From positions 8,680,001 through 8,744,000 of the forward strand of contig OV277857.1 in assembly GCA_922989275.2 (NCBI GenBank): a stretch of DNA of 64,000 bases, written 5' to 3'. Positions 1 through 64,000 of the stretch are shown here, piece after piece (positions within the stretch are counted from its first letter, which is position 1; the number at the start of each line of letters is the position of its first letter). Under the pieces are notes generated by a model, which had not been told where the DNA came from, searched no databases, and saw only the letters and a program-made list of their open reading frames with translations. The translations under genes and the position numbers were made by a program. The stretch comes from Gari tellinella (Eukaryota; Mollusca; Bivalvia; Cardiida; Psammobiidae).

Positions 1-1240
1 AAGTGAAATGCCTATCCCCACCCCTCTCAAATGTCATGCCTTTAAATGTACAAAACTTTAGAATGGCCTGTACAAATAATAATGAAAAAAATATTTCTTA
101 AATATATTTATAGGGTAACCCAAGTCTTATGCCATTTTTTAAAAAATCATTTTATGAGGCGGAAGTATGTGGTCAGCACCTGCCCCTTCATATATATATA
201 TAATCATACACCTATGCACTGGTCTGTATAAATAAAATATAGGTGTCAAAACAGGATCAGACAGGACTGGGTGTTTTCTGTGACAATGGTTTTTAGTATC
301 TGTACGATAGTTTAACTATATTCAACTGAAAAGTACTGACAACAATGATTTATTTGAATAGTCTAAACTGTTAACTGAAAGCAAGGGCCAGTTATGAATT
401 ATATGTACATCTATCCTGTACGAACAGTGTAGACTAAGATCAGAATGTTCCCATCAGAACCTTCTGAACGGGATATGTACAGTATCCTTGCAAAAGCTTA
501 TACAACCAGAGTCAGTTTTTATGGTAATGCTTGACTGGAAATAGAGTATGTTCTAAATGTTTTGTATTGGATCTAGTAATACATGTCATAATTTTTAAGT
601 GTCAGTGATACAAAATCTTATACATTCAGCTTTATAAAACAGTATAATGATAGAAAACCTAAATACCATCTCATATTTTTCTCCCTTGGAGCTAACTCAT
701 ACATGGACCTAACTAGAAACATATTTTTGTGGCCTTGCAATGATAATTGTAAAAGCAAAGTGCTTATAATTTACTTTGGAGTATAACAGTTTGCTGAAAG
801 CAATTTCCATCTTTTGTTAAATAAAATCAAAATTAAGATTTATTTTTCAATCCTTGGAAAACATTAATGCTTATGACCAAGAAAATTATTTTTATATTTT
901 TCCATTGCTTGTCATTTTCAAACAATTTTCAAACAGTTTCAGACCTTAAAAATGCTTAAAACCCAGGAGCTTCCGGGGGCCTCCGGCCCCCTGGTCCCCC
1001 AGCCAGGGCCTTGCCCTGGACCCACTGGGGGTCCTGGCAGCCCCCAAGCCCCCAGCATAGTTTTCAGTATTTTCAGTTTTGCCAACTTTCACCCATGTAT
1101 GGTGCATATTCATGACTGAATAAAGTCAAACTATTTTCTTATGTGGAAAAATAAATTAAAGGCGTAAAAAGTTGTTTCTATGGAGTTATAGGATTACTCT
1201 AAGCATAAGTCAACTGACACAGTTTTCCAAAGGCCCTCAC
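1..1240. other. HHAT intron downstream of exon 5, with a GC-rich repeat
   Basis: No further HHAT exon was recognised. Mostly AT-rich. 955-1065 is a sharply GC-rich block of Cs and Gs ending in CCCCAAGCCCCCAGC, whose composition is unlike its surroundings and suggests a dispersed repeat. A short TA run lies near 190-205. Confidence 0.5.
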
Positions 1241-1404
1241 CTGTTGTTTGAATAGATCGTATGTGAGAATGGGTCCAGTGAAGAAGAGCGGTAGGTAGAA
1301 GAGGTAACAGAACATGTCAATTATACTGTAGTGTAGCTTCCTTCCCTGACCCGAGTCTGTGGGCACCTGTGAGTCACTGCCTTCTTCCCTCTGCTGATCT
1401 GATC
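1241..1404 (-). CDS. HHAT: HHAT coding exon 5 (start of MBOAT core)
   Basis: A 164-base exon after acceptor GATACAG, ending in phase 0 at CAA-CAG before donor GTGAGG. It encodes a polar, acidic Ser/Asp/Gln loop followed by FCYLFYLPLFFTGPILTYDL. This is the highly conserved MBOAT-family Y-x-F-Y-x-P-x-(F/L)-x-x-GPI(L/I)-x-(F/Y) segment that begins the acyltransferase core. With the preceding exons it gives 276 residues; full-length HHAT proteins are near 490-510, so the catalytic Asp/His region and C-terminus must lie left of the window. The loop is longer than in vertebrate proteins. The GPIL motif makes this the most diagnostic HHAT exon here. Confidence 0.93.
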
Positions 1405-1869
1405 CTGTATCAAATTGATAGTATGTAGCGAGTAGTACAGTAGAAACCCTCATATACGATCACAAAATAATGATATTCATTTCATGTTTAAGACAGGTAG
1501 CTGCTTAACCCATTGTATTCTGGGTAATATTTGGCGGCCATTTTAAAATGTCCTCTGCAGCGGTTATAACTCAAATATTTGCAAAAGATTTTAGCAGTTT
1601 CTGATAGAATATTGACTTAGCTGCAAACAGTTTTGATCTCAGATCAGGCCCCATAAAATGGGTTAAATCAACATACGGTAAAATAGAAACATCCTCTAGG
1701 ACCTTTCTGTTTTACTTTCATATAGCGTTCAGCTGCCTAAAGTTTCAAAAACAAGGTCAAAGTTTAATAGCAAGCTTCTTTAGGAACTTGGTGAAACTAA
1801 AACAGAAAGTTCGTCTTGGAGCTTTCTGTTTTATTTAACCTCTTCCTGCCTATAGTGTATATTGATATA

Positions 1870-1975
1870 TTTTGAAAACAGAGCAGACCCAGATCAGACG
1901 GCTTCTGAAGGAGCAGTATGATCAGGATCTGCACTGTTTTCTTACAGAATCTGGCATACATACTAGAGTCTGTTT
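1870..1975. repeat. F-type central hairpin remnant
   Basis: Degraded hairpin with CAGACCCAGATCAGA and GATCAGGATCTGCACTGTTT arms around a GGCTTCTGAAGGAGC centre; no terminal repeats recognised. Confidence 0.5.
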
Positions 1976-2104
1976 TATTTCCCTAGGAAAGTCTGAATAT
2001 TTCGGTTAGTCAATGTTAAAGTTTAGACAAATGATGCACATAATTAAGTGGGCAGAGTTTTATAGATGAATAATTAACACATTCAACCTTAGTGATGAAT
2101 ATAT

Positions 2105-2500
2105 CGTCAATTCTCGTATTCTCGTGGTTTCTCATAATCTCGTGTCTTACGAAAACGGATTAAATGGACACTCCTGACATCTAGAAATAAGTTTAATCTT
2201 TTCCTCGGGTAAATTTATGTTGGAAAATGTTGTAAAGACCAATAAAACATCTTTTATGTTTGAATTATCTTTTTCCGAAATTTCAAATGTAAAACGTGTT
2301 GGATATTGTTATTCATTTAATACTAGTGTATAGTTAAAAATAAATAAACAAACAAAAATTGATGCTGCAGACCAGAAATTTGTCAATACGATAGATTTAA
2401 AGTGACTCTAAAAACACTTCTCTAAACTGAAGAGTTAACCCCCTCCATTGCAACAAACGTTGACAACCAATCGGAAGGCACGAGAATACGAGAAACATTT
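2105..2500. mobile_element. Possible MITE with TTCTCGTATTCTCGTG ends
   Basis: TTCTCGTATTCTCGTG near 2111 is inverted as CACGAGAATACGAGAA near 2479. The interior is AT-rich without an ORF. Family unknown. Confidence 0.4.
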
Positions 2501-2699
2501 GACTGATTCAGATCCTGTAGGGAGGTGTATTCAAACGTAGTAATTACCAAGATATTATTTTATTATTTTTTTTTTTATGGATGATATACTTTAGTCGGAG
2601 TTTCAACTGTTTTTTAAGCCACAAAGAAAATTTCTTAAAAGCAATGTATGTGCTTTATATATATTTTAAGGCTTAGCCACACGAGAATAGGAGACAACA

Positions 2700-2825
2700 G
2701 CATACTCATCATTCACAAATAGTGTGCCAGTGAAGATTACACTTGTCCTATGCAAACAGTGTATACCCTGATCAGAGGGCTCCTGTAGGAGCCCTCTGAT
2801 CAAGGTCTGCACTGTTTGTCATTTT
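2700..2825. repeat. F-type hairpin, terminal repeats lost
   Basis: Contains TGCAAACAGTGTATACCCTG, GATCAGAGGGCTCC, its inverse, and CTGCACTGTTTG, the central hairpin of the F family. Confidence 0.6.
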
Positions 2826-2909
2826 GCAATAAATTATTAAAATTAACCGTAAATAATCAAAATTAGACTAGCCTTAATTCACTGGGGGCTAAAGATGTAT
2901 TATCATCAA

Positions 2910-4225
2910 ATGGTTTTGCTACGACAACTTATATGGGTACTATAATAGATTTGTTTCCCTACAAACCCAGTGTATATACTGGGAAATGATTTCCTACGAA
3001 AACAAAGTTGCCTTGGTAGGAAAACACATCTACAGTGTAGCTCATTTTTTTCATTTTTTAGTCTAAAACTTTTCAATTTCACACACATATTGTAGAAAGC
3101 ATTACCTGGTAGCTTTCGTCCGAGTACTTCGGACTTTGTCAGCCAAATTGAAAAGTTTAGACTAAAAAATGAAATGAATAACACCACACAGTTAAACCTT
3201 CATCAAACTATACAGTGTAGCTCCATTATATCGCGGAAGTTGGGGTCCACGAAATGAAATCCGCGATGTGGTCGGATCGCGATATAGCCTAATTCTGAGC
3301 TGAACTAAATTCTGTTGTATATTCCATTGCCAAACTCTATTATATCAATGTCGTGCAATAAACACGGTTTCTTGGTTGATTACCTTGTTATTTCTTGTCA
3401 AAACAAGTCTTTATATGCACTGTCATATCTAGCATCAGCGTTTTCATGTGTATTATACCAAATGCGTACTTTCGTTTTTGACAACGGCCGCCATTTTGAT
3501 TTAAATGTGGTGTGTATCAGTAAGATTCAGTTACTCGTGGAAATCACACTTAATGCCTATATCGCGATTAGAAAGCGGATAAAATGAGATTTTCTCGGTT
3601 GAAGTGTCAAAAAACAATGTACCGCGGTGTATAAAATTGAAAGAACAATGAAACCAATTTACAGTTCGCAGGTTAAATTTTATTCATTTATTGGCCGACA
3701 TTGTTCGAGTACGTTGTTATCAGGTACGAATCGCAGTTATAATTGTAAGCGTCTGTTGATGTATCAAAATGTGAATGACTGGGATTTTAATGTCTGTGGT
3801 TATCTCTCCACTACTATTAATGCGGATTAGTCGACTTTGATAGTTATTACTCAATCAGGTTAGTTTGCTAATTATTGCTAAATAATGAGGGAAACTCGCG
3901 CATGCGCAAGTTCACTCAAGGCCTATTGTTTGTTTGTTAGTGCACCTGTCAATCAACGCAGCGGGATGACACACACGCAGTCCACAGATGGTGATAATTG
4001 ACACTGATTACGCAATTATAGCGACCTGTTAAAGGAAGATATAATTATGAAAGAAACAGAAATGATCGCTACTCGGCTTTTATTGACTTTTAATATACAT
4101 ATAGGAAAAAATGGGGTCCAAGCCGCGAACGCGATATATTGGCTTTCGCGAAATAGCGGACCGCGAAGTAATGGAGCTACACTGTATTATAATACCCATA
4201 TAAGTTGTCGTAGCAAAACATTAAT
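2910..4225. mobile_element. Inverted-repeat element P enclosing element O
   Basis: TTTTGCTACGACAACTTATA at 2911 is inverted near 4200-4222 (ATAAGTTGTCGTAGCAAAAC). Inside lies a hairpin whose arms (TTCAATTT/AAATTGAA region, 3050-3080 and 3147-3175) enclose about 60 bases, then element O at 3211-4186. Confidence 0.6.
3211..4186. mobile_element. Element O: pogo/Tigger-like, TA target, 976 bp
   Basis: Bounded by TA. Termini CAGTGTAGCTCCATTATATC and inverted ATTACTTCGCGG...-type sequence with GGAGCTACACTG at the right. CAGT ends, a TA duplication and CGCGGA-rich subterminal sequence resemble pogo/Tigger elements. Short ORFs inside show no recognisable transposase, so it is non-autonomous or decayed. 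Confidence 0.65.
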
Positions 4226-4317
4226 TTTCACGACAATACGTCATTGGCCCCCTGTATAATTTAAAATTTGAATAGTCCGTTAAAAGTGTCCGAAAGTGAA
4301 CGAGTTGAACATATTAC

Positions 4318-4453
4318 CTTTTGTTTCTTGCGGTGGTTTATGGTTCCAGCATTTCTCTACACAGAAGCTTGTTACCCTGATGTTGGTCAGGGCCAGGGTG
4401 AACATTAGAAGGTATAGCCAGCTCTCTTCCTCGTCCTTCTCTACCAGGCCATG
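4318..4453 (-). CDS. HHAT: HHAT coding exon 4 (charged loop and TM helix)
   Basis: A 136-base exon starting in phase 0 after acceptor TATTTCCAG and ending in phase 1 before donor GTAATA. It encodes HGLVEKDEEESWLYLLMFTL and then a segment with TSFCVEKCW. This matches the family pattern of an acidic loop followed by a YLL-x-FTL membrane helix and a (Y)TSFSLE-x-CW motif. The terminal single G joins the GA of the next exon to form Gly. The first 18 bases and the acceptor are duplicated upstream in the intron at about 4653-4671 as part of a degenerate tandem array, which creates a decoy acceptor (see findings). Confidence 0.9.
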
Positions 4454-4460
4454 CTGGAAA

Positions 4461-5237
4461 TATACAGGAGACAGAGCTCCAGATATGGGGAGTATCTCAA
4501 AATCTAAACTCTTTATTTATGCATTAAATCCTATATTGTCACTACTCATTAGAATCGTCTCAAAGAGACGATTCTATTGAGTAGCAACACCATAGGATTT
4601 GGTTCTGAAATAAGTGAGAAAATCTGGAGCCCTGATCTAATTGTATAAATCCTTCTCTACCAGGTCATGCTGGGAACATACAGACAGAGCTCCAGATAAG
4701 GGGAGTATCTAAAAAACCTAAAATCTTTATTTTTTAATTAAATCCTATGGTGTCACTTCTCATTAGAATCGTCTCTTAGAGACGATTCTAACGAGTAGTG
4801 ACATCATAGGATTTGGTGCTGAAATAATTGAAGTAAAAAACGTTTGATGTATTCAGTTTCCTCCCCCCTATACAGGAGACAGAGCTCCAGATAAGGGGAG
4901 TATCTAAAAAACTAAAACTTAAATTTTTGCATTAAATCCTATAATGTTACTACTAATTAGAACTTCTCGAGACAATCCCAATGAGAAGTGCATAGATTTG
5001 GTGCTGAAATAATTTAAGTGAGAAAATGTTTGATTTGTTCAGTTTCCTCCCCACTATACAGGGGACAGAGCTCCAGATAAGTGGAGTGGAGGGGTCCTCT
5101 AATTGTCAGAGACAATTCTAATGAGTAGTGACAAAATAGGATTTGGCGCTGAAATAATTTAGGTGAGAAAAGTTTTGATTTGTTCAGTTTCCTCACCCTT
5201 GTATAGGAGACAGAGCTCTAGATAAGGAGAGCATCCA
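4461..5237. repeat. Degenerate tandem array of N-family hairpin units
   Basis: The phrase GACAGAGCTCCAGATAAGG recurs near 4470, 4683, 4869, 5055 and, altered, 5208, a spacing of about 150-215. The first two units carry a hairpin with arms ATTAGAATCGTCTC and GAGACGATTCTA; later units have decayed arms. It abuts HHAT exon 4, and part of that exon edge is duplicated in the second unit. Confidence 0.75.
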
Positions 5238-5892
5238 AACAAGAGGACCATGATGGCCCTATATCGCTCACCTGAGAATAATAGTGGTAATTAATTATGT
5301 AAGTTGAAAATCAAATGACAAGAAGTTTGTTACATGTCGAATGTAAAAGGTCTTACAGTTTCAGAGAATATTTTCAAAGGTTTTCCTATATAAGTCTATG
5401 TAAAACTGATAAGCCCCATGGCAGAGCCATTTTTGACCTGGGGGTCATGATTTTAGAACAATCTTAGTAGAGGACCAGAAGGCAAAGCTACATGCCAAAT
5501 ATAAAAGGTCTTGGCCTTATGGTTTCAGAGAAGAAGAATTTTAAAGGTTTTCCTATATAAGTCTATGTAAATCTGATAAGTCCCGGGCGGGGCCATTTTT
5601 GACCCGGGGGCCATGATTTGAACAATCTTGGTAGAGGACCGTAAGGCATAGCTACATGCCAAATATAAAAGGTCTAGGCCTTACAGTTTCAGAGAAGAAG
5701 ACATTTAAAGGTTTTCCTATATAAGTCTATGTAAAACTGATAAGCACTGGGGCGGGGCCATTTTTGACCCGGGGGTCATGATTTGAACATTCTTTGTAGA
5801 GAACCATAAGGCAAAGCTACATGCCAAATATAAAAGGTCTAGTCCATACAGTTTTAGAGAAGAAGAGTTTTAAAGGTTTTCCTATATAACTC
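5238..5892 (+). mobile_element. Pearl-type repeat element A, left part
   Basis: Starts with ACAAGAGGACCATGATGGCC and TCGCTCACCTGAG, then about four monomers of roughly 165 bp (phrases TAAAACTGATAAGCCC, GGCGGGGCCATTTTTGACCC, GGCAAAGCTACATGCCAAAT). The organisation matches the bivalve pearl/CvE/MgE elements (tandem ~160-bp core repeats, then an ACGG-type microsatellite), regarded as non-autonomous Helitron-like. Interrupted by element B at 5893. Confidence 0.65.
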
Positions 5893-6387
5893 TATGTACA
5901 AGAGGGCCATGGCCCTAAATTCGCTCACCTGAGGACATTGAAGTTTGTACCTAAGTTGACTGGGCAAGACAACATTTTAATATAACTATAAATGGAGTTA
6001 TCTTCCAGACAAGAAAACATGACAAAAGTGAATTTTGTTGCCAAGCTTATGACCCTTATCCATGACACATCCTCTTATCAAGCTATTTCCATTTCCAATA
6101 AATGATAATTATTTCACTAGCGTCAGCAGAACTGGAATTATTTTCCTGACAATAAAATATGACAAAGGGGAAAAACTAAATATTGCTGCCCTTGTGCATG
6201 GCATTTTCTCTCATCAGTTTCTTTCCATACATAAAATTTCATTACAATAGCATCAGTAGAACTGAAGTTGTCTTCTTGACAAGAAAATATCACAAAGGGA
6301 AATAACTAAAAAAACAATGATGTCAGAGTTATGGCCTTTGCAAATGGCACTTCCTCTCATCAGGCTCTTTCCAAATAGGCAATTTCA

Positions 6388-6806
6388 TTTTACCCATTAC
6401 CCCATAGCATGTTTCTAGTTTTGAAAATAGGTGGCCACCTAAAGCAGGTTGAAAGTAAAGCAGAATGTGTCTTAACCCTTAGCCTGCAACTCACGACTAT
6501 AACTTTATATGCAAACAGCTTGGATCCGGATTAGACGCCGAGTAACTCGGCATCTCATCCTGATCCAAGCTGTTTGACACTCGGACAACATTTTCAGCAA
6601 TTTTGAGCAACTTTGAAGCACTTTGAAACTTGAAGCAGACGAGAAATATAGCAGACGACAATTTATTTGGCGGGCTAAGGGTTAATGCACACTTTGCTTT
6701 ACTTTCGCATCTTACATTTTCATGACTGTTTAAAGTGGAATTATTTTCTTAAGTAGAGGAATAAATCAAAGGCCTAAAAATGCACATTTATGGGGTAATG
6801 GGTTAA
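6388..6806. mobile_element. C-family MITE interrupted by an E-family MITE
   Basis: TTACCCATTACCCC at the left and GGGGTAATGGGTTAA at the right. The hairpin half AAAGCAGGTTGAAAGTAAAG ends at 6471, where the E element is inserted. Confidence 0.75.
6472..6685. mobile_element. E-family MITE (TTAA), nested in C
   Basis: TTAACCCTTAGCCTGC to GGGCTAAGGGTTAA with TTAA on both sides. Central palindrome CAAACAGCTTGGATCC...GATCCAAGCTGTTTG around GACGCCGAGTAACTCGGC. Confidence 0.8.
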
Positions 6807-7740
6807 CAAACGTCAGTATATGGGGGGAAAGGGTTGAATCCTGGACAAGAAAAAATGAAAAGACATACAGATAACTCTGACAAAACCAATATTAAACATA
6901 TGTATAAATATGGCATAAGACATAATTACATAACTGTCAGTGGATCACTTCCAGATCCTGTTTCTCTAAGTATGAAGCAGACTGAACCATATCTAAACTT
7001 TAGCAGACAACATGTTCAGCTGATCATGACCAGTTCTGTGATACTCCCTACCAGTACCAGTTGCATAATATTTGACCTCAGTGGCTATAGAGCTCTGGGG
7101 CTTACCCTTACCAGACTGAAATGATGTCTGCTTAAAACCTACTGTATGTGAAAAGTGTACAAAAAAACAATTTAGAAAATGTTAAGTTGGTAAATGAGTG
7201 GCAAATAGGTTGGATCCAGATTAGATGTAGCATTATGATTATGTTGCATCTGATCTGGATCCAAAATGTTTGCAAATATTGGCTATTTGCCCTTAGTATA
7301 TTAAGAGTAACTCAGGTAAAATACAGTTCTGCTTCTGCTGCATCAAAAATACTGTGAAACCTGCCTAGAGCAGCACTTAAACTGCGCAGGGTGGCGTCAA
7401 GTGTGACCCTAGGGATTTCATTTTAACAAACTATAGAGGGATCGACCAGGAGATTCTACTGTAAAAATATCAAAGCTTAGGGCCTAGTAGTTTTTAGCAA
7501 GAAGATTTTTTAAAGTTTTTTGCTTTTTCAAGCAGAGTTTTTGCTTTTTCTCTTTCATTTGAACAACTTCTGTAGAGAAGCATCCAAGGAACATCATGAG
7601 CAGTTTGAATCCATCCCTACAATCCGCGGGTTCAGAGGAGATGTCGTTTTAAGTAAAAGTGAACGGATAGACGGACAGACGTACTACGGACGGTGAGCGG
7701 TCACAATAGCTCACCTTGAGCCTTTGGCTCAGGTGAGCTA

Positions 7741-8478
7741 AAAACTGATAAGCCCAAGGGCGGGGCCATTTTTTACCCGGAGGTCATGATTTGAATAATG
7801 TTGGTAGAGGACCAGATGGAAAAGCTACATGCCAAATATAAAAGGTCTAGGTCATACAGTTTCAGAGAATAAGAGTTATAAAGGTTTTCCTATGAAAAAC
7901 TGATAAGCCCAGGGGCGGGCCATTTTTGACCCGGGGGTCATTATTTTAACAATCTTGGTCAAGGTTCACAACATGATACTACATATGAAATTTAGTTGTC
8001 CTAGGACTTATAGTTATTGATAAAAAGATTTTTAAAGGTTTGACTTCGGCTGTCAATATTATGTAAATGCGGTAAATGACCACGCCCTCTGGCGGCCATG
8101 TTTTTTGACAGATCAAATTTTTTTGAACAACTTTGAAAGTGTATTAATTGAGAAACATTTTGGTGAAAACTAAATTGAAATCGGACCAGTAGTTTTTGAG
8201 AAGAAGATTTTTTTAGATATTGTGCATGGTTGCCATGGCAACAAGACCTATAGCCAAACCCACTTTTTTTCAACAATTTTTGAAGCTCACAACTACAGTA
8301 TGTATCTGACCAAGTTTGGTTAAAATTGGGCCATTGGTTTCAGAGAAGAAGTTATTTGAAACAAATTGTGAACAGACGACACGGACACCGACACGGACAC
8401 GGACACCAACACCGACGTACGACGGACGGCGACCGATCACAATAGCTCACCTTGAGCACTTTGTGCTCAGGTGAGCTA
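7741..8478 (+). mobile_element. Pearl-type repeat element A, right part
   Basis: Resumes with AAAACTGATAAGCCC, gives two more monomers (TAAAACTGATAAGCCCAAGG near 7738; GGGGCGGGCCATTTTTGACC near 7911), then a divergent stretch, a CGGACAC-rich simple repeat at 8379-8408, a GACGGACGGCGACC tract, and the terminal hairpin AGCTCACCTTGAGCAC/GTGCTCAGGTGAGCT. Confidence 0.6.
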
Positions 8479-8985
8479 AAAACTAAAACTTTAATTTTTG
8501 CATTAAATCGTATGGTGTCACTACTCATAAGAATCATATCTTCGAGCAGTCACCTGTTGTAAACACCTATAAACAATTAACACAATTTAGTGGTCATAAT
8601 AAAAGGGTTTTTTCTGTAGTGTGTGAATTTTTCTGGGCTCCAGATAAGAGTAGTAAACCAAATATTTCCAAGTTTGTTCTCTACTACATATAGTCCCAAA
8701 ATCTTTATTGTGACTACTCAATAGAATCATTTCCAAGAGAAGATTCTAATGAGTTTTACAGTTTGGTGGAGACAACAGCAGGGCTCTAGATAAGAAGGAT
8801 TAAACTGAACATATCCAATATTTTCTCACTCATTTCAGCACCACCAAATCCTATGGTGTTACCACTCATTAGAATTGTCTCGAAGAGACAATTCTAATGA
8901 GTAGTGACACCATAGGGTTTAATGCAGAAATAAAGATTTAGTTTTTGAGATACTACCCTTACCTGGAGCTCTGCAACAGGGACCC
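8479..8985. repeat. N-family hairpin copies
   Basis: At least three partial or complete N units. The best is 8783-8985, with AGGGCTCTAGATAAG and CCTGGAGCTCTG termini and a nearly perfect hairpin centred near 8882 (arms ATTAGAATTGTCTC / GAGACAATTCTAAT, then GTGACACCATAGG). Confidence 0.65.
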
Positions 8986-9215
8986 ATTTCATAAAACTTT
9001 GAACAAAAAATGTTGTCGTTTGTCAGATTATAAAAGTCTCAATTATTTTTTATTTCTCCATCTAATCAAGTTTTGTGACATCTCTTGGAATCGTCTTGAA
9101 GGAAGGATTCCAATGAGATGTCACAAGACATGATTAGATAGAGAAATCAGAAGTTAAATGCATTTTCACATTTTGACTTACAACCATTTTTGTCGTACAA
9201 AGTTTTATCACATAA
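8978..9215. mobile_element. D-family hairpin element (degenerate)
   Basis: GGGACCCATTTCATAAAACT at the left. Central hairpin arms GTGACATCTCTTGGAATCGT and inverse with AGATGTCACAAGACATGATT; TTTTTGTCGTACAAAGTTTT at the right. Confidence 0.6.
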
Positions 9216-9795
9216 ACGTGCAAAATATAGAGGGCCGTAAAAATCGTATGGCCCACTGGGCATATATTTTATACTAATTTTCGATTCACCAAAATACTGT
9301 ACTACTACGCCGACTGTAAATCAGTAAAGAGAATCTAGACAAACTTAGATCACCACTAGGTATTGAAACATTCCCAAGTGTCCTAGAAACATTATTCCGA
9401 GCAGTCCCACAAACTCAGGCTGCATAGAGCTCTAGTATTAACAGTGATTCAGACTGTTTTTCAAATTCAGACGTTACAATGATAATGACGTCATGTTGCT
9501 CTAACGACGTTATTTTGAAAACGAAACTAGATTCTAAATGTCAACTGATCATTTTTTAGTCAATTACAACCATTTTTAAATTAAATATTAATCTAAAATT
9601 GAATATGGTATCAGAGAAGTCTTTTCACAGCACATTGATGTTGATTTTCTTTATTTTAGTTTGATAGGTGTTTTTCATTACGGATGAATACAACCGAATT
9701 ACGCCTATGGCGAATCGTTTGCTAAGAGCCGAGGGCAAAAGTGAAAGTAAGACCGTTCGGATTTTCGTGTCATTTTGGTGTTCATGTGATAAATA

Positions 9796-9960
9796 GGATA
9801 TCAAATTCGTGTGTGTTCTGTCGTGAATTTATTGAACTCGTTGGATAAAATGATATGTTGCTCGCCAAGGCTCGCAACATATGATTTTATCCAACTCGTT
9901 CAATAAATTCACGACTGAACACACACTCATTCAATATCCTCTATTTATGAAACGGGCCCC
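9796..9960. repeat. Long hairpin ending in ATGAAACGGGCCCCT
   Basis: Arms of about 65 bases (TTCGTGTGTGTTCTG / GAACACACACTCATTC; GATAAAATGATATGTTGC / GCAACATATGATTTTATC) around CTCGCCAAGGCTCG. It ends about 20 bases from the HHAT exon 3 donor. The GGGCCCC end suggests it belongs to a larger D-like element starting near 8978. Confidence 0.6.
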
Positions 9961-9981
9961 TGATTTCACGATTAAACTCAC

Positions 9982-10176
9982 CATTAATGAAACAAATGGC
10001 TCAAAGTTGAGTGTGGAGAGTAGAACAAGGGAGACCACCCAGACAAGTATAGGGTATGTTGTCAAGGAAACTAGGTACATGACCGTGGCATGTGAAACAA
10101 ACAAACACACCGGCCTCCAGCCAACCAGCTGACATATTGCAATCACAGAGTATCCCAAAAATGCAGCGTTCCTGTA
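9982..10176 (-). CDS. HHAT: HHAT coding exon 3 (transmembrane helices)
   Basis: A 195-base exon, exactly 65 codons, phase 0 at both ends. Acceptor CTTTCTTCAG precedes TAC-AGG-AAC; donor is ATG|GTGAGT. The product is strongly hydrophobic with about two membrane spans (LGYSVIAICQLVGW; PILVWVVSLVLLSTLNF). The LLSTL motif near the end occupies the position of the equivalent segment in vertebrate HHAT, just before the charged loop encoded by the next exon. An alternative acceptor four bases downstream (TACAG) would break the frame and was rejected because only TTCAG gives phase 0. The donor lies about 20 bases from the terminus of a large inverted-repeat element ending near 9960. Confidence 0.86.
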
Positions 10177-10220
10177 CTGAAGAAAGGAGAACATAGATTA
10201 GCAAATACACATTAAACTCA

Positions 10221-10432
10221 TTAACCCTTAGCCCGCCAAATAAATTGTCGTCTGCTACATTTCTCGTCTGCTTCAAGTTTCAAAGTGCTTCAAAGTTGCT
10301 CAAAATTGCTGAAAATGTTGTCCAAGCGCAAACAGCTTGGATCTGGATGAGACGCCGAGTTACTCGGCTTCTCATCCGGATCCAAGCTGTTTGCATATGG
10401 AGCTATAGTCGTGAGTGGCAGGCTAAGGGTTA
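10221..10432. mobile_element. E-family MITE (TTAA)
   Basis: TTAACCCTTAGCCCGCC to GGCAGGCTAAGGGTTA. Central palindrome with AAACAGCTTGGATC and GACGCCGAGTTACTCGGC. Confidence 0.8.
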
Positions 10433-10434
10433 GT

Positions 10435-10671
10435 TTAACCCATTACCCCATAAATATGCCTTTTTCACACCTTTAATTAATACTTCTACTGAAGAAAAAA
10501 GTTCCAGTTTGTTTTATCACGAATAAAAATCATAAGCAATATTTTCTATATTCTAGCAGATAATAGCTAAAAGCAGGCTGAAAATAAAGCAGAATGCACC
10601 TTACTTTCAACCTGCTTTAAGTGATTACATATCTTCAAAAGTAGAAACGAGGTAATGGGGTTATGGGTTAA
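10435..10671. mobile_element. C-family MITE, central hairpin half deleted
   Basis: TTAACCCATTACCCCATAAA to GGGGTTATGGGTTAA. Only one half of the usual GCAGGCTGAAAATAAAGCAG hairpin pair is well kept. Confidence 0.75.
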
Positions 10672-10788
10672 GTACAGAATTCAATTCTCCAATTAAGCCT
10701 GGTCTATTTTCTACTTTTCAGGAGTGATAATTATAATAACAATATGTTGCATAATAACAAACATTGCAGACCCTCATCAGAGGGCTAC

Positions 10789-11038
10789 TTAACTCTTTCC
10801 TCCCTAAAACTTCAAATGGACAATCCCAGTTTCCATTTTAGTCTAGTCCATTTCTGACTTTTAAGGGTTGTTTTTGTCAATGTTTTGCATTATGACAAAC
10901 AGTGAAGACCCAGATCAGAAGGCTCCGTAAGGAGCCCTCTGATCTGGGTATTCACTGTTTGCATAGGACAATGTACTTTTCACATGCATACTGTTTGAAA
11001 ACGACGCCTATAAGCGGAACTAGGGTTCAAAGGGTTAA
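10789..11038. mobile_element. F-family MITE (TTAA)
   Basis: TTAACTCTTTCCTCCC to CTAGGGTTCAAAGGGTTAA. Central hairpin CAAACAGTGAAGACCCAGAT, GGCTCCGTAAGGAGCC, inverse. It sits in the loop of an older AACATTGCAGACCC...GAGGGCT remnant. Confidence 0.8.
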
Positions 11039-11215
11039 TTCAATCCTCCAGTGAGGAAAATAGTTCAAATATTTACAGTAATGAAAATATACATTAAGAA
11101 ATATTTTCTAACTCCTATCAGATTACAGCTTAAAGCTGGCTGAAAGTAAAGCAGAATGTGCCATAAATGTTTATTTTTAGCCTGCTTTAAGCTATAATAT
11201 GCTGCGATATATACA
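11039..11215. mobile_element. C-family MITE fragment
   Basis: CTGGCTGAAAGTAAAGCAGA and TTTAGCCTGCTTTAAGC mark the C hairpin; the TTAACCC end is missing. Confidence 0.55.
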
Positions 11216-11240
11216 TGTAGATAAAATTTGTTGTGGTATA

Positions 11241-11599
11241 TACAGCACTCCCTCTCTACAACAACACCCAATGGGAGACAAAAATTGTGTTCGTTGTTCG
11301 GAGGCAGTCCTTGTAGGGAGGGAAATTGGTTTACAGTGGCAAACAGCTTGAATCCAGATCAGACGCTGCGTTACACGACGTCTGATCCGGATTCAAGTTG
11401 TTTGTCACTCGTCATTAACTTTTGTTCTGTCAAAATGTCAAATATGTAACTTTGAGAAAAATAAGACAACAATTTTAAGCAGATGATATTATAGCAGTAA
11501 AAGCGTTAGACATAATTGTCCTGTTAAGGGAACTGTGGCAAGCGTCGTTGTAAGGAGGGGATCCTTGTTCAGAGGGCCCTTGTAGGGAGGAGCGCTGTA
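11241..11599 (+). mobile_element. B-family MITE (TA target)
   Basis: TA, CAGCACTCCCTCTCTACAAC at the left, GGGAGGAGCGCTG, TA at the right. Central hairpin AAACAGCTTGAATCCAGATC, GACGCTGCGTTACACGACGTC. No transposase ORF. Confidence 0.82.
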
Positions 11600-11705
11600 A
11601 ATCATCTGTATAAAAAAGAACTATTTTCTTAATTTGAGGAATAAATTAAATTCGTATCTATGTGGTTATCAACATGTGTAAATCTGTTTTACCAGGGATA
11701 CATAC

Positions 11706-11881
11706 CTGTCTGCAGTTCCACTCCACAATCCTGCCTAGGGCAAAGTGTCCCACATACCATGGTGTGAGCTTCCAAAACATGGCATACCAGTAGTTCCACT
11801 CAAAGTTAGAGATATCTTGTTCCTTATCTAACCACCACCAGCCCTGTTTGAAGTCATACAGGTTCAGGATGCCATCATACT
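11706..11881 (-). CDS. HHAT: HHAT coding exon 2 (N-terminal region, second TM helix)
   Basis: Begins after acceptor TTTTCTAG with two bases that complete a Lys codon, and ends in phase 0 at CAG before donor GTATGT. It encodes 58 residues. WWWLDKEQDISNFEWNYWYA corresponds to the HHAT N-terminal segment with the conserved D-x-x-(D/N)FEW-x-(F/Y)W signature just before a membrane helix; a hydrophobic stretch (WYVGHFALGRIVEW) follows. Exon length and phase fit both neighbours. A C-family MITE begins 44 bases away on the intron side (11925-12184), so the polypyrimidine tract is single-copy but the intron further upstream is transposon. Seen: ORF, splice sites, FEW motif. From family knowledge: HHAT identity. 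Confidence 0.88.
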
Positions 11882-11924
11882 CTAGAAAACAAGCCACAGG
11901 TGCAAAAACGTTATTCTTTCCCAT

Positions 11925-12184
11925 TTAACCCACTGCCCCATAAATACACCTTTATACACCTCTAATTTGTCCTTCCATGGAAGAAAAAAGTTCCATTTTA
12001 CACAGTTATAGATAATAAGATATGTATCATAAGAAATATAGTCTATATTCCAGCAGATGATACCTTAAAGCAGGCTGAAAGTAAAGCAGAATGTGCCTTA
12101 AGGCACATTCTGCTTTACTTTCAACATGCTTTAAACAGCCAACTGTCTTCAAAAGTAGAAACAGGCTATGGGGGAATGGGTTAA
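11925..12184. mobile_element. C-family MITE, intact
   Basis: TTAACCCACTGCCCCATAAA to ATGGGGGAATGGGTTAA. Full central palindrome around AAGGCACATT with arms GAAAGTAAAGCAGAATGTGC. 44 bases from HHAT exon 2. Confidence 0.85.
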
Positions 12185-12212
12185 ACACAAACAAAAGGCA
12201 AATACAATTCAC

Positions 12213-13867
12213 TACAAGAGGACCATGGCCCACAAGTCGCTCAGCTGAGAACATAGTACCTATTATAAGCTAACTGGGCAAGACAGTATTGTGATATATA
12301 GTTATAAAAGGAGTTTTAAAGGTTTTCCAATATAAGTGTATATAAAACTGATAAGCCCCTGGGCAGGGCCAAATTTGATCAAGGGGTCATAATTTGAACA
12401 ATCTTGGTAGAGGACCATAAGGCAAAGCTACATGTCAAATATTAATGATCTAGGCCATACAGTTTCAGAGAAGAAGATTTTCAAAGGTTTTCCTATGAAA
12501 AACTGATAAGCCCAAGGGTGCGTACATTTTTGGCCCAGGGGTCATAATTTGAACAATCTTGGTAGAGGACCATAAGGCAAAGCTATGTGTCAAATTTTAA
12601 AGATCTGGGCCTTACAGTTTCAGAGAAGAAGATTTTTAAACATTTTCCTATATAAGTCTGTGTAAAACTGATAAGCCCCGGGGCGGGGCCAATTTTGACC
12701 CCGGGGGCATTATTTGAACAATCTACGTAGAGGACCATAAGGCAAAGCTACATGTCAAATATTAATGATCTAGGCCATACAGTTTCAGAGAAGAAGATTT
12801 TCAAAGGTTTTCCTATGAAAAACTGATAAGCCCAAGGGTGCGTACATTTTTGGCCCAGGGGTCATAATTTGAACAATCTTGGTAGAGGACCATAAGGCAA
12901 AGCTATGTGTCAAATTTTAAAGATCTGGGCCTTACAGTTTCAGAGAAGAAGATTTTTAAACATTTTCCTATATAAGTCTATGTAAAACTGATAAGCCCCG
13001 GGGCGAGGCCAATTTTGACCCCGGGGGCATTATTTGAACAATCTACGTAGAGGACCATAAGGCAAAGCTACATGTCAAATATTAATGATCTAGGCCATAC
13101 AGTTTCAGAGAAGAAGATTTTCAAAGGTTTTCCTATGAAAAACTGATAAGCCCAAGGGTGCGTACATTTTTGGCCCAGGGGTCATAATTTGAACAATCTT
13201 GGTAGAGGACCATAAGGCAAAGCTATGTGTCAAATTTTAAAGATCTGGGCCTTACAGTTTCAGAGAAGAAGATTTTTAAACATTTTCCTATATAAGTCTA
13301 TGTAAAACTGATAAGCCCCGGGGCGGGGCCAATTTTGACCCCGGGGGCATTATTTGAACAATCTACGTAGAGGACCATAAGGCAAAGCTACATGTCAAAT
13401 ATTAATGATCTAGGCCATACAGTTTAAGAGAAGAAGATTTTCAAAGGTTTTCCCAAGAAAAACTGATAAGCCCTAGGGCGGGCCATTTTTGGCCCCGGGG
13501 TCAAAATTTGAACAATCTTGGTAGAAGATCATTAGGTCATGATACATACCAAATATCTAAGGTCTGGGCCTTTTGATTTCTGAGAAGAAGATTTTTAAAG
13601 ATTTTCTTATGCATTAAAAGTTGTCTATACGGTCATGTTAGAAAATCTGGTCCCAAAGCAAGGGGAATAACTCTAGCCAAAAACTTTGAACAAGATTTCG
13701 TTCCCCCTTGTCACTGATGCTTCTGACAAAGTTTGGTTGAAATCGAGTCAGTGGTTTCAGAGGAGATGTTGTTTGAAAATGTGGACGGACGACGTACGAC
13801 GTACTACGGACGACGGATGGAATGGGATCACAATAGCTCATCCTGAGCCTATGGCTCAGGTGAGCTA
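12213..13867 (+). mobile_element. Pearl-type element with higher-order tandem array
   Basis: Left end ACAAGAGGACCATGGCCC and CGCTCAGCTGAG. Then about eight ~160-bp monomers organised as a 320-bp two-monomer unit repeated three times (12491, 12811, 13131), nearly identical, with diverged flanking monomers. Ends with GGACGGACGACGTACG-type tract and hairpin AGCTCATCCTGAGCC/GGCTCAGGTGAGCT. No ORF of known type. Confidence 0.7.
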
Positions 13868-13879
13868 AAAATGTAGAAA

Positions 13880-14113
13880 ATTGTTACTTTTGAAATTTTT
13901 GATTACCGATATTCATTTCAATCTGAGTGGCAATGAAAATGTTGTATGTACCATAATGCAGATAGAAGTTTAAAACAGATTAAAAATAAAGAATGAAGAG
14001 ACATTCTGCTTTACTTTCAGCTTGCTTTAAGTGGCCATCTGTCTATGAAACACTAGTGGCCACCTGTCTATGAAATACAAAACTAGAAACAGGCTATGGG
14101 ATTATGGGTTATT
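13880..14113. mobile_element. C-family MITE, left end degraded
   Basis: ATTCTGCTTTACTTTCAGCT, GCTTGCTTTAAGTGGCC and GAAACAGGCTATGGGATTATGGGTT are the right half of a C element. An internal 25-bp phrase (GTGGCCAYCTGTCTATGAAA) occurs twice. Confidence 0.6.
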
Positions 14114-14336
14114 TAAGACTTGTCTATTTATCGATGGCGCTGGTCTAACCAATATACATGTACAACATGTACATATATTGCAAATTTACATACAGAACAA
14201 AACCTGATCAGAAGACTCCTACACTGTTTGCATAGGACAAGTGTACTCTTCATAGGTACACTGCTTGTAAACGTCAAGAATACTCAAGATTCTAATGAGG
14301 TAATACATTACAATCTTATGACTACAGTTTACTTAC

Positions 14337-14493
14337 TGCGAGAGTCTCTGTAGACACAATAGCAGATGTAGACAATAGTTAAAACTGTAACGCTGAAGTA
14401 GAAACCTCTCTCTACCTTCGTCAGAGGTGACTGGTTCCCCTTAGGAGTCTGAACTGCTTGGTTGGTACCCGACTTCTTTTTATGGTATGGCAT
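14337..14493 (-). CDS. HHAT: HHAT coding exon 1 (start codon, N-terminal membrane anchor)
   Basis: First coding exon of a Hedgehog acyltransferase, an ER-membrane MBOAT enzyme that N-palmitoylates Hedgehog ligands. The ATG lies at 14493-14491. The exon encodes 52 residues plus one base: a basic, Gln/Lys/Thr-rich cytosolic stretch, then a hydrophobic segment around residues 30-48 (GFYFSVTVLTIVYICYCVY) matching the first transmembrane helix of the family. It ends in phase 1 at CGC-A followed by donor GTAAGT (14336-14331). That phase joins exactly to the next exon, which begins with two bases and creates a Lys codon. A possible 3' splice site (TACAG at 14506-14502) lies 8 bases upstream of the ATG, so a separate 5'UTR exon is likely. 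Identification rests on the downstream exons; the N-terminus alone would not be diagnostic. Confidence 0.8.
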
Positions 14494-14604
14494 GTTTGTT
14501 TCTGTATGTATAAAAGATTAAAATCCAGGGATCCAGATAACCCATTTTAAAGTTAGCCATTACTCCTTAGACACACATTTTTATGCCTTTAATCTAGTTC
14601 ACTT

Positions 14605-15317
14605 TACAATGTTCTCCCTCTTTACAATGAAACCTAAAGGGAGATATAGATTGTGTGTGTTGTTCGGAGGTAATCATTATAGGGAGGGAAAAATAAGACT
14701 TAAAAAAATTATTGATTAGATTTTTTTCTCTGAGCGTTGCGTGGTGTCTCTCGAGCACCTGTTCTCCGATAATCTCACTCAACAGTCTCGTTTCTATTTT
14801 TTCTATTTCTATTTATTACTTCTACGCCATCAATTCTGATGATTATGACAAGGGGCACTTTTTAGGTGCACCATTGGGACTGTACCGGACTGGTCACTTT
14901 ACAAGTCTTTATCCTGACACGACGAACCAGTCGTAATGCTAAGTGCGATGATACTTAAGTGGTTCTGCACTATGAAGGAAGAAGAAGAAGAAGAACCCAA
15001 ATCCTGAGCGCCATGGAGGGAAGCCATTACTACCAATTTTCAAGTCTATGGTTTGACCCGGCCGGGTATTGAACCCGCAACCTCCCACACTGTAAGCGGA
15101 GGCTCTACCACTGAGCTATACAGGCGACGGGCTAGCAAAAAGCACCTGTGTCGTGACTTGGTATAAGTTAATATAAGTTATTGGGTGATTTTTTAAAAAA
15201 AAATCTTTTGTTTAATTATTTATTATCATATTTAAAAAAATATATACGTAAGTACAAATTCTGTGATTTTTTTTTTCCAAATTAAGTAGTCTAGATCTAA
15301 AGAGGGAGAACATTGTA
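14605..15317. mobile_element. B-like TIR element carrying a SINE
   Basis: TA, CAATGTTCTCCCTCTTTACA at the left, inverted GAGGGAGAACATTG, TA at the right. The left subterminal phrase TGTGTTGTTCGGAGG is also found in family B. A tRNA-derived SINE lies inside. Confidence 0.65.
14845..15130 (-). mobile_element. tRNA-derived SINE
   Basis: Minus strand. The head resembles a tRNA with an A-box-like TAGCTCAGTGGTAGAGC and a B-box-like GGTTCAATACC (15120-15055), then a body of about 170 bases with a TTC repeat (minus TTCTTCTTCTTC) and a tail near GTATCATCGCACTTAGC. The anticodon arm pairs imperfectly, so it is SINE-derived rather than a working tRNA gene. Family not identified. Confidence 0.65.
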
Positions 15318-15319
15318 AA

Positions 15320-16055
15320 CTCTGAGAACCTGGCAACATTCAAAACGTCTGTTGCTGCAAAGTGCTGCTAATTCTCGCACAATCACCCCCTGGTATTATC
15401 TTCAATATTGAAGCTAACCAGTATTATACAGATACTGCGGGGTTTTATCTCCAAAACCAGCAATTTACCCACTTGACTGTTTCCCAAAATCAAGTATTTA
15501 AAATGTTTTGGGCGTGTGGGTACCAACCCGTTCCCAAAGGTGTGAAAAAAACACTGAAATTACGCAAACTGCCAGACTTCTTTAAGTCTTCGAAATGAAA
15601 AAGGACGAACACATTTGGGGACGATTATGTCTTAGGACAAAACAACGAGTTAGAACCTCCATATTGCTCGGTGTCAACCCAAGCGACTAATTTGCAAACC
15701 ATTATCATTTGTTTACCCGACTGTATTCCTCCAAATACCTGAATGAAACTCCTCTGTTAATTGTTTACAGTTAAAGTTCTATAAACAGCTAAGTTGTTTT
15801 CAATTTCATCCACATTTCAAAGCGGGGTACCATAAATCGGTAGGGGATAAAACCGAGCTGTGTTCTGCGGTCATTGGTGCGGTTCTGCGGTCTCGATGAC
15901 AGCGTGATTCACTTACTGCCTCATCATACCCCCTCTCGGGATATTAACTAATTTCTGACAGTGCGCGTCTTTACCTGTTATAGTAGAGTTAAGAACAGGA
16001 TAAACTATAAAGGTAAGCGGATGAAACAAAGTTAATAATGTTAAAAACTCAGTAG
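15320..16055. other. Low-repeat DNA upstream of HHAT
   Basis: No exon, tRNA or repeat recognised. If HHAT has a 5'UTR exon its promoter may lie here, but I see no decisive core element. 15845-15990 is moderately GC-rich with two TGCGGTTCTGCGGTC-like phrases. Confidence 0.35.
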
Positions 16056-16059
16056 GAAA

Positions 16060-16303
16060 AAAAAGTAAAAAAAAGGACCGGAATCAGTTTTAAAATTCTC
16101 ATTCAACACGACATCTGCAGGAAGAGTATTCCACTGTACTACTGTAAGAGGGTATAATAATATTTATAATAGTTTGCTCCAGTATGAACCTGTCTGAAAC
16201 TCACAGAATGACAGTGTCTTGATAGACGAGTGTTTCCTTGTGTTTCTGACATCACAATACAGCTTGTAGTCATTTAAGTCTCTGGAATCTAAGTATTTCT
16301 CCC
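16060..16303 (-). pseudogene. Decayed LINE RT C-terminal fragment (antisense)
   Basis: On the minus strand 16250-16065 gives RNTRKHS..., then after a stop and a shift, VVQWNTLPADVV. This is the conserved C-terminal tail of CR1/L2/Jockey-type reverse transcriptases. 16240-16303 is the left arm of a perfect palindrome with the adjacent sense LINE. Confidence 0.6.
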
Positions 16304-16309
16304 GTGCAT

Positions 16310-18247
16310 GGGAGAAATACTTAGATTCCAGAGACTTAAATGACTACAAGCTGTATTGTGATGTCAGAAACACACTAAGGGAATATACAAGAAAACTGAG
16401 AAGTGAATTTGAAGAAAATATTTCAAATGATGTTAAAGTGAATCCTAAGGCTTTCTGGAAATATACACAATCTAAAACAACAGTTAAAAGCGGTGTCAGT
16501 GACCTAAGGGATTCTAGTGGAATACTGCAAAGTGAGGACAATGTGAAGGCAGAGATACTCAACAATTTTTTTTGCAGTGTATTCACTAATGAGGACACCA
16601 GTCATATCCCAGAGCTGGAAAGGAAACACCATGGAACCACACTGGACAATATAGACATAGGGGAAGAGCTTATAAGCAAGCATATAAACAGACTTAAACC
16701 TAGCAAATCTGCAGGACCTGATGGTTTTCACCCCGAGTTCTAAAGGAGATAGTGAATGAGATCGCTTTGCCATTGCAGACAATTTTTTCTAAGTCCTTGA
16801 GGTCTGGTAATCTGCCGAACCAATGGAAACTGGGACAAGTAAGCCGATATTTAAGAAAGGTGATAGGAACACACCAGGTAACTACCGTCCAGTAAGCTTA
16901 ACGGTAGTCCTGTGCAAAGTAATGGAGGCCATCATAAGAGAGAAGATAATGGATCACATGATGACGCATAGTCTGTTCTGCGATGAGCAACATGGATTTG
17001 TGACAGGTAGATCATGCATGACACAGCTTCTAACCTGCATAGATGAGTGGACAGAAGCATTAGACAGAGGGGAAGTTATAGACACTGTGTATTTAGATTT
17101 TAAGAAAGCATTTGACGCTGTTCCTCATGAACGTCTGATAGGCAAATTGAAAAGTTATGGAATAGATGGGAAAATCAGAGTATGGATCTCCAACTTCTTG
17201 CATGGGAGGAAACAGCGTGTCTCTTTGAATGGTCACACATCACAGTGGTCTAATGTCACCAGTGGTATACCTCAAGGAAGTGTCCTCGGCCCAATACTTT
17301 TCGTCATTTTCATTAATGACCTTCCAGACGTTACAGCTAGTGTGGTCAGGATATTTGCGGATGATACAAAGCTTTTTGGGCTGGTTGCAACAGAAAATGA
17401 CAGACAAAAAATGCAGGAAGACATCAACAACTTGTCCGACTGGTCCGATAAGTGGCTTCTTCAGTTCAATGCAAGCAAATGTGGAGCCATGTTTCTAGGA
17501 TACGGAAACCCAAAGCATACATATAACATGAGAGACAATGATGGATTTTACCAACAGTTAGAAGAAACACAATTAGAGAAAGATTTAGGCATCCAAGTCG
17601 ATGATCAACTTAAATTCCATCATCACACCAATTTTGCTGTCAATAAAGCTAACAGAACTCTGGGAATCATTAAAAGAACTTTCACAAATAGAAGCAAGAA
17701 CATTATTAAAAGATTATATACCACATTAGTGAGACCAACATTAGAATATGGTAATGCACCTAGACCTTCACAATTCATTGGTGACATGGATAAGATAGAG
17801 AAAGTACAAAGGAGAGCAACCAAACTGTGCACAGACATAAAAGACTTACCATATGAAGAAAGATTGAAAGCACTCAGATTACCATCAATGTATTATAGAA
17901 GAGAAAGAGGTGATATGATACAAGTATATAAAATACTCATGGGAAAAGACAGAGGAGATAAGGACAAATTGTTACCACCAAATGTACAGCGACAGACAAG
18001 AGGTCATAGCAGAAAGCTTCAAAAGAGGAGAGCTAAGTTAAATGTGAGGAAGTACTATTTTGGTCTCAGGGTCACAACCAACTGGAATAGTCTACCAGAG
18101 TATGTTGTGAACTCTGGTAGTGTAAATAATTTCAAAGACAATTTAGATAAGCACTGGAGTATAAGGCAATACAGTACACGCCCCGACGCATGCGTTGACA
18201 GTTCAGCCAAATACTTATACTGTGAAGAGCGGGTACTACAGGCGTAG
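16310..18247 (+). pseudogene. LINE (CR1/L2/Jockey-like) reverse transcriptase, 5'-truncated and frameshifted
   Basis: Non-LTR retrotransposon ORF2 fragment. The segment 16311-16740 encodes the linker before the RT domain (FWKYTQSK..., SAGPDGFHPEF). Frame breaks near 16740 and 16850 divide it; 16823-18247 then gives a 474-residue ORF with RT motifs in order: NYRPVSL, QHGF, YLDFKKAFDAVPH, GIPQGSVLGPILF, FADDTKLF (catalytic FADD), and a C-terminal WNSLPEYVV tail. The endonuclease domain is absent. No polyA tail or target duplication could be set with certainty. The element cannot be autonomous, but the long intact RT stretch implies fairly recent insertion. Confidence 0.88.
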
Positions 18248-18289
18248 CCTTTCAACCCAAAGAATAGGTATCCAGGTATCCAAGTACAA

Positions 18290-18506
18290 TGTATAAGATA
18301 GAACAGGGACCGCCACTAGCCCATAAACAATCTTATAAAAGAGACATAGTCTAGCATCTGAACGACGGTGTTTCAAGGATCTCCATCTTAGTATTCACAA
18401 CATGCCAGGGACACTTTCATGCCTGGAATACTCACACAAAGTCCAACGTGTGGCACGTCTTTGAACCATTTCAATTTTATCTATGTTGGACTTTGTGTGT
18501 GGGTCC
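18290..18506 (-). pseudogene. Second LINE RT C-terminal fragment, antisense
   Basis: Minus strand reads VWDPHTKSNIDKIEMVQRRA and, after an in-frame stop, RWRSLKHRRSDARL...YKIVYG. This is the post-RT thumb and tail segment of the same LINE superfamily but a different subfamily from the sense copy. Confidence 0.75.
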
Positions 18507-18529
18507 CACACACTACCAGCTTGTCGTGG

Positions 18530-18660
18530 AATACACATGTTGATCGCATTACTGCTTCAGCAAACCGTACTCTAAGTTTTCTCAGGAGAAACATCAAGTT
18601 AAAGGTGTCGAAACTCAGGGAGCGTACTTACAATATCATTGTTTGTCCACAAACTGTTTT
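18530..18660 (+). pseudogene. LINE RT fragment, sense, inverted relative to its neighbour
   Basis: Plus strand encodes LSWNTHVDRITASANRTLSF and LRRNIK. In LINE RTs this precedes the VWDPH segment now found antisense at 18290-18506. The head-to-head arrangement of adjacent ORF parts fits a twin-priming 5' inversion of one minus-oriented element. Confidence 0.75.
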
Positions 18661-18693
18661 GCAAAGTCCCCCTTTGGCGTCTTTGGCAGTGAA

Positions 18694-18903
18694 AGAGTCA
18701 ACTCTTTCAGACACTCACTGTCTTACCCTGAGTACAATTGTTATTTGCAAACAGTTTGGAACAGGATCTAAACTGTTTGCTACTCATTCTGAGTCATTCA
18801 GTGTTTCTCCAGTCAAAGTACCTCAAATCTAAGTTTAAGAAATAAAAGCAGACGACAAAAATTGTTTAAAATTGATGACGCCATGGCAGTGAAGGGGTTA
18901 AAA
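18694..18903. mobile_element. J-family MITE
   Basis: GGCAGTGAAAGAGTCAACTC at the left, CATGGCAGTGAAGGGGTTAA at the right. Central GCAAACAGTTTGGAAC...AAACTGTTTGC hairpin reduced; contains AAGCAGACGACAA. Confidence 0.55.
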
Positions 18904-19130
18904 AGCATATTAAACTATCCCTGCATCCCGCAACGTGGATGCTTGAAACAGACTAGAAAGTAAATCAGAAACTTCAAGGAGCTCGTTTCTTTTCTGTTTG
19001 CTGTATATGAAATATATTTCCGTGTGGACAAACACGACAATGTCTTTAATAGACTACCATTGTATAACAAATAAACTACAATGAAATATTCCAGCAAGAA
19101 TCTGGGAGAGTTTATTGCAATATCCAGGCA

Positions 19131-19343
19131 TTAACCCTTATCCTGCGGTGATGTCGTCTGCTTTGAAATTGTCGTCTGCAAAATTTGTTAAATGTAGATA
19201 TATACCTTTTTTAAGTAAATAAACCTAACGACGAGTGTCAAACAGTTTGGATCGAGATCAGACGCCGCGTTACGCGGCGTCTGATCTGGATCTAAACTGT
19301 TTGCAAAAATCAATAAAGTCGCGACCAGCAGGCAAAGGGTTAA
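19131..19343. mobile_element. E-family MITE (TTAA)
   Basis: TTAACCCTTATCCTGC to GCAGGCAAAGGGTTAA. Palindrome GACGCCGCGTTACGCGGCGTC flanked by CAAACAGTTTGGATC and its inverse; GTCGTCTGC motifs in the left half. Confidence 0.8.
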
Positions 19344-19469
19344 TGGGTTTGTTAACACTTTCCCGCCATCAACGACAAAACATCTAGTGCTTGAATACAT
19401 GAACTGATACAAGAACATTCGTTTCAAAGTTAAGTATACCTTGGGTCTGTTTAAAATCATATGTACTCA

Positions 19470-19545
19470 TTACAATTGTAAACAGTGTAGACCCACATCA
19501 GCGGACTATGAGCCCTCTGATCTGAGCTTACACTGTTCGCTAATT
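19470..19545. repeat. F-type hairpin remnant
   Basis: AAACAGTGTAGACCCACATC...AGCCCTCTGATCTGAG...TACACTGTT around a short centre. Confidence 0.5.
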
Positions 19546-20110
19546 TAGACCAGTATTTATTAAACTACACAGAATTCCAAGTAGACTGGTTCATGTTTTT
19601 GGTAACTAAAAAGATCCACTATGAAAGCTTATAACCCACAACAGTTACTTTGTGTCGAAAATGTTTGTATAAGGATCGATACCAATGCCAAATACTTATA
19701 ACTCAGTTTCTTTATTAGGCCTACTGTTGAAATTCTTTATTACTGGAGTCGCGGGTGGGATGTTTAAAGAGCCTGAAAACAAACATTGAACTTAACATTT
19801 TATTTCATTTTAAAGGGACACCACACGCCTATATAAACAATCCGCACCTCACCTCACCTAGTCCTTATCCTTGTCCCGAGAGACCTTCATACCTTTCCTC
19901 AGTTCTGGAGTTTAATTGTTATAGGAAATTGTTTCTGTTTATTAGACCGAGATTATCTCCCCTCTACCAAGAACTAAAATGAAGGCATGATTGTTGTTTT
20001 GATCCCCTGCGCTGCTAAGCAACGAATGGACAAAGTGCCAATCATCTTCCTGAAATCACCATAATCTCATCTTATCGTCCCTCATAATTCATCGTCGCTA
20101 TACTTACATA

Positions 20111-20535
20111 ATATGAGTCGTGCCATGCCAAAACCTGTCCTATTGCATTACAATAGTATACAGACCAAGTACAGTGGAGAATCTGTTATTCTTTCCCGTT
20201 TAAACGCAAACGTACGCAAACGCAAAGCACTAAAACGTAGAAAAGAACAACTTTTGGACAATTCTGATAATTCTTGTTTATCTTGGTGGAAAACAGTTTG
20301 GAGCCTGATCAGACGCCGGGTTACCCGGCGTCTGATCTGGCTCCAAACTGTTTGCACTGCAAATAATAGTTTTAGCGTAAACGCGTTTATTGGGAAAGAA
20401 TAACAGATTCTCCACTGTACCATAGTCACACCAGGCTCTGTATCTGAGTTTAGTCTACACTGCCAAATACCATGTATAATACAGCTGCATAAAATACACT
20501 TTTTAAGGCAGGTTTTTTCATGGCACGGCTCATAT
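20111..20535. mobile_element. Element U with nested family A MITE
   Basis: ATATGAGTCGTGCCATGCCA at the left, inverted TTTCATGGCACGGCTCATAT at the right. The A copy 20170-20419 is inside. Confidence 0.75.
20170..20419 (-). mobile_element. Family A MITE (A1), nested in U
   Basis: Flanking TA. Termini CAGTGGAGAATCTGTTATTC and exact inverse, 246 bp between. Interior: AT-rich arm with AACGCGTTTACGC, a ~64-bp palindrome CAAACAGTTTGGAGC...CTGTTTG around CGGGTTACCCG, then TTTGCGTTTGCGTACGTTTG (inverted here). TA target and TIR suggest Tc1/mariner-type mobilisation. No transposase. Confidence 0.92.
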
Positions 20536-20649
20536 TAATACTGATACTAAGACTCTAAATGTTTTCTTATATATTTATATTAGATCCAGTAATGGATTAC
20601 GTGACAATTGTGAAGATAAGATCTACTTTTTTGTATTGACGAGATACCG

Positions 20650-20899
20650 TACAGTGGAGAATCTGTTATTCTTTCCCAATAAACGCGTTTACGCTAAAAC
20701 TATTATTTGCAGTGCAAACAGTTTGGAGCCAGATCAGACGCCGGGTAACCCGGCGTCTGACCAGGCTCCAAACTGTTTGCCACCAAGATAAACATGAACT
20801 ATCAGAATTGTCCAAAAGTTGTTCTTTTCTACGTTTTAGTGCTTTGCGTTTGCGTACGTTTGCGTTTAAACGGAAAAGAATAACAGATTCTCCACTGTA
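20650..20899 (+). mobile_element. Family A MITE (A2)
   Basis: Intact TA-flanked copy; orientation opposite to A1 230 bp away. Confidence 0.92.
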
Positions 20900-20985
20900 T
20901 ATATATGTAAAAGAAAATAAGATATGTTCTGTTCTGTTCTGTATGAACTCCTTCGTGTGGCGGTGCCCAATTCATCCATCCATCC

Positions 20986-21244
20986 TTAACCCTTTCCCTC
21001 ATAGAAGCGCCTTTTAGCACATTTAATTAATTCCTCCGCTAAAGAAATTAGTTCCAATTTATAGTCATGAGTAGATCTATGTACAATATGAGAAATATTT
21101 TCTATATTCTAGCAGGTAGTAGTTTAAAGAACTATGAAAGGAAAGCAGAATGCGCCTGAAGGTGAATTCTGCTTTACTTTTAACCTGCTTTTTAGTGGTC
21201 AACTGTCTTAAAAACTAGAAACAGGATATTGGGAAACGTGTTAA
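20986..21244. mobile_element. C-family MITE
   Basis: TTAACCCTTTCCCTCATAGA to GGGAAACGTGTTAA. Central hairpin AGGAAAGCAGAATGCGCC with inverse. Confidence 0.75.
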
Positions 21245-21831
21245 CTTTGTGGTCGCTGAGGCATTGCCGATGACATCACAACCGGTCTGCGCTATCTTTC
21301 ACGAACATGTAATGGCAACTTTTAAGCCTGATTTAACTCGACATCTGATCTGGCTCTAAAATGTTTGTTATGGGCATCAATATTTGAGCACAAACTCGTT
21401 TATTGTGAAAGAAAAATGGCCTGTCCCAGCCCAGCGATTCTAAAGCGTTTGTGTTGAGTCGGAGTACGTTCTCAAGTATTTGATTGTTCAGATTTGTGCC
21501 CAGACTCAAATCTGAACACTTGAATGCTTGAGCACGATTTCAGACTCAACTCGAATGCTTTATAAGCATGGAGACCAGTCCTTCTCCTACTCTATTTTTG
21601 CTTGTATATCATCTTCACTGCTGTGACGTCATTGAAGAATTGTCTTCTGCTTTCATTCTAGATCTAATTCTTAATTCGAGGTATTTTGACTTAGTAAATA
21701 TTGTGTCAATAGTTTCTGGTCTGATGCCGCGTGACGCGGCGTCTGATCTGGATCAAACTGTTTGCAAATGATCATTTAGTAGGTGTTTCAAAACAAGAAT
21801 TGCTTTCCTCCTCTCCTGTATTACAGTGGAT

Positions 21832-22071
21832 AATCTGTTATTCTTTCCCGTTTAAACGCAAACGTACGCAAACGCAAAGCGCTAAAACGTTGAAAAGAAC
21901 TACTTTTGGACAATTCTGATAATTCATGTTTATCTTGGTGGCAAACAGTTTGGAGCCTGATCAGACGCCGAGAAACCCGGCGTCTGATCTGGCTCCAAAC
22001 TGTTTGCACTGCAAATAATAGTTTTAGCGTAAACGCGTTTATTGGGAAAGAATAACACATTCTCCACTGTA
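21832..22071 (-). mobile_element. Family A MITE (A3)
   Basis: Both TIRs and the TA are present. Left TIR reads CAGTGGATAATC; hairpin stem has a GAGAAACCC variant. Confidence 0.9.
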
Positions 22072-22078
22072 TATTTAA

Positions 22079-22482
22079 TACAGTGTCCCCTCCTTACAAC
22101 GACCCTCCTTACAACGATTCCAAACTTTCAACAACTTAACGCTTGCTGCTGCTCCCTAAACAAGACATTTATGTTTCACGCCTTCATTGCTGCAATGTTG
22201 TCTTCTCCAAATTGTTGTTTGCTCGGTTTTTCACAAAGTTACGTATTTGAAATTTCACAGAAGAAATATAAAGAGTAGTAACAAACAATTTGAACCCGGA
22301 TAAGACGTCACGCCGCGTTACGTGGCGTCTGATCTGGAATCAAACTGTTTACAAATGTAAGTCGAGTCATGCTCGATATTCTAATGATATTATTTTCCTT
22401 CCCTATAAGAACTACCTCCAAACAACACATATAACCCTTGTCTCGCATTTCGTGGTATTGTTGTAGAGAGGGAGTCACTATA
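22079..22482 (-). mobile_element. B-family MITE
   Basis: TA, CAGTGTCCCCTCCTTACAAC to GTTGTAGAGAGGGAGTCACT. Central AACAATTTGAACCCGGATAA hairpin with an extra ACGTCACGCC. Confidence 0.75.
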
Positions 22483-22506
22483 CGACAAAATTACACCAAT
22501 GTTCGG

Positions 22507-23095
22507 GGGCCCGTTTTATGAAACGTAGAACGGGGAAAATGGTTGCAAGTCAGATTCTAAAATTATCAATACTTATTTATTTCTCCATTTTATCATGTCT
22601 TTCAAGACGATTCCAAAGAGATGTCACAAGACAGAATTAGATGGAGAAATAAAAAGTTAGCTGTATTTTAAAGTTTTGATAAACGATCGTTTTTGTCGTA
22701 CATGTACAGTGGAGAATCTGTTATTCTTTCCCAATAAACGCGTTTACGCTAAAACTATTATTTGCAGTGCAAACAGTTTGGAGCCAGATCAGACGCCGGG
22801 TAACCCGGCGTCTGATCAGGCTCCAAACTGTTTGCCACCAAGATAAACAAGAATTATCAGAATTGTCCAAAAGTTGTTCTTTTCTACGTTTTAGTGTTTT
22901 GCGTTTGCGTACGTTTGCGTTTAAACGGGAAAGAATAACAGATTCTCCACTGTATCATGTCTTTCAAGACGATTCCAAAGAGATGTCACAAGACAGAATT
23001 AGATGGAGAAATAAAAAGTTAGCTGTATTTTAAAGTTTTGATAAACGATCGTTTTTGTCGTACATGTACAATGTACGACGTTTCATAAAAGGGCA
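22507..23095. mobile_element. D-family element split by A4 and partly duplicated
   Basis: GGGGCCCGTTTTATGAAACG at the left; GTACGACGTTTCATAAAAGG at the right. A 116-bp interior segment (22591-22706) is repeated exactly at 22953-23068, on the other side of A4. Confidence 0.8.
22705..22954 (+). mobile_element. Family A MITE (A4), between 116-bp direct repeats
   Basis: Intact copy with TA at each end, inserted in a D-family element. Confidence 0.92.
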
Positions 23096-23211
23096 CCCGC
23101 GGAAGTGTGGTTAGGTTGTTCGAAAGAAAGCTGGTGTTTTCTTAGTTTAGAGCAGAAAGCTGCTGAAGCAGAGTCAGTGGCAGGCAAGAATCTCCTGTAT
23201 GAGATTTCTGT

Positions 23212-23677
23212 TTAACATACGCATTTGATTTATTAATCCATTAAAGAAAATAGTTCTTCTGTAAACACTGAGTTGCACATTCGCATTATCTACCTTCAGA
23301 AATACCTTTTATATCCTTGCATATGATAGCTTAAAGCAGACTGAAAGTACAAATAAAGCGCTTTATGGCATTCTCTAACGTTCAACCTGCTTTAACCCTT
23401 TGAACCCTAGTCCCGCATATTGGCGTTCTTTGCAAACATTGTACATGTGAATAGTACACTTGTCATATGCAAACAGTGAACACCCAGATTAGAGGGCTCC
23501 TAGGAGCCCTCTGATCAGGGTCTTCACTGTTTGTCATAATACCAAACATTGACAAAACAAAAATGGACTGGACTTAAACGGAAACTGGAATTGTCCATCT
23601 AAAGTTTCAGGGAGGAAAGAGTTAAGAAGTCACCTGCCTTCAAACTAGAAACAGGCCATGGGGTACAGGGATTTTAA
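23212..23677. mobile_element. C-family MITE carrying a nested F MITE
   Basis: TTAACATACGCATTTG to ACAGGGATTTTAA, degenerate ends. Hairpin halves AGCAGACTGAAAGTAC and TTCAACCTGCTT are separated by the F insertion. Confidence 0.6.
23392..23625. mobile_element. F-family MITE (TTAA), nested
   Basis: TTAACCCTTTGAACCCTAGT to GGGAGGAAAGAGTTAA. Hairpin CAAACAGTGAACACCCAGAT, GGCTCCTAGGAGCC, inverse. Confidence 0.82.
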
Positions 23678-23898
23678 ACCATCAAAGATGAGGCACATGT
23701 TTTGTTTGATTGTTACATGTGTGAGGATCTTCGACAAACCCTTTTCCTTAAAGTCATCAGCTCAAACGTTAACTTTAATAATATGACCAAAGCTAAAAGG
23801 TCGTTTCTTTGTACAGACTTAGCTAATTTTTTTAAGACTATTTTGTATATGGCTTGTTTGGCCTGGTTTTTATGTTATATTTTATCATATTTTCTTCT
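23678..23898 (+). pseudogene. Possible retroelement C-terminal fragment
   Basis: Plus frame reads IKDEAHVLFDCYMCEDLR, resembling the E-x-HxLFxC-x(4)-x-R zinc-knuckle-like tail found after many non-LTR RTs. Short and isolated. Confidence 0.4.
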
Positions 23899-24136
23899 TT
23901 AAACCCTTTCAATTTCAAATTGTTCGGGAGTTTTTTACCCCTTCACCGAATTATTGTCGTCTGGTTCAGTATTGTTGTCTTCAAGACACGTTTGAAAGTT
24001 AGATTTAAGGTTGACTTTATAAATATCGATGAGAGTGTCAAACAGTTTGATCAGGACCCAAACTGTTTGCAAAAGCGCTTTAAGGCATCTTTAAGGCAAA
24101 CGCGCTTTAAGGCGTCTCTGAGAGAGAAAGGGTTAA
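23899..24136. mobile_element. J-family MITE (TTAA)
   Basis: TTAAACCCTTTCAATTTC to GAGAGAAAGGGTTAA. Reduced AAACAGTTTGATC...AAACTGTTTGC hairpin; GTCGTCTGG motif in the left part. Confidence 0.55.
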
Positions 24137-24563
24137 GGAGCAAACAGGTGTCCCCCTTATATAACTAGAGTCTTGTTTGCAAGCTAAATGGAGAATGTAT
24201 ACATTTTGTTATTTATAATTATGTTATGATGAGTAATACAATTACCAAATTGTGATAGTATTTTATAGTTCATATTAAGAATGACACGATATACTTTGGA
24301 GACTGTATAATCTGTAGATATGCTGTAAATCATGATGAGACTTAGATAAAGAATAAAACCATCGGTCTCCTTTTTGTGTGGTCGTAACCATATTAATGGG
24401 GCACTACCGATATACAGATGTAATTTGTAAAGTGGGGAAGGCGTTACTCTGTACATGTAGTTGAAACGAAACTAAGTTCAACCTCGATGCATTAAAATGT
24501 AGAAAATGAAAACGGAATGGCAAACAGTTTGGACCTTGATCAGGTGTCAGGTTACCCAGTGCC
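24137..24563. other. AT-rich intergenic DNA
   Basis: No gene or defined element seen. The end, 24520-24560, is the left half of a CAAACAGTTTGGACC hairpin cut off by the next MITE. Confidence 0.4.
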
Positions 24564-24812
24564 TTAACCCATTCCCCCATAGAAGCGATTTTTAGCGTAT
24601 TTAATTTATTCCTCCGCTGAAGAAAACAGTTCCAGTTTATACCCTCATGAATAATTACCATTACACATATTTTATATAGCCTAGCAGATTTTAGCTTAAA
24701 ATAGGCTGAAAGTAAAGCAGAATGTGCCTTAAGGCACATTCTGCTTTACTTTCAACCTGCTTTAAGTGGTCATCTGTCTTCAAAACTATAAACAGGCTAT
24801 GAGGTAAAGGAA
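24564..24812. mobile_element. C-family MITE
   Basis: TTAACCCATTCCCCCATAGA. Perfect hairpin around AAGGCACATT; right end TATGAGGTAAAGG is worn. Confidence 0.75.
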
Positions 24813-24967
24813 TAATTGGCAATAAATCTTAAATTTCAATTATCTCCAGTGTGTTTCAGTAAATATGCGAGCGTCAAACAGTTTGGATGCAGATGAGACC
24901 CCGAGTTGCTGTTGGTAACGGTATTTACAAATCCTACTATCCAAAGAGTGCAGTCTGTAAACAGATG

Positions 24968-25355
24968 TACATTGACCCCTCTCTACAACAACACCCAAAA
25001 GGTGAAAAAGATTGTGTGTGTTGTTCGGAGGGATTTGTTATAGGGAGGGAAATAGGCTTACAATTTCAAACAGCTTTAATCCAGATCAGACGCCGCGTAA
25101 CGCAGCAGAACGGATCCCTGTGCTTCTGATCTGGATTCAAATTGTTTGTCATTCGTCATTATGGTGTGTGTTTTTTTCTGTCAAAATATCCATTATGTGA
25201 CTTTGAGAAAACAGCAGACGACACTTTTAAGCAGACGAATATGCAGCCCCGAAAAGATAGGACATAATTGTCGTGTTTGGGAACAGCGGTAAACATTGTT
25301 GTAAAATAAGGAGGGAATCAGTGTTCAGAGGTCTGTGGTGGGGAGGGAGTACTAT
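24968..25355 (+). mobile_element. B-family MITE
   Basis: TA, CATTGACCCCTCTCTACAAC to GGGGAGGGAGTACTATA. AAACAGCTTTAATCCAGATC hairpin with an inserted CAGAACGGATCC loop. Confidence 0.7.
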
Positions 25356-25395
25356 ACATGGTAATAAATAATTCAAAATGAAAACGTGTTCGTCT

Positions 25396-25401
25396 TTTAT
25401 T
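25396..25401 (-). promoter_or_regulatory. Candidate polyadenylation signal for Vsx
   Basis: AATAAA on the minus strand, about 655 bases after the Vsx stop codon. It is one of several A/T-rich candidates, and no transcript end is visible. Confidence 0.25.
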
Positions 25402-25489
25402 TACTTTTAATTTGAAATTAAAACAAAACAAATCGCTTCTGTATTCAACTAAAGTCATTCGTCACATATAAGCACATAAACAATATGGA

Positions 25490-26042
25490 TTTTATGGTGG
25501 CATATTTCTGACACCAGTTAACCACTTATTTATCATGATAGATTCCCGCTAATATCTCACATAAATACTCAACTAGTTAGTTTTCGCAAAAACTTTCGCG
25601 TTAGTTTTCAGATAATTATCTGTAAAGTGAAATGTGGAAACTTTTCACGATAACCAGATAAATATCTGAACACGTACTTTGTCATGATACTGCTTTAAAC
25701 TGCCACCACATAACGAATTTATCTAGTTACTTAACTAGATAATTAACTAGAAAATTTTCGTGTTACCAGTTATCTTAAAGTAGAAAATTGCATTCGGATG
25801 CCTTCGGTAGGGACAGGATATCTATTTTTAGATAAATTAACACGAAACGTTTCAGTTAACTTAGATATTATGTCGTGACAGTATGTGGCACTAACAGGTC
25901 ATTTGACTCGATACGATAATTATCAGGTTTTCATGAAAATATTCCACTTTCCACTTACTAGATAATTATGTGAGATATTAACTTGAAACTTTTCAGAAAA
26001 GCTAAGTAGTAAGTGGTGTCAGAACCATGCCACCATAGGATT
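25490..26042. mobile_element. TIR element R adjacent to the Vsx stop codon
   Basis: TTTTATGGTGGCATATTTCT at the left, inverted AGAACCATGCCACCATAGGA at the right. Further inverted pairs inside involve TCTAGTTA / TAACTAGA and GATAATTATC-like phrases. About 550 bp, no ORF. It forms the first part of the predicted Vsx 3'UTR. Confidence 0.7.
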
Positions 26043-26056
26043 TAAATTAAAAAGAA

Positions 26057-26373
26057 TTAAACAACAGTAAGTTCCACATCTTTCTCCGGTTCCTCGAATC
26101 GGCTAGTGTACTCCACGCTATCCTCTGAACTCACATTTGTTGGAGAACTTACGTTGACGTCAGAAATCTCGTGTACGCGAGATTCAGACTGCGAGAGTTT
26201 AGCACAATGCTCCAGAGCTTTAGCCCGTAAGGTAGCTATACTTTCAGAGCGCAAGTCACTATTTCCTATGTTTATTGAGTCTCTATCAGGATGTGCTGAC
26301 AATTTTTCGTCTTCTGAGTTACTGCCGTCACTTTTCAATGTCTTCGAAGCTTCGATAGATTTCTTGTGCATGC
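26057..26373 (-). CDS. Vsx: Vsx terminal exon: OAR motif and stop codon
   Basis: Begins after acceptor TCTTTTCAG with GC (completing Ser) and encodes 104 further residues to TAA at 26059-26057. It starts MHKKSIEASK, matching the MHKKS sequence after the CVC domain of VSX proteins. After a Ser/Asp-rich spacer it carries SIATLRAKALEHCAKL, the OAR motif found near the C-terminus of many paired-type homeoproteins. The tail is acidic and ends ...ELTVV. The coding sequence stops about 15 bases before the terminal inverted repeat of element R (about 25490-26042), so most of the 3'UTR should be transposon-derived. An AATAAA on the minus strand at 25401-25396 is one possible polyadenylation signal. 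Confidence 0.95.
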
Positions 26374-26565
26374 CTGAAAAGATAAGAAAACATAGTCAAG
26401 ACTGTTTAACCCTAATTCGGACCTTTCACAAACTACCGTTTTGAAACATTTGGGGTCCAGTGGACCCAATTTGGTATTTTTGTATGTTTTCAAAGTCGAG
26501 TTAGACATTTTTGACACAACAAATAACGAAACACTAATGGCTTTGCTTTATGCTGTAGTAAGCGA

Positions 26566-26815
26566 TACAGTGGAGAATGTGTTATTCTTTCCCAATAAAC
26601 GCGTTTACGCTAAAACTATTATTTGCAGTGCAAACAGTTTGGAGCCAGATCAGACGCCGGGTAACCCGGCGTCTGATCAGGCTCCAAACTGTTTGCCACC
26701 AAGATAAACATGAAATATCAGAATTGTCCAAAAGTTGTTCTTTTCTACGTTTTAGCGCTTTGCGTTTGCGTACGTTTGCGTTTAAACGGGAAAGAATAAC
26801 AGATTCTCCACTGTA
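26566..26815 (+). mobile_element. Family A MITE (A5), Vsx last intron
   Basis: Intact; left TIR reads GAGAATGTGTTATTC. Its inner end is about 190 bases from the terminal Vsx exon acceptor. Confidence 0.92.
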
Positions 26816-27122
26816 ACACCGAAACGTAAATTTCGCTGTTACCATAACAACCAGTGACCATAGTATCACAAAAAATAAGTTTTTGTTGCCATACAATTGA
26901 TTTTTTATACAATAACTTTTGCACACAATGTGCATATGACAAAATGTGGACATATTCATCACTAGATATACACTTTGTTACATTATAAATGGTGTCCTTT
27001 TACAGAAATATGTAAAGATTTTGAAGAAAATGGCCAAATTATGGATGGCTCAAGTGGACCCAAACTTATACTAACGCATATTAAAAATAGATACTATGCA
27101 ATTTTCATATAGTGATATAGAT

Positions 27123-27290
27123 TTGAAAACAATATTCCTTACTTGGATTTACCGGCGGTTTAAATCGGTTATAGTGCAAAGGACAACTCTTATATAGACG
27201 GAGCGAAGCCCATCTATTTCAAGAATACTTGTTCTTTGCAGTCTGACCGATTTAAACCGACCATAAATCAAAATAAGGAATATTGTTTAC
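27123..27290. repeat. Long imperfect hairpin
   Basis: AACAATATTCCTTACTTGGA and inverse AAATAAGGAATATTGTTTAC enclose GGTTTAAATCGGT / ACCGATTTAAACC and AGACGGAGCGAAGCCCATCT. Confidence 0.6.
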
Positions 27291-27682
27291 AAATCAACGC
27301 CACTAGGTGGTTGCTATTCTATATATGTGTCTGAGTCAGCTGTTTTAAGCTGCCAGAAACGATAATCTGCCAATCAAATTTTCTTCACAAGAGTTTCATT
27401 TTTGGTGGGAATAATCTAGTCTTCACGAAAAAGGAAGAACTGAATAACCGACTCTGATTGGCCAACGGCACATAATTTAAGCAAAAGGAGGTTTAAATAT
27501 GACGTAAGTTTACTATGTGGGGATGTTCGATTCTTTTTAAATCCATATTTAACAAGGGAAGTAATTCGATCGGTTAACTCTGCATCCGAAGAGGAAATAA
27601 TCGTGAAACATTTGTTTCCCATTCAAATGAATATTTTAAAGCTGGTCATGGAAGAATCGAAATAATCTCAATTCAAGCGTTG
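27291..27682. other. Vsx intron, low-repeat
   Basis: No gene or repeat recognised; short ORFs show no family motif. Confidence 0.35.
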
Positions 27683-27982
27683 TTAACCCTTTACCCCATG
27701 TTGTACTACAAATACCTGGGTGAATAAAGGATATGTTCTGTTCTGATAGCCTATTTCTAGTACTTAAGATAGATGACTTCTTAAAGCAGGTTAAAAGTAA
27801 AGCAGAATGCGCCTGAGGGCGCATTCTGCTTTACTTTCAGCCTGCTTTAAGCTATCATGTGCTACAATATAGAAAATATTCCATATAATACACATTCATT
27901 ACTGATTAAATTGGAACTATTTTCTTCAGCGGATGAATATATCATATCCGCTAAAATGCGCTTGTATTGGGGAAAGGGTTAA
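27683..27982. mobile_element. C-family MITE
   Basis: TTAACCCTTTACCCCATGTT to GGGGAAAGGGTTAA. Hairpin around CCTGAGGGCGCATT. Confidence 0.8.
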
Positions 27983-28242
27983 ACGGTTTTAGACAAGGTT
28001 TGGGAGTTGTGATGTGCAGGAATTGACAACACAGGCCGAACGATAGAACAATGATTAATTCTAAAATAACAAACAGAACAGACCCTGACCAGCAACGCTC
28101 ATGAAGGAGAATTCTGATCGTGGTCCACAATGTTTGTTTAGAGTGAGTCCAACCTTCACTAGTACACAATTTGTAAATGAAACGTATACCGCGGCGTCAT
28201 ATGCAGACAGTACCTGTGAATAGTATATTTGTTTCAAATCCA

Positions 28243-28456
28243 TTAACCTTTCCACCGCCGAAATCGCCTAAAATCGACTTTGCAAACAGTTTTGACCGAG
28301 ATCAAAACTGCTTGAGTATCGTATCGATATTTCTACAGCCATACTAACTTAAATCTCACTTTTAAAAGATATTGCATACAGCACTGTGGACACAGACGAC
28401 GGTATGGCGGTGAAGGGGCAAAACACTCACAATTAATTTGGCGCTGAAAGGGTTAA
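28243..28456. mobile_element. J-family MITE (TTAA)
   Basis: TTAACCTTTCCACCGCC to GGCGCTGAAAGGGTTAA. Small AAACAGTTTTGACC hairpin. Confidence 0.6.
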
Positions 28457-28617
28457 ATAGACTTAAATAAAGACTATACTCACAAGCACTTAAAGTTTCT
28501 GTCTGTTCACAAGGGGACGTTACCGGGTCAGAAGTTTTGATTTTGATCCCTGCCCCTGAATAGTTATTAGCAGTGTTTGAAGAAACAAAAGGACGTGGCT
28601 AACGTTAATAATAATGA

Positions 28618-28815
28618 TTAACCCATTTATGCTAAGTGGATTCTTCCATGCTTATAAATTCCATTATTCATTAAGCGGTGCCCGGTTGAATATTTAATTT
28701 TCGTTTGATTTTTATAGAACTTCCTGTCAATACAATCTCAAATCAGATGTTGCATAATTCGGCGCCTGGTCTGATTCTGCACTGTTTGCATATGACACGT
28801 GCATAAATGGGTTAA
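28618..28815. mobile_element. L-family MITE (TTAA)
   Basis: TTAACCCATTTATGCTAAGT to CGTGCATAAATGGGTTAA; central hairpin partly deleted (CTGATTCTGCACTGTTTG kept). Confidence 0.65.
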
Positions 28816-28864
28816 ACAAAGTCGTTGCTATTCTAGTTATGGTTTACAATTTCTCGTTTCACTA

Positions 28865-29074
28865 TTAACCCATTTATGCCTAGCGTCCCATAGAAGGGGC
28901 ATGGTCAAACACTGTAAACTTTGACCAGAGTCTACACTGTTTGCAGATAGGAATTAAATGGAATTTCAATATAAAACAAACGACCATGGACATTTAGACT
29001 AGGCACCCCTTTCATAAAAATGGACTTATCAAATATATAGGCATGGACGAATCCACTGGGCGCAAATGGGTTAA
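28865..29074. mobile_element. L-family MITE (TTAA)
   Basis: TTAACCCATTTATGCCTAGC to CACTGGGCGCAAATGGGTTAA-type end; AGAGTCTACACTGTTTGC half-hairpin. Confidence 0.65.
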
Positions 29075-29575
29075 TAGAGAATAATAATACATTTGGACTA
29101 TAAGTAGAATTAAACATTAAACAGACAGGAACATAATGCAGCGGAGAAAACGTTTTTCGTTATCGTTTTTTTTTATAAAATGAAACTAAACTCAAACGAA
29201 TTTCAAGCAAATGTAGCAAATTACTGTTCAAAGTGTTGTATTTTTTATTAGATTGGCAAACAACTTTGAGCAAGAGCAGACACGGCGTCTGGTCCGACTC
29301 TAGACTGTTTGCAAAGGATATAATGAGAGTATTAGAAGCGGGCTTTTGGGGCAATAACGTATTCTCCGCTGCACATTCTTAACATGTTAGAGCGCAAAAG
29401 ATTTGAAATTTTGTTGTTGCTGGTTTTTATCTTAGAAATAACATCGATGAAAGCCTTCTAATACGGATCCATGTTAGAATGTTTTCACAGATGTTATTTC
29501 TAAAAAATGATTTTATGGTTATGATTTAAAAAGTGTCGAGGGAAAACGAGGTGGTTTTTAAACAAACACAGTGCA
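29075..29575. other. Vsx intron with hairpin remnants
   Basis: 29255-29320 keeps GGCAAACAACTTTGAGC...GACTCTAGACTGTTTGC, an A-type core without a left TIR. An inverted pair AGAAATAACATC / GATGTTATTTCT lies at 29435-29498. Confidence 0.4.
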
Positions 29576-29815
29576 CTTAATTTATTTACCCCTGCATTTT
29601 CAAATGGATAATTCCAATATCCGATAAAGTGTAGTGTAATTTGACTATATTTATGGTTGCTTTTTTACAATAAATTACAAAATTACAAACAGTGCAGACC
29701 CTGCTCAGAGGGCTCAGATCTGGGTATTCACTGTTTGCATAGGACAAGTATAATGCTCACAGGTATGCTTTTTGTAAAGGACGAGGATACTCGTCGCTTA
29801 GTATGAATGGGTTAA
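29576..29815. mobile_element. F-family MITE, degraded
   Basis: Left ATTTACCCCTGCATTTTC; hairpin AAACAGTGCAGACCC...GATCTGGGTATTCACTGTTT; right GTATGAATGGGTTAA. Confidence 0.55.
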
Positions 29816-30015
29816 GAATTATCCTGTCGTCTGCTTTGAGATTGTCTTCTGCCAAATTTGTTATTTTAACACATGTTTTCATTGTCCTAGTATTAAAACC
29901 TAAAGAGGAGTGTCAAACAATTTGGATCCAGATCAGACGCCGCGTTACGCGGCGTCTGATCTGGATCCAAACTGTTTGCAAAAGAGTAAATTCGCGATCA
30001 ACAGGCATCGAAAAT
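29812..30015. mobile_element. E-family MITE, right end degraded
   Basis: Shares its TTAA with the preceding F copy. Near-perfect palindrome GACGCCGCGTTACGCGGCGTC; GTCGTCTGC motif near 29827. Confidence 0.6.
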
Positions 30016-30152
30016 TGACGCATTCTTTTATAAAACTTCATACTTTTAAACTATCTGTCAGGTAACATATTCAAGCTTCAGACATTGAACATTTATCGCC
30101 CTTATCAATATAGATTTCAAACACATTTTTTTAAATTAAAAAATGCTCTTAC

Positions 30153-30333
30153 TGAGTAACCATGGCGCACAGGAATCCATCACTCCTTCTTTGGCGCTTT
30201 TTAGAATGGTCTCCGGTAAAGGTAAAGAGTGGCGCACCATCGCCCCGTAAAGTCCGTACTCCGCCATTATGCTACTTCGACCCCATGTCTTTTCAGTCTT
30301 TCGCCATTTCGCCCTGCGGTTTTGAAACCATAC
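30153..30333 (-). CDS. Vsx: Vsx exon: recognition helix and CVC domain
   Basis: A 181-base exon after acceptor TTTATTGTAG, 60 codons plus one base, donor GTAAGA. It opens with [12 protein letters not shown], homeodomain helix 3 with Gln at position 50 and Asn51. It continues directly into [20 protein letters not shown] and ...CAPWLL, the CVC domain that defines the Prd-L:CVC subclass (VSX1, VSX2/CHX10, ceh-10). Homeodomain plus CVC makes this a nuclear DNA-binding regulator of visual-system and interneuron type. The final A joins GC of the next exon to give Ser. The nearby intron carries a CRE-containing minisatellite and a palindromic element between 30.46 and 30.96 kb. Confidence 0.97.
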
Positions 30334-30461
30334 CTACAATAAAGGAAAATCAATGTTATCAAAACGTTATTTAGAATTTATAAAATACAAACAACAATAT
30401 CATTCACGTATGCACTGGTATCAATATGTAAACGTTTATCTGATAAGCTTCCGACGAAATA

Positions 30462-30600
30462 TTATATAAATATTAGATGGCACTTTGCGTGACATTAAAA
30501 TTGTCAACTCGAGAAACATAATGTCACCCCGAGGCGAAGCCGATGGTGACATTTTTGTTTTCGAGGGTTGACAATAACTGCCATCTAATATTTATTTTAT
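30462..30600. repeat. Palindromic element
   Basis: AAATATTAGATGGCA, ATTGTCAACTCGAG, ATGTCACC and their inverses surround CCGAGGCGAAGCCGATGG. Confidence 0.65.
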
Positions 30601-30734
30601 TACATGTACACCGAGAATACACATGTATCAACCCTTACTAGAATCGTCTCGTTTGTATTTTATAAAACATGTTGAGAATACAATTTTCGAGCCATCCAAC
30701 ACGTAACGCGCGAAACGACGTCACATTGTTTAGA

Positions 30735-30960
30735 TCAACTCAACTTAAGAATAGAGAAAATAATATCATATAGAGTGACGTCACAAAAGTAATATCATAT
30801 AGATGACAGCATTTTTAAGAATAGAGAAAAATAATATCATATAGAGTGACGTCAAAAAATAATATCATATAGCTGACAGTATTTTTAAGAATAGAGAAAA
30901 CCAATATCATATAGAGTGACAACTGACAACACAAAAAGAATAGCATAAAGAGTGACAGTA
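30735..30960. repeat. Minisatellite with CRE-like sites
   Basis: About three units of roughly 70 bases: AAGAATAGAGAAAA, TAATATCATATAGAGTGACG, TCA, then TAATATCATATAG-TGACAG. TGACGTCA occurs at about 30777 and 30848, and GACGTCAC also at about 30718. Confidence 0.75.
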
Positions 30961-31650
30961 TATTTTTTTTTGGATAGATGTAAAAGACATGCATTTGTTT
31001 AAATTTGGTCTATGGGAAATTAACATTGTCACCATTATATGCGATATTCACAAACAGTGAGCAATAAACTGGTGGACTGATATATTTCTATATTGCCTAA
31101 AATATGTTTATCTGACCTTAAAAATATAGTATGGTCAGAAGAGGACACTTGATAAGAGGCATAGATCTACATACGAATGCTACAGAAAGCCTTGTATCGG
31201 GTTACTTTCTCTATTTTGCTGGCACTTGCAGTCTGCTAAATGAGTAAATGTTTTACTCGATGCATGCATATTTAATTTTCTCACAGAAAAACAGGTTGCA
31301 ACAAAACCAAATTTCAAATAAAAGAGCTGTAGATCCATATACAGCCTTTTGGGAACTAAAATATAGACTTTTATAAAAAGTGAGACGCATATTAAATAGC
31401 TTTATTGTATTAACGCATTGTTTCATCTTATCACGGAACTGACAGTGCTCATCACAGTCTTGGTTGACTTATCTTAACTCGTAGGGGATTTTATCAGGGT
31501 ATGCAATGTGTTTATAGATGTTATGATTCTTAGGGGTCGGATGGTGACAAGTGGGATAACGCATGTAACGATTTACCGCAGGATTTTGCGTGCGATAACC
31601 GTTGTGCGATATTTGGAGAATACATACGTCAATGTTTTCCAATTCTGTTA
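30961..31650. other. Vsx intron, low-repeat
   Basis: AT-rich; no exon, tRNA or element recognised. Confidence 0.35.
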
Positions 31651-31900
31651 TACAGTGGAGAATCTGTTATTCTTTCCCAATAAACGCGTTTACGCTAAAA
31701 CTATTATTTGCAGTGCAAACAATTTGGAGCCAGATCAGACGCCGGGTAACCCGGCGTCTGATCAGGCTCAAAACTTTTTGCCACCAAGATAAACATGAAA
31801 TATCAGAATTGTCCAAAAGTTGTTCTTTTCTACGTTTTAGTGCTTTGCGTTTGCGTACGTTTGCGTTTAAACGGGAAAGAACAACAGATTCTCCACTGTA
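31651..31900 (+). mobile_element. Family A MITE (A6)
   Basis: Intact TA-flanked copy; hairpin stem has CAATTTGGAGC and CAAAACTTTTTG changes. Confidence 0.92.
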
Positions 31901-31919
31901 GTAAGTATATATTGAGACA

Positions 31920-32170
31920 GATTGCACCTTAATGCGTTCATAGGCTAATGAACACATTTAATGTTAAAACGATTATTTCATTTGCAAACTGTGTAGTCAG
32001 ATCAGACGCCAGGTAACCCGATATCTGACCAGGCTTCAAACTATTTGAAACTCGGATAGCAAAAAACAAGTCAGAATTTTCACAAACATACAATTTTATC
32101 AATTTTATCATTTTGAGCTTTGTGCATAGTTTAGTTTAAACGGTATATGGTTGTGATTCTCAACTACTAT
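31920..32170 (+). mobile_element. Family A MITE, old copy
   Basis: AGATCAGACGCCAGGTAACC core with GTTAAAACGATTATTTC at the left and TTTAGTTTAAACGGTATA at the right. TIRs are worn. Confidence 0.6.
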
Positions 32171-32327
32171 CACTGTCCGAAGGTTCGGAAATAGCAATTA
32201 GGCATCATTGCAGTTACAACCCTACCCATCAATTTGTATAATTTATGCACTGTTTCACAATCCCCTAATTACATGTAATTATTTTCACCGCATAGTGTCA
32301 CATGCAAAGTCCCAAGTCAATTATAAC

Positions 32328-32598
32328 TGTTGCGAATACTATAATATTTCCCGTTTAAACTCAACTTAATTCAACCCAAACGCAATGCAATTTAATATTA
32401 CTCAAAATAAAATGAAGAAAATGACCCAGTTAATGAAAACATTTACTATTCGCTTAAAAACTGATTTGTAAACAGTTTGGAGCCAGACCAGACGCCGAAT
32501 TACTCGGCGTCTGATCTGGCTCCAAACTATTTACAATGAAACATATTGCATCACCGCACTAGCGTTAATTGGGAAAGTATAAAGTATTCCCTATTGTA
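32328..32598 (-). mobile_element. Family A MITE, old copy
   Basis: TTTCCCGTTTAAACTC left, core GACGCCGAATTACTCGGCGTC, right GTTAATTGGGAAAGTATAAA to CCCTATTGTA. Confidence 0.65.
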
Positions 32599-32753
32599 AT
32601 GAATCGCATCGAATTAATCAGCGAAAGCGCACCGTGAAATGAAATTTTGCGTGTCAATAAATGAGTTTTAATTAAACACATAATCATGCAAATTTTCCTG
32701 TGCAATCGCTATACAGGTAACAAGTCTTTGACGCTTTCTATGGTGAATATCAG

Positions 32754-33109
32754 TACAGTGTTCCCGCTCTACAACAACTACAAGTTGGAGACAAATATGG
32801 CTTGTGTTGTTTGGAAGGAGTTGTTGTAGGGAGGGAAATTGACTTACATTTGCAAACAGCATGAATCCAGATCAGACGCCGCGTAACGCGGCGTCTGATC
32901 TGGATTCAAGCTGTTTGTCAATCGTCATTATGCTTTTTCTGTCAAAATTTCCAACAAGTTGAAAAAAACAGCAGACGACAATTGTAAGCAGACGATATTT
33001 CAGCCATGGAACGTTTGGACATAATGGTCGTGTTTGTGAAGCAGTGGCAGGCGTTGTTGTGAGGAGGGAAACGTTATTCAGAGGACCGTTGTGGAGTAGA
33101 AGCACTGTA
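32754..33109 (+). mobile_element. B-family MITE, intact
   Basis: TA, CAGTGTTCCCGCTCTACAAC to GTTGTGGAGTAGAAGCACTG, TA. Perfect core GACGCCGCGTAACGCGGCGTC. The inner phrase AGCAGACGACAATTGTAAGC repeats the GTCGTCTGC motif of family E. Confidence 0.85.
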
Positions 33110-34220
33110 CTTGCACATTGACTTTTCCTCTTTTAAAGACATATTTGCGCAATTGAAATTTAAATAAGAATGTCTATATACTTTGTTAACATATAAACTT
33201 AACTGTTCTAAGAAATAAAATAAAAATTATGTATTGGGTTGCCGACCTAAATTTTTAAATATAGGCTTTTGTAAATATGACCCATGATTTATTTGTGGAC
33301 GCCGCTGAAAAATAAATTTCAAAACTGCTGTTGATCGCCTTTATGTTTCTTTCTTTGTTAATTTGGTGATATTTAATGTCAATTAAGTTGTATTTCATAA
33401 AATTGATATAAATATAGTATGTGAAATTGATTTTACTGGTAACATGAAACAATGGCATTGAAAATCTGGGAAGCAAAATTTACACCGACACTCTCTTTTT
33501 ATAGAAATTTTTCCATTTTCAAAATAAAAATCTCATAAAAATTACTAAATTTTCATAATTACAAATAATATTTTATTCCAACTTAGCATGAATGATGATT
33601 ACACTAATACCCACCAGAAAATGTAAAGAAACCTAGAAGTCACTATGCTTATTTATGAAATATGGTCAAAATCCTAACTCTACCCCCTAGATTTTATGCT
33701 GCAAAAATACTTCCAACACTAGCCAAATTAGGTCTCTGTTGCCCTAAAAAAGAGAAATACGCACCTAATACTTGCTTAAAATGGTAAATATATGAATGTT
33801 TGTTAATAAAAAAGCCCTTATTAAATTATTAGTTACTTCAAGAATGTACAGTGCTGCTGATAAAACAAAAACATGTTTTCTACAAGAAATGCCACTCTAA
33901 ACAGTCTTCTCAAATCTTGAAACAGTGCCTGTACGGAAAGGGCTGTATTTCACATAATTTACCAGTCAGAACGTTTTAAGAACCATTTTTGTGTTTATAA
34001 ATGCATTGCAAACCAGAAAATATATAGTAAGTAAGTTATTTAAGAAATTCATTTTTCAACAATTTTGCATTGTGCAAATATGTCTTTAAATAATGACCGT
34101 TTCAAGTCCATTTTAGGGATGTTTTAAATAATTCATGTTTCAGGGAATCCGAATTCGCAGACTCTAGTCAGGTTACTTCACAAGCAAACCTCTGGTCAAT
34201 GTCTTTACTGTTTTCAAATA
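33110..34220. other. Vsx intron, AT-rich, low-repeat
   Basis: More than 1 kb without a recognised element or exon; only weak short ORFs. Confidence 0.4.
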
Positions 34221-34224
34221 TACA

Positions 34225-34425
34225 TAGGGCTCCTGATAAGGGGAGTATTTCAAAAAAGAAAATCTTCATTTCTGCATTAAATCTTATGGTGTCACCACTC
34301 ATTAGAATAATCTCTTCGAGACGATTCTTATGAGCAGTAACACCATAGGAGTTGGTGCTGAAACGAATGAGAAAATGTTGGATTTATTCAGTTTACTCCC
34401 TCTTATCTGGAGCCTTGAATTACAT
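34225..34425. mobile_element. N-family hairpin element, best-defined copy
   Basis: AGGGCTCCTGATAAGGGGAG to CCCTCTTATCTGGAGCCTTG. Hairpin arms ATGGTGTCACCACTCATTAG / TTATGAGCAGTAACACCATA around TCTCTTCGAGACGA. Confidence 0.75.
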
Positions 34426-34548
34426 ATACATGTAGTCTTTGTCGGTTTAGAAAAAGCTGAAATGCTTTCTTCAGGACGATAGCATCGTCTGCATGCAGAA
34501 TAGGTCTAATCAATTATCATAGCCTTGTTATCATAACCTATTTAGGCC

Positions 34549-34890
34549 TACAGTGTTTCCTCTTTACAACGACCCTCCCAACAACGACTCCCTCCTTACA
34601 ACGACCCTTGTTTCTGTTCCCCAAACAAGACATGTATGTCCAACCTATTCACGACTACAATGTTGTCTGTACAAATTGTCGTCTGCTGTTTTTCTCAAAG
34701 TTTCATTATGGACGTTTTGACAGAAAATCCTTAATAACGAGTGACAAACAGCTTGACGTTACGCGGCGTCTGATCTGGATTCAAGCTGTTTGCAAATGTA
34801 AGCCGATTCCCTCCCTATAACGACTCCCTCCGGACAACGCACATATTTTTTGTCTCCCATTGGATGTCGTTGCAGAGTGGGAGCGCTGTA
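34549..34890 (-). mobile_element. B-family MITE, core half-deleted
   Basis: TA, CAGTGTTTCCTCTTTACAAC to GTTGCAGAGTGGGAGCGCTG, TA. Left core arm deleted (AAACAGCTTGACGTTACGCG). Confidence 0.78.
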
Positions 34891-35012
34891 TATTGTATAT
34901 TGAAATTAACTCTCCCTATATACCTGCAGTAAGATTTATTTGTAGATATACAAGGGTGATCTAAAGACAATTTAATATTTGTCAAAACGGAAGAAGATTA
35001 ATATGATACATG

Positions 35013-35085
35013 TATAACACACAGTGCAGACCCTGATGAGACGCCACATGACGCGGCGTTTCATCAGGGTCTACGCTGTTAACCA
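35013..35085. repeat. L-type hairpin without ends
   Basis: ACACAGTGCAGACCCTGATG, GACGCCACATGACGCGGCGT, CATCAGGGTCTACGCTGTT. Confidence 0.6.
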
Positions 35086-35419
35086 ATGTTCCTTTTATAG
35101 CTAGACACAAATCGAGGTGTAGGCTTTATTTAACAATTTACACTGTTGTTATGTCGTTATAACCAGAACAAAACATTCACTGCAATAATATCGTCTGCTT
35201 GCAAGACTACCGTCTGCTTTATTTCTAAACTTTAGAAGTGTTGACATTTTTACTTGAAAACATAAATATGAATTCCATTCTGTTTGGATCTTGATCACAT
35301 GTCGCGTTACGTCTGATCTAGACCCAATCTCCTGGCAAATTACAGTGTTGTCGAGTTTGATTCTGAAATTGGTCTACCTATTTGGCCATTGCTTAGCCAA
35401 CTTAAGGGTTAGTAACTTT

Positions 35420-35975
35420 TCCGTGACCGAATTTGGAATACAAAGATAGTTATCTCCCTTCCGCTCAATTGAGATTTCACTTTCCATTTCCATCGAAACG
35501 TTTTCAATCTACTTAACGCAAATTAGTATAAAACGGTAATTTTATCTATTATTCATTTCTTTTATGGCCTTTGGATTTCGCGGAAATTTTGATTAAGTGG
35601 GCACCTGAAGTGATATGTCGGAATATAAATGGATGCACGCACCATCAATTCTGCATTAATGTCACGCCGATGCTGAACGCTTAAAGTACCTTTAAATGAA
35701 ATAAACGATAAAGCGATTCCCAGGAGGAATTCAGTTAGTGAGTATTAAACGAATATTAAATGTTTCTAGCAAGCGCATCAGACTACAATAAGTTGTGATT
35801 ACAATTAACACCAATAATGGATGATTAAAATCCGAATTGTCAGGTTGAATAGACGGGTGATGTTAAATCCTGGCAATGAGGTTTAAATAGAGAAAAGGAG
35901 CGGCCAAATAGGAAAGATCTTATAGTGATAATCCCTCCGATATTTACATATTATCGTGAACAGTAGAACATGTGT
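35420..35975. other. Repeat-free block, candidate Vsx cis-regulatory DNA
   Basis: About 550 bases in the largest repeat-rich Vsx intron with no recognisable element and several homeodomain-type TAAT/ATTA cores (GATTACAATTAACACC, GGATGATTAAAATCC, TCTGCATTAATGTCAC). Conservation not tested. Confidence 0.35.
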
Positions 35976-35982
35976 CGAGCGG

Positions 35983-36245
35983 TTACTAACCGTTTACTCT
36001 ATAGTTACACATTTTTACGTATTTTATTAATTCTTCCACTGAAGAAATAGCTCTATTTTATATTCTAATTCTTCCACTGAAGAAATAGTTCTATTTTATA
36101 TTCTAGCAGTTGGTAGCTTCAAGCAGACTGAAAGTAAAGCATAATGCGTCTGAGGGCGCATTATGTTTTACTTTCAACCTGCTTGAAGGGGTCACTTGTC
36201 TTAAAAAATATAAAAAGGCTACATATATTATTATGTAATGGGTGA
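35983..36245. mobile_element. C-family MITE
   Basis: Hairpin GCTTCAAGCAGACTGAAAGT around CTGAGGGCGC. Left part contains an internal duplication of about 44 bases (ATTCTTCCACTGAAGAAATA twice). Confidence 0.7.
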
Positions 36246-36339
36246 AAGAATAGTATATACATGTATACTAAAGAACTGTGTAAAGGATGTCGTATTCTCC
36301 ACGGTAATACGCCTACACCCTATTCTGTTTTTGAGTATA

Positions 36340-36588
36340 TACAGTGGAGAAAACGTTATTCTTTCCCGTTTAACCGCAGACGTACGCAAACGCAAAACAC
36401 TAAAGTGTAGAAAATACCATTTTTGGGCAATTCTGATATTTCATGTTTATCTTGGTGGCAAACAGTATGGAGCCTGATCAGACGCCGGGTTACCCGGCGT
36501 CTGATCTGGCTCCAAACTTTTTGTAAAACAAAAACTAGTTTTAGCGTAAACGCGTTTATCGGGAAAGAATAACACATTCTCCACTGTA
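36340..36588 (-). mobile_element. Family A MITE (A7)
   Basis: TA flanks. Left TIR has GAGAAAACGTT, right TIR AACACATTCTCC: mismatched subfamily ends. Confidence 0.9.
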
Positions 36589-36828
36589 ACTGCATTTATT
36601 GTTTATTGCAGTGACCGGAGGAATTAACGCCGCAACCTTTGTTAGCATCTAAATTAAATTGAGGTGCAAACGGTTGAGAATGTGTTGCTTATTTCCTTTG
36701 AAAGAAACACAAACGCAATTTAATAAAATTCAGTAAATAACAGATTATTGAAAATGTTGAATATAAAATTTTATCAAAATCAAATGGGTAAACGGTCTTG
36801 GGGCCTGCATGTTCAACCGCCGAGGTAC

Positions 36829-37381
36829 TACAGCTCTGCCTCTCTACAACAACTTCTAAAGAGAGACAAAAATGTGTGTTGTTTTGAAGGAATTGTTAAA
36901 GTGGGTAAAATTAATACCCTAAGAGTACATATGCAACCAGTTTGAACCCAGACCAAACGTAGCGTAACGTGGTGTCTGAGCTGGGTTAAAACTGTTTGTC
37001 ACTCGTCTTTATGCCTTCTTCTCTCAAAATGTCCTATACGTAACTTTGAGAAAGAGCAGCAAACGACAATTTTAAGCAGGTGATTTAGTGGAGAATCTGT
37101 TATTCTTTCCCGATAAACGCGTTTACGCTAAAACTAGTTTTTCTTTTACAAACAGTTTGGAGCCAGATCAGACGCCGGGTAACCCGGCGTCTGATCAGGC
37201 TCAAAACTTTTTGCCACCAAGATAAACATGAAATATCATAATTGTCCAAAAGTTGGTCTTTTCTACGTTTTAGCGCTTTGCGTTTGCGTACGTTTGCGTT
37301 TAAACGGGAAAGAATAACAGATTCTCCACTGTAAGGACGGGATCGTTGTTCGGAGGACCGTTGTAGGCAGGAAGCAATGTA
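36829..37381 (+). mobile_element. B-family MITE interrupted by A8
   Basis: CAGCTCTGCCTCTCTACAAC at the left, GTTGTAGGCAGGAAGCAATG at the right. The B right arm resumes at 37334 after A8. Confidence 0.75.
37086..37333 (+). mobile_element. Family A MITE (A8), nested in B
   Basis: Full interior; left terminus begins TAGTGGAGAATC (first CA reduced), right CTCCACTGTA intact. Confidence 0.88.
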
Positions 37382-37493
37382 TCCATCTGATATGGAACTA
37401 AATCGTTTACACTGGGACAGCGTTTCTTTAAATGCAAGAACGTTTAGTCAGTTACGCCTTTTCCCCTGTATATTTTCTATATTTAATATTGTA

Positions 37494-37743
37494 TACAGTG
37501 GAGAATCTGTTATTCTTTCCCGATAAAACGCAAACGAAACGCAAACGCAAATCACTAAAACGTAGAAAAGTGCAATTTTGGACAATTCTGATAAGTCATG
37601 TTTTTCTTGAAGGCAAACAGTTTGGAGCCAGATCAGACGCCGGGTTACCCGGCGTCTGATCTGGCTCCAAACTGTTTGTAACAGAAATAATAGTTTTAGC
37701 GTAAACGCGTTTATAGGGAAAGAATAACGTTTTCTTCACTGTA
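37494..37743 (-). mobile_element. Family A MITE (A9)
   Basis: TA flanks. Left GAGAATCTG end, right AACGTTTTCTTCACTG end: hybrid TIRs. The arm ACGCAAACGAAACGCAAACG differs from the majority form. Confidence 0.9.
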
Positions 37744-37794
37744 TGACATAACAGATGGCGCAGGCGTTCAATAACAGCCATGGTGTATGACCAG

Positions 37795-38027
37795 TGCAAC
37801 GCGGCGTCTGATCAGGAGCCAAGCTGTTTGCCACTCGTCATTATTATTCATTCTATCAAAATGTTCACTTATATGAAAGTTTGAGAAAAAACAATAGACA
37901 ACAATATTAAGCAGAACATACTGCAGCAGTAAAGGCGTTAGACATAATTAAGGGAACTGCGACAAGGGTCGTTGTAGGGGGTGAATCGTTGTTGGTAGGG
38001 CCGTTGTAGAGAGGGAACACTTTACAC
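37795..38027 (+). mobile_element. B-family MITE, right half
   Basis: Begins inside the core hairpin (CAACGCGGCGTCTGATCAGG) and runs to GTTGTAGAGAGGGAACACTT. Confidence 0.65.
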
Positions 38028-38175
38028 GGAAACAACTTCTCTATGCCATGTTATTACAACCGTGCTAATAATAATTATATTAGAATTACCAAGCTTGTTG
38101 TTTTAGAAAATGACGAAAGCTTGGCAAAACATTTTAATCGTTTTCAAGAAGACTGGTTTAATAAATTCAATAAAG

Positions 38176-38400
38176 TACAGTGGAGAAAACGTTATTCTTT
38201 CCCAATAAACGCGTTTACGCTAAAACTATTATTTCCAGTGCAAACAGTTTGGAACCAGATCAGACGCCGGGTGACCCGGCGTCTGATCAGGTTCCATACT
38301 GTTTGCCACCAAGATAAACATGAAATATCAGAAGTTTTAATGTTTTGCGTTTGCGTACGTTTGCGTTTAAACGGGAAAGAATAACGTTTTCTCCACTGTA
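38176..38400 (+). mobile_element. Family A MITE (A10)
   Basis: Both TIRs of the GAGAAAACGTT type, TA flanks; about 25 bases shorter through loss in the right arm. Confidence 0.9.
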
Positions 38401-38639
38401 TGACGATTTATATAATACCCTATATGTTAACCTTTTCAACTCTAACAATTATCATAGTGTACCTAATTTCTAATGACAATCTTTTGATACGATGTTTAAT
38501 TCAAAAGCTACATGTATGGTTGATTTGACGATACACGTAGGTTAACACTTACATGTACTAGGGTTGTCCCTGTAATTTGTGGACTGAACTTACTACAGAA
38601 CAAGTAACTATATACCGTACGAGCTTTCACATATATTCT

Positions 38640-38960
38640 GAGTGTATATAATTTTTAAGCGGATTTGTTTCATTTATTTTTTATTAAAGTATATACATTT
38701 GTAAATGAATAAACTTTCAAAGCATTATTCATCAATAATATGATAATGATGATTAGATTAAAATATATAAATTAATAAATTTTCAAAACACTATTCGCCA
38801 ATAAGTATGGTGCTCCAGCTGCTAATAATGAAGATTATGATAATGATAATAATAATAGTTCTACTAATAAAAATTATAGTGATAGTATTATAATAATAAT
38901 GATGATAATGATAATTAAGATATATTACTTAACAATTTAATTATTATAACAACAGTGATA
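38640..38960. repeat. AT-rich simple repeat
   Basis: Irregular ATA/ATG/AAT trinucleotide runs, densest at 38825-38920 (GATAATGATAATAATAATAG). Confidence 0.7.
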
Positions 38961-39201
38961 AGAACATATAATGATATCTAACAACATATTGTAATTACAA
39001 TATAAAAAATAGAATTGAAAGTGGAAATAGACATTAATATACATGTATTTCATAATAATCTTTTCTGCTGACCTAAATGGTGTTTTTTATACTTTTAAAA
39101 CATACGAAATCGACATGTATGCAGCTGAGAGACTTTTTAGCAAATGACACACTTGTGAATACAGTGGATTTTTTCAGATTTGTTATAAATTCTATGTCGC
39201 T

Positions 39202-39462
39202 TTAATCCTTTACTCAACAACCTGTTTCCAGTATTGTAGATACGGTACTTCTTAAAGCATGCTGAAAGTAAAGCAGAATGCGCCTTAAGGCGCATTTTGC
39301 TTTTCTTTCAGCCTGCTTTAAACTACCATCTGCTTTGATATAGAAAATGTTTCTTATGGTACATGTTTATGACTGTATAAATTTGAACTATTTACTTTGG
39401 TGTAGGAATAGATTACATGTGTTACATGTGCTAATGGACGCTTCAATGGGTGAACGGGTTAA
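39202..39462. mobile_element. C-family MITE
   Basis: TTAATCCTTTACTCAAC to TGGGTGAACGGGTTAA. Hairpin around CCTTAAGGCGCATT. Confidence 0.75.
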
Positions 39463-39467
39463 CTAAA

Positions 39468-39740
39468 TACAGTTGTTGTTGTTGTGTTGTTGTTGTGTTT
39501 TGTGTTGTTGTTGTTGTTTTTCAGATTAAACGCAAACGAAACACAAACGCATTCCAATACAAGATTGAAAACAACATGTTTTTAGTTTCTTACGATTTCT
39601 TTAAATCTCAGTGGCAAACAGTTTGTAACCGGATCAGACGCGGGTTTCTGATCTGGCTCCAAACTGTTTGCAGTTGAAGTACTGTTCAGTTTTTAGTATA
39701 AGCGCGTTTATTGGGAAATAATAGCATATTTTCCACTGTA
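39468..39740 (-). mobile_element. Family A MITE (A11) with microsatellite in the left end
   Basis: Right end CATATTTTCCACTGTA kept. Left TIR replaced by a GTT/GTGTT run (39471-39521). The core hairpin has lost its centre. Confidence 0.75.
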
Positions 39741-39759
39741 TTGCTACAAAAATTGTCTG

Positions 39760-40455
39760 TACAGTGCTCCCTCCATAAAACAACATCAAATGGGAAATAT
39801 ATATTGTACAGCGTTCCCTCTCTACAACGGCTCTCCCAACAACGATTCCCTCCTTACAACGACCCTTGCGGCAATTCCCTTAACGGGTCAATTATTTCTA
39901 ACGCTTTTACTGCTGCAATGTCGTCTGCTTAAAATTGTCGTCTGCTGTTTTTCTCAAAATTACATATTCGACATTTTGACAGAAAATAATTAATGATGAG
40001 TGACAAACAGCTTGAATCCAGATCAAACGCCGCGTAACGCGGCGTCTGATCTGGATTCAAGCTGTTTGTAAATGTAAACCAATTTTCCCTCTCTATAACG
40101 ACTCCCTCCGTACAACGCACACAATCACTGTCTCCCATTGGTTGTCGTTGTAGAGAGGGAAGGTTGTATGTGTTGTTTGGAGGGAATTGTTATAGGAAGG
40201 GAAAATAAAGACATGGCTTACATTTGCAAACAGCTTGAATCAAGATCAGACGCATTTGGATCTGGATTCAAGCTGTTTGTCACATGTCGGTACATTTCTT
40301 CTGTCAAAATGTCAACTGATATGAATCTTTGAGAAAAAACAGCAGACGACAACTTTAAGCAGACGACATTGCAGTAAAGAAAACGTTAGACAGAATTGTC
40401 AACAGCGGCAAGTAGTGTTGTAAGGAGGGGATCGTTGATGGGACGGAGTACTGTA
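39760..40455 (-). mobile_element. B-family MITE (outer), abutting the Vsx exon donor
   Basis: TA, CAGTGCTCCCTCCATAAAAC at the left (39762); right end GGACGGAGTACTG, TA at 40454-40455. Its middle is interrupted by a second B copy (39808-40169). The right TA is the T at +2 and A at +3 of the Vsx intron on the minus strand. Confidence 0.85.
39808..40169 (-). mobile_element. B-family MITE (inner), nested in another B copy
   Basis: TA, CAGCGTTCCCTCTCTACAAC to GTTGTAGAGAGGGAAGGTTG, TA. Perfect core GACGCCGCGTAACGCGGCGTC. Orientation opposite to the outer copy judged by the AGCAGACGACA side. Confidence 0.82.
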
Positions 40456-40456
40456 C

Positions 40457-40580
40457 CTGAATGCGGTCCTCTGGTAGGTTGGTTTTGAGGGCAAGAACTT
40501 CTCGAGCGTACACATCGGGGTAATGGGCGTCCTTGAATGCCTTTTCTAGTTCCTCGAGTTGAAAACTGGTAAATATTGTT
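40457..40580 (-). CDS. Vsx: Vsx exon: homeodomain helices 1-2 and start of helix 3
   Basis: A 124-base exon after acceptor TTTCTTTCCAG. One base completes Arg, then 41 codons [20 protein letters not shown]... to ...LPEDRIQ. This is the paired-type homeodomain from the N-terminal arm through the Q46 position, with the PDVYARE loop typical of VSX/CHX10. The exon ends in phase 0 at the homeodomain 46/47 boundary, an intron position shared by many paired-class genes. The donor reads CAG|GTACAG. Only the G at +1 belongs to the pre-insertion intron; from +2 onward it is the terminus of a B-family MITE at 39760-40455 (see findings). Confidence 0.96.
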
Positions 40581-41001
40581 CTGGAAAGAAAACATTAAAG
40601 TAAGACATGTCGGCTAAAAATAATCAATGATGATAATAATTCCAAAAAGGGAATTAAAATATATTATTAGATCTAATTGAATTATAAAATTGCTATATTC
40701 TAATAGTTTGACCTTTATGAGCCTTTATGAAAGAAAACCATGTCATCTTTGATTTTATCGCTGAATGCATGTAACAAAAATGTGACGTGTTATTTTGGCG
40801 ACAAAATTTTCTTTGAGAGAGGACCATAGAGGTCGAAATACATTTTGTTTTTGGAATATAGCAACTTTATAATTTAAAAATAAACTAAAAGTGGAAATTC
40901 TACCTAGAAAGATGTCAAAAAATGGAAAAATATCATCCTGGAAAGAAAATACAATATATACGTGCACAGGAATTTCAAAACAAGTAAACTATTTTTAAAG
41001 C

Positions 41002-41236
41002 AAATGAGCCGTGCCATGACAAACCGGCCTTGTTGCATTGCAAACGCGTCATAGGCGCGGTGGCTGGTCTTGATCTACACTGTTTGACACCCATATGCTT
41101 CGAAAGCATGTTATGTAGCTGGATTAAAGATCTATACGGTATTTTGGAGTGTATACCAATCTCAGGTGACAACGGTGCTTTGTCTGTACAATGTTTCAAT
41201 GCAATTAGGTAGGGTTTGTCATGAAACGGCTCAAAT
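41002..41236. mobile_element. Element U, short copy
   Basis: AAATGAGCCGTGCCATGACA at the left, inverted TGTCATGAAACGGCTCAAAT at the right; further inverted TTGCATTGCAAA / TTTCAATGCAA. Same ends as 20111-20535. Confidence 0.7.
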
Positions 41237-41369
41237 TTAAACCCGTTAAGTAACATCGCGGAATTAAACCTCAAAGCAGAATTGCTGCTACAGGCCGGAT
41301 GAAATTATTCTCTTTTTTCAAATTAATACGATTGTTCTAAATAGAGAGACAGACAGAATAGTTTTTTTT

Positions 41370-41935
41370 AACTAGGCGTCTAGTCTGGCTCCAAACTGTA
41401 TGCAATGGACAAAACCGTTTGGCACAATAGCAAAACAATACAATTGAACATATTCTTAACTGTATTTTGAGACTGATTTTGCAAAGAAAAAATTTAAGTG
41501 CACGATATAATGGTGTCAGTTAAGAGACAATTATGTCTAACGCTTTCACTGCTGCAATATCGTCTGCTTAAAAATTGAAGTCTACTGTTTTTCTCTAAGG
41601 TACATTCAGTGGTTATTTTGACAGAAGAAATGAAATGACGAGTGACAAACAGATTGACTCCAGATCCTGTGTTAGAGTACACTGGTTATTTGCGAACGGT
41701 ATGGATTCTGATCAGAATTCAAAATGTTTGGAAACTATTACTATGTAATTAGATATAACAATATTCCAGATAGGGAATTTAAATAGAATCTAGTATTAAT
41801 ATATAAAATTGCTCTTTATAACGTAATATTACTATATTGCCTAAGTCAATTAACCTTATATTCAAATTTAAAAATTAAAAGCAGACGACATTGTATAAAG
41901 CAGGTGACGTCATGTCGTAGAAGTGGGGTTAATTT
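41370..41935. repeat. MITE remnants (A-, B- and J-type)
   Basis: CTGGCTCCAAACTGTATGC (A core half) near 41387; a B left arm 41510-41665 (TGCTGCAATATCGTCTGCTT, GAGTGACAAACAGATTGACT); and AAAGCAGACGACATT near 41877. Confidence 0.5.
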
Positions 41936-42356
41936 GAAAAATCCCTATCACTACTGTATGTTAGTTTCAGAACTCTGACTGTAAACATGACAATTTCTAT
42001 GAACGGGTAGTGAATACAATAGGTAGTTATAAAGCCAATTAACCTACACAATATGTGATGAGGGTAATTGAAACTGCGCCCGATGAATAGCTTGTTTACA
42101 TACGAAAGTACTGTTCCTAAATGCCCATTATTTTGTACATATATGATACTTGGCGTGTCGGTAGGCCTGCTTTGCAAAATGCATCCTGGTGATTACATTA
42201 TATGTGTTTATGTATTTGTATCGAGCTCTGATCAGGACACAAACTATTTCCCAAGTTTTCATTTGTCAATTCGAAACTAAAGGGAAAAATATTATTTTTT
42301 AACTTATTTCCGCAGACAATATGTGTGAAGCAGGAGACAGTATTTTCTTTTCCCAC

Positions 42357-42527
42357 ACACGAAAGGATACAGTAAAACTTGTATTTAGCCACCTCTGCAT
42401 TAATTCATCATTAAGATACATAAAAGAAATTTTACTGCTTAATGCAGGGCAAAAGTAATGCAGAAAGCTCCTTCAGGAGCTTTCTGCATTACTTTTACCC
42501 TGCATTAATGTCATAAAAAGTAAAATT
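42357..42527. repeat. M-type hairpin element
   Basis: TACAGTAAAACTTGTATTTA at the left, then CTGCTTAATGCAGGGCAAAA, GTAATGCAGAAAGCTCCTTC and perfect inverse. Core related to the C hairpin. Confidence 0.65.
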
Positions 42528-43190
42528 TATACTTTTGTCAGTTTTCGCTAAAATTCGCTAGATACAAGATTGACGGTTAGTAATGCAGCTATTTAGATAT
42601 CCGATTGCATCCAACGACTAATAGAGTGCCTAGACTCACCCGTTCGCCATTCAAAGACCGCAGGTATTTATAATCACAGTTAACGATCGGCGAGGAAACG
42701 TATTGGTCTAAACAAAAGATCTGGTGATAAAAGGTTTGAAGATGGCTAATTGCTTATGCTTAACTGTACCGAAAGTTAAGCAACTGATATTTGTGTAACA
42801 GTTTAGCTCTCATTCGGACTGCGAGTGTTTCGTACTCAGAGCAAGATCCAATCTATATTGATAATATTTTCGCAATTTCTACAGCAATTATTATGTCCGA
42901 AATTACTGGCAATTACAAATTACGATTTATACACAGCAGGTGACACATTTCGTTTCATTAAAGGTAATGTTGATGCTATTCAAAATGTTTTCAGTCAGCT
43001 TTATATGGGGTCGAAGAGGAGCTGCGCCGAGGGAATAGACGGGTTTATGTCAATATCCAAAGGTAAACTGTGTCTATGATGTTTATTAGTGTTTACATGG
43101 CTATATAATAAGGCAATTTACGAATCTAGGTCACGTCAGGTTTGCCCTGTAACAGACAGATACAGACAAACGTCGATAACTCGAACTGTC
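42528..43190. other. Vsx intron, low-repeat
   Basis: No exon or element recognised; short ORFs at 42825-43079 lack family signatures. Confidence 0.35.
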
Positions 43191-43467
43191 TTAACCTATT
43201 ACCCCCAAAAACGTATTTTTTATGCATTTAACGCCTTTTTTACACCATTAATGTTTTTCTTCACAGATGAAAAAAGTGTCAATTTTTACAATTACTGTAT
43301 GTATATGTGTGATAATATTTTATTTTCTATATTCTAGCAGATTATAGCTTAAGGCAGGCTGAACGAAAAGCAGAATGCTCCTTAAGGCGCATTCTGCTTT
43401 ACATTCAACATGTTTTAAGTGGTCACCTATTTTCAAACTAGAATCAAGATTTAGGGTAATGGGTTAA
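43191..43467. mobile_element. C-family MITE
   Basis: TTAACCTATTACCCCCAAAA to TTAGGGTAATGGGTTAA. Confidence 0.8.
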
Positions 43468-43919
43468 TTAATCCATTATTTGAAGACAATAGTTCCACTT
43501 TAAACCGTTACAGTCATGAAGACGTGCACCATAAGATATAGTTTCATATATCCTAGCAGATGGAAGCTTGACACAGGATAAAACTTACAGCAAAATGTTC
43601 CTTACCCTTTAACCAATAGTCTGTTTCTAGTATTTAACATATGTGACTTATTAAAGTAAGCTGAAAGTAAAGCAGAATGTGCCCTAGGGCACATTCTGCT
43701 TTACTTTCAGCTTACTTTATGTTACTATCTGCTAGTATATAGAAAATATTTCTTATAGTTCATAGTCATGGCAGTATAAAATGGAACTATTTTCTTTGGC
43801 GGATGAATTAAATGAATGCGCTAAAAGTCGCTTCTATAAGGGAAAGGGTTAAGGAGCACCTGCTTTATTTTCCGCCTTCTTTAAACAATACTGAAAACAA
43901 ACCATGGGATAATGGGTTA
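43468..43919. mobile_element. C-family MITE (outer) containing another C copy
   Basis: Left TTAATCCATTATTTGAAGAC; right CCATGGGATAATGGGTTA; interrupted at 43609. Confidence 0.65.
43609..43852. mobile_element. C-family MITE (inner)
   Basis: TTAACCAATAGTCTG to AGGGAAAGGGTTAA. Perfect hairpin around GTGCCCTAGGGCAC. Confidence 0.8.
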
Positions 43920-43929
43920 GGTCGAACAT

Positions 43930-44118
43930 ACCCCTGTTTACATTCGGCGATTCGCTTAAAAAGAATTATTGGCTGACAAACAAATTACATTAGGAACCCT
44001 AGAGTCTGACTAGGTTCCAAACTGTTACCTTTCCAATAAATTGACATTTTCTACAATTTAGTATATTGCGTCTTCCTTTAGTTTAAAAAAGAATGATTAA
44101 CGTATTCTCTACTGTAGT
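43930..44118 (+). mobile_element. Family A MITE, old copy
   Basis: Right end AATGATTAACGTATTCTCTA and CTGTA; CTAGGTTCCAAACTGTTACC core half. Confidence 0.5.
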
Positions 44119-44376
44119 ACCTTTATTCGAATTCAAACGAATAATAGTGTGCGTTCTTCCTTCAAATACGCTTTAAAACCTTCAAAACAATCAAAGTATT
44201 GTTCTTTCTCAGTACAATTATTTGTACTAACGCAATTACGGCCATTGCAAACATATTGGAGCCAGATCAGTCTCCAAAGTTTTGCCAACTATATTTTAAT
44301 TAATTATCATTATGTTTACAAACAACGCCATTTTCTAGATATGTATTGCATTACCGCATAGCTTATTTCAGTCTGT

Positions 44377-45436
44377 TTTAAGGTGGTTCACGGGTCAGCT
44401 TATTCTGTGTCAGAATTCTTTGAAACCTTGATTAAATTGAAATATACCATATGGAGAGTGAAAATCGTTAAAATAAAAAAAGTTACAGTGCCGTTTTTTC
44501 TGACAGGACCTTTTGTCGAGAAAAGCTCCTTTTTTAATAAACAGGAATATTTTCTTTATAGAATGATATAACTCAATAATTTCTGTACATTCAAGTAAAC
44601 TGTACATAGACTATAAGATATTGGGCAAACAAAAGTATTTCATGACATATTTTCTGGAAATATCAATATTTTAAAAAAAGTCACATTCTGAAAATCTCAA
44701 ATTACAAAAAATCTAGCTGTTTAACATACACTAATTTTATTCTTATTAGATAGATATTACTTAATTCTACTAGTCACAAAAATTTAATGAAAATCTACAG
44801 TAGAATTTACATTTTATACATGATTTCCTGAAATTCTGACAAAATGTTAACATAAAACGAGTAACCTCCCTTGAGTTCAACTTTAAAATGCTGTCAGCTC
44901 TAAATAATACCATAAGTCAAACCGGTAATTAGGGACAATTGAATACGGTAGCCTGTAGATCTTTAAAGGCAAGTGACTGCTTAATGCATAACAAAAATAA
45001 TGCATAAAAGCTCCTTTAGAATCTATCTTTTAGCATTACTTTTGCCCTGTGTGTTAAGCTGCCATCTGTTATATAGGCTATAAATCCTCACAAATTTAGC
45101 TGTCATTTGACTTTACTTGCATCTGATATTATTCATTATTACTAGACTAAACATAGCCTGTGAGTGTCCTTTGATCACTGCGTTATGAATTGACTAGTCA
45201 CTAAAATCGGACAATTTGTTAAAAAAAAAGTTTTGAAGCGAGTGGGAATCGAACCTAGAACCTTTGGATTGCAAGTCAATCACCGTACCAACTGCGCTAA
45301 CAGAGAAGACACTGAAGCAGATCAAACTTTCTTTATCTAAATTTTCTACTATAAGCACGTGCCGCAAAGATCAGGTGAAAGTCATCAGCATTTCCGGAAT
45401 TCGAGATGCGGGCCGCCCGCTGTCGAACCACCTTAA
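44377..45436. mobile_element. Element X: TTAA-type TIR element inside a C MITE
   Basis: TTAAGGTGGTTC at the left, GAACCACCTTAA at the right, with TTAA shared. Flanks join as a C right half (TTTCAGTCTG + GCTACTGTCTGCTAGG). The interior is AT-rich and holds an M-type hairpin remnant (about 44975-45060) and a tRNA-like sequence. Confidence 0.65.
45237..45312 (-). other. tRNA-like sequence (pseudo-tRNA)
   Basis: Minus strand has TTAGCGCAGTTGGTACGG (A-box-like) and GGTTCGATTCC (B box). Anticodon-stem pairing is imperfect in every register tried, so it is probably a tRNA relic or SINE head. Confidence 0.45.
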
Positions 45437-45839
45437 GCTACTGTCTGCTAGGATATAGTATTCGAAACATGAATGTTTGAAGTTGAACTATTTTCTTCGG
45501 AGGAGGGGTAAATTAAAGGCTAGAAAGTGTATATAATTATGGAATGATGGGTTATATTGTCTTATGATGTTATAAAGCTTGATACATAACCCGTTACAGC
45601 AAATATAGTGGACTCTGGAAAAGGAGAGTAAGAACGGTAACTCTGCAGAAAAATGTAGGAAGGGTAACTCTGCTGAAGAGATTATGAATCGATCCCTTGG
45701 CGGCAAAAGATCTATACTGTTTTCATTATTGAAAAACAATTAGCGTGGCAGAAAGCTGACTACAAAGCTTTCCACTATCGTCTGCAAGTGTTTTCCTCTC
45801 GCGCTCAAATTAATCTTCATACTGCTAAGTCCAACAACA

Positions 45840-45915
45840 CTCTGACAAACAGTTTTGATCCAGATTAGACGCCGAGGCACTCGGCGTCTAATCTGGATCT
45901 AAACTGTTTGATACG
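45840..45915. repeat. E-type core hairpin without ends
   Basis: GACAAACAGTTTTGATCCAG, GACGCCGAGGCACTCGGCGTC, CTGGATCTAAACTGTTTG. Confidence 0.65.
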
Positions 45916-46184
45916 CGTATAATTATTTATACGCGTAAAGAAAGACACAAAAATAATTCTAGTACTTTTGCAGACGACAAATTCGATTAAAGTCATATCG
46001 TAGCAATGATAAGGATTCAGCTGATAATATTGGCCAATAAATTGTGTGATAATTAGCACTTGTCTTGCCATAATGCATTTACAACAAAATATATCTATAT
46101 AATCCATAGAAAAATATAAACTGATTTTAACAAAATTATTAGTTTAATATATTACAGAGTTTAAACTAACAATTAGATTTAAAC

Positions 46185-46400
46185 AAAAGAAGACCCTTTG
46201 AAGGGAAGGTTGCCGACGGGAGCTGTCTGCCGACGAAACAATTAGCCCTATTCAGCGGACGGCGACCTTTGCTGCGCACCATTTGGAGCTCTCCCGACAC
46301 CATGCATCGTTATTAGCCACATTATACTAATAATGAAACTGCTACCTCGCCTATAGATGGTATAGATAACATTCTTTGATAAACGTTTGCTTAATGAATT
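46185..46400. other. GC-richer unique block, candidate regulatory DNA
   Basis: Non-repetitive and more GC-rich than its surroundings, within the Vsx intron. Contains ACAATTAGCCC and TTATTAGCCAC homeodomain-type cores. No ORF. Confidence 0.3.
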
Positions 46401-46557
46401 ATAAATAGCGTATATCACTTTTATAAATTAGTCAGATTGCCCCGCGCACCCCCAGGGTGCTAAGGGAACCCACAGGGGGCTGGGGCGATTTACTTCTTCG
46501 GCTACAGTAGACCCTCTCTTAAACAACACATCAAATAATTTTCCCAAACTACCTTAA

Positions 46558-46650
46558 TTACAGGTGCTTGTATACATGCATGACAAAGAGTAATGCAGAA
46601 AGCTCCGAAAGGAGCTTTCTGCATTACTTTTTGACATGCATTAAGTAGCC
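46558..46650. repeat. M-type hairpin
   Basis: Perfect stem AGTAATGCAGAAAGCTCC / GGAGCTTTCTGCATTACT with loop GAAA. Confidence 0.7.
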
Positions 46651-46689
46651 ATCCGGCTTTAAAAAATATAATTTTTCAGTTAAATGTGG

Positions 46690-46860
46690 TAGCTGGAATG
46701 AGGTTTGGCTGTAAATTCATATTTTTCAGTGCCGTTAATAGGCCTTAATGAGGTTTTAATTTCTGCCTGCGGACAAATTAGCATCCGCCGCGCGTTAACT
46801 GCAGTGTAATGGTGTATAGCGGAGTGTCATTTTACAAAGTAAACTGAAGTCCCTACGTGC
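46690..46860. other. Unique block with clustered homeodomain sites
   Basis: CGTTAATAGGCCTTAATGAG, GGTTTTAATTTC and CAAATTAGCATC lie within 90 bases; no repeat features. Confidence 0.3.
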
Positions 46861-46924
46861 TTCCATGCTGACATGCAACTAAACATATACGATGTTAAGC
46901 ATTCTAGTGATGGAACTGGATGTA

Positions 46925-47005
46925 TATATCAATTACAAACAGTGTAGACCCAGATCAGATGGCTCCTGAAGGAGCCCTCTGATCAGGGTCAGCACTGTTT
47001 GCCAT
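46925..47005. repeat. F-type core hairpin without ends
   Basis: TACAAACAGTGTAGACCCAG, GGCTCCTGAAGGAGCC, CAGGGTCAGCACTGTTTG. Confidence 0.65.
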
Positions 47006-47015
47006 ACTTTTTATG

Positions 47016-47265
47016 TACAGTGGAGACTCTGTTATTCTTTCCCAATAAACGCGTTTACGCTCAAACTATTATTTCCAATACAAACAGTTTTGAGCCAGAT
47101 CAGACGCCGGGTAACCCGGCGTCTGATCAGGCTTCAAACTGTTTGCCACTCAGCCAAATAGCAATAGTCAGAATTGTCAAGAAGTTGTTATTTTCTACAT
47201 TTTAGTGTTTTGCGTTTGCGTACGTTTGCGTTTAAACGGGAAAGAATAACAGTTTCTCCACTGTA
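47016..47265 (+). mobile_element. Family A MITE (A12)
   Basis: TA flanks, TIR GAGACTCTGTTATTC; the core keeps GACGCCGGGTAACCCGGCGTC. Confidence 0.9.
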
Positions 47266-47554
47266 ATTTCGGGGATCAACTTGCCATTCACCAGACAACG
47301 GATGAGTATAATTGATGATTCGGGATGATAAGAGTCAATAAGTTCATTTGACAAATCCATTTAAATATGCCGACAAACGTCCCATTAACTCCATTTTAAC
47401 AAGATTGACAACCCAAATTTGGGATCCAGATCAGGGTATGAACACATCCTCAAAAACAATTGAATTTCATAACTTTAGATTTTTTGTTCGATCGCATTTT
47501 TCTACTGAGTCAACTGACTTGCATAATTATAATAGATGAAGCCCTTTTTTAAAC

Positions 47555-47735
47555 TATTAACGGCTTTACTTTCAGTCTGCTTTAAGCTACTATCTGCTAG
47601 GATATAGAAAATATTTCTCCTCATTCATAATTTATTTATGACTGTATAAAATTTAAGTATTACCTTCGGTGAAGGAATAAATTAAAGGCGTAAAAAGGCG
47701 TAATCATGGGGTAATTGGGGTTATTTACCCCAACT
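47555..47735. mobile_element. C-family MITE, right half
   Basis: TTTACTTTCAGTCTGCTTTA to ATGGGGTAATTGGGGTTA. Confidence 0.6.
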
Positions 47736-47882
47736 ATTTATCATACGCTACGAATAAGATAAACTTGATCGTCGAAACTTAAAAAAAAGGAATTTTGCTT
47801 AAAATTGTAAACGACAAATTTTAGCAGGCGCTCAGTATTTTGTCTGCTTAAATGTTAGAAATTATGAAATGGTTGAGAGAGT

Positions 47883-48105
47883 GTTAACCCTGTACTCCAT
47901 ATAGCCTGTTTCTAGTTTTGAAGAGAGATAACCACTTAAAGCAGCTTGACTTGCAACATGCTTTAAGCTCTCACGCGCTACGTTATATTAACAATTACTA
48001 TAGTATAAATTTATGATGGTATGGACTCTGGAGTGGGACTAATTTTTTAGTGAATAAATAAATAAAAAGGCGTTAAAATGCGTGTACATAGGGTTGCACA
48101 TCGTT
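47883..48105. mobile_element. C-family MITE, old copy
   Basis: TTAACCCTGTACTCCATATA at the left; hairpin shortened (AAAGCAGCTTGACTTGCAAC). Confidence 0.55.
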
Positions 48106-48565
48106 CGCAAAAACCACTATGACAAACGGAACTCACCCCCAAAGGAATTTTTGCAATTCTTGTCTTGGTTATAGAGTTTGGGAGACAATGTTGTTTTAAA
48201 AACGAAAAACAATTGTAATGAAATTAAATTGAGAGAATGGTTGGTTTATGAACATGCTGACAATTTATCACATCTAGCTGACTACCAATATAAAGCATTG
48301 TTAGATGCCGAGTTGCCCGGATTATGATCTGACACCAATCTGTTTGCAATTGACGATATTGTTCAAGAATAAACGCGTAATGTCATGTAATTTAAACTTG
48401 TTTGGGTATGCGAATAGAAATTATTTTACAGTTGAATATATGCTATCCTGATGAATTTCTTTCTTTACAATTTCAGCAAAAAATAAATTTCAGCTCATCA
48501 CAATCGACATTTTTGCAATTATAACGACCATCAATATATTAGCTGTTTTCTACATTCAATCATTT

Positions 48566-49049
48566 TTAACCCATTAACGCCATAAATACGACTTTTAACG
48601 CATTTTATTTATTCTTCAATGAAGAAAATAGTTTTAATTTACAATATATACAGTCAAGAATATGTACTATTAGAAATACAGTAGAACCTCTCTATTACGA
48701 CCACTAAGTTGTGTCAAATAGTAATCGTTTTAGACAGTTCACTGCTTAAAGCAATGTGAAAGTGAAACAGAAAGCTCCTACAGGAGTTTTCTGTTTCAAG
48801 TTCACATTGCCTAAACCATGGACTTATACACTGTCTTCTGTATATTTCCGTGCCTAAACTGTCACTTGTCCTTTATACGGACAATAAGCCTTCTATTTAG
48901 TGGTCGTAATAGAGAGGTTCTACTGTAGTTTCCAAATCTTACAGAAGGTACATGTAGCTTACAGCAGGCACATTTTGCTTTACTTTCATCCTGCTTTAAG
49001 TGGTCACTTATTTTCAGTACTAGAAATAGACTATCGGGTAATAGATTAA
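48566..49049. mobile_element. C-family MITE split by element G
   Basis: TTAACCCATTAACGCCATAA at the left; TATCGGGTAATAGATTAA at the right; interrupted by G at 48677. Confidence 0.7.
48677..48927. mobile_element. Element G (TA target), nested in C
   Basis: TA, CAGTAGAACCTCTCTATTAC to GTAATAGAGAGGTTCTACTG, TA. The central hairpin AGCAATGTGAAAGTGAAACA ... GTTTCAAGTTCACATTGC resembles the C core although the ends are unrelated. Confidence 0.82.
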
Positions 49050-49212
49050 CACGACAATAAGTAAAATCTCTCCTCCCCGCGACTGTGTTTCACGAAATTC
49101 AGATGAGGCTGAAAGCAGATTGAAGCAAAGCAGAACCCTGCCAAATGAGTCACCACCTGTAATAACGTTTTTGCTTGAATATGGTCTCTCTAAAGCCCAG
49201 CAACCACCTGCA

Positions 49213-49464
49213 TTAACCCATTACCCCATAATTACGACTGTTTGTGCCTTTAAATTTTCTCTACACTGAAGAAAATTGTTCCAATTTGTAGAGTTATGAA
49301 TCTGTGCCATAGGAAATATTTTCTATACCCTTCCAGATTGTAGCTTAAAGTAGGCTGAAAGTAAAGCAGAATGTACCAAAAGGCACATTCTGCTTAACTT
49401 TCAACCTACTTTAAGTGGTCACCTATCTTCTATACTAGAAACAAGCTATGGGGTAATGGGTTAA
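49213..49464. mobile_element. C-family MITE, intact
   Basis: TTAACCCATTACCCCATAAT to TATGGGGTAATGGGTTAA, near-perfect ends and hairpin. Confidence 0.88.
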
Positions 49465-49849
49465 ACACTTGAAAGGAGCCTTATTTTGCATTTGTGATTG
49501 CAAGGTAAAACTGTTTTTGACATTCAACCATAAAGCTAATGATATCTAAGGTGCATCTTTTGATGTGAAGCATTATACTTCAGTGTTTATTCTTTTGACG
49601 AACTGCGTATATCATTTGCCGCTAACATATTATGTCTTCAAGATAATAAAGCACCTGTATACATGTATTGCGAATATCGCACAAATCACAGCCTGGAAAT
49701 GAAAATAAGTCTCTATCCTGATCAAAGAAAGGATAGAGCGGTGTGTAGTTAGAAAGCTGGCATAAGCTTCCACACGACTGCATGCGTACGTTCAGTGAAG
49801 CAAAGGATGCGCGGTGTCTATAGGGAACGAATCTCCACAATTATTTCAT

Positions 49850-50115
49850 GCACGACGTCCATGGATGTTTCAGAAATCTTCCGATTAAATACGGACACCA
49901 AATTTCCCACCGGAGATCACTAATTAATTGTTTCTAATTCATAACAGTTAGTTTGCCGTCGGCGGCAATGCTAATCTCACTTGATTTCTTGATTTAGTAT
50001 TGCCTCCGACGACCTATAATAATAACTTATTATCGCTGCCCGACTAAGGAAAATCTAGTTTTATGCCATTAAAATCACACTCGCCTCTGAATAATGATCC
50101 GCTCCTTGTGAATAT
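49850..50115. other. Unique block with homeodomain-type sites
   Basis: CACTAATTAATTGTTTCTAA, a GCCGTCGGCGGCAATGCTAA segment and inverted-like TATTGCCTCCGACG, then ATTCAATTATGG. No exon. Possible Vsx enhancer. Confidence 0.3.
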
Positions 50116-50436
50116 TCAATTATGGGGAAGCGGTCGGAAACATCCGGGCTATTTTGTCAAAGTCCCCGGATGATTCTGTCGCGTGGACGCTTACAGGCTG
50201 TTGGAAATATAAAGGGGCGAATAAACTCTGAACCAGGCCTAAGCTTTGAAGGCGAACAGTTGGGATGCGGATTAGTGTAGTCTGTGAGTGTGACACCACT
50301 CCCCTTTTATGCAATATATGGCAGAGATAGAGAGAAAGGGGAAAAGAGGGAAAGCGATAGATAGAGAGCTTGCGTGCAAGAGACAGAGAGGAAAAGACAG
50401 ACATAGAGAGGGTGGTTGTCGAGAGATACAGAGAGA

Positions 50437-50657
50437 TACAGTGGGAAAACGGTATTACATGTATTTCCCAATAAACGCGTGTACGCTAAATCTATTATTT
50501 CCATTACATCCAGATCAGGCTCCAAACTGTTAGCCACTCAACAGTACAGTCAGAATGGTCAAACAGTTGTCATGTTCTATATTTTCTATATTTAATTACA
50601 ATGCATTTGCGTTTCGCTTACGTTTAAACGGGAAAGAATAACGCTTTCTCCACTATA
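50437..50657 (+). mobile_element. Family A MITE (A13), degenerate
   Basis: CAGTGGGAAAACGG left, AACGCTTTCTCCACTATA right. Core reduced to CCAGATCAGGCTCCAAACTG. Preceded by a GAGA-rich simple repeat (50325-50435). Confidence 0.75.
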
Positions 50658-50664
50658 ATTAAAA

Positions 50665-50880
50665 TACAGTGGAGAAAGCGTTATTCTTCCCCCAATAAAC
50701 GCGTTTACGCTAAAACAGTTATTTTCATTGCAAACAACTTGGAGACAGATCAGACGCCGATCAATCCTGCTTCTGATCAGAATAAAAACTGTTTGCCACT
50801 TATGTTAAAATGAATACTCAGAGTTGGCAAAATTAATGTTGTTATTAATGAAAAATGAAAAAAGACAACTCCCATATTAT
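50665..50880 (+). mobile_element. Family A MITE (A14), right end lost
   Basis: CAGTGGAGAAAGCGTTATTC and AATAAACGCGTTTACGC; the core is diverged and no right TIR is found. Confidence 0.65.
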
Positions 50881-50900
50881 TCAAATAGGTGTGCGTGATA

Positions 50901-51127
50901 TAAACCTATTTATGTCCACAATCCCATATATGGGACATGGACAAACAATGTAGACGCTGATCAGACACCGCATAATGCGGCGTCTGATCAGAGTCTACAC
51001 TGGTTGCTGATAGGGATTTCAATATAAAACTAAATGAAAATGAAAATGTAGACCAGGCACCTTAGGTAAAAAATGGACTTATCCAATATATAAGCATGGA
51101 AGAATCCACTGGGCATAAATGGGTTAA
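50901..51127. mobile_element. L-family MITE
   Basis: AACCTATTTATGTCC to CACTGGGCATAAATGGGTTAA-type end. Full core GACACCGCATAATGCGGCGTC with CAGAGTCTACACTGGTTG. Confidence 0.72.
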
Positions 51128-51165
51128 CTCGTCAACCCCTGATACATGACCAATTACAAATTTAC

Positions 51166-51336
51166 TTAAGTCTTTTTCCTATAGAAGCGCCTTTAAGCAC
51201 ATCGAATTTATTCTTCCACTGAAGAAAATAGTTCCAATTTATACAGTCATGAACATGTATCAAACTGTTTGCAATGGAAATAATAGTTTAAGGACAAGCG
51301 CGTGTATTGGCAAAAAATAACGTTTTCTGAACAGTA
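51166..51336 (-). mobile_element. C left end joined to a family A right end
   Basis: AGAAGCGCCTTTAAGCACAT (C arm) runs into ATCAAACTGTTTGCAATGGA and CGCGTGTATTGGC...TTCTGAACAGTA (A arm) near 51256. Confidence 0.55.
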
Positions 51337-51445
51337 TGTAAAAAATGCATAGATAAAATATTAATGCAGGGCTGCCATAAGTTGACATGAAAAATCCTAA
51401 GATTTGCAAATTTTCATTTTTCAAGTGCGATTTTAAGAATCTTAC

Positions 51446-51565
51446 CTTTACCCCCATCGCCTGTTTCTAGTCTTGTTAACATGTGGCTGCTTAAAGCAGG
51501 CTGGAAGTAAAGCAGAATGCGCCTTAAGGCTTATTCTGCTTTACTTCCAGCCTGCTTTAAAGAGG
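51446..51565. mobile_element. C-type left half and hairpin
   Basis: CTTACCCCCATCGCCTGTTT and hairpin AAAGCAGGCTGGAAGTAAAG with inverse. The C right half reappears at 52086-52105 (TTTAAGCTACCATGTACTAG) beyond the next element. Confidence 0.55.
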
Positions 51566-52092
51566 CTCGCAACCGGATCAAGCATTAAAAATAGTCATTT
51601 GTAAATATATGTCAAATGCTTATATAAATGGGTACAATTTAGTTTAGGATAATAAATTCTGTTAAAAAATGCATTTCCATAAAAAAAAAAAAAAGAGGCT
51701 CTGGTGGGATTCGAACCCGTGACCATCCATGCGGAGACAAAAATGAAAAATGAGGCATCGCCTTTACGCCCTCGGCTACGGACACTCTCTATATATATGG
51801 TAGCGAATTAACGTACTTCAATGATAGCTATTAATAGAACATTATTCGGCTCGGGTTTATGTCTGACCCCGTGTAGAGAAGCAACAACAACAACTATACC
51901 GTTAGCTAACGCTATGGAAAAACGATGGAAAATTTCTAAAAAACTAAGATTCGGTGACGATTCTTGAGACGTTTTTTGGACTGATCATATTTTTTTAATG
52001 TCAAAAGCCAAAAAATGCCACAATTTTTCTTTTATTTCAGTATTTTATTTTATTTTGACAAGAACACCATCCGGTTGCGAGTCCCTTTAAGC
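51556..52092. mobile_element. TIR element with tRNA-like segment
   Basis: AGAGGCTCGCAACCGGAT at the left, inverted ATCCGGTTGCGAGTCCCTTT at the right, within TTTAA. Contains an A-run, a tRNA-like sequence (51695-51787) and CAACAACAACAAC. Confidence 0.55.
51695..51787 (-). other. tRNA-like sequence, class II type
   Basis: Minus strand has GTAGCCGAGGGCGTAAAGGC and GGGTTCGAATCCC (B box), followed directly by a run of T. The acceptor stem does not pair, so it is probably a pseudo-tRNA or SINE. Confidence 0.45.
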
Positions 52093-52210
52093 TACCATGT
52101 ACTAGATAAAAATCCGAAGATTTAGAATAAATCCGGAGAAATGGCAGCCCTGTTAATGAACTCGGTCGGATTGCGAACCTATACGGTGAAGACACACACA
52201 ATTCAACGGT

Positions 52211-52293
52211 ATATGATGCTCCCTCCCTACAACAACACCCAGTTAGAGACAATGATTATGAGTGTGCCGTTGGTGAGACGGAGCGTTGTATTC
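52211..52293. repeat. B-family solo ends (82 bp)
   Basis: GATGCTCCCTCCCTACAACA joined almost directly to GAGACGGAGCGTTGTA, an internally deleted B copy. Confidence 0.6.
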
Positions 52294-52320
52294 CCAAAAC
52301 ATTCATGGACGTGTATGAGA

Positions 52321-52570
52321 TACAGTGGAGAATCTGTTATTCTTTCCCGTTTAAACGCAAACGTACGCAAACGCAAAGCACTAAAACGTAGAAAAGAACA
52401 ACTTTTGGACAATTCTGATAATTCTTGTTTATCTTGGTGGCAAGCAGTTTGGAGCCTGATCAGACGCCGGGTTACCCGGCGTCTGATCTGGCTCCAAACT
52501 GTTTGCACTGCAAATAATAGTTTTAGCGTAAACGCGTTTATTGGGAAAGAATAACAGATTCTCCACTGTA
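52321..52570 (-). mobile_element. Family A MITE (A16)
   Basis: Intact. Differs from A17, 450 bp away, at only about four positions by eye, suggesting recent amplification. Confidence 0.93.
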
Positions 52571-53018
52571 ATTGTGTAAATTTTACCTGATCGCGGCATT
52601 GACAATATAACGCGTGTTGAAGTTTAAAATTTAGGCAAAACTCCTTCATAAAATAATTAAACATAGAGGTGATTGGGCAGGGGTGCTGTCGGCTTCTTAT
52701 AAGACTCCAAGCTCTGTGCCTTTAAAATTGAAATATATCGTAAACACATTTTTTCACAACTTACTTTCATTTTCATCTAAAAGAAGAGTTATGATCACGT
52801 CTTCCCTAATTGTACAATTGGCCCCAAGAATCAACTAAAGCTTTATCTAGTGATATATATTTTACCAATGAAATTCCCTGTGAGGAAAATATAATAAGTT
52901 AGTCCCAGTGGCTTGAGATATAAATATTTTCTTAATACATGTACTGATATAGTATATTAATTTTTAAGACTTCTTGTTGAGTTTGTGGCTCATTACAAAT
53001 ACAGTAAAACATATCTAT
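52571..53018. other. Vsx intron, low-repeat
   Basis: No exon or element recognised. Confidence 0.35.
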
Positions 53019-53268
53019 TACAGTGGAGAATCTGTTATTCTTTCCCGTTTAAACGCAAACGTACGCAAACGCAAAGCACTAAAACGTAGAAAAGAACAAC
53101 TTTTGGACAATTCTGATAATTCTTGTTTATCTTGGTGGCAAACAGTTTGGAGCCTGATCAGACATCGGGTTACCCGGCGTCTGATCTGGCTCCAAACTGT
53201 TTGCACTGCAAATAATAGTTTTAGCGTAAACGCGTTTATTGTGAAAGAATAACAGATTCTCCACTGTA
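53019..53268 (-). mobile_element. Family A MITE (A17)
   Basis: Intact TA-flanked copy; core has GACATCGGGTTACCC. Confidence 0.93.
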
Positions 53269-53289
53269 CGACTACTAAAATAAAGGCTT

Positions 53290-53590
53290 ATTTACGATTT
53301 TGAAAACAGTTTGGTGCCAATCAGACACCATGTAGTAACTTGGCGTTTGATCAGGAATTTGATAATAAAACGCTGAGAAACAACAAAACACATTTTCGAT
53401 GCAAACCTCGATGAAAAACACGGCGTCTGATCAGGGTCCAAAATGTTTGACCCCCATATTGCGGATTTGCTTGGTCAAACTGCCTTAAATCTTTTTTTTT
53501 AGAAAATCTTAGCAGACGACAACGAACACACAAGCGATATAACAGCAGAAAATAACACAGAAAAATAACAGCAAAAAAGGGGGTTAATTT
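53290..53590. repeat. A/J-type core remnants near a Vsx exon
   Basis: AAAACAGTTTGGTGCCAATC...GGCGTTTGATCAGG, then a second half-core GGCGTCTGATCAGGGTCC and TAGCAGACGACAACG. It ends about 10 bases before the donor of the 53600-53690 exon. Confidence 0.5.
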
Positions 53591-53599
53591 TACCGGTAC

Positions 53600-53690
53600 C
53601 TGTGCCTCCGTTTCTTTTTCTTCTTCTTGCCGTTAACTGAGGAACTGTCTAACGAGTCTGAGGTCTTCTCATTGTATGTGTTATCAAGAC
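53600..53690 (-). CDS. Vsx: Vsx exon: Lys/Arg-rich linker and first homeodomain residues
   Basis: A 91-base exon after acceptor GTTGTTCCAG, ending in phase 2 at CAC-AG before donor GTACCG. It encodes LDNTYNEKTSDSLDSSSVNG and then KKKKKKRRH plus two bases of Arg. In CHX10/VSX proteins a Ser-rich stretch followed by N-G-x-(K)n-RRHR directly precedes TIFTS of the homeodomain, and the next exon begins with exactly TIFTS. The basic run also acts as a nuclear localisation signal in this family. The exon starts with two bases, so an upstream exon ends in phase 1; I could not find it. It should carry the N-terminal octapeptide-like motif. Most of the DNA on the intron side is transposon. Confidence 0.9.
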
Positions 53691-53735
53691 CTGGAACAAC
53701 AACAACATTATATACAGTCGAGAAGACACGTTTTT

Positions 53736-54146
53736 CAACCCTTTACTCAATGTAAACGCTTTTTAAGCATTGAATTAATTACTCCACTTTTAAGAAGATA
53801 GTTCCAATTTATACAGTCATGAATATGTACAGTGGAGAATCTGTTATTCTTTCCCAATAAACGCGTTTACGCTAAAACTATTATTTGCAGTGCAAACAGT
53901 TTGGAGCCAGATCAGACGCCGGGTAACCCGGCGTCTGATCAGGCTTCAAACTTTTTGCCACCAAGATAAACATGAAATATCAGAATTGTCCAAAAGTTGT
54001 TATTTTCTACGTTTTAGCGCTTTGCGTTTGCGTACGTTTGCGTTTAAACGGGAAAGAATAACAGATTCTCCACTGTACATGTATCATAAGAAATACTTTC
54101 GTGAACATGGAATCGGGAATATAGAAAATATGCATAAACTATATCT
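53736..54146. mobile_element. C-family MITE left part, carrying A18
   Basis: TCAACCCTTTACTCAATG and TACAGTCATGAATATG before A18; ATGTATCATAAGAAATAC after it. Confidence 0.6.
53828..54077 (+). mobile_element. Family A MITE (A18), nested in C
   Basis: Intact TA-flanked copy. Confidence 0.92.
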
Positions 54147-54395
54147 CTTAAGCCATTACTCTATAAATATTCATTTTACGAGTTTTAATTTATTCACCAC
54201 TGAAGAAAGTAGTTCCAATTTATACAGTCCTAATTTTCACCGAAAGAAATATTTTCTATATATTGGCATCGATGGTAGCTTAGAGCAGGTTGAAAGTAGA
54301 GCAGAATTCGCCTCAGGGAACATCCTGTTTTACTTTCAACCTGCTTTAAATGGTCACCTATGTTCAATTCTAAACACAGACTATAAATATGATAT
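54147..54395. mobile_element. C-family MITE, degenerate
   Basis: TTAAGCCATTACTCTATAAA; hairpin GAGCAGGTTGAAAGTAGAGC with inverse. Confidence 0.65.
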
Positions 54396-54461
54396 CCTTG
54401 ACCTTAAAATGGCATAATTCTGCGCAAATTATAATGTAATCAGACTAGTTCGGACCCAGGG

Positions 54462-54953
54462 GCCCGTTTTACGAAAAGTCGTATAACAGAAACGGTCGTA
54501 AGTCAGATTCTAGAATTCTAAATTATTATTTATTTGATCCGTCTAATCCTTTTTTGTGTTATACGATTTTGGAATTGTCTTTTCAAGACAATTCCAAAGA
54601 TATGTCACAAGACAAGATTAGACGGGGAAATCGTAAATTCTAGGTATGTACATGTATTTTAATGTTTTGACTTACAGTGGAGAAAATGTTATTCTTTCCC
54701 AATAAACGCGTTTACGCTAAAACTATTTTTTCCACTGCAAACAGTTTGGAGCCAGATCAGACGCCGGGTAACCCGGCGTCTGATCAGGCTCCAAACTGTT
54801 TGTCATCCAGGTTAAAATCAACTTACAGAATTGTAAAAAAGTAGTTATTTTCTACATTTTAGTGGTTTGCGTTTCGTTTGGGTTTAAACGGGAAAGAATA
54901 ACAGATTCTCCATGGTACGACCGTTTTTGTCATAAGACGTTTCGTAAAGTGGG
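54462..54953. mobile_element. D-family element interrupted by A19
   Basis: GGGGCCCGTTTTACGAAAAG at the left, AAGACGTTTCGTAAAGTGGG at the right. Hairpin TTTGGAATTGTCTTTTCAAG with inverse. Confidence 0.75.
54673..54917 (+). mobile_element. Family A MITE (A19), nested in D
   Basis: CAGTGGAGAAAATGTTATTC to ATTCTCCATGGTA; right tip has two changes. Confidence 0.88.
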
Positions 54954-54988
54954 ACCCTGATCGGGCACCAAGTAACCCTGTGTCTGAG

Positions 54989-55237
54989 TACAGTGGAGAA
55001 TCTGTTATTCTTTCCCAATAAACGTGTTTACGCTAAAACATTTATTTGCAGTGCAAACAGTTTGGAGCCAGATCAGACGCCGGGTAACCCGGCGTCTGAT
55101 CAGGCTCCAAACTGTTTGCCACCAAGATAAACATGAAATATCAGAATTGTCCAAAAGTTCTTCTTTTCTACGTTTTAGCCCTTTGCTTTTGCGTACGTTT
55201 GCGTATAACGGGAAAGAATAACAGATTATCCACTGTA
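54989..55237 (+). mobile_element. Family A MITE (A20)
   Basis: Intact, right TIR GATTATCCACTG. Confidence 0.92.
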
Positions 55238-56106
55238 GGCACTGTTTCACTTTGCACACGATGTTCGTACTAACGTTTGAGACGTCTAAATCGATGTCAA
55301 AAATTGAGGTCTAAAGCGGGTTTTGCGTAGCGTTTGAATTGTATTTTATTTTAACGATACATATAATGTAGATCTATTATATTACACGAGATAGAACTTT
55401 AAATGAAGATCTAGTTACCCTCTTTACTTTGACATTGATAAGTCACATATTTTACAAACAATGAAGCACTTTTTAATTGTGGCTCTTTAAAACCAAAACA
55501 ACTGTGTGATTTCTAGCGAGACTTCACATTGTCAGGCTACAAAGAATGACCTTGTGAATTTGTTCTCTTAAAGTTATGGTTCTCTGTTTGTGTTGTACAT
55601 ATGAAAGTAGCCTCGGTACAAATAAATGCAAATTTGTTCAAATTAAATTGACTTTATTTTCAAATCAAATGCCATTTTCTACATGAAATTGCAAAGTTTT
55701 TCGTTTAGATTCTTTCAATGAAGAACTGCTTACACCGCTGCACTAGCCAATTTCAGTTTTATAAGTACATATGGGAGAAATATTTGTTTATCACATTTTA
55801 CACTTGATCGTCAGTATATTCCTCGATTAATAACAAATCGATTGACTGACATTGACGTAAGATATTACTATAATATTTTTCCCCAACGATATCACCAAAG
55901 GAAAATTGGAATTGTGAAATATGACGACATCAATTAGACAGTAAATCCATGCCTGCCAGCATGAAAGAACAATTTTCATGTGTGAACTTCTGAATTAATA
56001 TTCTTTCTGAATCGAATGAGACCCTTAATCCTTGTCGTAAACTATACAGTGGACCAGAGGTATTATTATTTCCAAAAACATGTACACACGTTTATGTTAA
56101 AAACCT
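55238..56106. other. Low-repeat DNA upstream of known Vsx exons
   Basis: AT-rich; searched for the missing N-terminal Vsx exon on the minus strand without success. Confidence 0.35.
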
Positions 56107-56343
56107 GGGGCCCGTCTCACGAAACGTTTCGATAAAAATGGTCGTTTTTCAAAACTTTGAAATGCATCTCATTTCTGCTTTGTCCATCTAATCCTGTCTT
56201 TTGACATCTATTTTAAATCGCCTTTTCAAGACGATTCCAAAGAGATGTCACAAGACAGGATTATACGAAGAAATAAATAATAATTTAGATTTTTAGAATC
56301 TGACTTACGCACTATTTATCGTACAACGGTTCAGGGGCCCGTT
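56107..56343. mobile_element. D-family element
   Basis: GGGGCCCGTCTCACGAAACG; hairpin CGCCTTTTCAAGACGATTCC, AGATGTCACAAGACAGGATT; shares its right end with the next copy. Confidence 0.75.
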
Positions 56344-56574
56344 TCATAAAACTTCGTACGCCAAAAACGGTCGTAAGTCAAAACTTTAAAATACATTTAA
56401 TTTCAGATGTCTATCTAATCCTGTCTTATGACATCTCTTTGGAACCGTCTTTTCAAGACGGTTCCAAAGAGATGTCACAAGACAGGATTAGATGGAGAAA
56501 TAAATACTATTTGAGATTTTTATAATCTGACTTACGACAACATTTGTCGTACGATGTTTTATGAAACGGACCCC
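56334..56574. mobile_element. D-family element, best-preserved copy
   Basis: GGGGCCCGTTTCATAAAACT to GTTTTATGAAACGGACCCCT. Perfect hairpin arms GGAACCGTCTTTTCAAGACG and continuation with GATGTCACAAGACAGGATTA. Confidence 0.82.
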
Positions 56575-56689
56575 TTATGTCCACGGCAAAAGGTTTAGAG
56601 TCATATCAGACGCCGGATATTCTGCTTTACTTTTTTCCTTTGATACATAAACTATTCCTGACTGTATAAAATTAACTATTTTCATCAGT

Positions 56690-56939
56690 TACAGTGGAGA
56701 ATCTGTTATTCTTTCCCGTTTAAACGCAAACGTACGCAAACGCAAAGCGCTAAAACGTAGATAAGAACAACTTTTGGACAATTCTGATATTTCATGTTTA
56801 TCTTGGTGGCAAACAGTTTGGAACCTGATCAGACGCCGGGTTACCCGGCGTCTGATCTGGCTCCAAACTGTTTGCACTGTAAATAATAGTTTTAGTGTAA
56901 ACGCGTTTATTGGGAAAGAATAACAGATTCTCCACTGTA
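56690..56939 (-). mobile_element. Family A MITE (A21)
   Basis: Intact TA-flanked copy. Confidence 0.93.
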
Positions 56940-56989
56940 CTGTGATGTTCTATACAATGGAGAGAGGCGACGCTGTTTCTATTGAGTAC

Positions 56990-57300
56990 AGTTAATAACT
57001 GTTTCTGTAAACCATACATTTAGTAAAGTACGTGTGTACTACAAACAGGATTATTTTTTTCTGTAACGCATACATGTACCCGTTGAAAACTATTTCTGTA
57101 ATACACTAAAATTACTATATTATTTGTAATACATACATTAAGAGACATGCGGTATTTCTGTAATATATGCAATCCATGAATTATTTCTGAATGCATGGAC
57201 TAATATGTAGAAAAGTTTCTGAAAAACAAGCATCAAATAATATATTCTATAATTCATATAAAAAAGATATTTGTTTCTCTAATACAAACTGTAAGAGAAT
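56990..57300. repeat. Irregular TTTCTGTAATACATAC repeat
   Basis: TTTCTGTAA or TTTCTGAA phrases with CATACAT recur at about 40-base spacing from 57000 to 57215; a loose minisatellite. Confidence 0.5.
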
Positions 57301-57508
57301 ATTTCTGTGTCAATGTGATACATGGGGAGGGGGCAAATTTTTTCTTGATCCAACTTGTTTTCAAATGCAAGTTTATTCAGAGTTAGAAGTGATTGGATAC
57401 ATCATAGTGCTCTGCTTCAATAAGATAACAACCCAGTGATATGTTCCTAAAAGAAAGGGATATCGACTTTACAGTCAAACCTAATTATGCCTATCTTTAT
57501 CCTGATAT

Positions 57509-57759
57509 TACAGTGGAGAAAACGTTATTCTTTCCCAATAAACGCGTTTACGCTAAAACTAGTATTTCCACTGCAAACAGTTTGGAGCCAGATCAGACGC
57601 CGGGTAACCCGGTGTCTGATCAGGCTCCGAACTGTTTGTCATCCAGGTTAAAATCAACTTTCAGAATTGTAAAAAAGTAGTTATTTTCTACATTTTAGTG
57701 GTTTGCGTTTGAGTTTCGTTTGGGTTTAAACGGGAAAGAATAACAGATTCTCCACTGTA
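57509..57759 (+). mobile_element. Family A MITE (A22)
   Basis: Left TIR GAGAAAACGTT, right TIR AACAGATTCTCC: hybrid ends. Confidence 0.92.
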
Positions 57760-57824
57760 GCTATGTAATTGTTGTCTGCAACATATCTTAAATTTGATTT
57801 ATTTACTTTTTTTCTTTCCTGCAC

Positions 57825-58100
57825 TATTTGCAGTGTCAACCCGATTGGATGCATATTAAATACTCCGTAACTCGGCGTCTGATCTGGATCCAGACTGTTT
57901 GTAACAGTTATGAACAATTCGCCATTAAAAGACGGATACTTCGAGTATGTTATCTACTTTTATTTTCCAAAAGTTTTATTTAATGAAATCTTAAATGTAA
58001 CGGTTGAAAAGTCGAAATGAGTGTAACACAGTTTAGATCTTGATCAGACGCCGAGTTACTCGGCTTCTGATCTGGATACAACATGTTTGAAAAGTGTAAA
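57825..58100. repeat. Two E-type core remnants
   Basis: AACTCGGCGTCTGATCTGGA half-core near 57871, and CACAGTTTAGATCTTGATCA, GACGCCGAGTTACTCGGC near 58028. Confidence 0.55.
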
Positions 58101-58109
58101 CAATTCCCC

Positions 58110-58553
58110 CAACCTAGTACAGGATAAAGATTGATACTTTATGTCAATCATAGCAGACACACGCCTTTATATAAAATAAAAAATAATACATCAAAACCGC
58201 ACTATTGATTTCGACAATAAATGGTTAATTTATTTTATAACTTTGAATGAATTTGATTTACGGAGTCAAATCTGTCAGATTTCATTTCATATTAGCTACC
58301 ATTAATTAGACAGGTTCATTCGGCTGAGTAGATTATAAGCTGGAAAACTTGAACAATTTTCCCCCATTAGATTAACACAAACGACATCCGACAAGGCCTT
58401 CATTTCCACCAAAAGACGCGCAGTGAAGCAATTTGTACAATTAGATTTTATAGTGTCATAGATTAATAAAACAATATACAGTAAAACCTCCACATTTCGA
58501 CAGCTACATTGTATAAAGAATACTGAGTGATTACATGAAACATCGGGGGTAGC
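58110..58553. other. Low-repeat DNA
   Basis: A minus-strand ORF of about 63 codons (58493-58302) has no recognisable domain and was not called. Confidence 0.35.
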
Positions 58554-58804
58554 TTAACCCTTTGAACCCTAGTCCCGCTTATAGGCGTCCTTTTCAATCA
58601 GTGTACATGTTAATAGTACACTTGTCCTATGCAAACAGTGAAGACCCAGATCAGAGGGCTCCGATAGGAGCCCTCTGATCAGGGTCTTCACTGTTTGTCA
58701 TAATGCCAAACATTGACAAAAACAACCCTTAAAAGTCAGAAATTGACTAGACTAAAATGGAAACTGGACTTGTCCATTTAAAATTTCAGGGAGGAAAGAG
58801 TTAA
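58554..58804. mobile_element. F-family MITE, intact
   Basis: TTAACCCTTTGAACCCTAGT to CAGGGAGGAAAGAGTTAA. Perfect core CAAACAGTGAAGACCCAGAT, GGCTCCGATAGGAGCC. Confidence 0.86.
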
Positions 58805-58859
58805 AGCAAGGTGAAAGTAATTCTGTTTTAAGCAACCACGTGTTTTAAACACAAGTAAT

Positions 58860-59100
58860 GTATCTGTTATTCTTTCCCGTTTAAACGCAAACGTACGCAA
58901 ACGCAAAGCACTAAAACTTAGAAAAGAACAACTTTTGGACAATTCTGATATTTCATGTTTATCTTGGTGGCAAACAGATTGGAGCCTGATCAGACGCCGG
59001 GTTACCCGGCGTCTGATCTGGCTCCAAACTGTTTGCACTGTAAATAATAGTTTTAGCGTAAACGCGTTTATTGGGAAAGAATAACAGATTCTCCACTGTA
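58860..59100 (-). mobile_element. Family A MITE (A23), left tip lost
   Basis: Starts TATCTGTTATTCTTTCCCG without CAGTGGAGA; right end intact. Confidence 0.85.
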
Positions 59101-59261
59101 ATACATCTCTAGGTATTTCTGTTCGGCCAACCTTGTATTACAATGCCGTTAGTTATCTTAAGGGCAGGTGGATCATAAATGCATAAATAACTAACGCAGA
59201 AAACTCCTGTACGTGTAGCAGTTTAATGCATTTTATACGTGGACTGCAGTATACTGTCACC

Positions 59262-60093
59262 TACAGTCATGGGACATAATTATTCGTCACTCAGCCAAAG
59301 AGTTGCTTATTTTTATCAGCTTTTTTCAACTGTTTATTAAAGATAAAGCTGTAGACAACATTCAGTGTAGTTCTGTTTGGTTTTAAAAGTTGGAGCAGGG
59401 ATCTGTAAAATGTTTTCTAGTCTCAAATTGAACATGTGATTCTTTGTTTCTCGTTGCTAGGTAATTTTAGAATGTACATGCAAAATGTGAACCATATTAC
59501 ATTATATGGTTGCCATGGTAACAAAAGATGAAAGTTATGTAAAACTACACCAAATTAACGATCACCTTACGTATGCGATGAAAAGTAAAATAAAAAAGAT
59601 GCCATTAAAAACCTCTTTTACTGCATGTTAAGTCACACAGTTCTAAATTTCAATCGGTAAACTTGATTTCCCATAGACTTCCATGTTAATTTTATCATTT
59701 ATCGCATGTCAGTAAACTTGAACATTAACAATTTCATTAATTTTCTTCAGTTTGTATTTGAAAGTGTACTATTGTGTGGGAGATTATGTTTTCAAATAAA
59801 CACGTTCTTGAATTATAATTATTGGTCACATTTATTACCATGTCAACCGGTTAAATGGAACAAGTCAATTTTTTCACTTATATTCTAAAGTCGCCTAGCA
59901 ACAAAATTCTATTCCGAACATCAGAGAAACCAATCTATACCTGAAAAGTGAATACCCCAACTTTTAAACTGGCATACATCGTGGTGTAATTTTGTGTTCA
60001 ACAGTTTTGTTGCAGCACCAATAATGTAGAAAATGTGTGGGAAAAATGCCAAAATTTCGTAGAGTGACGAATAATTATGTCCGATGACTGTAC
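59262..60093. mobile_element. Element S: 832-bp TIR element (TA target)
   Basis: TA, CAGTCATGGGACATAATTAT and exact inverse apart from one base (ATAATTATGTCCGATGACTG), TA. TIR of about 30 bp. No transposase ORF; longest internal ORF is 60 codons and hydrophobic. Confidence 0.8.
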
Positions 60094-60187
60094 CATTGAG
60101 TTGATGCTTAATACAAGATTGATTTACCAGGAAATCCAACTATGACAGCAGCGCAAAAGACTTGTCGTCAGTGATTATGTCAGATAG

Positions 60188-60454
60188 GTTGTAATTGTAG
60201 CAGGATAAAAGTATAGCAGAAAATTCTGCGTTACTTCCATCTCTTTTAGCTGTCATCTCTTTAACCCATTCCCCCATAAAGACGCCTTTTTATCAGATAT
60301 ATTTTCTTTATCCTTGTAGATGGTAGCTTAAAGCAGCCTATAAGTAAAGCAGAATTCGCCTTAATGCGCATTCTGCTTTACGTTAAACATGCTTTAGTTT
60401 ATGTGGTCACATGTCTTCAAAACCAGAAACAGGCTATTGAGTAAAAAAGGGTAA
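60188..60454. mobile_element. C-family MITE after a C-type hairpin fragment
   Basis: TTAACCCATTCCCCCATAAA at 60261; hairpin AAGCAGCCTATAAGTAAAGC; right end worn. Confidence 0.65.
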
Positions 60455-60505
60455 AGTTGTGATCTGTATTAAACACCAATAATGTGAGTCTTCTTTTCGA
60501 GTGGT

Positions 60506-60755
60506 TACAGTGGAGAATCTGTTATTCTTTCCCGTTTAAACGCAAACGTACGCAAACGCTAGGCACTAAAACGTAGAAAAGAACAACTTTTGGACAATTC
60601 TAATAATTCTTGTTTATCTTGGTGGCAAACAGTTTGGAGCCTGATCAGACGCCGGGTTACCCGGCGTCTGATCTGGCTCCAAACTGTTTGCACGGCAAAT
60701 AATAGTTTTAGCGTAAACGCGTTTATTGGGAAAGAATAACAGATTATCCACTGTA
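60506..60755 (-). mobile_element. Family A MITE (A24)
   Basis: Intact TA-flanked copy. Confidence 0.92.
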
Positions 60756-60762
60756 ACCACTT

Positions 60763-61361
60763 AAGCACGAGAAAATAATGCAGAACGAGCCTTACTTTCA
60801 GGCTGCTTTAAGCGTCCATCTGCTAGAATATAGAAAATATTTCTTATGATACATATTTTTGAGTGTATATAAAATGGAACTTGAGCGGAAAAACACGCCT
60901 TTGTACAGTGGAGAATCTGTTATTCTTTCCCGTTTAAACGCAAACGTACGCAAAGCACTAAAACGTAGAAAAGAACAACTTTTGGACAATTCTGATAATT
61001 CTTGTTTATCTTGGTCGCAAACAGTTTGGAGCCTGATCAGACGCCGCGTAACCCGGCGTCTGATCTGGCTTCAAACTGTTTGCACTGCAAATAATAGTTT
61101 TAGCGTAAACGCGTTTATTGGGAAAGAATAACAGATTCTCCACTGTACACCTTTAATTTATCCCTTTATTGCAGAATTCAGTTCTTCTTTATAACTTTAG
61201 AAATGTGCACCATAAATAATTACAATATTTGAGTAAATATTGCTAAACGCAAAACGACAGTAAACCAGAACGCGCACTAAGGCTCATTCTACTTTGCTTT
61301 CAATCTGCTTTCAGTGGCCACCTGTTTATAAAACTAGAAATATGTTAAGGATAATGGGTTA
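60763..61361. mobile_element. C-family right and left parts around A25
   Basis: CTTTCAGGCTGCTTTAAGCG and GAAAAACACGCCTTTG before A25; ACCTTTAATTTATCCC and AAGGATAATGGGTTAA after it. Confidence 0.55.
60904..61147 (-). mobile_element. Family A MITE (A25), nested in C
   Basis: Intact TA-flanked copy with a 6-base deletion in the ACGCAAACG arm. Confidence 0.92.
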
Positions 61362-61395
61362 AGCAGACGAATGGTTGGTGTAATGCTGTTTATAG

Positions 61396-61899
61396 TACAG
61401 AAAACCCATGTAAACAGGACATGGGTGGGGACAACATAAATTTCCTGTTAAGAGGGGCTTCCAGTTTAGAGGGGTTTTAACCCATAGTATGATCTAGTAC
61501 GAAAGATAGGTGACCACTTAAAGCAGGTTGAAAGAAACAGGACATGGGTGGGGACAACATAAATTTCCTGTTAAGAGGGGCTTCCAGTTTAGAGGGGTTT
61601 TAACCCAAAGTATGATCTAGTACGAAAGATAGGTGACCACTTAAAGCAGTTTGAAAGTGAAGTAGAATACGCCTTAGTGCGCATTCTGCTTTACTTTCAA
61701 CCTGCTTTAAGCTATCATCTGCTAGAATGTATAAAGTGGAACTTTTTTCTTAATGTTTGAATAAACCAAAGACGTAAAAGGCGTTTTTATGGTGTAATTG
61801 TTTAAAATAAAGAAGGGTTAGAAATGGGACCAAAGTTTTTGTCCGGTTTAGAGAGAATTTCGGTATTCAGAGGTTCCGGTTTGGAGGGATTTCACTGTA
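61396..61899. mobile_element. TIR element with nested, partly duplicated C MITE
   Basis: TACAGAAAACCCATGTAAAC left; GGAGGGATTTCACTGTA right. Encloses a C copy (GGTTTTAACCCATAGTATGA ... ATGGTGTAATTGTTTAA). Confidence 0.5.
61412..61657. repeat. 123-bp tandem duplication
   Basis: 61412-61534 is repeated at 61535-61657 with two differences by eye. The unit spans a TIR-element part (AAACAGGACATGGGTGGGGA) and a C-MITE left arm (AAAGCAGGTTGAAAG). Confidence 0.85.
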
Positions 61900-62150
61900 C
61901 ATATCTATCTGTTCAATGTCTAGTCGTCTGTCTTGTGTTTCAGCAGATGCGTTCTGTCATCCGGGGAACTATAATGATGACAAATTCCGCTATATGTCTA
62001 GGCCTGTATATGGAAGTTGGTTTATATTACGGTTGGGGCTCCGTATAAATTTGCAGAACCATTCTACACATTTCTTAGTTTTGATACCGTGCATCGAGGT
62101 ACATTTGAACGTTAAAAGTTGATAACTCAAACATGCTTAAAAGTAAAAAA

Positions 62151-62402
62151 TTAACCCTTTTAGTTAACCGTTTCACTCTCAGTGACGTCTAAAAGCCCGT
62201 TTACAAACAGTTTGGACTCTGTTCAGACGCCGCGTAACGCGGCGTCAAATCAGCTTTGACACTCGTTTTTAAATTTCTTCAGTCAAACTGCCTTATATTT
62301 TGTACTTTGAAACGACGTTGCAGACAACAAATTTGAGGCAGACGACAATGAAACGGTGAAGGGGTAAACATCCCATGAAAACTTTGGCAGTGAAAGGGTT
62401 AA
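62151..62402. mobile_element. J-family MITE (TTAA)
   Basis: TTAACCCTTTTAGTTAACCG to TTTGGCAGTGAAAGGGTTAA. Core GACGCCGCGTAACGCGGCGTC; AGGCAGACGACAATG motif. Confidence 0.7.
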
Positions 62403-62414
62403 ACCAAATGCATA

Positions 62415-62902
62415 TACAGTGGAGAATCTGTTATTCTTTCCCAGTAAACGCGTTTACGCTAAAACTATTATTTGAAGTGCAAACAGTTTGGAGCCAGATC
62501 AGACGCCGGGTAACTCGGCGTCTGATCAGGCTCCAAACTGTTTGCCACCAAGATAAACATGAAATATCAGAATTGTCCATAAGTTGTTCTTTTCTACGTT
62601 TTAGCGCTTTGCGTTTGCGTACGTTTGCGTTTTTGTGACTTTACGTCACTATATCTTTTACGAGGTCACACGTAATCAATAATTACTTTGGGTGTTATTT
62701 CTGTAAAAACTTCATTAAAATTAATATAATAAAACAATCAATTTGTGTGGATGGATATGAAAAATATATCACTCGAATGGGTTGTTATTTAGTTAAAAAA
62801 CTCGTCCTACAGACTCATTTTTTAACAAAATAACAACCAATTCTCTTGATATATTTTTCATATCAATCCAATGGAATTGATTATCCTCTATATCTCCACT
62901 GT
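62415..62902 (+). mobile_element. Family A MITE (A26), split by a palindromic insertion
   Basis: Left TIR and core intact to 62631 (TTTGCGTACGTTTGCGTTT). The right tip ATCTCCACTGTA is at 62891-62902. Between them are about 255 bases containing an inverted repeat (GGTTGTTATTTAGTTAAAAA / TTTTTTAACAAAATAACAAC; GATATGAAAAATATATCA / TGATATATTTTTCATATC). Confidence 0.75.
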
Positions 62903-63236
62903 ATCACATGTCATGTATATAATGTACTTTTTCTTATAACTCCTTTATGGAATGCTTTCGCATTCTTTTATATCGTTTACTGTGTATGTGTACGTATGTA
63001 TTGAATGTGCATTGATGAAATGTAAATGAATATTATATATACATGTATATGGTTTTTTTATTTATGATATATTGTATAATTGTTTATCACATTTTAAATC
63101 CATTTAATCCAGACAGAAAAGTTTAATTCCTCTATATTCTCACTCCAGTCTCTTCATTTATCAGAAATATTTGCTATTATTAACATGATTAATGTAAATA
63201 CAATACAAGGCCTACATCACTCCTTTATTGTTGTTT
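62903..63236. other. AT-rich DNA
   Basis: ATGTATATAC-rich; no gene or element recognised. Confidence 0.4.
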
Positions 63237-63475
63237 CAGTGGAAAAGACGTTATTTTTCCTAAAAACTCTAAAACTGTTATTTCCAATGCTACCAATTTG
63301 GAGCCAGATCAGACGCCGGGTAACCCGGCGTCCGATTTTGGCGCAAAACTGTTATCTATTCAGATTAAAACTAAATCGACAGGAAGTTCAAATATGTGTT
63401 ATTGTCTATAATTTAGTGTCTTGCATTTGCTTTTCGATTGCGTTTAAACGGTAAAGACTAACGTTTTCTCCACTG
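63237..63475 (+). mobile_element. Family A MITE (A27), old copy
   Basis: CAGTGGAAAAGACGTTATTT to ACTAACGTTTTCTCCACTG; TA flanks lost; core GACGCCGGGTAACCCGGCGTC kept. Confidence 0.75.
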
Positions 63476-63896
63476 TTATAACCATTTATAGCGCGATTCT
63501 TGGTAAATTTTCCGATCATTTTCTATCGTTTATTTCGCTCAAACGCCGAAAAATCTCAGATCATTTCTTATATTTACATTTTATTTGCTGTAATTTCTAA
63601 TATTAAATGAGCATTTTATAAGTATGCATGTATGTTTAATCCATATTAGAAATATTTAACACGAATAATGTGTACCCTAAATGGAACAGCCGGAACGGTG
63701 TTACTGAAGCAACGCAACAAACTGATTCGCGGATATCGGATCCATAAGCCCCGCCTCATCTGGGGTAAGGTATAAACAAGTCCCACACCTAGAGAAATTG
63801 CGTTCATACAAATTAAACGTCATTTTGTCAAATGGATTTGAATATATACAGCAAATTATTCAAAGAACTACTATTATTACAGACATAATTGGATTA
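63476..63896. other. Low-repeat DNA at the right edge
   Basis: No Vsx N-terminal exon or other gene recognised. Confidence 0.35.
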
Positions 63897-64000
63897 ACAC
63901 TTTACCAAATAGCCTGTTCTACTTTTGAAGACAGGTGATCATTTAAGGCATTCTGCTTTACTCGGTCTGCTTTAAGCCCCCGACTGCTATGATACAGAAA
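63897..64000. mobile_element. C-family MITE cut by the window edge
   Basis: TTAACACTTTACCAAATAGC; shortened hairpin GGCATTCTGCTTTACTC, TCTGCTTTAAGC. Confidence 0.6.

Follow-up and report, generated by a model that had tools for sequence, protein, structure and literature searches.

Composite MITEs and palindrome-bearing repeats have been described in several systems. MER6/MER6A is a Tc1/mariner MITE with a SINE V domain, which its authors take to have arisen when one element inserted into another and the resulting composite then diversified (PMC6887750). As in that system, the families described here appear to place a conserved interior module of another element class within TA-flanked MITE ends. 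The donor in MER6/MER6A is a SINE, whereas here it looks like a TTAA MITE and the module consists of a hairpin and a box; unlike MER6/MER6A, hairpin families with both kinds of ends occur in one 64-kb window (PMC6887750, same section). Of two repeats in Lucina pectinata, consensus 1 measures 210 bp, its inverted repeat being imperfect and 30 bp long and its 77-bp centre 96% self-complementary; consensus 2 (92 bp) lacks an inverted repeat and contains a self-complementary segment of 68 bp. Similar fragments are reported in other molluscs. Compared by description, both are MITE-like with a central palindrome, like the families here, but the cited passages describe no sharing across unrelated ends (PMC4732748). 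The pearl-family MITEs of molluscs are likewise modular, non-autonomous elements, and DTC84 of Donax trunculus has a conserved palindrome close to its repeat junction. Modules in that family, however, consist of satellite-like repeats in tandem, and the sections cited mention none that combines a hairpin with a box (PMC5139131).

The window, by which we mean the whole 64-kb stretch of Gari tellinella DNA analysed, contains a hairpin core that forms a 65-nt near-perfect palindrome. With an iterated nhmmer profile, 78 loci of this core pass E<=0.1 and 66 of them also pass E<1e-5; the pattern CAAACAG-x-TTGGA is matched 42 times against 0.14 expected. A profile-independent search recovered 60 long near-perfect palindromes, 37 of which overlap the core, whereas neither of two first-order Markov sequences contained any. 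The carriers are the TA-flanked families A and B and the TTAA-flanked families E, J, L and F, which confirms the sequence-only reading that the core is common to several MITE families. That reading began the feature at 20172, which is too late, as hairpin loci range from 1875 to 63355. It had also listed three cores without ends: the one at 35018 stays endless, the one at 45846 has boxes and, by eye, a decayed TTAA-type end, and the one at 46936 is F-type with an A element 16 bp away. Somewhat better than evenly supported, in our judgement, is the reading that the shared part is the interior of an old TTAA MITE, captured by TA ends about twice and maintained in shape in active lineages.

Family A comprises 21 TIR-paired elements of 221-247 bp (TIR of 26 nt at <=6 mismatches) and five unpaired A ends. 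TA lies on both sides of 19 of the paired elements and the hairpin is present in every one; like other MITEs, the family is short, non-coding and multi-copy, with TIRs and target duplication. By eye, the two longest ORFs across A copies resemble chance read-through. What A has in common with E and B is only the hairpin and about 6 nt beside it. Its long arm has no homology to the long arms of B and E (z -0.5 and 0.5, turning negative when the leading 7 nt are dropped), its short arm scores z 3.9 against that of B, and a z of 4.6 between the A and F long arms is unexplained. Candidate chimeric A elements, with one arm from another family, were set aside because the differing arms looked by eye like older A variants.

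Among the TTAA families, three E and two J elements have paired TTAA-starting ends at <=3 mismatches, as MITE TIRs do. Going by TTAA and a CCC start, the TTAA families may be of the piggyBac or Kolobok kind, and the TA families A and B are putative Tc1/mariner derivatives; TTAA MITEs of the former kind combine TTAA with short TIRs starting TTAACCC, as the families here do. No transposase was found among the window ORFs examined. Six F-type hairpins share the outer stem and differ in the inner stem, as had been claimed earlier, and no F arm was recognised beyond the one at 46936. The top-scoring L hairpin (50942) is of an F-like kind, and two other L hairpins are weak (E 9e-07 and 6e-02).

A second shared part is the ten-letter, non-palindromic box GCAGACGACA, often doubled and found on one side of the hairpin in a fixed orientation. 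It is matched 32 times in the window at <=1 mismatch, against 1.6 expected, and for 28 of these matches a hairpin is found 40-98 nt away, always to the same side (mean 3.7 and maximum 11 in 2000 random draws). Hairpin, arm and boxes are common, with fixed polarity, to E and J with their TTAA ends and to B with its TA ends. Since boxes and arm accompany the hairpin in all three, the shared unit is not the hairpin alone. The layout in E and J consists of a short arm, the 65-nt hairpin, NCACTC, a spacer of ~45-60 nt that evolves freely, one or two boxes and the TTAA end.

Table 1. Positions of hairpins and hairpin-bearing elements in the window.
Feature	Position	Strand	Hairpin, boxes and context	Basis
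A element	20172..20417	-	TA flanks; hairpin 20290-20354	TIR pair
A element	20652..20897	+	hairpin 20715-20779	TIR pair
A element	21824..22069	-	hairpin 21942-22006	TIR pair
A element	22707..22952	+	hairpin 22770-22834	TIR pair
A element	26568..26813	+	hairpin 26631-26695	TIR pair
A element	31653..31898	+	hairpin 31716-31780	TIR pair
A element	36342..36586	-	hairpin 36459-36523	TIR pair
A element	37086..37331	+	inside B element of hairpin 36934; own hairpin 37149-37213	TIR pair
A element	37496..37741	-	hairpin 37614-37678, fully paired	TIR pair
A element	38178..38398	+	hairpin 38241-38305	TIR pair
A element	47018..47263	+	adjoins F-type hairpin 46936	TIR pair
A element	52323..52568	-	hairpin 52441-52505	TIR pair
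A element	53021..53266	-	hairpin 53139-53203	TIR pair
A element	53830..54075	+	hairpin 53893-53957	TIR pair
A element	54675..54915	+	hairpin 54738-54802	TIR pair
A element	54991..55235	+	hairpin 55054-55118	TIR pair
A element	56692..56937	-	hairpin 56810-56874	TIR pair
A element	57511..57757	+	adjoins box 57770-57779 of element with hairpin 57837 (insertion)	TIR pair
A element	58853..59098	-	hairpin 58971-59035	TIR pair
A element	60508..60753	-	hairpin 60626-60690	TIR pair
A element	60906..61145	-	hairpin 61018-61082	TIR pair
A element	62417..62662	+	hairpin 62480-62544	left TIR only; right end inferred from register of repeat D1
B element (TA)	32754..33109	+	hairpin 32853-32917; boxes 32971-32980, 32988-32997	
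B element (TA)	34549..34890	-	hairpin 34728-34792, partly deleted; box 34677-34686	
B element	22081..22479	-	hairpin 22282-22351	
B hairpin	40004..40068	-	boxes 39936-39945, 39919-39928, then likely TTAA-end relict	
B hairpin	40227..40279	+	boxes 40342-40351, 40359-40368	
B hairpin	11340..11404	+	long arm with likely TTAA-end relict	
B hairpin	25067..25148	+	box 25214-25223	
E element (TTAA)	6472..6685	+	hairpin 6512-6576; boxes 6635-6644, 6651-6660	
E element (TTAA)	10221..10433	-	hairpin 10329-10393; boxes 10262-10271, 10246-10255	
E element (TTAA)	19131..19343	-	hairpin 19239-19303; boxes 19170-19179, 19152-19161	
E-type module	29825..29978	-	hairpin 29914-29978 and two boxes	
J element (TTAA)	62164..62402	+	hairpin 62204-62268, damaged; boxes 62320-62329, 62338-62347	
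J element	28243-28456			paired TTAA ends
Hairpin with box on either side	45776..45979	.	hairpin 45846-45910; decayed TTAA-type end beyond right box	by eye
L element	28618-28815			end search
L element	28865-29074			end search
L-type hairpin	50942..51006	+	L end at 51105-51127	
F-type hairpin (TTAA family)	58632..58697	+	inner stem GAGGGCTCC	
F-type hairpin	10896..10961	-		
F-type hairpin	23470..23533	+		
F-type hairpin	2753..2818	+		
F-type hairpin	29686..29737	-	shortened	
F-type hairpin	46936..47001	+	A element 16 bp off	
Hairpin, no ends found	35018..35082	+		profile match

Family B is represented by five end pairings, three of them mutually overlapping, and seven unpaired ends. Its long arm resembles those of the TTAA-box elements, with z 12.1, or 7.2 when the leading 7 nt are dropped; these comparisons involve copies of common ancestry and unequal composition, and as the intended controls gave z -5.0 to 1.6 and the A and B short arms 3.9, the value of 7.2 carries limited weight. 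At +89 from the hairpin the B consensus reads AGCAGTGAAAGCGTTAG, 14 of its 17 letters being equal to GGCAGTGAAAGGGTTAA in J, and in E elements the TTAA end begins about +92 from the hairpin. A match of 14/17 is reached by 18 of 2000 random 170-nt pieces of the window, where genuine TTAA ends abound, and other end probes on B fare far worse (E1 569, E2 109 and J28243 209 of 2000). No relict TTAA end was seen on the short side of B. Judged from these letters, a decayed TTAA end likely lies between the boxes and the TA ends of B, and because hairpin, arm, boxes and TTAA-like end are enclosed by TA ends, B is most simply a captured TTAA element. The alternative is that all families descend from one ancestral element whose ends simply diverged, with no capture. 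This fits the TTAA group well, given its common TTAACCC starts and same module, and A and B both begin TA-CAGTG; TA and TTAA are, however, different target sites, and B seems to contain a TTAA end inside its TA ends, so that we regard divergence without capture as rather unlikely and a capture history of the TA families as reasonably probable.

A hairpin tree of 51 of the 78 loci (65 columns; the other 27 loci are damaged or of no clear family) has one group for A and old A together (28 rows, 92/86), a second for F (five rows, 100/99) and a third for eight of nine B rows (81/88), with only 4 of 44 inner branches starred. Three deep changes between TA and TTAA ends are seen, one probably caused by the badly damaged row B_37766. 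Core and end trees, the comparison put forward by the sequence-only reading, thus mostly agree at the family level but disagree deep, where TA ends arise among TTAA ends. Since the hairpins mostly cluster by element family, recent or continuing exchange between families is not evident from the sequences. Template switching is known to be frequent at palindromes, and recurrent conversion or switching could shift hairpins between families: the A hairpin and the E hairpin at 29914 have 21 of 24 outer pairs identical despite unrelated ends, and the J hairpin at 62204 joins L 50942 (89/83) inside the F/L part of the tree (87/80). Against this, 62204 is damaged, the other hairpins cluster by family, and A copies carry 26 single changes that break pairs against one compensated double change and one repair of a consensus mismatch, so that inserted copies seem seldom to undergo local correction or conversion. 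We consider recurrent conversion improbable, and the ongoing conversion proposed earlier is not evident.

Hairpin pairs covary between families while single copies decay without compensation. In 19 hairpins picked by hand for good preservation and family spread, a choice that favours pairing, 93.5% of cells are paired and 14 of 31 pairs are altered on both sides, with 65 double-change cells against 17.7 after shuffling and a covariation score of 0.346 against 0.126 in shuffled and <=0.083 in slid versions. A descriptive count between families (seven representatives, 21 overlapping comparisons) gives 387 pairs that are the same, 72 changed on both sides yet paired, 32 changed on one side and 13 changed on both sides and unpaired; the Fisher value computed from it takes no account of the overlap. 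Local palindrome correction inside copies is hardly seen, at 1 of 27 changes at paired positions, and was rejected. Divergence of the A hairpin is 2.2% against 4.3% and 5.9%, with p 0.06-0.07 once each variant is counted once, alike for shared and private variants; left and right variants stand at 5 to 16 (p 0.027). We infer that lineages still producing copies maintain the shape of the hairpin rather more than its sequence, although the shape could also be kept if imperfect palindromes undergo templated correction as they are copied.

The strong covariation would also fit a hairpin kept not for DNA mobility but for a role as RNA, either structured or small, and the cited passage on rice MITEs, which give many small RNAs, speaks for such a role (PMC4732748). 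On the other side, no Rfam family reaches the gathering threshold in the window, and a survey of small RNAs in molluscs, relevant where the host is a mollusc, reports that evidence for a dedicated endo-siRNA pathway is lacking (PMC12479628). Wobble pairs are few, a count that favours neither RNA nor DNA because a wobble on one strand is a mismatch on the other, and on balance we find an RNA role improbable too. Mobility of the hairpin itself, by insertion into MITEs and elsewhere, as the sequence-only reading had allowed, is very unlikely: the small common ground of A with E and B and the lone hairpin at 35018 favour it, but none of the 21 paired A elements lacks a hairpin, no target duplication is seen by eye at hairpin edges in this window, arm and boxes travel along in B, E and J, and the cores at 45846 and 46936 have, respectively, an end and a neighbouring insertion. 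What stands of that reading is that unrelated TA and TTAA ends enclose the same interior and that B looks captured.

Outside the window, 16 ORF proteins contain the hairpin translation (E 7.7e-6 to 0.24); LTLCL, encoded by TTAACCCTTTGCCTG, lies upstream in nine of them, and a perfect box is encodable at nt 56-57 in two of the five with a long enough tail. A protein search with the A translation returned nothing. One A element had no match in the phage collection and the exact hairpin patterns were not found in viral or prokaryote contigs, which argues against a phage or prokaryote element. The double box in nine viral stretches is put down to chance, as the hairpin profile finds nothing there and the contexts resemble coding repeats. 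A literature text search for the module sequences gave only unrelated titles for the letters and none for the peptides.

Under the favoured reading, in which TA ends captured the interior of an old TTAA MITE, the unlike ends of the TTAA families would have diverged from a common TTAACCC start, and B and A would each have arisen by capture about once, through nested insertion or abortive gap repair, A retaining the hairpin while the rest was lost or overwritten. The shape would most likely be maintained because a DNA hairpin or cruciform aids mobilisation under any transposase, for example in excision at replication or in end pairing, and we hold such a DNA-level role only tentatively. More doubtful still, hairpin and direct-repeat box might form a transferable mobility module that boosts the copying of any TIR element acquiring it and was taken up by TA and TTAA elements, by analogy with the conserved domains that SINEs acquire. 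The module seems to have been passed down by descent, with a few ancient captures, and not to move by itself. MITEs attain very high copy numbers although they encode no proteins, and pairing that is kept while letters change, under ends that belong to more than one transposon class, points towards a transposase-independent structural aid to copying. These families suggest that MITE interiors, often deemed filler, can be ancient and conserved and can cross from one element class to another.

A LINE-type reverse transcriptase, dense MITEs and a G+C content of 35-39% mark the 64-kb window as eukaryotic, and its architecture would suit a marine invertebrate such as a mollusc. The hairpin, a 65-nt palindrome with arms of ~31 nt, recurs in the window between 1875 and 63355: 78 loci pass E<=0.1, and 66 of them E<1e-5. 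Folded as DNA, six copies reach -25 to -38 kcal/mol, compared with about -6 to -7 for shuffles. Outward from one hairpin edge follow NCACTC, an A+T-rich spacer of ~45-60 nt and a ten-letter box, GCAGACGACA, which is doubled after 6-8 nt in eight places. At <=1 mismatch the window contains 32 boxes against 1.6 expected, and 28 of these are separated from a hairpin by 40-98 nt, with side and orientation constant, where random placement gives 3.7. Seventeen of the 28 are at 57-62 or 74-79 nt; the remaining four of the 32 are located elsewhere, and hairpin 45846 has a box on both sides. Because the boxes keep one side and orientation, the module (hairpin, arm and boxes) has a polarity that is absent from the palindrome by itself.

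The module is spread over unrelated ends. In families E and J, whose ends are TTAA-flanked, the hairpin is followed by the arm, the boxes and the TTAA end; the hairpins of F and L, also TTAA families, are of a second type that has its outer stem in common with the others. In the TA-flanked family B, hairpin, arm and boxes lead into GCAGTGAAAGCGTTAG and then into B's own long TA ends, and the arm resembles that of E and J. The string GCAGTGAAAGCGTTAG is alike in 14 of 17 positions to the J end GGCAGTGAAAGGGTTAA and lies at +89 nt from the hairpin, with TTAA ends starting at ~+92 in E, +117 in J62204 and +105 in 18848. For six of seven TTAA end probes, L being the exception, the best match in B falls at +88 or +89, but for just three probes (18848, J 62338 and the E2 short side) do <50 of 2000 random pieces match as well; the short side of B has nothing like a TTAA end. 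We read GCAGTGAAAGCGTTAG as a fossil TTAA end, and the direction would therefore be TTAA into TA. Family A (TA; 22 hairpins, and both TIRs located for 21 elements) has in common with other families the hairpin and, in older copies, the adjoining CCACTC. Comparison of arms found no recognisable kinship of the A arm to those of B or E, and gave an unexplained z of 4.6 against F with the first 7 nt excluded.

The sequence-only reading had asked whether core and end trees disagree, proposing that the hairpin moves between elements or is itself mobile. On a tree of 51 hairpins and 65 columns, in which 25 of the 44 inner branches are open and four are starred, grouping by family holds for A with old A (92/86), F (100/99) and eight of nine B rows (81/88), E-type hairpins being placed around the base; the six family groups take 8 changes (minimum possible 5, shuffled mean 26.4). 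Disagreement appears in the damaged J hairpin 62204, which groups with L 50942 (89/83), and in end type, which changes three times, once probably due to the damaged B_37766. The tree fits about two old captures and gives no clear sign of ongoing exchange between families. Simple divergence of the ends is unlikely, and recurrent conversion of the hairpin somewhat less likely still.

Pairing within the hairpin covaries. In a hand-picked set of 19 hairpins, pairing holds in 93.5% of cells and both sides have changed in 14 of 31 pairs, with 65 double-change cells versus 17.7 in shuffles (0/500 as high); slid controls score far lower. Family A copies carry 26 single pair-breaking changes versus one compensated; together with the between-family covariation, this shows a palindrome that decays once inserted and changes in step from family to family. 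The pairing would be kept either by selection on source elements or by correction during copying. The A hairpin is less diverged than its flanks (32/1430 vs 214/4008 sites), a difference that is only suggestive when each variant is counted once (p 0.06-0.07). Its variants are unevenly split: five fall in the arm beside the short side and 16 in the opposite arm (post hoc binomial p 0.027). An RNA role of the hairpin is about as improbable as conversion. That the hairpin is itself mobile is very doubtful.

Other palindromes and repeats also occur in the window (see table). A second palindrome superfamily has 27 loci and accounts for 12 of 60 long palindromes in the window; several copies sit in TTAACCC...GGGTTAA elements with the same layout. 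The inverted repeat at the LINE ORF start is either a LINE 5' inversion or an assembly fold-back.

Positions of boxes, arms and other repeats in the window
Feature	Positions	Remark
Further boxes	18848, 41881, 53512	lead into further TTAA ends, identical in make (by eye)
F/L long arms	10896, 23470, 58632, 50942	TGGACTTRTCCA or similar at about the box position of other families (by eye)
Second superfamily (AAAGCAGGCTGAAAGTAAAGCAGAATGCGCC...), examples	12065-12134, 24695-24766, 27780-27851, 36117-36188, 39252-39321, 43652-43719, 49344-49415, 51491-51560	others exist
E element	6472-6685	inserted at central TTAA of second-superfamily palindrome 6440-6487 (by eye)
Inverted repeat	16237-16376	loop-less, 70-nt arms, <=3 mismatches allowed
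Tandem repeat	5365-5994, 7703-8063, 12306-13626	~155-165 bp units
Small long-palindrome family	4526-4600, 4740-4814, 8846-8920	
Another such family	56189-56263, 56413-56493	

A protein search with the translated E-type hairpin (E up to 10) matched 16 ENA proteins, six of them reaching E 1e-3 and 15 lying on contigs of 0.3-3.9 Mb. All 16 contain SLDPD, and nine have LTLCL, encoded by TTAACCCTTTGCCTG, upstream, a count biased by the presence of LTLCL in the query. Five have a tail long enough for a box. A perfect box is encodable at nt 56 in P0127 (1/500 shuffles) and nt 57 in P0130 (0/500), and 8/10 of one at nt 57 in P0121 (51/500) and nt 74 in P0136; P0132 can encode 9/10, but at nt 45. These matches are back-translations whose letters are not provable, and the source genomes may be mutually close. 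Since some of these proteins can encode hairpin and box at matching distance, the module with its spacing is very probably present in other genomes.

Our literature search, with most subscription papers outside its reach, found no hairpin common to different end classes. MER6 is a precedent for capture (PMC6887750), and MITE-like repeats with a central palindrome are described for the clam Lucina pectinata (PMC4732748). In the mechanism we propose, the interior of a TTAA element would have been captured by TA ends, and the hairpin would assist mobility at the DNA level.
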